Virus record (IMG/VR): IMGVR_UViG_3300021472_000011
Coordinates: 1 to 27,673 of that record
Direction: 5' to 3' (one strand)
DNA: 27,673 bases
Source of the DNA: a virus
The first letter of the stretch is position 1. Each line of letters begins with the position of its first letter. Positions 1 to 27,673 of this stretch are shown here, piece by piece. A program made the position numbers and the translations under genes. The notes under the pieces are model-generated. The model did not search any database. It was not told where the DNA came from and was given only the letters and a program-made list of their open reading frames with translations.

Positions 1-26
1 CGCATTGTTATTTAGGACATTTTATA

Positions 27-61
27 TATTTATTTATTAGAAGAATAATAATAAATAAATA
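27..61. repeat. AT-only inverted repeat
   Basis: A 13-bp perfect inverted repeat (27-39 and 49-61) surrounds a 9-nt loop and contains only A and T in its arms. It lies in the 166-bp stretch before the first gene. It is followed on the + strand by A-rich sequence, not a T-run, so it is not an obvious terminator for rightward transcription. In such AT-rich DNA it may have no function. Confidence 0.4.
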
Positions 62-109
62 ATAAGAAGAAAAAATAAAAAAAATAATTCTACTAAAAAG
101 CCTTTTTAT

Positions 110-137
110 TTGAAAAACTAAATAACTGTTTTATTTT
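110..137 (+). promoter_or_regulatory. candidate sigma70-type promoter
   Basis: TTGAAA (110-115), a 16-bp spacer and TATTTT (132-137) stand about 30 bp before the ATG at 167, and AGGAGG follows at 156-161. A 10-bp direct repeat, TCTACTAAAA, flanks the promoter (89-98 and 147-156). In DNA this AT-rich, promoter-like matches arise by chance, so confidence is limited. Confidence 0.35.
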
Positions 138-166
138 TTTCATAACTCTACTAAAAGGAGGAAACT

Positions 167-376
167 ATGTCTAACATAATACAGCTTCTTGTTCCTGTTA
201 AAAGCAAAAGCAAGGTTGAAACTAAAAGGGTTAAAGTTGTGCCTTGTGAAATCTATTCAAGGGTTGTCGGCTATTTTAGGCCTGTTTCGCTATGGAATGC
301 TGGTAAGCAGCAGGAGTTTAAAGAAAGAAAAACAATCGATCTTAATAAAGTTGCTCAATTTTGTAAACAGGCTTGA
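167..376 (+). CDS. small protein resembling the C-terminal tip of anaerobic ribonucleotide reductase (NrdD)
   Basis: A 69-residue protein whose centre (about residues 27-57: CEIYSRVVGYFRPVS, then WNAGKQQEFKERK) closely resembles the extreme C-terminus of class III (oxygen-sensitive) ribonucleoside-triphosphate reductases. In those enzymes the RVxGYxRPV loop carries the glycyl-radical glycine. The 600-plus residue catalytic barrel is absent, and only about 25 residues precede the motif. The start has a strong ribosome site (AGGAGG), so this looks like an expressed small gene, not debris. Short stand-alone proteins of this kind are annotated in many anaerobes without a proven role. It could be a spare radical domain, in analogy with GrcA for pyruvate formate-lyase, but that is inference. 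It is the only rightward gene at this end. Confidence 0.6.
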   Translation: MSNIIQLLVPVKSKSKVETKRVKVVPCEIYSRVVGYFRPVSLWNAGKQQEFKERKTIDLNKVAQFCKQA

Positions 377-434
377 TTTTTTTTCTTTTTAGTGGTATAA
401 TTAATACTAAGAAGGGAGGCATCAAATAAGCCAT
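342..434 (-). CDS. possible 30-residue peptide antisense to the NrdD-like gene
   Basis: A leftward ATG at 434 follows two ribosome-site-like motifs (AGGAGGTG and, 5 nt away, AGAGGTG). It opens a 30-codon frame reading MAYLMPPFLVLIIPLKRKK then about 11 more residues to a TAA at 342-344. It would be the last gene of the leftward operon and overlaps the 3' end of the rightward gene at 167-376. The hydrophobic core followed by lysines resembles a minimal membrane peptide. There is no homology evidence, and it may be a chance frame. Confidence 0.2.
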   Translation of the reverse strand: MAYLMPPFLVLIIPLKRKKIKPVYKIEQLY

Positions 435-482
435 ACCACACCTCTTTCCCCCACCTCCTTTAAAATTTTTTGCCTCCCTTCT
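410..482. repeat. 12-bp inverted repeat between convergent genes
   Basis: AGAAGGGAGGCA (410-421) is the exact reverse complement of 471-482. A second pair, GTGGTAT (392-398) with 433-439, interleaves with it, a pseudoknot-like topology. The structure fills the gap between the rightward gene ending at 376 and the leftward gene ending at 484. It could terminate or stabilise either transcript. No T-run directly follows an arm, so it is not a classical intrinsic terminator. Confidence 0.45.
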
Positions 483-483
483 C

Positions 484-687
484 CTATTTTATCCTATCAA
501 TAGGAACTACATCCCATTCTACACTATGCAACCTTTTTAATTTTCCTTCTTTAATCCCCTTCAGTAATATTTCATAAATTCTCTCTCCTTCCTTACCCAA
601 TTTCTTTCTTAGCCATTCTCTATTTAAAGGCAATGTATGAAACCTTCTTTGTAACCTTTTTAAACATAAATAATCCATTTTAGTCAT
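484..687 (-). CDS. small basic protein of unknown function
   Basis: A 67-residue Lys/Arg-rich protein. No family is recognised. It looks like a compact helical fold (LKRLQRRFHTLP, then REWLRKKLGKEGERIYEILLK), with alternating basic and hydrophobic residues that could bind nucleic acid. AGGGAG stands about 10 nt before the ATG. Its 5' leader is the structured element at 722-814, which separates it from the lysis cassette. It is the last sizeable gene of the leftward operon. The RNA-element leader suggests separate control from the packed genes upstream. A small regulator is possible, but nothing in the sequence proves it. Confidence 0.6.
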   Translation of the reverse strand: MTKMDYLCLKRLQRRFHTLPLNREWLRKKLGKEGERIYEILLKGIKEGKLKRLHSVEWDVVPIDRIK

Positions 688-721
688 TTCTTTTAACTCC
701 CTTTCAAATTACCTCTTAATA

Positions 722-814
722 GCCTCATATTTGCCCTCAGATAAAAGGAAACACTTAAACAAGTATCTCAGGTATTGTTTTATTTCTTCATTTGATTCTG
801 GAGCAAAATAACAC
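722..814 (-). ncRNA. structured leader element, copy A
   Basis: One of two clear copies of a repeated intergenic element (the other is 14646-14739). Read leftward it starts GTGTTATTTTGCTC and ends GGGCAAATATGAGGC. UUUGCUC and GGGCAAA form a 7-bp closing stem (801-807 with 730-736) that is extended by CAGA/UCUG. An inner arm closes on GAUACUU-GUUU-AAGUGUU (750-767). The mispairs in the closing stem and apical hairpin are G-U in the leftward transcript and would be A-C on the other strand. It lies directly upstream of the gene ending at 484. Immediately 3' of the stem an ATG opens a short frame, MRLLRGNLKGS, ending just before that gene's start. The RNA family is not recognised. Confidence 0.6.
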
Positions 815-815
815 C

Positions 816-930
816 CTATTATTTCGTCCTGAGATAAAAGGAAGAACCTTAACAAAGGTTTTTAATACTTGTTTAGGTTCTTCATGCGATTTTAGAGGCA
901 TTTTTGAAACTATTAAGGGTATATTTTAAA
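816..930 (+). ncRNA. degenerate, inverted copy C of the structured element
   Basis: Read rightward, this stretch aligns over most of its length with copy B: TTATTT, then ATAAAAGGAA, CCTTAACAAAGG, a TACTTGTTT-like core, TTCTTC, AGAGGC and ATTAAGGGTAT. The hairpin AACCTT-AACA-AAGGTT (845-860) is intact, and a longer alternative pairing joins 841-849 with 875-883. The closing stem has largely lost complementarity. It lies head to head with copy A and points at the 3' end of the endolysin gene, with no rightward gene to serve. It is probably a decayed duplicate. Confidence 0.4.
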
Positions 931-936
931 AAGGTT

Positions 937-1560
937 CTACCAAAATTTATACTTTTCTGTTTTCCATTCTTCTAATAATTTCCCATACTTATAAATCTTT
1001 TTTGAATAAAGATAGTTTATATCGCAATCGGTTCTGTATTGTTTGCATTTGCCTTTAACACGCCAAACACATATATTCTTTTTATGTTTCAAACATTCTT
1101 GATATCCTTGTTCCCAAGAACAGCATCCTTTAGTTTCTTTTAAAACCTTCCAACAAGACCTGTTATAGCATTGATAAATTATAAAAAGCTTTCCACACTT
1201 ATTAATCTTGTGATATTTGTGAAGAATATAAGCTTGAGCTAAGAAATAATCAAAGCTATCTTTTTCTTTCCAATTGGGAAACATTTTAGAAAGTTCTTCG
1301 TCCCACCATCTCGGGGTTATCTGAGCATAACCTAAGCTACCCCAACCATCTAAAGAAGTTCTCCATCTACAACCTGACTCTACCTTTAGCTGAGCAACTG
1401 AATACCAATAAGGATAATCTATACCAAAGAACCACTCATGAGCTTTTCTTACTTTATCTGAAAACTTCTTACAATCTTCAATTCCTGCTATACTAAGACA
1501 TGGCAAAAATAAGAGCAGAACCAATAAGCAAAATGAAATAATAAGATTTTTTATCTTCAT
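937..1560 (-). CDS. secreted lytic transglycosylase (endolysin), cysteine-rich
   Basis: A muralytic enzyme acting in the periplasm at lysis. The 207-residue protein begins with a signal peptide (MKIKNL plus a run of about 16 hydrophobic residues ending near SIAG26). It carries an SLT-type goose-lysozyme core: the expected catalytic Glu61 in KVESGC and the downstream GSLGYAQITP motif. The mature part has about eleven cysteines, many in a C-terminal half that I do not recognise, so disulfide bonding is likely. I chose the ATG at 1560 because it gives a clean signal peptide; a TTG seven codons upstream, with AGGAG at 11 nt, is possible. Its 5' end overlaps the holin-like gene by 68 bp. The following gap holds the paired RNA elements. 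Confidence 0.75.
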   Translation of the reverse strand: MKIKNLIISFCLLVLLLFLPCLSIAGIEDCKKFSDKVRKAHEWFFGIDYPYWYSVAQLKVESGCRWRTSLDGWGSLGYAQITPRWWDEELSKMFPNWKEKDSFDYFLAQAYILHKYHKINKCGKLFIIYQCYNRSCWKVLKETKGCCSWEQGYQECLKHKKNICVWRVKGKCKQYRTDCDINYLYSKKIYKYGKLLEEWKTEKYKFW

Positions 1561-1759
1561 TTGTCCACTCAATTTTCCCAAGCCTTATTCTCCTAAAAAG
1601 ATAAGATAAGAAATACCACCAAACCACCAAAAAAGTCTTTTTTATTATCACTTGGCAAGGAGCTGTAAAATCAAAAACCCAACCCGTCAAAAACAAAACC
1701 AAACAAACTATAATTAAAACTATTGCTAAAAACCATTCCTTAAAATATTTCTTCATCAT
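1493..1759 (-). CDS. small membrane protein, holin-like
   Basis: An 88-residue protein with three hydrophobic segments (about residues 10-30, 41-56 and 70-86) and a basic loop (RRIRLGK) between the second and third. Size, topology and position directly before the signal-peptide endolysin fit a holin or pinholin, which controls lysis timing by permeabilising the inner membrane. AAGGGA lies near the start. It overlaps the preceding small membrane gene by 20 bp and the endolysin by 68 bp, so translation is probably coupled. No family signature is recognised, so the holin call rests on topology and context. The XhlA-like protein at 21523-21807 and the 60-residue protein next door are rivals for the role. 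Confidence 0.5.
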   Translation of the reverse strand: MMKKYFKEWFLAIVLIIVCLVLFLTGWVFDFTAPCQVIIKKTFLVVWWYFLSYLFRRIRLGKIEWTNEDKKSYYFILLIGSALIFAMS

Positions 1760-1922
1760 TCTTTCCCTTTACTTTTTCTTTTAAATAATCAACCTTTCCT
1801 TCTACAATCTCAAGCTTTTCCAAAACTTCCTTTTTAACCTTCTTAGCATAAATCACTCCTAAACCAAACCCAACAAGAAAAGCTACTGCACAAACTAAAA
1901 CTATAATTAAAAATTCTTGCAT
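1740..1922 (-). CDS. single-span membrane protein with charged tail
   Basis: A 60-residue protein with one N-terminal membrane span (about residues 4-25, containing a GFGLGV glycine-rich stretch) and a Lys/Glu-rich helical tail likely to form a coiled coil. The chosen ATG at 1922 has AGGAGG 8 nt upstream; a GTG three codons earlier also opens the frame but would sit within the ribosome site. It lies in the lysis cassette between the o-spanin and the holin-like gene. It may be an antiholin or an accessory lysis regulator. No homologous family is recognised. Confidence 0.5.
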   Translation of the reverse strand: MQEFLIIVLVCAVAFLVGFGLGVIYAKKVKKEVLEKLEIVEGKVDYLKEKVKGKNDEEIF

Positions 1923-1943
1923 TTTTAACACCTCCTTTTTTTA

Positions 1944-2192
1944 TTATTCACAAGCTTTTATTGCTTCTCTTAAAAGCTCTATTTCTTTTTCAAGCTTAAG
2001 ATAATTGTTTAAAATAATTTGCAATTTCTCTGGATAAGTTGCATTATCAGGAATAGGCTCTAAATCAGCTTTAGGAACCTCAGGAATTTTACACTTAATA
2101 TAAACAGGCTTTTCTATATATTTAATTTCAGGTTTCATTAAACCACAAGCACTTAATAACAATAAAGAAAACAAAAATATTATTTTCTTCAT
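1944..2192 (-). CDS. outer-membrane spanin lipoprotein (o-spanin, Rz1-like)
   Basis: An 82-residue lipoprotein. A short signal ends in the lipobox LLSAC, so Cys16 would be lipidated. The mature part starts with a proline-rich linker (about 10 prolines up to residue 53) and ends in an amphipathic helix, the usual o-spanin build. It would pair with the i-spanin encoded directly upstream, with which it shares an ATGA start/stop overlap (2189-2192), and fuse inner and outer membranes as the last step of lysis. No similarity beyond this architecture is claimed. The pair implies a diderm host. Confidence 0.7.
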   Translation of the reverse strand: MKKIIFLFSLLLLSACGLMKPEIKYIEKPVYIKCKIPEVPKADLEPIPDNATYPEKLQIILNNYLKLEKEIELLREAIKACE

Positions 2193-2575
2193 TTTTCTTT
2201 TTCTTTCTCTTTCTGAATTTTTATAAACTCATCAATCATAATAGCCATCTTCTGACAATCTTCAGCAGGAACATAAATTTTCTTAGTTATCACTTTAGGA
2301 ATTTTTATAACTTTAGGTTTTTTATTTATTAACTTAAGTAATTTATTTACTTTGGCTTGGTATTTTTGCTGCTGAACTTGCAGTTCTTTTACTAAATCCG
2401 CATTTACTTTTTTACAATCTGCCAGTTGCTTTTCTAAATAAAAAACTTGCTTTTCTAATTTATCGCTTTTTTGCTTTAAATAATAAAAATAGCTTCCAAA
2501 TGCTCCTATCAACAAAACAATCAAACCATAAAAAAGCCACTTATAAATTCCTCTATAGATTAAGAACTGCCACAT
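2189..2575 (-). CDS. inner-membrane spanin (i-spanin, Rz-like)
   Basis: A 128-residue protein with one N-terminal membrane segment (about residues 13-32), then a long coiled coil (residues about 35-85, LEKQVFYLEKQLADCKK and onward) and a basic, proline-containing stretch. This N-in topology with a periplasmic coiled coil is the Rz architecture. Its start lies inside the end of speD (23-bp overlap) without an independent strong ribosome site, so it is probably coupled to speD translation. Its stop overlaps the o-spanin start. Two cysteines (in ADCKK and AEDCQ) may form the intermolecular disulfides seen in some spanins. Confidence 0.65.
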   Translation of the reverse strand: MWQFLIYRGIYKWLFYGLIVLLIGAFGSYFYYLKQKSDKLEKQVFYLEKQLADCKKVNADLVKELQVQQQKYQAKVNKLLKLINKKPKVIKIPKVITKKIYVPAEDCQKMAIMIDEFIKIQKEKEKEK

Positions 2576-2945
2576 TGTTACTCCAAGGCAAAGCTAAATA
2601 ATCAATTTTTATATCTTTGCCTAAAATTGCTTTTAAAATATTCAAAACTTCTTTTTCATTAAAATTTCTACAAGAAGACATCTCATATCTCATATATTCT
2701 TTCTCTGGCCAAGTATGAATATAAACATGGCTCTCTATTAAAACCATACCAGCAGATAATCCATATTCGCCTTTAAATCCATTTCCACCAGGAATAGGAA
2801 AATGAGCAATCTGTAATGTATGCAGAACTGGTGTCATATTAGCAGCCTCAATTGTTCTTATCAAAAGCAACTTCATAATTTCATCTGAAGATAAAAGCTC
2901 AGGAGGAACCTCATATACATTCACCAATAGCACTTTCCCCTCCAT
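2553..2945 (-). CDS. speD: S-adenosylmethionine decarboxylase, pyruvoyl proenzyme
   Basis: This enzyme makes decarboxylated SAM, the aminopropyl donor for spermidine synthesis. The 130-residue length equals that of the short bacterial/archaeal SpeD class (Thermotoga and Bacillus type). The self-cleavage site IESH (Glu71/Ser72, Ser becoming pyruvoyl), His77 in HTWPE and Cys92 in SSC are all present, with the same spacing (S+5 to His, +15 to Cys) as the Thermotoga enzyme. AGGAGG lies 9 nt before the ATG. It sits between the lysine-rich protein genes and the spanins, an unusual place for a metabolic gene, and its stop codon overlaps the i-spanin start, tying it to the late operon. Its partner is the speE-like gene at 8717-9574. 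Confidence 0.9.
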   Translation of the reverse strand: MEGKVLLVNVYEVPPELLSSDEIMKLLLIRTIEAANMTPVLHTLQIAHFPIPGGNGFKGEYGLSAGMVLIESHVYIHTWPEKEYMRYEMSSCRNFNEKEVLNILKAILGKDIKIDYLALPWSNNVAVLNL

Positions 2946-2966
2946 TCATAGGTTCCTCCTTTTTTA

Positions 2967-3251
2967 TTATTTTTTCTTCTTTCTACCTCTTTTTCTCTTT
3001 ACTGTTTTTACTTTAGCTACTTTAGCCAACCTTTGCCCTTTTTTAGTTTTTAAACTTCTTAACAGGCTAATAGCTTTTGTTCTTCCTCCTCTTGGTCCTT
3101 TCTTAGCAGTTATGCAAACTAAAACTTTCCTTCCTGGTTTATTTGGCACAGGAACAACTCTATAAGCAATACACCCTCTTTTGCTACCTAATTTCTCTCT
3201 TACATATTTGCCAGTCTTATACTTATAGATTGCTCCTTTTTTAAGAGGCAT
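2967..3251 (-). CDS. lysine-rich small protein with poly-Lys tail (1)
   Basis: A 94-residue, extremely basic protein ending KRKRGRKKKK. The first half (about residues 7-55) has mixed hydrophobic and glycine character (VPVPNKPGRKVLVCITAKKG), suggesting a small beta-rich fold; the second half is a Lys/Arg tail. AAGGAG precedes the ATG at good spacing. It is the third of three consecutive genes whose products end in Lys/Arg runs, placed between the giant ejection-type protein and speD. A virion or DNA-binding role is plausible from charge alone; no family is recognised. Confidence 0.65.
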   Translation of the reverse strand: MPLKKGAIYKYKTGKYVREKLGSKRGCIAYRVVPVPNKPGRKVLVCITAKKGPRGGRTKAISLLRSLKTKKGQRLAKVAKVKTVKRKRGRKKKK

Positions 3252-3252
3252 T

Positions 3253-3480
3253 TTACTTCTCCTTCTTCTTTCTTCTTGCCCTTGAAATTTTCATTCTTCT
3301 TTGCAAATCTTTCCCCCATCGAGTAAGTTTTTGAGTTCTCGGCCTTAATAACCCAACAGCTTGTAATGTTATGGTTGCAACTCTAAAAGCTTCCTTTTCA
3401 TCAAGTTTTCTATGTTTTTCTAATGCCCCGACAGCTTTCATAAGGAGGTAGGGCTTATCAACATCTCTCTTTTTAGCCAT
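3253..3480 (-). CDS. lysine-rich small protein with basic tail (2)
   Basis: A 75-residue basic protein. Predicted helices (LLMKAVGALEKHRKLDEKEA and a following segment) precede a basic C-terminus with WGKDLQRRMKISRARRKKKEK-like composition. A GGAGG sequence stands close to the ATG, and it ends one base before the next gene begins. The family is unknown. Like its neighbours, the charge suggests DNA or RNA contact, either packaged in the head or acting on host nucleic acid. There are no cysteines and no membrane segment. Confidence 0.6.
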   Translation of the reverse strand: MAKKRDVDKPYLLMKAVGALEKHRKLDEKEAFRVATITLQAVGLLRPRTQKLTRWGKDLQRRMKISRARRKKKEK

Positions 3481-3498
3481 ACCTCCTCCCTCCTTTAA

Positions 3499-3765
3499 TT
3501 ATTTTTTCTTTTTCTTTTTCCTTCCCTTAGCAATCTTTCTTGCATTTTGAGCAAAAACAGCCTCTCTTAAAAGCTCAGTATTTCCTGTTTCTCTGGCTTC
3601 TCTTTTAGCCTCATTAATACACTCCTGAGTTACTCCTTTATACCCTTTCCTTATACAATACCTTGTAAACTTCCCTACTGTTCCCTTTCTTTCCATCCTC
3701 TCTTTTGCTTCCTGTAACCAATACCTGTCCTCTTTTTTGGTTGCTTTTTTCTTTTTTCTTGCCAT
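3499..3765 (-). CDS. lysine-rich small protein with poly-Lys ends (3)
   Basis: An 88-residue protein with basic runs at both ends (MARKKKKATKK and GRKKKKKK) around a helical middle rich in Arg, Glu and Ala (about residues 15-75, two cysteines). It follows the giant ejection-type gene by 14 bp and has AGGAGGTG before the ATG. No family is recognised. The doubled polycationic ends are typical of proteins that neutralise DNA phosphates, so an internal head protein is a reasonable guess, as is a structural partner of the large protein upstream. Confidence 0.6.
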   Translation of the reverse strand: MARKKKKATKKEDRYWLQEAKERMERKGTVGKFTRYCIRKGYKGVTQECINEAKREARETGNTELLREAVFAQNARKIAKGRKKKKKK

Positions 3766-3779
3766 GGCGCACCTCCTTA

Positions 3780-6700
3780 CTACATTATTTGTCTTGCAAA
3801 AGCTTGTATTTCTTTTCTTATTCCTTTTTCTGCTCTCTTATTCAATTCAGCCCACCTTACCACTTCTTCAGGTGTAATATGCATTAAGTTCCAATATCTA
3901 TAATAAATCATATCTCCCTTTTTACCAGCCTCCACAGCCTTTTCTTTGACCTTCTCATTATATTCTATTAATGCTCTTAAAGCAGCTTTTTTCTCTTCTG
4001 CTGTTTCTGCCTTGCTTAAAGCAGTTCCAAGCTTTCTCAAAATTTCGTTTCTTCTTCTTTGAATTTCTCTTTCTAAAGCTCTCATATCAAAAACTTTCTG
4101 AACACGCATTGGTTTGAATCCTAAAGCCATCATAAAAGCTTCTTTACCTGTTAAGCTCACAGGTCTTCCTTCTTCATCTAAAACAACCTCTCCAAATGTA
4201 GTTCTTAATCCAGCTCTACCTTTTATTCCTCTATACACATCTCTTATAGCAAGTGGCATGAGTTCCATTATAGCCCCCTCTTTATCTCCTCTTTTCCAAA
4301 GACTAATTGACCTTTTAATCTGTCTTAAAAGATTTTGAATTACACCTCCATAAACTCGCATTGGGTCTTCGCTAAATCCAACCCCTACACTTATTGAAAT
4401 TGAAGGGGAAATATAGCCTGCTGGTCCATATTTAAGCTCAGGATGTTTGCTTAAATCTATCTCTAATTCTCTACCTGTAAATTTTCTATAAAGAGGTTTA
4501 ACTACATGTTCTTCAACCAATTCTCCACCAGGTAAAGCAACTACTCCACCCAACACCATTGGAGAACCTAACAACCAACCTAAAGCCTTCCAATCCTTTT
4601 TCCTTGCAAGATTAAATGCATACCTGAAATAATGAAAAGTAAAGGTTTGTAATGCAGTTAATAATCTTCCCCAAGATTTTCTTTCTATTGGTGCTCTGTT
4701 ATATCTACTTGCCCAGAAATGTCCTTCCAACATTACTTCTAAAGCCTTTTTATAAGCTTCATCAAAAGGCATTTTCTTTATCTTGCGAAAATAATCAAAA
4801 GCTCCCATAAAATGAACTGCTCTATTAACAAAAGTTTCCACATATCTAAAAGGAAGCATTGCAGTATCTACAATAGTATTCATTCCTCTCCACTGATTCA
4901 TCATTTCGTCAACAATATTTGCATCAAGCCAGCCTTCTTGAATTGCCTTTCTCAAAGCCTTTCTATCCTCTAAATCCAAACCTCTTTTCCCAAATACTTT
5001 TTTAAGCCCAACAAGTAATTGTTTGGCAGGAATTTTATGATGAATATAAGCAGCTAAACCAGATGTTAAGTTCTGAGTAGCATTAATAAGAGCAGATTTT
5101 ACTCTACCTCCTAAAAACCAAAGAACAATCAATCTATTAAGCTGTCTAACCTCTCTTGGTTCAGGTGTTCCAAATGCATAACTTAAATAATCGCTTAATT
5201 CTCTAATAAGCCCTTCAGGTTTATATCCTTTTCTATGAACAAGCTTATAAAATGCCTTATAAGCATGTTCCATTGCTTGTTTTTTAGCTTTAGACAATCC
5301 ATATCCATATAAATAGCCTCTTAATCTCTTTTCAGCATCTTCAAGCTTTAAGCTAAATCCAGGAATATTCTTTCTTCTAATTAAATGGGCACTCCATCCT
5401 AAGCTCTTTAAGAAATTATCTATATCTTCTGCTAAATTCATATAGAAATTAGCAACATCTTCTTTAGGAAGCTTCTTAGCTCTTTCAGCTGAAGTATGTA
5501 AAAATGCTATAATCTTAGAAAATGGAATTTCTGCTCCTGCTTCAACTGGAATTCTGCTTATTTCTTCAGCAACTACTTTAACATTTTTAGGAATTGATTT
5601 GACATCAAAAGGAACTTCTAACTCTTTAAACCACTTCTCAACTGTAGAATAATCACCTTTTTCAAAAGCTTCAGCAATTCTTTTTGCTTCTGCACTTGTT
5701 TCAACATCATGAGCAAAAATAACTTCACCAGTCTTAGGATCAATAAGCTTAACCATAAATCCGCCAGTTCTTCTCTGAGGCATGTAGTAAGGAACTGGAT
5801 ACATTTCAGCATACCTTACAAGATGACGATAAAAAGCAGCATGCTTAGTTTTTAATTCATCAGGAACAACTTTAGGATTTGCCTTCTCTAATGCTTTAGT
5901 CAAAATTTCCTTTTCTTCATTTGACATTGGTTTAGCATCTATATATTTCTTTAAAGCCTCTTTATAGCTATCTTTAATATCCTTCCAAACTATTTCTAAA
6001 AACCTTCTCACTCTTCTATAAACACTCTTTTCTTCAGAAGACAAATTTTTGACATTAGGATCAGGTTTGCCTGTTAAAGATTCTCTATAAAGAATTCTGA
6101 AAACCTTTTCTTTGCTCTCTTTAGAAAGTTTATTAAGAGGTTTCATAATTGTTTCATCAACAGCATAAGCCCATCTATTGGCCTGAGGCTCCCTTATCCA
6201 CTTCATCGCATATTCAATCTCTTTAACCTCAGGATAATAATCTCCATATCTTCTAACAATATCCTCCAAATTATATAATTTTGCTGTCCAAGTCTTAATT
6301 CCTTTTATATCTTTTCCTCTTATTTCCTTTCCATAGCCTAAAATATCAGCAAGCCTATATAGTTCTTTCTTAGCTGCTTTTTCTCTTGTGACTTTAGCAA
6401 GCTGATTTAGTGTTTTAAATCCCTTTTTAAGAACTTCATCTAAAGGCAAGCCAGCATAAAGCTTAACTTCAGATAAAGCAGACTTATATTTTTCAGCTAA
6501 ATCTGGATAATCTTTTAATACATTTTCAGGAACAGGTTTGTTTTCCTTAAGAGCTTGTTCTACTATACCTTTATGAAACTCTTTGGCTGATTCTATTTCT
6601 TTCGGAGTAGGAATAGGAGATTTTCCTATTACTCCTAAATCAGCAAAAGTAATTTTTTTACCAGCATCTTTAAAACGAAATCCTAAATAATCTTTTAAAG

Positions 6701-7664
6701 GAACTTTCCAGAGTTCTCCATGATAAAACATTCTATCTATTTCTTTAGCTCTTTTTTCACTAATTTTAGGAAAGCCAAAAACCTTTTCCCATTCTTTTTT
6801 AGTCATTTCCCAAGGTTCTTTTTCTTGTAAAGATTTTTCTTTTATTTCAGCTTTTAATTCTGTTTCTGGCTTTATTTCTGGTTTAATTTCTGGTTTTGCT
6901 TCAACTATTTCTTCAGCTTCTTTAACTCCTTTAGTAATCTCCTCTAAATCAGGAGCTAATCCTTTCTCGACTTTTAAAACTTTCTTAGGCTTTTCTTCTA
7001 AAATTTCAGGTTTTTCAACAAGCTTTGCTTCTTTAGCAACCTCTGGTTCTTTAATTTCTGGCTTTAATACTTCCTCAATTTTTTCAACTTCTTCTTCTAA
7101 TTTAGGTTTAGCTGGTCTTTTAGCAGCTTTTAATAAAGCTTTTGTTCCTCTTTCTGCTGCTACACCAACTCCAACTCCTACTAAAGGCGCCAAAACGCTT
7201 GCAAGAACAGGATGTTTTTCTTCTAAAGGTTCAGCTACAGCTGTTGTTCCTGCCTCAGCAAGCAAACTGCTACCAGCAGCACCAGCAGTTCTTCCTGTCT
7301 CTTTTAAAGCTGCTTTAGCCCCTGCTCTAATAGCCTGACGGGCTATATCTTTTATTCCAAATCCTACAGGAGCAGATAAAGCAAAAACAGGATCAAACCA
7401 AGGCCACTTCTCTAATTCTTCCAATTGTTCAGGAGAATAAATTGTAGACATTATTTTTCTTTTCTTCTCTACAGGAAATTTATTCCAATCCTTTACATTA
7501 ATAGCCAAAACCTGAGCAAAAACATCAGGTTTCTTAGCAAGAGCTTCTGTTAATTTAATTTGTTTCTCTTTAGATAAATTTTTAAAATCAGGTAGAACAA
7601 AGGGTAAAATTTTAAAAAGCTGTGTTTTAGCCCAACTTAATCTTGCTTCTTTATCACTTGGCAT
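3780..7664 (-). CDS. giant virion protein, PLxRFG / large polyvalent type, probable ejection protein
   Basis: At 1294 residues this is the largest product in the window. Order of parts: N-terminal helical region (1-115); Gly/Ala-rich, possibly membrane-active stretch (about 115-180, APVGFGIKD and GVGVGVAAERG); a long Glu/Lys/Pro linker with PEIKPEIKPE (about 185-290); then a long helical body. The body has the motif H-x-G-I-V-E-Q-A-L-K-E-N-K-P-V-P-E-N-V-L (about 365-390), which recurs in large polyvalent phage and plasmid proteins. Near the C-terminus a conserved-looking block (SRYNRAPIERKSWGRLL, then LQTFTFHYFRY) and a hydrophobic Gly-rich segment resemble PLxRFG-domain podoviral proteins. 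Such proteins are packaged and injected with the DNA. No catalytic motif was found. Confidence 0.65.
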   Translation of the reverse strand: MPSDKEARLSWAKTQLFKILPFVLPDFKNLSKEKQIKLTEALAKKPDVFAQVLAINVKDWNKFPVEKKRKIMSTIYSPEQLEELEKWPWFDPVFALSAPVGFGIKDIARQAIRAGAKAALKETGRTAGAAGSSLLAEAGTTAVAEPLEEKHPVLASVLAPLVGVGVGVAAERGTKALLKAAKRPAKPKLEEEVEKIEEVLKPEIKEPEVAKEAKLVEKPEILEEKPKKVLKVEKGLAPDLEEITKGVKEAEEIVEAKPEIKPEIKPETELKAEIKEKSLQEKEPWEMTKKEWEKVFGFPKISEKRAKEIDRMFYHGELWKVPLKDYLGFRFKDAGKKITFADLGVIGKSPIPTPKEIESAKEFHKGIVEQALKENKPVPENVLKDYPDLAEKYKSALSEVKLYAGLPLDEVLKKGFKTLNQLAKVTREKAAKKELYRLADILGYGKEIRGKDIKGIKTWTAKLYNLEDIVRRYGDYYPEVKEIEYAMKWIREPQANRWAYAVDETIMKPLNKLSKESKEKVFRILYRESLTGKPDPNVKNLSSEEKSVYRRVRRFLEIVWKDIKDSYKEALKKYIDAKPMSNEEKEILTKALEKANPKVVPDELKTKHAAFYRHLVRYAEMYPVPYYMPQRRTGGFMVKLIDPKTGEVIFAHDVETSAEAKRIAEAFEKGDYSTVEKWFKELEVPFDVKSIPKNVKVVAEEISRIPVEAGAEIPFSKIIAFLHTSAERAKKLPKEDVANFYMNLAEDIDNFLKSLGWSAHLIRRKNIPGFSLKLEDAEKRLRGYLYGYGLSKAKKQAMEHAYKAFYKLVHRKGYKPEGLIRELSDYLSYAFGTPEPREVRQLNRLIVLWFLGGRVKSALINATQNLTSGLAAYIHHKIPAKQLLVGLKKVFGKRGLDLEDRKALRKAIQEGWLDANIVDEMMNQWRGMNTIVDTAMLPFRYVETFVNRAVHFMGAFDYFRKIKKMPFDEAYKKALEVMLEGHFWASRYNRAPIERKSWGRLLTALQTFTFHYFRYAFNLARKKDWKALGWLLGSPMVLGGVVALPGGELVEEHVVKPLYRKFTGRELEIDLSKHPELKYGPAGYISPSISISVGVGFSEDPMRVYGGVIQNLLRQIKRSISLWKRGDKEGAIMELMPLAIRDVYRGIKGRAGLRTTFGEVVLDEEGRPVSLTGKEAFMMALGFKPMRVQKVFDMRALEREIQRRRNEILRKLGTALSKAETAEEKKAALRALIEYNEKVKEKAVEAGKKGDMIYYRYWNLMHITPEEVVRWAELNKRAEKGIRKEIQAFARQIM

Positions 7665-7667
7665 TCC

Positions 7668-8714
7668 TTACTTCCCAAATAAAATCTGATATAAAGTCTC
7701 TCCAGTTATCTTTGCTTCCTCAGAAATAGCAGTTGTTTTTTTAGTTTTTCCAGTTTTTCTTCCTAAAAGCTCTTTAAGCCTGTTATAATAATCCCTTACT
7801 AACTCCCATCTCTCTTCTTCAGACTCAGCAGTTATCCATCTTGTATCTTTCTGAGCAAGCTGAATTGCTCTATCTAATATTCTTCTTTCTTCTGCTGGGC
7901 TTAAACCTGTTTCTCCTTTTTCTTTTTCTGAACGATAAATAACAACTTTAGGTGGAGTAGGTTTACCAAGAAGCTCAGTTTCCTTCTTAGTTTTAGCAGC
8001 AGTAGCTTTGGCTTTTTCAACTTGAGCAAGATTTAAAGCACTTCTTGCTAAACTTTCTAAAATTTGAGCTTTAGATTTTTCTAAATTAGTCAAAGTTTTT
8101 GAAGCATTTAAAAAGGCTTCCTGTATTTCTCTTGTTGTTTTAGGCTCTAAACCAAGTTCTAAAGCTCTTAAAGTTGCTTCATGAGAAAACCCTATCCAAT
8201 CAAAACTACCATCCTCTTTACAATACTTAGGATAAATACTTCTAAGATGATCCGCATAACTTTTTAAAACACTTCTTTTCTGCTCATCTTTAGCTTGATC
8301 AGCAAGAAATTCAAGATTAGTTATAATCAATTTAGTAGCTAATTTATTTTTAAAATCCTGCCACATTTTTTCTCTTTCCAAATATCCTTGCAAATAATCC
8401 TGTCCTATTAATAATCCACCCTTTGTTAATCCTGCTGCAAATCTTTCATCTGCTCCCAATGCCTTTGCTAAAGCACCTCCTAAAGCTGAACCTATCATTG
8501 CCAATGCTGCTTGCTTATAAACTCTTTGCCTTTCTTCTTCACTTATAGGCTGAAACCAATCTTTTAAAACAGATAAATCAAAAAGCCCAACATTAGGTTG
8601 AGCTCCTTGACTTAATGCATTTGTCACAGCACTTGCTAAAGCTCTGTCTTTCTCTTCTTTTATTCTTCTGCCTAAATCTGTATTGCTTAATATTTCTAAA
8701 AGTCCAGTTGGCAT
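7668..8714 (-). CDS. alanine-rich helical virion protein, probable ejection protein
   Basis: A 348-residue protein starting MPTGLLEIL. I place the start at 8714 because AGGAGGG sits directly before the speE stop and then the ATG; a frame extension of 14 codons upstream overlaps speE and lacks support. The protein is mostly helical: an Ala/Gly-rich patch (about residues 75-110, ALGGALAKALG and onward) that could contact membranes, then Lys/Gln-rich coiled-coil-like helices (about 185-260). It sits between two other large helical structural genes, the usual order for a set of three podoviral ejection proteins (compare P22 gp7/gp20/gp16). No sequence family is recognised. Confidence 0.5.
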   Translation of the reverse strand: MPTGLLEILSNTDLGRRIKEEKDRALASAVTNALSQGAQPNVGLFDLSVLKDWFQPISEEERQRVYKQAALAMIGSALGGALAKALGADERFAAGLTKGGLLIGQDYLQGYLEREKMWQDFKNKLATKLIITNLEFLADQAKDEQKRSVLKSYADHLRSIYPKYCKEDGSFDWIGFSHEATLRALELGLEPKTTREIQEAFLNASKTLTNLEKSKAQILESLARSALNLAQVEKAKATAAKTKKETELLGKPTPPKVVIYRSEKEKGETGLSPAEERRILDRAIQLAQKDTRWITAESEEERWELVRDYYNRLKELLGRKTGKTKKTTAISEEAKITGETLYQILFGK

Positions 8715-8716
8715 TG

Positions 8717-9574
8717 TTACCCTCCTACACTTACTTTTAAGTGTTTTATCCAACACAATGAATAAACATAAGCATCATAAGCATCTTCCTCAGCATTTCC
8801 CTTTTTAAGAGCTTCCCTTAAATCCTTGCTCCAGCTTGTAGCAGATAAGAACATTTGTCTATCAAATGCCTTTGTTTCTATATTATTTAATCTTTCCCAT
8901 TTAGGCTCTATTTTATCTACATTTGTTGCAAACCAAAATCCTTGTATCCCAGATAACATTTCTACTTTTAAAGGCACAACCCATTTGAATAATTTTCTTA
9001 ACTTTGCTCCAATCACTGTCATAACAGGTAGCATCAATGCTCCACCAGATTGAACCACCAAAACACCATGAGGTTTTAAAATCCTTTTTATTTCTTCATA
9101 ATGTTCTAAAGAAAAAAGTTTGCTTAAACTTGGGCTTGTAGGGTCAGGATAATCAGCAAAAACTATATCGAATTTATGCTTTCTACATTCCCTAACCCAA
9201 TAATAAGCGTCTTTGTTATAGATTTTTACTTTTTCATCATTAAAAGCATAACAGTTAAGGGCAGATACAAGAGGATGTTTTTTAGCAAGATCTGTTACAT
9301 CTGGATCTATATCAACTACAATCACTTTCTCAGCAAATTTAAGAGCTTCTCTACAAGCTAAACCATCTCCACCTCCTAAAATTAGCACTTTCTTAGGTTC
9401 TTTCCCTGCTACAACATAAGCAGAATATATAGCCAACTCATGATATCTATGTTCATCAGCAGAATGAAATTGAGTACAAAGATTTAAATCAAGCCTTAAA
9501 TGTCTTGTCTCAGGATCATGAAAAAGCTCTATCAAATTGTATTGAGATTTAAGGTAAACTATTCTTTGCCACAT
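8717..9574 (-). CDS. speE: spermidine synthase-like aminopropyltransferase
   Basis: It would transfer the aminopropyl group from decarboxylated SAM to a diamine. The 285-residue protein has the family hallmarks in order: an N-terminal beta region with the substrate-gate motif DEHRYHE (residues 40-46); the dcSAM-binding loop LGGGDGLACRE (66-76); VVDIDPDV; and FADYPDPTSP, matching the DxxDP catalytic segment, followed by KLFSLEHY. The DYPDP form is closer to the DLPDP subgroup than to the DSTDP of classical SpeE, so the amine acceptor may differ. The C-terminus of about 60 residues is atypical. It lies between two ejection-type genes, far from speD (2553-2945) but in the same operon, and its stop is 2 bp before the next gene. 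Confidence 0.8.
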   Translation of the reverse strand: MWQRIVYLKSQYNLIELFHDPETRHLRLDLNLCTQFHSADEHRYHELAIYSAYVVAGKEPKKVLILGGGDGLACREALKFAEKVIVVDIDPDVTDLAKKHPLVSALNCYAFNDEKVKIYNKDAYYWVRECRKHKFDIVFADYPDPTSPSLSKLFSLEHYEEIKRILKPHGVLVVQSGGALMLPVMTVIGAKLRKLFKWVVPLKVEMLSGIQGFWFATNVDKIEPKWERLNNIETKAFDRQMFLSATSWSKDLREALKKGNAEEDAYDAYVYSLCWIKHLKVSVGG

Positions 9575-9590
9575 TTAATCTATCTCCTCC

Positions 9591-10739
9591 TTAAAAAACC
9601 AAAGCTCCTAAAGCACTTGAAAAAGGAGAACCAAATTGTGCAGCCAATTTTCCAGCCATGCTACCTGCAGCAGCTTCAGCAGCAGCATTACCACCTAAAC
9701 CCAATAATCCAGCCAAACCAGATCCTAACCAAGATAATCCACCACCAGGTCCTAACCAATAACCAAGCCCTAATCCTAAAGCAGAACCAGCTATTTGACT
9801 AAATGGACTTGGTCCCTCTACTTCTCTTACAGTTGTAGGAATTCCCATTCTTCCACTATATAAAGTACTCCAAAGATTAAATAGGTTTTTATATCTCTGC
9901 TCACCAGAATATCTCAAAGCCTCTTCTCTTGCTGCTGCTCTTGCCAATTCATCAGCTAAAGCCCTTCTTCTTGCTTCTTCTTCTAATTCTGCCCTTCTTA
10001 ATTTATCTTCTAAGGAAACTCTATAAGCTCTTTCATACTCCAAAGCTCTCCGCCACTGATCCATTTTAGATGCACTTATTGCCTTTTCTTTTTCTAAAGC
10101 TCTCCTAAATTCATCTTCCATGGATCTTATTATTGCTCTTTCTCTTTCTAAAGACCTTCTATATTCATCCTCTAAAGCTTGCCTTCTTGCTGCTTCTAAA
10201 GCCTGTAATCCAGCCCATCTTAATTCTCTTCCTCTTTCAGCAAGCCTTGCTCCCAATTCTTTCATTGCCTCTTGAGCAATTGTAGAATTAATCACTCCTC
10301 TTGTAGCAAGCTGATTAAGATATCTTCCCCATTCTTCTTGATAAGGAAGCATTGATAAATAGGGTCTACTCATTTCGCTTACAAATTGCGGAGATGGTTC
10401 ATAATGTTTAGCTAAAACATCTAAAAGTTCCTTGCTTGGCTCATAATGCTTAGACATCACTCTTAAAAATTCTTCGCTTGGCTGATAATATTCTCCTACT
10501 AAAGAAGCAAAAGAAGGAGTTGGTGTATATGGTGTAGCTAATGCTTCTAAATATTTTTCACTTGGTTCATAATGTTTAGCTAAAACATCTAAAAATTCTT
10601 CACTGGGTCTATAATATTCTGTATGAGCTATATTAAAAAGGTCAGATAATAATTGTGTTTCTTGCGGTGTAGGAGGAGGAATTGTTCTTGTTTGAGTAAC
10701 TTTAGTTTCAGTGCTTCCTCCACCAAAAATGCTACCCAT
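9591..10739 (-). CDS. repeat-built structural protein, probable ejection/internal virion protein
   Basis: A 382-residue protein in four parts. Residues 1-40 are a polar Gly/Thr/Pro-rich head starting MGSIFGGGS. Residues 41-124 are six 14-residue units, each with Tyr at position 3, Pro at 5 and a hydrophobic end (for example KHYEPSKELLDVLA). Residues 189-278 are five 18-residue units of Arg/Glu-rich helix (for example MEDEFRRALEKEKA). About 320-382 is a Gly/Ala-rich hydrophobic tail (GLGLGYWLG onward) that could insert into membranes. The head-plus-helix-plus-glycine-rich-tail plan is common among phage proteins injected with DNA. It lies directly after the GNAT-like gene and before speE. No enzyme motif is visible. 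Confidence 0.55.
   Translation of the reverse strand: MGSIFGGGSTETKVTQTRTIPPPTPQETQLLSDLFNIAHTEYYRPSEEFLDVLAKHYEPSEKYLEALATPYTPTPSFASLVGEYYQPSEEFLRVMSKHYEPSKELLDVLAKHYEPSPQFVSEMSRPYLSMLPYQEEWGRYLNQLATRGVINSTIAQEAMKELGARLAERGRELRWAGLQALEAARRQALEDEYRRSLERERAIIRSMEDEFRRALEKEKAISASKMDQWRRALEYERAYRVSLEDKLRRAELEEEARRRALADELARAAAREEALRYSGEQRYKNLFNLWSTLYSGRMGIPTTVREVEGPSPFSQIAGSALGLGLGYWLGPGGGLSWLGSGLAGLLGLGGNAAAEAAAGSMAGKLAAQFGSPFSSALGALVF
9906..10175 (-). repeat. five tandem 54-bp (18-residue) helix repeats
   Basis: Within the gene at 9591-10739, residues 189-278 fall into five units of exactly 18 residues of the form L/M-E-D-x-x-R-R-A-L-E-x-E-R-A. Eighteen residues are five turns of a standard alpha-helix, so the same face recurs without the supercoiling expected from heptads. 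Confidence 0.75.
10368..10619 (-). repeat. six tandem 42-bp (14-residue) repeats
   Basis: Residues 41-124 of the same protein divide without gaps into six 14-residue units. Tyr (43, 57, 71, 85, 99, 113) and Pro (45, 59, 73, 87, 101, 115) are invariant, and PSEEFL-like cores recur. Nucleotide identity between units is partial, so the array is older than the beta-helix repeats at 16520-16905. Confidence 0.8.
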
Positions 10740-10741
10740 TT

Positions 10742-11152
10742 TTATTCCTCCTTAAAAGGTAATTCTAATGTAGTAGCAATTTTTTTAGTCCCTGCTAATC
10801 TTCTCCAAGCTTCAGGATTTCTTTCTGTAGAAAAATACATTGCAGATGCTCCTATTTTCTTAGCCAAAAAACTTAGCTCTTTATGCATTTTTTCACGCTT
10901 ATCAGTTGCTTCCTGCAAAAGAATTAAAGCTCCATAATGTTCGTCCAAATACATTACACAAAATCCATGAACCTTTTTTTCTTTTTCATCAATTAATACA
11001 AAAAACCTATAAGAACTATTAGGAATAAAACAAGCTGCCAACCTATTTAATTCTGCTTCATCTAAAGAATGTTTAATTTTTGCTAAATATTTTTTCCAAA
11101 AAGGCAAAATTTTTTTAATCATTTCTGGATTTTGTGTTTGTATTAATTGCAT
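10742..11152 (-). CDS. GNAT-like acetyltransferase fold protein
   Basis: A 136-residue protein with the alternating helix/strand pattern of a GNAT fold: SSYRFFVLIDEKEKKVHGFCVMYLD (broken beta hairpin), then a helix, then ASAMYFSTERNPEAWRRLAGTKK, which matches the C-terminal GNAT segment where a residue pair before a loop contacts the acceptor. The canonical acetyl-CoA loop (R/QxxGxG/A) is not evident: TDKREKMHKEL stands where it should be. Podoviruses often carry such GNAT-like proteins in the virion cluster (the T7 gp13 neighbourhood), possibly structural. Given speD and speE in the same operon, polyamine acetylation is an alternative. Genes on both sides are 2 bp away. Confidence 0.45.
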   Translation of the reverse strand: MQLIQTQNPEMIKKILPFWKKYLAKIKHSLDEAELNRLAACFIPNSSYRFFVLIDEKEKKVHGFCVMYLDEHYGALILLQEATDKREKMHKELSFLAKKIGASAMYFSTERNPEAWRRLAGTKKIATTLELPFKEE

Positions 11153-11154
11153 CG

Positions 11155-13212
11155 CTAATGTGGTTTAACATCAGTATAAACAGTAAAGCTTTGCTCTGTA
11201 GCAGTAAAGCTTACTCCTGCTACACTCCAGCTCTGGCTTGTTGCAGAGTAAGAAGCTTCACTTAAAGTAAGAGAAGTCTTTCTTAAAGAATAATCAGCAT
11301 CATATTTTGCAAAAACATTATCATTAAGAGTATAAGCGATTGTTCCGTCATATTCTTCAAAATCAGCCAATTTTGCTATAAAAGCACGAGAATAATCACT
11401 AAAAGTGCAATAACCACAAACATAAATATCTCCATTGCTATTACTGCAAATTCCTGTCAAGTGAATATCTACATCTCCTCTGTTTATTCCACATTGTTTC
11501 AAAACACCTAAAAGAAATCTATCTGTCTTAAGCACATATCCATTACCTTCTACCATTGATGCCATACAAACATTGCCATCTGGTAAAGAGCATAAACCAA
11601 AGAAAGAATCTGGTTCTTTATCTATTGCTTGTTGTCTAACAGCATTAAGATCATTATCAAACTTTGTTATTCTCAAACTACAATCACTTGACGAAGCATA
11701 ATAACGGTTAATAATCAAAACATTATTATCACTATCTATTGCAATACCGTAAGCTGTATAATAATCGCCCAAATAAACCTGTTTCTGAACTGTTAAGCTA
11801 TTATCAAGCTTTATTACATATCCTTTGCTACCACAAGCAAAAACATTACCATTTGAATCAATAGCAATATCATATAAATAATCATCCCCACCACTATCCA
11901 AAGTAATTTGATTAATAATATTCAAATCACTATCAAGCTTCGCAATATAAAAATCATCATTGGTCCCATTATAAGCAGAACCACAGACAAAAATATTCCC
12001 ATTAGAATCAATTGCTATATCTTGTAAAATATCATTATCACCGCTATCTATTGTTGCCTGTGAAACAACATTTAAATCATTATCAAATTTCGCAATATAA
12101 AAATCATTATTCGTCCCATTATTACTGTAACCACAAACATAAACATTATTACTGGAATCAACAGCTATTCCCATTGCCCTGTCAACTCCACTTCCACCAT
12201 CTATAGTAATCTGTTTAAGAACCTTCAAATTTTTATCAAATTTGGCAAGATAAATATCATAATCACTCCCATTATACCAATAACCACAAACAAAAACATT
12301 CCCATTAGAATCTACTGCCACATCTTTCAAAACAAGATCATCTCCTCCATCTATAAGCCCTAAAACAGATAAATCAGCATATACAGTTACAAAATCTGCC
12401 TTAGTTGTTGTTATTGAAGCATTTTTCACATGATAAGTAAAAACAACAGGAGTATCGCTTACATAATCAGGTAAAGTAACTGTAAAGCTATTGCTATCGC
12501 TCCAATCAGAAGGATCTATTGTTACATTTGAATCACTACAAGTTATTTTATACTGTAAACTACCACCTTCAGGATCAGAAGCATCAATAGTAAAAGTATA
12601 AGATTCTCCACCTACCAAAACCTCTTCTCTATCCACTGAATTAATCTCAGGTGGAAGGCTATCAGTAACATCTACAGTAAAGCTTGCCCATGAACTTACA
12701 TTACCAATATTATCAACTGCTCTGCATTTAAAAGTCAGTGTTTCTCCTACATGAGTTGAATCAGGCATAGTATAATCAATGCTATCTCCTGTAGTAGTAG
12801 AACCATCTGGTAATTGCCACTCAAAATGATCGACAACTGCTTTATTATCTTTGTAAGCTGTTAAAGACCCAGTAGCTGAAAGAGTAATGGTAGTATTATA
12901 CTTACCACCATAAGGACCATAAATAGTTGGCATAGTAACAGTTCCGCCCACACTGCTAAGTATTTCTGCCAAAAAATCAACCCATTTTTCACCATCATAA
13001 AGTTTAAATTTGTAAGTTCCCTCTGAAGTATCAAGCCATAAATGATATGTTATAGGATCAGTAGGAGGAACATCTCCTGCATCCAGCTTTCTTACACGGT
13101 TAAGTAAATTGTAAATTCTATCAAGCTCATTTATATGCTTTTCTATTGCTTGCGAAGTTGTATCTCCTGTAGGACTAAAATCTACAGGATATTGCTTTGT
13201 CCATTCACCCAT
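11155..13212 (-). CDS. tail fibre/appendage with Ig-like domains and a seven-bladed beta-propeller
   Basis: A 685-residue virion adhesin candidate. The N-terminus (WTKQYPVDFSPTGDTTSQAI, then KHINELDRIY) resembles the attachment region of podoviral fibre and appendage proteins. A 'WLDTSEGTYKFKLYDGEKWV' strand block follows, then two Ig/PKD-like domains (about residues 95-285, FEWQLPDG and ASDPEGGSLQY). About residues 288-620 hold seven SBBP-type repeats, each with a VDSNGNVFVCG-like strand and a xFYIAKFD-like strand, enough for one seven-bladed propeller. The C-terminal 60 residues are Ser/Thr-rich strands (SLTLSEASYSATSQSW). There is no catalytic motif. It probably recognises the host surface. 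It ends 2 bp before the GNAT-like gene. Confidence 0.6.
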   Translation of the reverse strand: MGEWTKQYPVDFSPTGDTTSQAIEKHINELDRIYNLLNRVRKLDAGDVPPTDPITYHLWLDTSEGTYKFKLYDGEKWVDFLAEILSSVGGTVTMPTIYGPYGGKYNTTITLSATGSLTAYKDNKAVVDHFEWQLPDGSTTTGDSIDYTMPDSTHVGETLTFKCRAVDNIGNVSSWASFTVDVTDSLPPEINSVDREEVLVGGESYTFTIDASDPEGGSLQYKITCSDSNVTIDPSDWSDSNSFTVTLPDYVSDTPVVFTYHVKNASITTTKADFVTVYADLSVLGLIDGGDDLVLKDVAVDSNGNVFVCGYWYNGSDYDIYLAKFDKNLKVLKQITIDGGSGVDRAMGIAVDSSNNVYVCGYSNNGTNNDFYIAKFDNDLNVVSQATIDSGDNDILQDIAIDSNGNIFVCGSAYNGTNDDFYIAKLDSDLNIINQITLDSGGDDYLYDIAIDSNGNVFACGSKGYVIKLDNSLTVQKQVYLGDYYTAYGIAIDSDNNVLIINRYYASSSDCSLRITKFDNDLNAVRQQAIDKEPDSFFGLCSLPDGNVCMASMVEGNGYVLKTDRFLLGVLKQCGINRGDVDIHLTGICSNSNGDIYVCGYCTFSDYSRAFIAKLADFEEYDGTIAYTLNDNVFAKYDADYSLRKTSLTLSEASYSATSQSWSVAGVSFTATEQSFTVYTDVKPH

Positions 13213-13215
13213 CTT

Positions 13216-14628
13216 TTACACCTCCACTACTTCTAAAATTAATCCTAAAAGCTTCATGCTTCCAGATTGCACCATTAGCTCAGGCTGTAAATATGGTATT
13301 CTATGATTGCATTTGAATTGCACTAAGCTACTTTCCTGCTGAACTACAGGATCATCATCATAATAAGCTATATCATCATCATAATAAGCAATATCACCAC
13401 TTGGTATTAAATCTAAACTTTTATTTAACTTATTTATTTTCAAATTCATAGTTCCTAAACTAATCCCTTGATAAAACATTTTGCCTTTCTTTAACAAAAA
13501 TTGTCTACTTGGATGTATTCTTTTTGTTATCAATCTTGCTTGTATATCCTCTCCATCATCGTCAGTTAAAGTGCTATCCATTCTGTATAATCCATCTTCT
13601 AAAGCTAAATAAACAGTATTTTCAATCCAAGTAACAGCACAACACTTTTTAGGAAATTTAAATGCTGTCCATGCTCCATTGTAATAATGAAAAACATAAA
13701 CAAATTCACTATTTTTTATTCTTACCCAAACCTGCCCTTTAGGCTTAACATGCCAAATTCTCACAGTATTAGGGTTAAATTCTTTTAACCATTTATTAAC
13801 TTTTTCTCCTATATCCCTTACCTTTATATCTCCATACTCAAAAACAGTATTAAGACTTCTCACTCCACTTCTATCCATAAAAATAATTAAATTCCCTACT
13901 TCTACCGCAGCTAATCTTGATAAAAGTCCACTATCTTCTGAAACCTGATAAACAGCCCAATTAGGATAAACCCCAATTACTCGATAAATCCTTCTGTTAT
14001 CTTTAAAAACAATTATATCTTTGCTTAACATCTTAACCGCAATAATATTTCCACCATCTTTATATCCAACCTCAAGCTTGATTGCATCGCTATCAGTCCC
14101 TTCAAAATTCCAATTCGTCTCATCTCCTATTCCAGACCAATATAAATAATCATCCCCTTGCTTGCTGACTATAACCCGTCCATACTGCACATTCACATAA
14201 TCGCAAATAGGAGAAGTATAAATTGTAGTTAAAGTTGTTCCATCTGTAAACTGTAAATTTCCACCAGAAGCAATCAGAACCTTATTCCCCCATTCAGCAA
14301 AAATAGGAATTTTATCTCCTGATAAATCACCAAGCTCTGTAAACGTCCCATCAAAATTGTATTTATAAAGTTTTGTTCCAGAAGAAACCAATAAAAAATC
14401 TAAATTTTTTGCATAAAAAAGCTGATCTATATTGCTACCTAAATCTGCAAGCTTTTTTGTTCCATCCCGAGTTTTTAAAACACCGCTTGAAAAATCATAT
14501 TCCCAATTAAGAAGAACTACACATTCATTTTCGGCAAGGGCCTCGGGTGGCAAAGTATGATTAAGCCCACCTGAAAAATCAGTAAAATGCACTATCCTTG
14601 TTCCGCTGTGCTTTGTTCCAAGTCTCAT
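13216..14628 (-). CDS. tail nozzle / tail tubular-type protein
   Basis: A 470-residue beta-rich protein. The start (TRIVHFTDFSGGLNHTLPPEALAENE) carries the F-x-x-G-L-N pattern plus N-E-x-x-x-x-x-N-W and a following R-D-G-T-K seen in podoviral nozzle proteins, where it introduces a beta-propeller. The body is strand after strand (LLVSSGTKLYKYNF, KVLIASGGNLQF, YVNVQYGRVIVSKQGDDYLYWS). It would cap the tail below the adaptor ring. Position just after the adaptor agrees. Two adjacent copies of IAYYDDD (near 13360-13395) are a small internal duplication. Its leader is RNA element copy B, not a directly abutting gene, so its expression may be set separately. Confidence 0.6.
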   Translation of the reverse strand: MRLGTKHSGTRIVHFTDFSGGLNHTLPPEALAENECVVLLNWEYDFSSGVLKTRDGTKKLADLGSNIDQLFYAKNLDFLLVSSGTKLYKYNFDGTFTELGDLSGDKIPIFAEWGNKVLIASGGNLQFTDGTTLTTIYTSPICDYVNVQYGRVIVSKQGDDYLYWSGIGDETNWNFEGTDSDAIKLEVGYKDGGNIIAVKMLSKDIIVFKDNRRIYRVIGVYPNWAVYQVSEDSGLLSRLAAVEVGNLIIFMDRSGVRSLNTVFEYGDIKVRDIGEKVNKWLKEFNPNTVRIWHVKPKGQVWVRIKNSEFVYVFHYYNGAWTAFKFPKKCCAVTWIENTVYLALEDGLYRMDSTLTDDDGEDIQARLITKRIHPSRQFLLKKGKMFYQGISLGTMNLKINKLNKSLDLIPSGDIAYYDDDIAYYDDDPVVQQESSLVQFKCNHRIPYLQPELMVQSGSMKLLGLILEVVEV

Positions 14629-14645
14629 TTTAAATACCCTTTAAC

Positions 14646-14739
14646 GCCTTCATATTTGCCCTATAATAAACAGAAGACATCAAACAAATATCAAAACCTT
14701 TATTAAAGGCTTTCTTTTTATTACAGAGCAAAATAACAC
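14646..14739 (-). ncRNA. structured leader element, copy B
   Basis: The second clear copy of the element at 722-814, lying between the adaptor stop (14751) and the nozzle start (14628). On the leftward transcript UUUGCUCUGUAAUAAA (14732-14717) pairs over 16 bp with UUUAUUAUAGGGCAAA (14670-14655) including two G-U pairs. Inside are a hairpin AAGCCUUU-AAU-AAAGGUUU and a smaller GAUAU...AUGUC hairpin, making a three-way junction. On the + strand the G-U pairs would be A-C, so the leftward RNA is the structured one. After the stem comes ATGAAGGCG, opening a 7-residue frame ending just before the nozzle ATG. The family is not recognised. Confidence 0.65.
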
Positions 14740-14750
14740 GCATTTTTATA

Positions 14751-15320
14751 TTAAACTTTAAAAGGTAATTCTCTTTCGTAATAAGTTTGAGTTACTGAAT
14801 TGGCAATTTCATAAATCTGAGCACCAAAAGCTTTCAATAGCTCCTGTTCCACATTTAAAGAAAACTCATTTCTGTTCAAAGCCAGAAAAATCACCATTTC
14901 TTTTAACAAATTAACCATATAAACAGGCACAGGAAGTTCATCATCTAAAGAAGAAATAAATGAAAAAAGAGTATAATAAAATAAATCCAAACTTGTATTA
15001 TTTGAATAAATCTTATCACCAATTATCTTATAGCCATATTGATCAGCTGGTTTAATAGCAGGATAGCTTTTTAATAAGTTGCCTTGGCTATCCAGAACTC
15101 CTTCTTCCCTTACAAAATCACTTGGTAAATCAGCTACTCCATCAGTTAGACTCAAAGTAGTATATTTTAGCAAAATAGGGGAAGAAAGCCTTATTAGCTC
15201 ATTTGAAATAAATCTTAAAGCATCATTAACATAACTTATAAGCTCATTATCAGAATATTCTGCTTTATCGGTATCATTAATTTGATAACGAACTTGGTTT
15301 AAAAACTCTTCTACTGTCAT
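14751..15320 (-). CDS. head-tail adaptor protein (gp4/gp11-like)
   Basis: A 189-residue protein. The opening MTVEEFLNQVRYQINDTD, then YSDNELISYVNDALRFISNE, is the classic start of phage adaptor proteins, which are helical ring components below the portal. A central strand segment follows (LSLTDGVADLPSDF, a common pattern there), and then a long helix near the end (LLKEMVIFLALNRN). It would bind the portal and seat the nozzle encoded downstream. AGGTAGG lies before the ATG. Length fits the family. Confidence 0.7.
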   Translation of the reverse strand: MTVEEFLNQVRYQINDTDKAEYSDNELISYVNDALRFISNELIRLSSPILLKYTTLSLTDGVADLPSDFVREEGVLDSQGNLLKSYPAIKPADQYGYKIIGDKIYSNNTSLDLFYYTLFSFISSLDDELPVPVYMVNLLKEMVIFLALNRNEFSLNVEQELLKAFGAQIYEIANSVTQTYYERELPFKV

Positions 15321-15336
15321 TTTTACCTACCTTTTT

Positions 15337-15612
15337 TTAAATTTCTCCTTCAGAGCATCTAAATTCAGGATGTTTTTTCAATATTTTTTTAATTGCTTTA
15401 GGATTTCTCATAATTTCTTCTTGCTGCTCTTTAGGCAAGCTTAAAAGAAAATCCAAAGGAATAGAACCAATTTTTCGCCAAGTTCGCTTCTTAGAAAACC
15501 CTTTGCCGATCAACTTTCTTTCCTCATAATTCTTTCTTAAAAACGGTGTTATATCAGAAACAACTTGCAAAATAAATTTGTCTTTTTCAATTTTTAAAAT
15601 TTCTTTTCTCAT
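15337..15612 (-). CDS. small basic structural-region protein, unknown
   Basis: A 91-residue protein rich in Lys, Ile and Leu (RKEILKIEKDKFILQVVSD; PLDFLLSLPKEQQEEI; MRNPKAIKKILKKHPEF). The C-terminal repeating helical segments look like a small helical bundle. It sits between the 78-residue gene and the adaptor, a spot that in related phages often holds a small head or neck protein. It ends 16 bp before the adaptor start. No family is recognised. Confidence 0.55.
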   Translation of the reverse strand: MRKEILKIEKDKFILQVVSDITPFLRKNYEERKLIGKGFSKKRTWRKIGSIPLDFLLSLPKEQQEEIMRNPKAIKKILKKHPEFRCSEGEI

Positions 15613-15627
15613 TTATAAACTCTTAAA

Positions 15628-15864
15628 CTAACTTAAGCTCTCAAGAAGCTCAGAAAGCTTCTTAGCATTTTCTTTTCTTAAACGGTTTCTTTCAGCAATT
15701 TCTTTATTTTTCTCCAAAATTGAACGAATTGTTTCTTCGTCTGCATCTTCTGGAATTTCAAGCGGTTCTTCAAGTGGCTCTGTTGTGAAAAAAATACTAT
15801 TAGCATTTATTTTTCCAGCATCTGCAAGTTTTTTAAATTCATTTAATTGTTCATCTGTTAACAT
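15628..15864 (-). CDS. small acidic helical protein, unknown
   Basis: A 78-residue protein. The first part is MLTDEQLNEFKKLADAGKI, then an acidic middle (EPLEEPLEIPEDADEETI) and a C-terminal helix of charged residues (LEKNKEIAERNRLRKENAKK). The ATG follows AGGAGGTG at 7 nt. It might be a small head-completion or assembly factor by position, between the beta-helix protein and the adaptor. There are no conserved motifs. Confidence 0.5.
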   Translation of the reverse strand: MLTDEQLNEFKKLADAGKINANSIFFTTEPLEEPLEIPEDADEETIRSILEKNKEIAERNRLRKENAKKLSELLESLS

Positions 15865-15888
15865 TTTGCACCTCCTTCTTCTTTTTCA

Positions 15889-17514
15889 TTAAACTTGTAT
15901 ATTAGAACCTTGTTCAGTTCCAGTTGCAGGAGTAACATTAAGCAATCCACCTACAAGAACGCAATTATAAATTGGAGCATCTGTTAAGGAAGAATCAGCA
16001 GTAACAGAATATTCATTTGTAGGATCAAGAGTTTCTATTGTTGCATTTGTAATTAACCAATTCTTTGCTGAAATACTTTTTCCAAGAATTCTAACACCTT
16101 CGCTTGCACCATTACCTATAAATGTTCCACCTTCAATTCTTGCATAACCATAAGTATTCAAATATAAACCATAGCAATCTGCATAATTTGTTATAACAGA
16201 ATAATAAATTTTAATTGCATCTGATGAAGAAACACTAATAGGATTACCACCTGAATCAACAACTGTAGCATATAAGTATTCACCTGCTGCTCTTTCAACT
16301 CTATTAAAATCAAAAAATTTCCAACCAATAGAATCAACAGGAATTCCAGATGCTATTTCATCACCACCTTCAGTTGTTCCAAGCTTTAAAGTTGCACCTG
16401 ATTCTTGAGCTGTATTAACATAAACAGCAATTGAAAGAAGCATATAAGGTTTATCAGAATAAGGCTGAAAACTTTCTGAAAAATTTGTATCATGTGAACT
16501 TATTACCCCCCCAATACTTTTACAACCTGTAATAGTAGGTGATGCAGAACCCCCAATCACTATACCATAGCAGTAACTTTCACCACTACCACCTTGAATT
16601 TCACAACCTGTAATAGTAGGTGATGCAGAATATCCAATCCATATACCATGGCAGGAATCACCACCACTACCACCTTGAATTTCACAACCTGTAATAGTAG
16701 GTGATGCAGAATCCCCAATCCATATACCATAGCAGTAACTTCCACCACTACCACCTTGAATTTCACAACCTGTAATAGTAGGTGATGCAGAATCCCCAAT
16801 CCATATACCATGGCAGGAATCACCACCACTACCACCTTGAATTTCACAACCTGTAATAGTAGGTGATGCAGAATCCCCAATCCATATACCATAGCAGGAA
16901 TTTACTGCCGCTGAAATTTCATTTATAAATTTGCAATTAACAAGTCTGCATGTTTTATCGGTAGTTCCTTTAATATAACAAGCATGAACACCAGAAGTAA
17001 CATCTCCTTTTCTTCTAATAGTTATATCTCTCCATTCAGTTTCAATAATGGAATCAAAAACAACACCATGAACATTAGAATCTATTTGAACCGTAACATC
17101 AGCAGAAAACCCAATAATGTCAACATAAGATTTGGCATTTATTTGAGCATCATCAACTATTTTACCTATTACAACTATACAATATCTATTAGTTTCTGAA
17201 GCATCTGTAATTGAATTTAATGCATCGCTTAATTTTGTATAGTCTCCTCCTTCACCAACAGTAAGAAGTTTACTATATTTACTTAAATTTAAATAATGCC
17301 AAACTCCATTAGCATAAATATAAAGTCTCTTTCCTGGAGTTTTAGCATTTGTATTTCTTACTACTCTTATATCAAAATCTGTCTCAGCTGGTAAAGTAGG
17401 AGAATAATTAGCAAATTCTTCACCATAATCAGACTCATCATATCCTATTAGTCCAGATAAAATAAGATTAGGTTCTTTTTCTCTTGCATTTTGTGCATAA
17501 GCTGTTGGTCTCAT
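15889..17514 (-). CDS. right-handed beta-helix virion protein with near-identical 27-residue repeats
   Basis: A 541-residue protein. A small N-terminal domain (to about residue 85, ending LYIYANGVWHYLN) leads into a pectate-lyase-like beta-helix (LLTVGEGGDYTKLSDALNSI is the usual entry motif). Rungs containing SPTITGCEIQGGSGG recur at 27-residue intervals, interrupted by a beta-sandwich-like insertion (about residues 345-435, a carbohydrate-binding look), then more rungs. This is the form of tail spikes and head-decoration fibres. It follows the capsid gene directly, where head fibres are often encoded; a tail spike is equally possible. No catalytic pair of acids could be assigned. A hairpin separates it from the capsid gene, so it may be made at lower level. 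Confidence 0.65.
   Translation of the reverse strand: MRPTAYAQNAREKEPNLILSGLIGYDESDYGEEFANYSPTLPAETDFDIRVVRNTNAKTPGKRLYIYANGVWHYLNLSKYSKLLTVGEGGDYTKLSDALNSITDASETNRYCIVVIGKIVDDAQINAKSYVDIIGFSADVTVQIDSNVHGVVFDSIIETEWRDITIRRKGDVTSGVHACYIKGTTDKTCRLVNCKFINEISAAVNSCYGIWIGDSASPTITGCEIQGGSGGDSCHGIWIGDSASPTITGCEIQGGSGGSYCYGIWIGDSASPTITGCEIQGGSGGDSCHGIWIGYSASPTITGCEIQGGSGESYCYGIVIGGSASPTITGCKSIGGVISSHDTNFSESFQPYSDKPYMLLSIAVYVNTAQESGATLKLGTTEGGDEIASGIPVDSIGWKFFDFNRVERAAGEYLYATVVDSGGNPISVSSSDAIKIYYSVITNYADCYGLYLNTYGYARIEGGTFIGNGASEGVRILGKSISAKNWLITNATIETLDPTNEYSVTADSSLTDAPIYNCVLVGGLLNVTPATGTEQGSNIQV
16520..16905 (-). repeat. five tandem 81-bp repeats encoding beta-helix rungs
   Basis: Units begin at 16520, 16601, 16682, 16763 and 16844 at exactly 81-bp spacing and differ mostly at a few positions (such as TAT versus TCC and tagcagTaa versus tggcagGaa). 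Alternate units match best (16601 with 16763; 16682 with 16844 in part), suggesting expansion by two-unit blocks. Each unit gives one 27-residue rung. Confidence 0.9.
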
Positions 17515-17547
17515 ACTACACCTCCTTTTCTATTAAAATTTTAATAA

Positions 17548-17568
17548 AGGGGAAGCATCGCCTCCCCT
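17548..17568 (-). terminator. hairpin after the capsid gene (terminator or attenuator)
   Basis: On the leftward transcript AGGGGAGGC-GAU-GCUUCCCCU forms a 9-bp GC-rich stem (one G-U) with a 3-nt loop, 9 bp beyond the capsid stop codon, followed by UUAUUAAAAUUUU. It resembles an intrinsic terminator with an imperfect U-tract. Partial readthrough would give high capsid and lower downstream expression. Confidence 0.6.
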
Positions 17569-17576
17569 ACTTATTT

Positions 17577-18452
17577 TTAGCTTAAGTCTTTAATAATAGC
17601 ATTTGCCTTTTCAGCTCTTGCCTCGAGAGTAAGCTCACCAATGATCGCCTTGGCCACATAATCTCCAGTGGGAGGTATGTCTTTTACCTTGAATGGTCTT
17701 AGATAAGCAGTTTTCCAATAGTTTGTATCAAGAATAAAAAGAGTATCAGTAAGCATATAACGATGAGGAATAATTCTCACTATTCCAAAATCAGATTCAT
17801 AAACATCAACAGCAGCTACCAATCTTTTATCTTCAGCTTCAAGATACTTGGTAGCACCAGCAGTAAATCCACTTATTACTCTTTTGTGCTTACCACATAC
17901 AACTACAACATTAGGATCACCGCCAGCTTGCCATGCACTCTGAATTCCATCATTAAGAAGATCTTCAGTAAGATCTCTTGGAGTTCCACCATTATCACTA
18001 ACATTTGTAGTAACAAATGCTTGAATTCCACCCATCTGTCTTGCAGTAGAAGCATCTCCAGCAACCGCAGAAGCATTATTAATAATTGCATACTCAACAT
18101 CTTTAGCTATTTCTTTCATTCTATTTGCTATCTGATAAGCAAGCTCAGATTTAATACCATACTTAGCTACAACTTCTTGAGTTGCAGTTACTTTAGCAGT
18201 TTTTGCAAAAATCTGAGTATAATTTCCTTTTCTTGTTCTTGTAGTAGAAGAATCAGTTGGATAATCAGCACCTTCAACTTGAGCATTGCTACCAGGAGCA
18301 TTTAATTCATCTTCTAACCACTCATGATAAGTAGATTTAGCTTTGGTTTTTCCAAACATGCTATAAAGCGGAGTTTCTGTAGGAGTAATATTGGTTATTA
18401 TATCGCTAACATCCTCTCTATTTCCTACTGCTGAATATGTAGTTACTGCCAT
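17577..18452 (-). CDS. major capsid protein, SU10 family (HK97 fold)
   Basis: A 291-residue coat protein. The N-terminal sequence NREDVSDIITNITPTETPL, then KTKAKSTYHEWLEDEL, is the signature of the SU10-type major capsid family (formerly DUF5309). Later segments (KANAIIKDLS at the end; DTNYWKTAYLRPF) also fit. It is somewhat shorter than typical members (about 300-350). AGGAGGTG precedes the ATG at 8 nt. Scaffold lies directly upstream and a strong hairpin directly downstream, the usual arrangement for the most abundant virion protein. No separate maturation protease is visible nearby. Confidence 0.9.
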   Translation of the reverse strand: MAVTTYSAVGNREDVSDIITNITPTETPLYSMFGKTKAKSTYHEWLEDELNAPGSNAQVEGADYPTDSSTTRTRKGNYTQIFAKTAKVTATQEVVAKYGIKSELAYQIANRMKEIAKDVEYAIINNASAVAGDASTARQMGGIQAFVTTNVSDNGGTPRDLTEDLLNDGIQSAWQAGGDPNVVVVCGKHKRVISGFTAGATKYLEAEDKRLVAAVDVYESDFGIVRIIPHRYMLTDTLFILDTNYWKTAYLRPFKVKDIPPTGDYVAKAIIGELTLEARAEKANAIIKDLS

Positions 18453-18477
18453 AACTTACACCTCCTTTTTAAATTTT

Positions 18478-19449
18478 TTAAACTATTCCAAGCTTAATTA
18501 GAGCTTCTGCTCTCTCCTCAGGACTCATTCTTGCAAAATCCTGAGGAGAAATTTGAGGAGGAGTTTCTACCTCCCCTTTACCAGCCCCCTCAACCTTTGG
18601 TGGTTTGGGAGCTTCTTGCTTAGCCTGAGGCTTTTCAGCAGCCTCAGAATTTTGCAATTCTTTACCTAACTTCTCTTTATAAAACTCTTTTCTCATTCTC
18701 TCCCAGAACGGAAGAAAAGTCTCTAAATCATCATTCTGAATAGCAGCAATGATTTTTTTATACTCCCTGGCAGGAAGATCGTCTAATTTTTGCCTAATAT
18801 ACTCATTAATCTGGTCAAAATAAGGTTCTTGAGCTTTAAGCTCATTTATTTTCTGCTGAACTATCCTCTTTCTTTCAACCTCTTGAGTAATTTTAGCAGC
18901 CTCAATAGCAAGAGCTGTAAGATGTTTGGGATTAAGTTCGTCAAATTTCTCTCCTAACTTCAGCTCTACCCTTTTTCGAGCTTCTTCCTGAATAGCATCA
19001 TAAAGCTGTTTCTCATCAAAAACCTGAAGTTGTTCCTGCTGCTGTAATTTTAATTCTTCCTGTTTTCTTTGAGCTTCAGCTCTAAGGATGGCTTCATAAT
19101 AAGGTCTTAAATCAGGTGGAACACGGGAAGGATCAATCTGGCTAAACTCTAAACGAGCAAGCTCCTCAGGTGTATAATACTGAACCTCTTCTCGAGGCTC
19201 TGCTTTGGATTCTTCAGTTTTTTCCTCTGTCTCAGGCTTTTCTGCAGAAGCTGTTTCTTCTTCACCAGCAGGTTCTTCTAAGCCCCAGTCATCCAAATTA
19301 ATCTGTAAATTACCTTCTTCATCTAAAAAGAATTCTGGTTCCTCTTGCGGGGCTTCCTGCTGTTCACCAGCTTCCGCAATAGCCTGCTTTTTTACCTCCT
19401 CTTCTTGAGGAGCTTCACCAGCAGGCTGCTCTTTTAGTTCTTCTGCCAT
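18478..19449 (-). CDS. capsid scaffolding protein
   Basis: A 323-residue, highly acidic, Glu/Gln/Ala-rich protein with low-complexity N-terminal 95 residues (runs of EE, PEEEE-like), a helical coiled-coil middle (about 115-265, KQEELKLQQQEQLQVF and onward) and a Pro/Lys linker before a short C-terminal segment (SPQDFARMSPEERAEALIKLGIV is the conserved type of end). Composition, length and place between portal and capsid are those of a podoviral scaffold, which templates prohead assembly and leaves before packaging. GAGGAGGGA precedes the ATG. Confidence 0.75.
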   Translation of the reverse strand: MAEELKEQPAGEAPQEEEVKKQAIAEAGEQQEAPQEEPEFFLDEEGNLQINLDDWGLEEPAGEEETASAEKPETEEKTEESKAEPREEVQYYTPEELARLEFSQIDPSRVPPDLRPYYEAILRAEAQRKQEELKLQQQEQLQVFDEKQLYDAIQEEARKRVELKLGEKFDELNPKHLTALAIEAAKITQEVERKRIVQQKINELKAQEPYFDQINEYIRQKLDDLPAREYKKIIAAIQNDDLETFLPFWERMRKEFYKEKLGKELQNSEAAEKPQAKQEAPKPPKVEGAGKGEVETPPQISPQDFARMSPEERAEALIKLGIV

Positions 19450-19452
19450 TTT

Positions 19453-19740
19453 TTATCCCTCCTCTTTTATTTTTTCCAGTTCTTCGACTTCTTTACTAAA
19501 GAATATAACATTTTTTGCTTCATTTTCAAGCATTTTCTCGACTTCCTGCAGAACTTCCAATTTTGCTTTTAAATATAACCACTCATCAGGATTCTTCTTC
19601 TGCTGCCACTCCAGGAATATTAGCTTTTTTTCTTCTTCCAGATACTCCTGAAACGCTTTCAGTAAGTCTTTGGCTTTCAAGGAGCGGAAGTATTTCTTCA
19701 ATGCCTGCTCCCGTAGCTTCTCTATTTCCTGTAGCTGCAT
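19453..19740 (-). CDS. small coiled-coil protein starting inside the portal gene
   Basis: A 95-residue Lys/Glu/Leu-rich helical protein (MQLQEIEKLREQALKKYF to the end), probably one long coiled coil. Its first 155 bp overlap the 3' end of the portal gene in another frame. Support for translation: GGGAGGT stands just before the ATG at 19740, an in-frame TAA directly precedes the ATG, and the stop lies 3 bp before the scaffold ATG, with the scaffold's ribosome site inside this gene. It may assist portal or scaffold assembly. No family is recognised. The composition is that of a real soluble protein. Confidence 0.65.
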   Translation of the reverse strand: MQLQEIEKLREQALKKYFRSLKAKDLLKAFQEYLEEEKKLIFLEWQQKKNPDEWLYLKAKLEVLQEVEKMLENEAKNVIFFSKEVEELEKIKEEG

Positions 19741-21499
19741 TTAAACCTCCCTGCAATAATTTTTGCTGCATTTTTTCTGGATCTGTCAAAAACTCATCCA
19801 CATTTTTAAATCCTAAGGCTTCTATAAACTTCTTTGCAATATTATAAATGTTTTTAGGAGTAACAATTCCAACTTGAGCAAGCTGCGGATAAATCTGCAT
19901 TATCATTTGTAAATTTTGCAATTGCTGCTCCTTTACTCCTACACCCATTCCTGCGCTCACTTCCAGGTCAAATTCGCCTCTTATATCCTCTGGTGAAATT
20001 TGCAATCTTTCATTTGTAAGCCTAATAACTATATCTTGCGTAATAAACCGCTGATTTAGCTCAATCAAAAACCTAAAGAATTCTTTTATGCCTGTCTCAG
20101 CAAAAATCCTTGCAATAAGTTCTAACCTCTGCTGAGCAGCTGCCATGATAAGCCTTACACCCGTGGCAGTCTTATTAAGAGACCTCGCATCAAGTCCTTG
20201 GTTATAGCGGGTTATTCCAGTTCTATTTTCTTTCAATCCCTCAATGTATTCAAGAAAATCATAAGTCCAAGAAGCCAAAGGCTGAATAGGAAGCGGTCTT
20301 ATAGCTCCTAATTGCCTTACCCTTATAAACTCTTTATCTAAAACAAGATCTTGTAAGTTAACAGCAGTTTCTAATACTTCAAGCTTTGGATCATTGTTAA
20401 GAGCAATGTTTACTAAAATCTGCCTGATTAATGCGGTTTTGATTGCTTGAATGTCAGCTAAAATGTCAGAAAAGCTTTTACCCCATATCTCATAAGGTTC
20501 AAGAATTGGAGCTAATACAAAAAAAGGTGGTCTGCCATAAAGATTTTCTTCAACTCTTAAAATCGTATCATTAACAACAGTTACAATAACAGGCTCAAGC
20601 AGGCCATCATCATTTATATCATACTTGGTATAGCATTCATAAAGCTTAAAAATCTTTCTTGCTTCGTCTACTTGCGGAGGAGTAAATTGGCTTTGATTTG
20701 GTCTAAGAGCAAAATTAAGCTCATCCCAGTTTACATTTTCTTGTTCTTGTCCTTTTCTAATTGCTTCCTCTACCGCATCTTCATCATAAATTCCTTCTTG
20801 AGCTCTTTTTCTTAAATAATCAGCTGTAACTAACTTTCTGTGAGCAACAAATGTAGCATCTTTTATGTTTGAAGCGTCAGGATGGTAAATAAATTCATTC
20901 GGAGGAATATTTGTAAAAACAGGCTGGTTCTTTTTAATTTTTTTTAGCTTATAAGTTACAACAGCATAAACATTATTTTCGGTTGGTTCTACTTTAACAA
21001 CTTCTATATTTTCTGCCTGCTTCATTGCTTCAGCTTCCTCTATTGAAAAAAGCCCTTTCATTTGAAAATCTTCTGTCTCTCTTTCCCACCAACATTTAAT
21101 AACGCCTAATCCACTCACAAGAGCATCTTTAAACCAGCGATAAAAAATCATAAAACCAGGATTCTGAACTTGTATTTGAAAATTGATAAGTTCTTGCATT
21201 AACTCTGCTTTTCTTTCATCTTCAGCTTGCCTGCCTTTAATAGTAACAACATCCTCTCCACCAAAGAAAATTCTCATAAGGCTTGGTAAAGCCCATTCGA
21301 TTACATCAGCAACATCGGTAGAAACAACGGTGGATCTTTTACCTAATTTGGGAAACTTCTGTGCATAATAATCTGGATCTGCATTATAAATTTGATAACG
21401 CTCAACAAGCTTGGGTTTTATATAAGATTCAAAATAGCCCTCAGCAGACTCGATATCAATCCTGATTTTTTCTAAAAGCTCTCTTTCTTCCAATTTCAT
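19586..21499 (-). CDS. portal protein (head-to-tail connector, podoviral type)
   Basis: A 637-residue protein that would form the dodecameric portal through which DNA enters the head. The N-terminus has STDVADVIEWALPSLMRIFFGG (residues about 59-80), a segment typical of P22- and SU10-like portals. Further portal traits are FYRWFKDALVSGLGVIKCWWE, the NIPPNEFIYHPDA block, RNRTGITRYNQGLDARSLNKTATG-like text (about residues 425-450, matching the conserved RTGITxYNQGLDA motif) and an acidic helical C-terminus. AGGAG lies before the ATG. Its last 155 bp also encode the start of the small coiled-coil protein. It is upstream of the scaffold and capsid, as is usual. Confidence 0.9.
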   Translation of the reverse strand: MKLEERELLEKIRIDIESAEGYFESYIKPKLVERYQIYNADPDYYAQKFPKLGKRSTVVSTDVADVIEWALPSLMRIFFGGEDVVTIKGRQAEDERKAELMQELINFQIQVQNPGFMIFYRWFKDALVSGLGVIKCWWERETEDFQMKGLFSIEEAEAMKQAENIEVVKVEPTENNVYAVVTYKLKKIKKNQPVFTNIPPNEFIYHPDASNIKDATFVAHRKLVTADYLRKRAQEGIYDEDAVEEAIRKGQEQENVNWDELNFALRPNQSQFTPPQVDEARKIFKLYECYTKYDINDDGLLEPVIVTVVNDTILRVEENLYGRPPFFVLAPILEPYEIWGKSFSDILADIQAIKTALIRQILVNIALNNDPKLEVLETAVNLQDLVLDKEFIRVRQLGAIRPLPIQPLASWTYDFLEYIEGLKENRTGITRYNQGLDARSLNKTATGVRLIMAAAQQRLELIARIFAETGIKEFFRFLIELNQRFITQDIVIRLTNERLQISPEDIRGEFDLEVSAGMGVGVKEQQLQNLQMIMQIYPQLAQVGIVTPKNIYNIAKKFIEALGFKNVDEFLTDPEKMQQKLLQGGLNAATGNREATGAGIEEILPLLESQRLTESVSGVSGRRKKANIPGVAAEEES

Positions 21500-21522
21500 T
21501 TTTAGCTCCTTTTATTTGATTT

Positions 21523-21807
21523 TTAAAATAAATGCTTAAGAAGCAAAGCAATTGTAGTTCCAACCAGGCTTCCAACTGTAGCGAAAATACCCATTAACCA
21601 AGCTAACCTTGTCTCAAGCTTTAAAAATTTATCGTCCATTTTCTTCCTCCACTCCTCCAGATTTTCTAATCTTATGTCAAAGGAATTTAGCTTTTCTCTA
21701 CATGTAACAAAATTACAACATGTTTCTTGCCTAAATGCTTCAAGCATATCCTTTACCTTTCTGCCGTATTCGCAACCAACATGATTTAAATTTGCACCAT
21801 CAGCCAT
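21523..21807 (-). CDS. XhlA-like small membrane protein, possible holin
   Basis: A 94-residue protein: a cysteine-containing N-terminal half (CEYG, CCNFVTC; four cysteines), a coiled coil (FDIRLENLEEWRKKMDD, then KLETRLAW) and a C-terminal membrane segment (MGIFATVGSLVGTTIALLL). This matches the plan of XhlA-type haemolysin/holin proteins. AAAGGAGG stands before the ATG. It sits between the large terminase and the portal, an odd location for a lysis gene, so it could instead act in packaging or head assembly at the membrane. The lysis cassette at 1-2.6 kb has other holin candidates. Confidence 0.5.
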   Translation of the reverse strand: MADGANLNHVGCEYGRKVKDMLEAFRQETCCNFVTCREKLNSFDIRLENLEEWRKKMDDKFLKLETRLAWLMGIFATVGSLVGTTIALLLKHLF

Positions 21808-21817
21808 CTTGCCTCCT

Positions 21818-23197
21818 TTAAAAGGCAGTTACAGATGGTATTTCTACATCTTCGGCTCTATAAAACACTGGTGGAGTGGCAATTTGCTCCATATAAGCCA
21901 AAGCATCGATAAGATCATCATGCTTACCTCTCGGAAACATAAGAAGTTCACTCTCAAGCTCTGTAAGAAAAGCTGCATTAACAGGAAACCAAATTGTCCC
22001 TGCTTTGAATCTTGGTTGCAAAGCTTGTATTCTTAATTCTTTGGCTTTCTGGGCTTTTAAAGGAACAACTTCAAAAAACTGATTTCTTTTAACCATTTCT
22101 TTTTCTAAGAAGTGAGCTAAAGCCTGCTGATAAGCAACCTTTTCAATACCAACCTTGAGAGGCTGATATTTGACCACAGTTCTAAAAATAGCTTCAATTG
22201 TTTCTGAAGGATCATAACGCCCATAGTCAATGTCAAGAATGAACCAATGATTTTGAGGGCTCACTGCAACTGTGACAATGGCTGTATAATCTGCTGTGTA
22301 AGCTTCGCTTATAGCTAAATCAACCGTGGTAAAAACCGAATAATTGTTCTCGCGCCACTTTAAATCCTTTGGATTGTAATATTTAAAATATTCACGCTTA
22401 AAAACTTGGGTCTCAGGTGCTATAGGCTGATTCATATATTCTGCATACCAAAGATGAAGCAAACCTTGTTTGCGATATTCTTCCTTTTTAGCCTGAATTG
22501 CTTCTAAAGAATATTTTTCAGGCCAGGTTGGGTTATCATTTTCATCTAAAACGCCATACCTTAACGCAACAAATCCCTCAGGTGGCTCATTAAGCAAATT
22601 ATTTAAAAGACTATCTTCATGCAAAATGGTCCCGATAATAAAAAATCTTCCCATTAGGCTTAAAGGAAGAACATCAGCAAAAAACCATTCTTTCAGCTTC
22701 TGCCTCTGCTTTTCTGAAGAAATTTCTTCAAGCTTTTCTATATCGTCAAGAATAACTATATCAGGTCTTTTTTCTTGATAACGCAAACCTCTCAGATTTT
22801 GCCCTGCTCCAAAAACTTTAATTAGATGCAGCTCATTTGTTAACTTATCTCGATACTCTAAAACATCAACTTTGTCCGTAATCACTTCAGCAATTTGAGC
22901 AAGTAAAGGATGGCTTTGAATTTCTGCTCTTAAAGTTCTAAACTGTTCTTCTGCTCTGTCTTTAGAAGCAGCTATATAAACTAAAAAACGATATTTTCCT
23001 GTCAAAATGTTCCAAGCAGGGAAAAATAGCCAAGCATAGGTTGATTTAGCAAATTCACGAGGCAAAGCAATAATAATATTTTTGTCTGTCTCGGTTAAAA
23101 GCTCAGCAAGATGATAATGAATTCTACTCGGTGGCAAGCTGCAATAACGAGGGAAGATTAACTTCATAAGATCAACTAAAGACTTTTTAGCTTTCAT
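21818..23197 (-). CDS. terL: terminase large subunit (packaging ATPase/nuclease)
   Basis: The motor that drives DNA into the prohead and cuts it, 459 residues. ATPase half: Walker A-type IIIALPREFAKST (41-53; the usual Gly before Lys is Ala), Walker B DIVILDDIEK. Coupling motif IGTIL. Nuclease half (RNase H-like): FTTVDLAIS with the first Asp, VGIEKVAYQQAL with the Glu, and HDDLIDALAY with the last Asp. All three acidic sites look intact. The start overlaps the end of the small subunit by 11 bp. The Ala/Lys/Ser variant of Walker A is common in related phage terminases. Confidence 0.92.
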   Translation of the reverse strand: MKAKKSLVDLMKLIFPRYCSLPPSRIHYHLAELLTETDKNIIIALPREFAKSTYAWLFFPAWNILTGKYRFLVYIAASKDRAEEQFRTLRAEIQSHPLLAQIAEVITDKVDVLEYRDKLTNELHLIKVFGAGQNLRGLRYQEKRPDIVILDDIEKLEEISSEKQRQKLKEWFFADVLPLSLMGRFFIIGTILHEDSLLNNLLNEPPEGFVALRYGVLDENDNPTWPEKYSLEAIQAKKEEYRKQGLLHLWYAEYMNQPIAPETQVFKREYFKYYNPKDLKWRENNYSVFTTVDLAISEAYTADYTAIVTVAVSPQNHWFILDIDYGRYDPSETIEAIFRTVVKYQPLKVGIEKVAYQQALAHFLEKEMVKRNQFFEVVPLKAQKAKELRIQALQPRFKAGTIWFPVNAAFLTELESELLMFPRGKHDDLIDALAYMEQIATPPVFYRAEDVEIPSVTAF

Positions 23198-23537
23198 CTT
23201 TGTTATCTTTTTCTTCTTTTTCTTCCTCTTCGCCCAAAAGCGCCTTTCTTATTTCGCACAACAAAGGTTTAACGCTGATATCATAACTGCTTTCAAACTT
23301 CTCAGGCAATAAACGACTTAACGCAACCTCGCAAGATTTTACTGCGAGCTCTAAAAGGAATCTTTTTCCCAGTTTGCTTTCTGAAATGTCTTTAATCCAG
23401 TTTTCTTTCTCGGCAAGATCAAAAATTTCCGCAATTGCTTTTTGCTTCTTTCCATAAAGAATAGCTTCTCGCTTCTTTATTTCTTCTAAAACCGCATCAA
23501 GAAGTTCTTTTTCGTCAATCTTTGCTTTTTCTCTCAT
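23187..23537 (-). CDS. terS: probable terminase small subunit
   Basis: A 116-residue, Lys/Glu-rich helical protein directly upstream of and overlapping terL, the usual place for the DNA-recognition subunit. Three or four helices are predicted (EKELLDAVLEEIKKREAI; AIAEIFDLAEKENW; KRFLLELAVKSCEVALSRL), with an acidic end. No sequence motif proves it; the call is contextual. There is no ribosome site before the ATG: the promoter-like -10 (23546-23551) is only 8 bp away, so the transcript may be leaderless. It is the first gene of the long leftward operon. Confidence 0.6.
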   Translation of the reverse strand: MREKAKIDEKELLDAVLEEIKKREAILYGKKQKAIAEIFDLAEKENWIKDISESKLGKRFLLELAVKSCEVALSRLLPEKFESSYDISVKPLLCEIRKALLGEEEEKEEKDNKDES

Positions 23538-23545
23538 TACTTTTA

Positions 23546-23573
23546 AATATAGACCAAAATTCGCAAATTACAA
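23546..23573 (-). promoter_or_regulatory. candidate promoter for the leftward late operon, leaderless
   Basis: On the leftward strand TTGTAA (23573-23568), a 16-bp spacer and TATATT (23551-23546). The ATG at 23537 is 8 bp beyond the -10, so transcription would start at or within a base or two of it. The region between here and 23690 has A/T tracts likely to bend DNA. Match quality is fair only. Confidence 0.4.
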
Positions 23574-23693
23574 GCCTTTTCATTTCCTTTTAAATTTTTC
23601 AAAAAATTCTCAAATTTTTAAAATTTTTCTTCCTCTTTCCCCTCAGAATTCTTCTAACCAGAATTTATCACTATTTTTCAGATAAAATAAAAC

Positions 23694-23721
23694 TTGACAA
23701 AAATAAAATTTTGTTTATATT
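23694..23721 (+). promoter_or_regulatory. sigma70-type promoter of the rightward small-gene operon
   Basis: A consensus -35 TTGACA (23694-23699), a 16-bp spacer and -10 TATATT (23716-23721), then AGGAGG directly before the ATG of the first rightward gene at 23763. This is the best promoter match in the window. The -10 lies inside a tandem 11-bp repeat, which suggests repression. Confidence 0.65.
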
Positions 23722-23730
23722 TTGTTTATA
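23709..23730. repeat. tandem 11-bp repeat, likely operator
   Basis: TTTTGTTTATA occurs twice in direct succession (23709-23719 and 23720-23730). The period is one helical turn, so both copies face the same side of the DNA, and the first contains the start of the -10. A repressor binding here would block the rightward promoter. Confidence 0.5.
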
Positions 23731-23762
23731 GAAAATAAAAAAACTAAAAAGGAGGTTGAGCC

Positions 23763-24050
23763 ATGGAATTAAAAGAATTAGAAAAAACCATTTTAAAAGA
23801 ACTTAACTCAAATTTAAAAAAATTTGCGACTTTAGATGATGCTATCATTGAAACAATAGAAAATCTTAGTGAAGATTATTATTTTCTTGATCATTATACT
23901 TCATGGCCAGATGGTCGTGGAGGAGATATTCTTTCTGCTCATTTTAAAATTGATAATAAATATTATTGTTGCATGTTTTATGATAAAAACTTAATAAACT
24001 TAAAAGAAATCACAAAAGAAATTTATGAAAAAGATAATCCTTTTAATTAA
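23763..24050 (+). CDS. unknown small protein, first gene of the rightward operon
   Basis: A 95-residue acidic protein (MELKELEKTILKEL; LSEDYYFLDHYTSWPDG; HFKIDNKYYCCMFYD). AGGAGG stands before the ATG and the consensus promoter about 40 bp upstream. The start helix followed by strand-rich aromatic text suggests a compact alpha/beta fold. No family is recognised. It heads the only rightward operon in the middle of leftward genes, a place where early or regulatory proteins are common, which is inference. Confidence 0.65.
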   Translation: MELKELEKTILKELNSNLKKFATLDDAIIETIENLSEDYYFLDHYTSWPDGRGGDILSAHFKIDNKYYCCMFYDKNLINLKEITKEIYEKDNPFN

Positions 24051-24072
24051 AAATAAAAATAGGAGGTGGGTT

Positions 24073-24246
24073 ATGTGGGAAATTTTAAGGCAAAACTACA
24101 TTATTTTAAAAGCAAAAAAGTTTAAAAAATTCAATGAGAACTATAAAGAATTTTTGTCTATTTTTTTCAAAATCGAAAAACATGAAATCTTCGATCACCT
24201 TCTCATCCTCAAAAAAAGAGAAAAATATCTTGGAATTCAAAAATAA
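24073..24246 (+). CDS. unknown small basic protein
   Basis: A 57-residue protein rich in Lys, Ile and Phe. I chose the ATG at 24073 because AGGAGGTGGG directly precedes it. The longer frame from 24025 overlaps the previous gene and has no ribosome site. Basic helical text (KAKKFKKFNENYKEFLSIFFKIEKHE) makes binding to nucleic acid or an acidic partner possible. The family is unknown. Confidence 0.5.
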   Translation: MWEILRQNYIILKAKKFKKFNENYKEFLSIFFKIEKHEIFDHLLILKKREKYLGIQK

Positions 24247-24265
24247 TAAAAAGGAGGAGGAAGGC

Positions 24266-24484
24266 ATGGCTTATCCAAGATTAAATCAAAGAGTTAAAGC
24301 TATAATTACATGGGGAAGGTCTAAACTAAATGGTATGCATATCGGGAAAATAATTTCTAAACCTTTCAGAGCAAGGAGTGGTGCAGTTCTTGCTTATATG
24401 GATTGCGAGGTTTGTGGAAAGAAACATTGCATCCCTTGGACAAGCGATACAAGAATTATTCGCTTTGAGGCTTTGGAGGATTGA
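24266..24484 (+). CDS. small Cys-rich protein with possible zinc knuckle
   Basis: A 72-residue protein starting MAYPRLNQRV at the ATG preceded by AGGAGGAGG; an upstream frame from 24134 overlaps the previous gene and lacks a site. The middle has CEVCGKKHC (C-x2-C plus HC), a probable metal knuckle, inside a beta-like fold (GAVLAYMD, KKHCIPW, TRIIRFEAL). It might be a DNA- or RNA-binding accessory protein. Its last 29 bp overlap the end of the leftward HTH gene in the opposite direction. Confidence 0.55.
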   Translation: MAYPRLNQRVKAIITWGRSKLNGMHIGKIISKPFRARSGAVLAYMDCEVCGKKHCIPWTSDTRIIRFEALED

Positions 24485-24740
24485 TTATCCTCATTTTGCT
24501 ATTTCTTTCTTCCATATAGGCAGCACGAAGCTTTGCTTTCCTCCAAGCCTCTATATCAGCAACATGAATTACAGGGCGGCGAAATTTTTCGCTTGTCTCT
24601 AAAAAAAATATAGGTATGCCCCAGTTTCTCCAATTTCTTACTAAAGTGTTTTCAGGAATTCCTAAGTACCGTGATATATCTCTCCAACCTACTATAAACC
24701 CGCTTCCTTTTAATTTTTCCGTAATTTTAGGATAGCTCAT
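24456..24740 (-). CDS. helix-turn-helix DNA-binding protein
   Basis: A 94-residue protein with MerR/excisionase-type winged HTH features: GWRDISRYLGIPENTLVRNWRNW (about residues 18-40) is a helix-turn-helix followed by the IPIFFLETSEKFRRPVIHVADIEAW wing and recognition tail typical of small phage regulators. It could control the convergent rightward genes or the leftward operon. Start ATG at 24740 is inside the end of the resolvase gene (14-bp overlap). A Nu1-like terminase small subunit is a less likely alternative, since terS has a better-placed candidate. Confidence 0.6.
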   Translation of the reverse strand: MSYPKITEKLKGSGFIVGWRDISRYLGIPENTLVRNWRNWGIPIFFLETSEKFRRPVIHVADIEAWRKAKLRAAYMEERNSKMRIINPPKPQSE

Positions 24741-25200
24741 TTTTAATTAAACACCTCCTCATATATTCTGCTATTAAAAGTGCGTCCGATTTTCCATCAC
24801 ATTTTCCAATCTCACTTGCAAGATAAGGAAACAAGGCTTTAGCTCTTTCCAAAGATAATTGCTTTATCTCTTTTCTTGTTTTCTTTTTATGGCTTCCTAA
24901 CATTTCTTTTTGCCATTTTTTAGGATGTATTTCTTCATAAGATATTCTTAAAGCTTTTAAAATTCCTAAAATCATTCCATACTGAACTCCCAATCTAAAT
25001 GTAGAAACAACTCCTTGTTTAGGAAAAGGCTGCTGTTTTTCTACCCCTACCACAATTGTATCCTCTTTCTTTTTTTTCTCAAATAAAGCAATCAATTCTG
25101 TAAAATCCTCAAACATTTTATAAACTTCTGCTTGAAGTGTCTTAATATCTATAAATGCTATTCCGCCCTTTTTTCCTATATCTATCCCTGCTATTATCAT
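24727..25200 (-). CDS. RuvC-like Holliday junction resolvase
   Basis: A nuclease of the RNase H fold that would cut branched DNA before packaging. The 157-residue length matches the RuvC family. The expected acidic sites are Asp7 in GIDIGKKGG, Glu54 in VGVEKQQPF, and Asp135/Asp139 in KCDGKSDALLIAEYM. Ser/Thr-Phe-x-Leu-Gly (STFRLG) and HPKKWQKEML are family segments, the latter a common phage version. It overlaps the preceding gene by an ATGA and the HTH gene by 14 bp. Phage context agrees with replication and recombination. Confidence 0.85.
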   Translation of the reverse strand: MIIAGIDIGKKGGIAFIDIKTLQAEVYKMFEDFTELIALFEKKKKEDTIVVGVEKQQPFPKQGVVSTFRLGVQYGMILGILKALRISYEEIHPKKWQKEMLGSHKKKTRKEIKQLSLERAKALFPYLASEIGKCDGKSDALLIAEYMRRCLIKNELS

Positions 25201-25583
25201 TTTTCCTTTATTGAATACAAACGAATAAGCATTTTTGCTCTTGCATTTGCTTCTAATTCATCAACTTCTATATAATGTTTCCTTTCTCTTCTTTTCCAAA
25301 AATCAGTATAACACTCCCACCAATTCTCTTCTTTTAAAGAAGCAGCAAATTTAGGCAAATGCTCTCCCAATTCTCTTACAGTAGGAGCTTTGATTCTCTC
25401 TAAGTTGTTTATTTTTAAATCATGCTCTATATCTTCATTTGTCATTTTCTCAAAAAATGAAAGAAAAACTTTTCCTTGCCTATCAATAGTCCAATAGTAA
25501 CCCCCTCCACTTTGAGGATATCCTAAATCCTTTAACTTTTTGCAAAGCTCTAAAGAAGGAACCTCTTTTTTAAAATCAAACAT
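25197..25583 (-). CDS. phage small conserved protein
   Basis: A 128-residue protein of a type often seen in phage replication regions. Its N-terminal part (SLELCKKLKDLGYPQSGGGYYW) and later IKAPTVRELGEHLP are the pieces I recognise: many phages carry proteins ending in this pattern, with a following helical end (ANARAKMLIRLYSIKEK). Function is unknown. AGGAGAG stands before the ATG. It overlaps the resolvase by 4 bp, so the two are probably co-translated. Confidence 0.6.
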   Translation of the reverse strand: MFDFKKEVPSLELCKKLKDLGYPQSGGGYYWTIDRQGKVFLSFFEKMTNEDIEHDLKINNLERIKAPTVRELGEHLPKFAASLKEENWWECYTDFWKRRERKHYIEVDELEANARAKMLIRLYSIKEK

Positions 25584-25586
25584 TGC

Positions 25587-25883
25587 CTATCTCTCCTTAA
25601 TCCTATAATAACAAATCAAAATAACAATCGTTCCTACTAAAATAAAACATTCCAAAGCACAAAAAATGTTTCCATAAATTTTTTCAAACCCTATCCTAAA
25701 CCCAATTAGAACAAAAACTATAAGACAAAAGGTTGCATTAAGCCAAACAGCCCCCTGGTAAATTAAACTAATATCCTTTGCTGTCTTTCTTTTTATAAGA
25801 AGCCTTATCTGAGCAATTGCAAAACTTCCTGTAATTATCGATAAAACAAGTATCAAACTTTGCAAGTAAGGTAATGCTTCCAT
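25587..25883 (-). CDS. PQ-loop / SemiSWEET-like membrane protein
   Basis: A 98-residue protein with three membrane segments (about residues 5-27, 43-64 and 70-92). Between the first two is AQIRLLIKRKTAKDIS, which matches the PQ-loop/SemiSWEET signature (PQxxxxxKxKSAKDIS) with Ala in place of Pro at residue 24. Three helices per chain is the normal SemiSWEET size; such proteins dimerise to pass small sugars or other metabolites across the inner membrane. It lies in the replication-side leftward operon, next to a conserved phage gene. AGGAGG precedes the ATG. Phage copies are unusual. Confidence 0.65.
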   Translation of the reverse strand: MEALPYLQSLILVLSIITGSFAIAQIRLLIKRKTAKDISLIYQGAVWLNATFCLIVFVLIGFRIGFEKIYGNIFCALECFILVGTIVILICYYRIKER

Positions 25884-25928
25884 TTTACCTCCTTATATCA
25901 TCTTTTTTTATACTTATTTTCAAAATTA

Positions 25929-26144
25929 TTATTTGTTTTTCTTTTCCAAAGATTTTGCAATCTTTTCTAAAGTTTTTTTAATATTTTTAGCACAGCTATA
26001 ACAAAAATCTAATCTTACAATATTTGTATTCATTTCTACTCCATCCCAAAATCTATCTGTTTCTAAACACAAATGATATATCTCACTTTTTTCTTCTAAT
26101 ATTTTCCCACATCCATCACATTTAATCACTTCTATTTTAGACAT
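25929..26144 (-). CDS. small zinc-ribbon-like protein
   Basis: A 71-residue protein with CDGCGK near the N-terminus (C-x2-C) and CYSCAK (C-x2-C) about 38 residues later, likely a zinc ribbon, followed by a Lys-rich helical end. AGGAGG stands before the ATG. It is short, with no enzyme signature. Protein or nucleic acid contact is likely. Confidence 0.6.
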   Translation of the reverse strand: MSKIEVIKCDGCGKILEEKSEIYHLCLETDRFWDGVEMNTNIVRLDFCYSCAKNIKKTLEKIAKSLEKKNK

Positions 26145-26174
26145 ATTAACCTCCTTTTATTCAAACTGATTTTA

Positions 26175-26390
26175 TTATGTCTTTGAATTCTTTTCTTCAT
26201 ATAATATCTCAATAAGCATTATCATTGCCTTTAAAACTTTTTCGCAAAAAGTTTTCTTCTTTATCGCTTCATGCCAAGAACTCAAAATAGTATCCCATGC
26301 TTTCTGCGGATCTTTTTCTTTCAACTCTTTTTTCAACTTTTCAAGTTCTTTTAATACCTTGCACTCTTTCATTTTATTGAACTGCTGCAT
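26175..26390 (-). CDS. small charged helical protein
   Basis: A 71-residue Lys/Glu-rich, helical protein (LEKLKKELKEKDPQKAWDTIL). The start is uncertain: the ATG at 26390 overlaps the previous gene by 17 bp without a clear site, and the ATG at 26372 lies 1 bp after that gene's stop codon, so re-initiation there is possible. The family is unknown. Confidence 0.45.
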   Translation of the reverse strand: MQQFNKMKECKVLKELEKLKKELKEKDPQKAWDTILSSWHEAIKKKTFCEKVLKAMIMLIEILYEEKNSKT

Positions 26391-26661
26391 TACTGCTTAA
26401 AGTTTCTATTAAAAAATCTACATCTTCTCTTAACAAAAGAACCTGAACATAACCATTCGATATCCAACAATCTGTCTGATCATACTTTCCCCAGTTTTCC
26501 TTTGCTGCTTTTAATTGCTGCACAAAATACTCTTTTTCTGCTTCATTCATCAAATAAATCGTCACTCTTCCTAATCCATAAGTAAGAGCATAACTTTCAC
26601 CTTGAATTTCTTTTCTAATTTTCCATCTATCATTCTCTCCTATTAGTATACTTTGTACCAT
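26374..26661 (-). CDS. unknown protein of the replication-side operon
   Basis: A 95-residue, mixed alpha/beta protein (MVQSILIGENDRWKIRKEI; YALTYGLGRVTIYL; EDVDFLIETLSSN). Two strands plus helices suggest a small domain. No family or catalytic motif is recognised. It is packed between neighbours (16 bp after the previous gene and overlapping the next), so it looks genuine. Confidence 0.5.
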   Translation of the reverse strand: MVQSILIGENDRWKIRKEIQGESYALTYGLGRVTIYLMNEAEKEYFVQQLKAAKENWGKYDQTDCWISNGYVQVLLLREDVDFLIETLSSNAAVQ

Positions 26662-26677
26662 TTTCTTACCCCCTATT

Positions 26678-26875
26678 CTATTTTTCTATTTTATTTTGTT
26701 TCTCATATAACAAAAGCACTGCTTTTAAAAGATACCGCATAATCCTTTCCAAACTGCGTAGTGTTAAAAAATATAAATATCCATGCTTTGTATATTTATC
26801 CGTAAAGTAATAATCATACATAAAAGCCATCTCATTCATTACTTCTTCTAATTCTTCTTTCTTTTTATCCTCCAT
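26678..26875 (-). CDS. small charged helical protein, unknown
   Basis: A 65-residue protein starting MEDKKKEELEEVMNEMAFMYDYYF. The ATG at 26875 has AGGAGG 7 nt upstream, while the in-frame ATG at 26881 touches the site and longer frames overlap the nuclease. It is rich in Lys, Glu and aromatic residues. There is no motif. It follows the nuclease directly (start/stop overlapping region). Confidence 0.45.
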   Translation of the reverse strand: MEDKKKEELEEVMNEMAFMYDYYFTDKYTKHGYLYFLTLRSLERIMRYLLKAVLLLYEKQNKIEK

Positions 26876-26877
26876 CT

Positions 26878-27673
26878 TCATACCTCCTGCATTTTTATTT
26901 TTTCTTTTAATGCTTGCCACTGCGGGCAAAAATCAGCTACTTCGCAAAAATAAAGACAACCAATTGGAATAATTTCTTTTACTATTTCTTTCTTTACTTT
27001 TTTAGCATATTCCTCAGCTTTCTTTTCATCTGAAAATCTTTTATTCCCCACTACATAATTTACTCTTAACATCATATCTTCCTCGCTACAAATAAATTGC
27101 TCTTCATGCAATTTTAATCTTTGTATAATAAATTCTTCTACTTTGCTATCTTCCCAAATAGGATACTCCACTATCACTAAAGGTGAAGGAAGCTTGCTTC
27201 TTAATGGTGAGAAGTCTCTTAACAGGAATACATTCTTGATTGCTTTAACTTTAATTCCTTCCTTTTTCTCAAGCATATATCTATAAATTTGCAATTGCTT
27301 TTCATATTTATCAAACTTTTCATGTGTTATTACAAATTCAGAAGTCACTTTATAGTCATAAATTATCTCATCCTCAAACAAATCAAATTCTCCTACTATT
27401 TTCCAATTACCTATTTCAAGTTCCATTTGCTTTTTCTCCTTTAAATGCAATAATCTTTTTGCTTGTAATAAAAGCATTCTTTCATCATTAAGCATCTCAG
27501 CCTTTTTCATTTCTTCTAAAATCTCTTGAAACTCTTTTAGCTCAAGCAATGAGTGAATCATTATTCCCATTATTTGATAATGAAAGTTAGTTGTTCTTCT
27601 ACTTATATTTTCATAATTCTCTCTTAGAAGTTTCCTTTTAAGAGGAGAACCTATTAGCTCTGTCACCCTGATT
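26878..27673 (-). CDS. PD-(D/E)XK nuclease, RecB/Cas4-like, 5' end outside the window
   Basis: A 262-residue-plus nuclease that continues past the right edge; the window opens with an in-frame IRVTEL, matching the usual start of this family (xVTDLI.. then SPLKRKLLRE). A GTG at 27666 could start it but is probably internal. Active site: His38 in MGIMIHSLLE, Asp95 in VGEFDLFED, Asp104 and Lys106 in IYDYKV (numbered from that GTG), then the helical YEKQLQIYRYML. The C-terminus carries C-x3-C-x5-C, reminiscent of the iron-sulfur cysteines of Cas4/AddB, but the N-terminal cysteine is Ser in GSPLK. It probably resects DNA ends for phage recombination. Confidence 0.75.
   Translation of the reverse strand, partial: IRVTELIGSPLKRKLLRENYENISRRTTNFHYQIMGIMIHSLLELKEFQEILEEMKKAEMLNDERMLLLQAKRLLHLKEKKQMELEIGNWKIVGEFDLFEDEIIYDYKVTSEFVITHEKFDKYEKQLQIYRYMLEKKEGIKVKAIKNVFLLRDFSPLRSKLPSPLVIVEYPIWEDSKVEEFIIQRLKLHEEQFICSEEDMMLRVNYVVGNKRFSDEKKAEEYAKKVKKEIVKEIIPIGCLYFCEVADFCPQWQALKEKIKMQEV

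Follow-up and report, generated by a model that had tools for sequence, protein, structure and literature searches.

A hairpin-shaped repeat, probably a MITE-like DNA element, between the genes of one phage lineage

Bacterial chromosomes are well known to contain small palindromic insertions. In T4-type phages the PeSL cassettes, attributed to Arbiol et al. 2010, are reportedly mobile intergenic stem-loops, each with an early promoter and a loop that resembles a terminator. The ERIC and YPAL (RU-1, RU-2) elements of enterobacteria, of 127 and ~168 bp, are described as mobile, intergenic and non-autonomous, with stable stem-loops, a terminal TA, a TA target duplication and open frames (PMC2759123). 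The Correia elements (NEMIS) of Neisseria are small MITEs often found just upstream of genes, and RNase III cuts their transcripts at the terminal repeats, according to a 2024 review of prokaryotic MITEs (PMC10969869), which mentions bacteriophages once, in its abstract, as another kind of mobile element. In IS200/IS605 elements both ends bear a hairpin, and insertion does not duplicate the target (PMC7290912). MITEs inside prophage regions of E. coli are rare, at 0.97% and 0.39% in two data sets (PMC13113432), so that the presence of MITEs in phage DNA is in itself no novelty.

The repeat described here is a hairpin-shaped DNA unit of about 115-120 bp, present in three copies (A, B and C) between phage genes in a window of 27,673 nt, which is the whole stretch of DNA analysed. 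Like the PeSL cassettes, it is an apparently mobile intergenic stem-loop unit in a phage genome; unlike them, it has no terminator-like site and no excess of promoters in simple scans. A sigma-70-type scan of this kind gave 0 promoters at B (shuffle mean 0.9) and 3 at A and C (shuffle mean 1.9, sd 1.3), no clear excess, and a promoter or terminator unit was therefore rejected; the copies differ in the same respect from the promoter-bearing Correia elements, with which they would share the RNase III fate proposed below for B. As in ERIC and YPAL, the unit (~116 bp) is palindromic and intergenic, ends on the right in GGTA in 3/3 copies and holds an open frame in B, a likeness of architecture only, from which no relation is claimed. 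Its three copies per 27.7-kb record differ from the tens to hundreds per chromosome given for ERIC and YPAL in PMC10969869. It resembles the palindrome-associated elements (PATEs) of IS200/IS605 in being a hairpin-based non-autonomous insertion, and differs in being one long hairpin with TTTAA repeats bounding B, for which several duplication readings exist. The prophage MITEs of E. coli were predicted in host genomes, whereas copies of the present element were found only in the phage lineage.

Copy A lies at 710..828 on the minus strand, upstream of ORF 484..687, with its core at 725-814 and a tail that runs to GGTA at 710. Copy C, at 802..921 on the plus strand, is inverted and stands head to head with A; its tail end, ATTAAGGGTA at 921, adjoins the 3' end (937) of the opposite-strand gene 937..1581, and the overlap of the 5' ends of A and C, read directly, forms the dyad GGAGCAAAATAACACCCTATTATTTCGTCC at 800..829. 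Copy B, of ~116 nt, occupies 14635..14750 on the minus strand (core 14650-14739), between TTTAA direct repeats at 14751-14755 and 14630-14634. The copies are thus dispersed, intergenic and in both orientations. A first-pass annotation had reported three recurrent copies with common ends, the third inverted relative to the first. BLAST of A against the window returned B at E 2.6e-5 and the C region at E 1.8e-4, and leave-one-out profiles recovered C(+) from A, B and L004B, the counterpart of B in the relative L004 (E 5.5e-11), B from A, C and L020C (E 6.9e-13), and A from B, C, L004B and L020C (E 1.2e-17). A, B and C are real, homologous copies, and C(+) is inverted relative to A(-) as proposed; in A's own orientation C matched the profile more weakly (4 to 25 bits), which was taken as a by-product of the palindrome, and a same-orientation kinship was rejected. 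The proposed end motifs are exact in A and B, with GTGTTATTTTGCTC at 801-814(-) and 14726-14739(-) and GGGCAAATATGA at 725-736(-) and 14650-14661(-), but not in C. The common unit runs ~25 nt past GGGCAAATATGA to a tail end TTAA(R)GGGTA (alignment A1), so that the element ends read TA..GTGTTATTTTGC and GGCAAATATGA..TTAARGGGTA.

Among the relatives compared, B is present only in the window, in the close sister record G002 and in L004. It is absent, with the flanking genes abutting, in L018, L019 and L055, whose B-flanking proteins are 67-80% identical to those of the window, and in the more distant L011 and L012, and for this reason B looks like an insertion within one lineage. One of the three nearer relatives is a contig of a Thermodesulfobacteriota MAG, from which the phage host would be a thermophile, perhaps of that phylum. 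In these three the upstream gene ends in ..GTATAAAAATGAGG or ..GTGTAAAAATGAGG with no insert, and removal of B with one TTTAA from the window leaves AAAGTTTAAAATGAG, 1 base shorter than the AAGGTGTAAAAATGAG of L019 and L055, so that the B-less junction resembles the natural empty sites. The target duplication can be read as TTTAA, as any part of TTTAA, or as AAAATG. A clean empty site exists for B only; at A and C the relatives have other sequence, and no matching direct-repeat pair was seen there by eye.

The first-pass annotation had read the copies as an RNA leader device, that is, a conserved cis-acting RNA in which the leftward transcript folds and stem and mini-frame regulate translation of the next gene. 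A recurrent foldable unit does exist, and A and B run into gene starts in a stop-start arrangement, each with a tiny frame as annotated. Against this reading, B is missing from the same junction in five relatives, and C does not precede a gene but points into the 3' end of 937..1581, beside which four relatives of that gene (L051-L054) have no copy. All three copies are imperfect palindromes, with a make-up strong in B and C and weak in A; no palindrome in the window is stronger than B, and L004B ranks first in its own record. B(-) folds far beyond its shuffles (z-score -6.3, 0/200 as good), which favours a leader, and C(+) likewise reaches -4.4 (0/200), but A(-) folds weakly (-1.5; 17/200 as good) and the antisense of L004B (z -7.7) beats its sense strand (z -4.8). 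In 5/5 copies the element-sense strand is more stable than its complement at 37 C, by only 0.8 kcal/mol in L004B, a further point for an RNA. Such a bias is not required of a purely DNA-level palindrome. At 80 C the order is reversed in C and L020C. The predicted sense-strand stability at 70 C is small (-2.4 to -9.8 kcal/mol), which counts against a leader.

The closing stems had been said to be kept by compensatory change. Some such pairs exist (4/25 changed on both sides), but they are few and no more than in shuffles, 305/500 of which were equal or better. The same five sequences gave 88.8% paired cells (matched by 29/500 shuffles), 6 both-side-changed cells (105/500), 13 further pair types (332/500) and a covariation score of 0.252 that was not above shuffles (reached by 68/500), a weak test with five sequences. 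The statement that mispairs are G-U only on the leftward transcript is true by eye of the stems that close A and B, but the whole hairpin and C contain C-A, A-C, A-G, G-G and other cells. Rfam gave 0 matches in the window at gathering score; when the two regions were searched permissively, there were 5 and 12 matches, none of them close to its gathering score. With the empty sites of B, the orientation of C, covariation at shuffle level, no Rfam match and no copy in L051-L054, a conserved RNA leader is disfavoured and is considered unlikely.

Between the window and the sister record the A/C block has a difference at 1/250 positions (651-900) and its flanks have as many as 12 per 50, which would suit a conserved leader; the sister record is, however, a mosaic in which other stretches, 1501-2050 for example, are identical too. 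No difference was found in 651-850, which includes copy A, and copy C of the sister record departs from that of the window by 1 nt in the loop and at a few positions in the tail. The sister record also has 11-bp iteron-like repeats (L020 3227-3270), ~0.9 kb from C, as might be expected if the hairpin were a replication-linked site (single-strand initiation or origin-accessory), with C the original near the origin and A and B secondary duplications. A weak match of the repeat model R1 in L011 (4567-4723, minus strand; E 0.027, or 0.0036 for its record) has 11-bp repeats nearby, together with an ATPase gene akin to the one in the sister record, but the match is not significant by profile (10.1 bits; 4/40 shuffled sets as high) and folds no better than shuffles (40/200), and B is distant from the repeats. 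A replication role is accordingly regarded as very improbable.

At B the tail contains a Shine-Dalgarno-like AAAGGG (14637..14642, minus strand), by eye 8 nt before the ATG of ORF 13216..14628; the empty-site relatives L018, L019 and L055 have AAGGTG or CAGGTA instead, within the last codons of the upstream gene. A 37-codon frame, MRVILLCNKKKAFNKGFDICLMSSVYYRANMKALKGI*, crosses B (14630..14743, minus strand) and stops 1 nt before the next ATG; the tiny frame MKALKGI* (14653-14630) is its end. In A the mini frame MRLLRGNLKGS* (693..728, minus strand), read directly, stops 5 nt before the ATG of ORF 484..687. B might be a small gene of 37 aa gained in the lineage, with A and C as decayed copies. 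The frame is intact in B and L004B, and an open frame of 36 codons has P ~0.03 in shuffles. The 19 differences between the two fall 3/6/10 over the codon positions and cause 7 amino-acid changes against a simulated mean of 12.2 (P 0.0034), and the pattern shifted out of phase gave 7 or fewer changes in 0/5000 trials; shifted in phase, however, it gave as few in 25% of 2400 trials, and 7/19 differences are consecutive and hence not independent. The coding signal is weak. In B's frame A has, by eye, two stops, and C has a stop in the sister record and an extra base in the window; the paralogues have no third-position excess (A/B 10,16,15; A/C 17,13,14; B/C 14,16,12); no Shine-Dalgarno-like stretch precedes the ATG; and the frame matched no Pfam family and nothing in the phage collection. 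These points make a gained gene distinctly improbable.

No transposase was found by Pfam in the 41 ORFs that were treated as genes in the window or in 15 ORFs at the ends of G002, and no autonomous parent was found among the loci and genomes searched. Four IMG/VR pattern scans, which returned 4 stretches (3 of the lineage), 18 (3 and 15 others), 3 (all of the lineage) and 45 (3 and 42 others), yielded no convincing copy outside the lineage; L021, from the 4-stretch scan, was by eye a chance match. Profile screening of 57 other stretches gave at best 17.1 bits (E 0.0014), in L096, L115 and L132, a match treated as chance, conditional on the pattern; in L096, the one inspected, an opposite-strand frame is open over the 60 codons viewed. 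Searches by blastn with 690-960 against phages and plasmids returned 5 and 2 records, all short and at E 0.8-0.9, and one pattern run over a bacterial collection of 84,980 species found 0 copies. The model R1 found 0 copies over 4, 41 and 64 whole genomes, with part of the first-look candidates scored in most runs and no positive control, and 4 weak matches (E 0.2-2.9) on eight loci. Among relative records, 7/13 had an R1 match at E up to 1; those of G001 and G002 are true copies, and those of G010 (E 0.084), G009 (0.22, inside a 682-codon frame), G005 (0.66) and G003 (0.94) were treated as chance. In bacterial genomes, where blastn gave matches at E up to 0.01 in 14/297 and 10/136, no convincing copy was found: of the two genomes inspected, G434 has three mutually identical places with, by eye, a transposase-like gene, and the match in G247 spans 57 nt; those in the other 13/14 and 9/10 genomes (19-42 nt each) were treated as chance. 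Y1 transposases were matched in 17/41 genomes of the class of the L055 MAG. An integron attC site was dropped, with no matching boxes by eye and no integrase in the Pfam scans. Since the searches cover only part of sequence space, the element is filed as MITE-like.

The copies are best explained, at a probability of roughly 0.6, as a non-autonomous, MITE-like palindromic DNA element of the ERIC or Correia kind, multiplied inside one phage lineage as far as searched. They are short and palindromic, lack a transposase of their own, are dispersed between genes in either orientation and, at B, are polymorphic for insertion with an empty site; on the other side, each genome has no more than three copies, and a clean empty site exists at one place. 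The element would have spread by transposition, with the enzymes provided in trans, since none of the phage genes was seen to be a candidate; A and C may have arisen as a head-to-head pair, and B would have inserted into the late operon where a stop codon is followed by a start codon. The leftward transcript at B would then carry a long intercistronic hairpin, possibly an RNase III-type processing site by analogy with what is reported for Correia elements, and the B tail would supply AAAGGG together with a small frame that stops directly before the next ATG, through which the insertion would put its own signals in place of those that direct translation of the downstream head/connector-like gene. 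Inserted copies may thus still act within the mRNA, by way of hairpin, ribosome-binding site and stop-start coupling. Quite unlikely is the bolder proposal of a phage-specific mobile cassette with its own hairpin and ribosome-binding site, each insertion of which between genes of a packed operon would re-wire downstream translation through stop-start coupling of the mini-frame and which at B would have started a new 37-codon gene from hairpin DNA. A family found in a phage lineage only, with an insertion in a late operon where sisters have the empty site, would show how elements of this kind enter and reshape compact viral operons, and it offers a natural experiment in which intercistronic hairpins and newly formed small frames can be studied.

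The element is a real palindromic dispersed repeat, so far found in one phage lineage. Its three copies in the window, A (710-828, minus strand), B (14635-14750, minus strand) and C (802-921, plus strand), are imperfect palindromes. With A as the query, BLAST returned B (E 2.6e-5) and the C region (E 1.8e-4), and profiles built with the tested copy omitted recovered C (plus strand) at 5.5e-11, B at 6.9e-13 and A at 1.2e-17. The strength of the plus-strand match bears out the first-pass annotation's description of C as inverted relative to A; the two copies stand head to head, and a 30-bp dyad (800-829) marks their overlap. The end motifs which that annotation assigned to all three copies are exact at A (725-814, minus) and B (14650-14739, minus) and nowhere else, and homology runs beyond GGGCAAATATGA via the tail TTAA(R)GGGTA in alignment A1, which comprises A, B, C, the B copy of the relative L004 (L004B) and the C copy of the close sister record G002 (L020C). 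A symmetric palindrome scan placed B at the top of the window and L004B at the top of its own record, with C within the top eight of the window and A outside them.

Copy B is one well-supported insertion. It is present in the window, G002 and L004, between two leftward genes, 14751-15320 upstream and 13216-14628 downstream, the latter encoding a head-closure/connector-like protein; the L009 record stops short of this junction. The site is empty in L018 (IMGVR 3300017593_001843), L019 (3300014887_000013) and L055 (contig QNAZ01000004.1, Thermodesulfobacteriota MAG), where homologues of the flanking genes (78-80% and 67-72% identity) lie next to each other, with no more than a few bases at the stop and start codons between them. 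The same two genes also abut in the relatives L011 and L012, with 58% identity for the upstream protein and 37-46% for the downstream protein. Judged from these junctions, the simplest history would be one insertion at B in the window lineage. TTTAA repeats bracket the copy (14751-14755 and 14630-14634), and excision of the insert plus one TTTAA leaves AAAGTTTAAAATGAG versus AAGGTGTAAAAATGAG in L019 and L055; the target duplication is ambiguous, because AAAATG is an alternative repeat to TTTAA.

RNA fold z-scores were -6.3 for B (minus), -4.4 for C (plus) and -1.5 for A (minus), and L004B folded strongly on either strand (sense -4.8, antisense -7.7). At 37 °C the element-sense strand was more stable than its complement in all five copies (margin 0.8 to 15.4 kcal/mol), and sense strands retained -2.4 to -9.8 kcal/mol at 70 °C; at 80 °C the complement was the more stable strand in C and L020C. 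Pairing reached 88.8% of cells versus 39-53% in slid versions, the structure being derived from the same alignment. Compensatory change, which had been proposed to keep the stems, is present in that both sides are altered in 4 of 25 pairs, a count also reached by 305 of 500 shuffles, and the covariation score was not above controls (reached by 68 of 500 shuffles). An RNA leader at A and B is rather unlikely, its main predictions, wider conservation and covariation, not having been borne out in these tests. Four pattern scans of IMG/VR gave no convincing copy beyond the window lineage. One pattern gave 0 copies in an 84,980-species genome collection, and R1, the search model of the element, gave 0 over 4, 41 and 64 genomes, in runs that lacked a positive control and mostly scored only some of the first-look candidates. 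In blastn searches of 297 and 136 genomes, 14 and 10 respectively had a match, always short and partial; two of these were inspected. A weak R1 match in L011 (30.1 bits, E 0.027) did not reach significance in the profile test, where 4 of 40 shuffled sets scored equally high.

The element is best filed as MITE-like; no parent transposon was found. The T4 PeSL cassettes are a comparison system. Nearest in architecture are the ERIC and YPAL repeats, which PMC2759123 describes as short, intergenic stem-loop sequences with TA ends and open frames, whereas IS200/IS605 elements and their PATEs (PMC7290912) differ in having a hairpin at both ends and no target duplication. The presence of MITEs in phage DNA is in itself not novel, a survey of E. 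coli prophages (PMC13113432) having recorded them at low frequency. Titles and abstract openings of literature on such elements in phage genomes, drawn from few subscription journals, held no other phage-borne palindromic family.

At the A/C site, gene 937-1581 looks lysozyme-like by eye and matched no PHROG or Pfam family. Four relatives of this gene (L051-L054) have no element copy and are followed by other genes or sequence, and no empty A/C site was found among them; a fifth match, L050, is G002 itself. The window and G002 differ at 1 of 250 positions in 651-900, with up to 12 per 50 in the flanks, but this low divergence is not proof of constraint, since the pair is mosaic, with a second identical stretch at 1501-2050. 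A 63-codon frame crosses anti-C and A in G002 (L020 4088-4279, minus); in the window the C loop differs by 1 nt, which shifts this frame. In L052, a tRNA-like sequence recognized by eye (6900-6985), perhaps an integration site, lies about 0.3 kb past the homologue of gene 937-1581.

The virus record of 27,673 bases encodes an SU10-type portal, adaptor and major capsid protein and a large terminase, all read leftward. G002 (3300021499_000007) has 91.5-99.7% nucleotide identity to it across long aligned blocks, and L004 (3300025163_000032) 87-98% protein identity. A 69-aa frame at 167-376 (plus), 97% identical in G002, matches anaerobic ribonucleotide reductase at the C-terminal end only (PF13597, profile 533-560 of 562, E 2.1e-9), and resembles a stand-alone glycyl-radical piece. 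Within the leftward gene block, 2553-2945 (minus) encodes an S-adenosylmethionine decarboxylase (PF02675) and 8717-9574 (minus) a protein with a spermine/spermidine synthase domain (PF01564); the synthase-like gene is 87-97% identical in L017, L018 and L019. An 81-nt tandem repeat (16518-16922) lies within a beta-helix gene, and the break in the window-G002 nucleotide alignment at 16579-16842 is consistent with differing repeat copy number. Repeats spaced by 11 bp lie near related ATPase genes in L020 (3227-3270) and L011 (4858-4961), with repeat sequences that differ between the two phages, and are possible replication origins. Phage relatives occur in bacterial assemblies of Thermodesulfobacteriota (L055, terminase 80%) and Aquificaceae (L056, 107-kb contig, terminase 64%), both MAGs. 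The terminase frame of the relative L013 (10001-11353) is interrupted by one in-frame stop; this is possibly a recoded phage.

B is spanned by a 37-codon frame whose stop lies 1 nt ahead of the downstream gene's ATG, and the mini-frame at A terminates 5 nt short of the ATG that follows. That B is itself coding sequence is improbable: its 19 differences are spread 3, 6 and 10 over the codon positions (a simple simulation gave P 0.0034), a modest signal weakened because seven are consecutive, in-phase shifted patterns gave equally few changes in 25% of trials, and A and C show stops or a frameshift and no third-position excess. In L018, L019 and L055 a Shine-Dalgarno-like AAGGTG or CAGGTA for the downstream gene lies within the upstream gene's last codons; the corresponding stretch in the window is AAAGTT, and the element tail provides AAAGGG 8 nt ahead of the ATG. 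The insertion would thereby now hold the translation signals of the head-closure/connector-like gene and would put a long hairpin into the transcript, which could undergo processing, by analogy with Correia elements, for which processing of transcripts is reported (PMC10969869).
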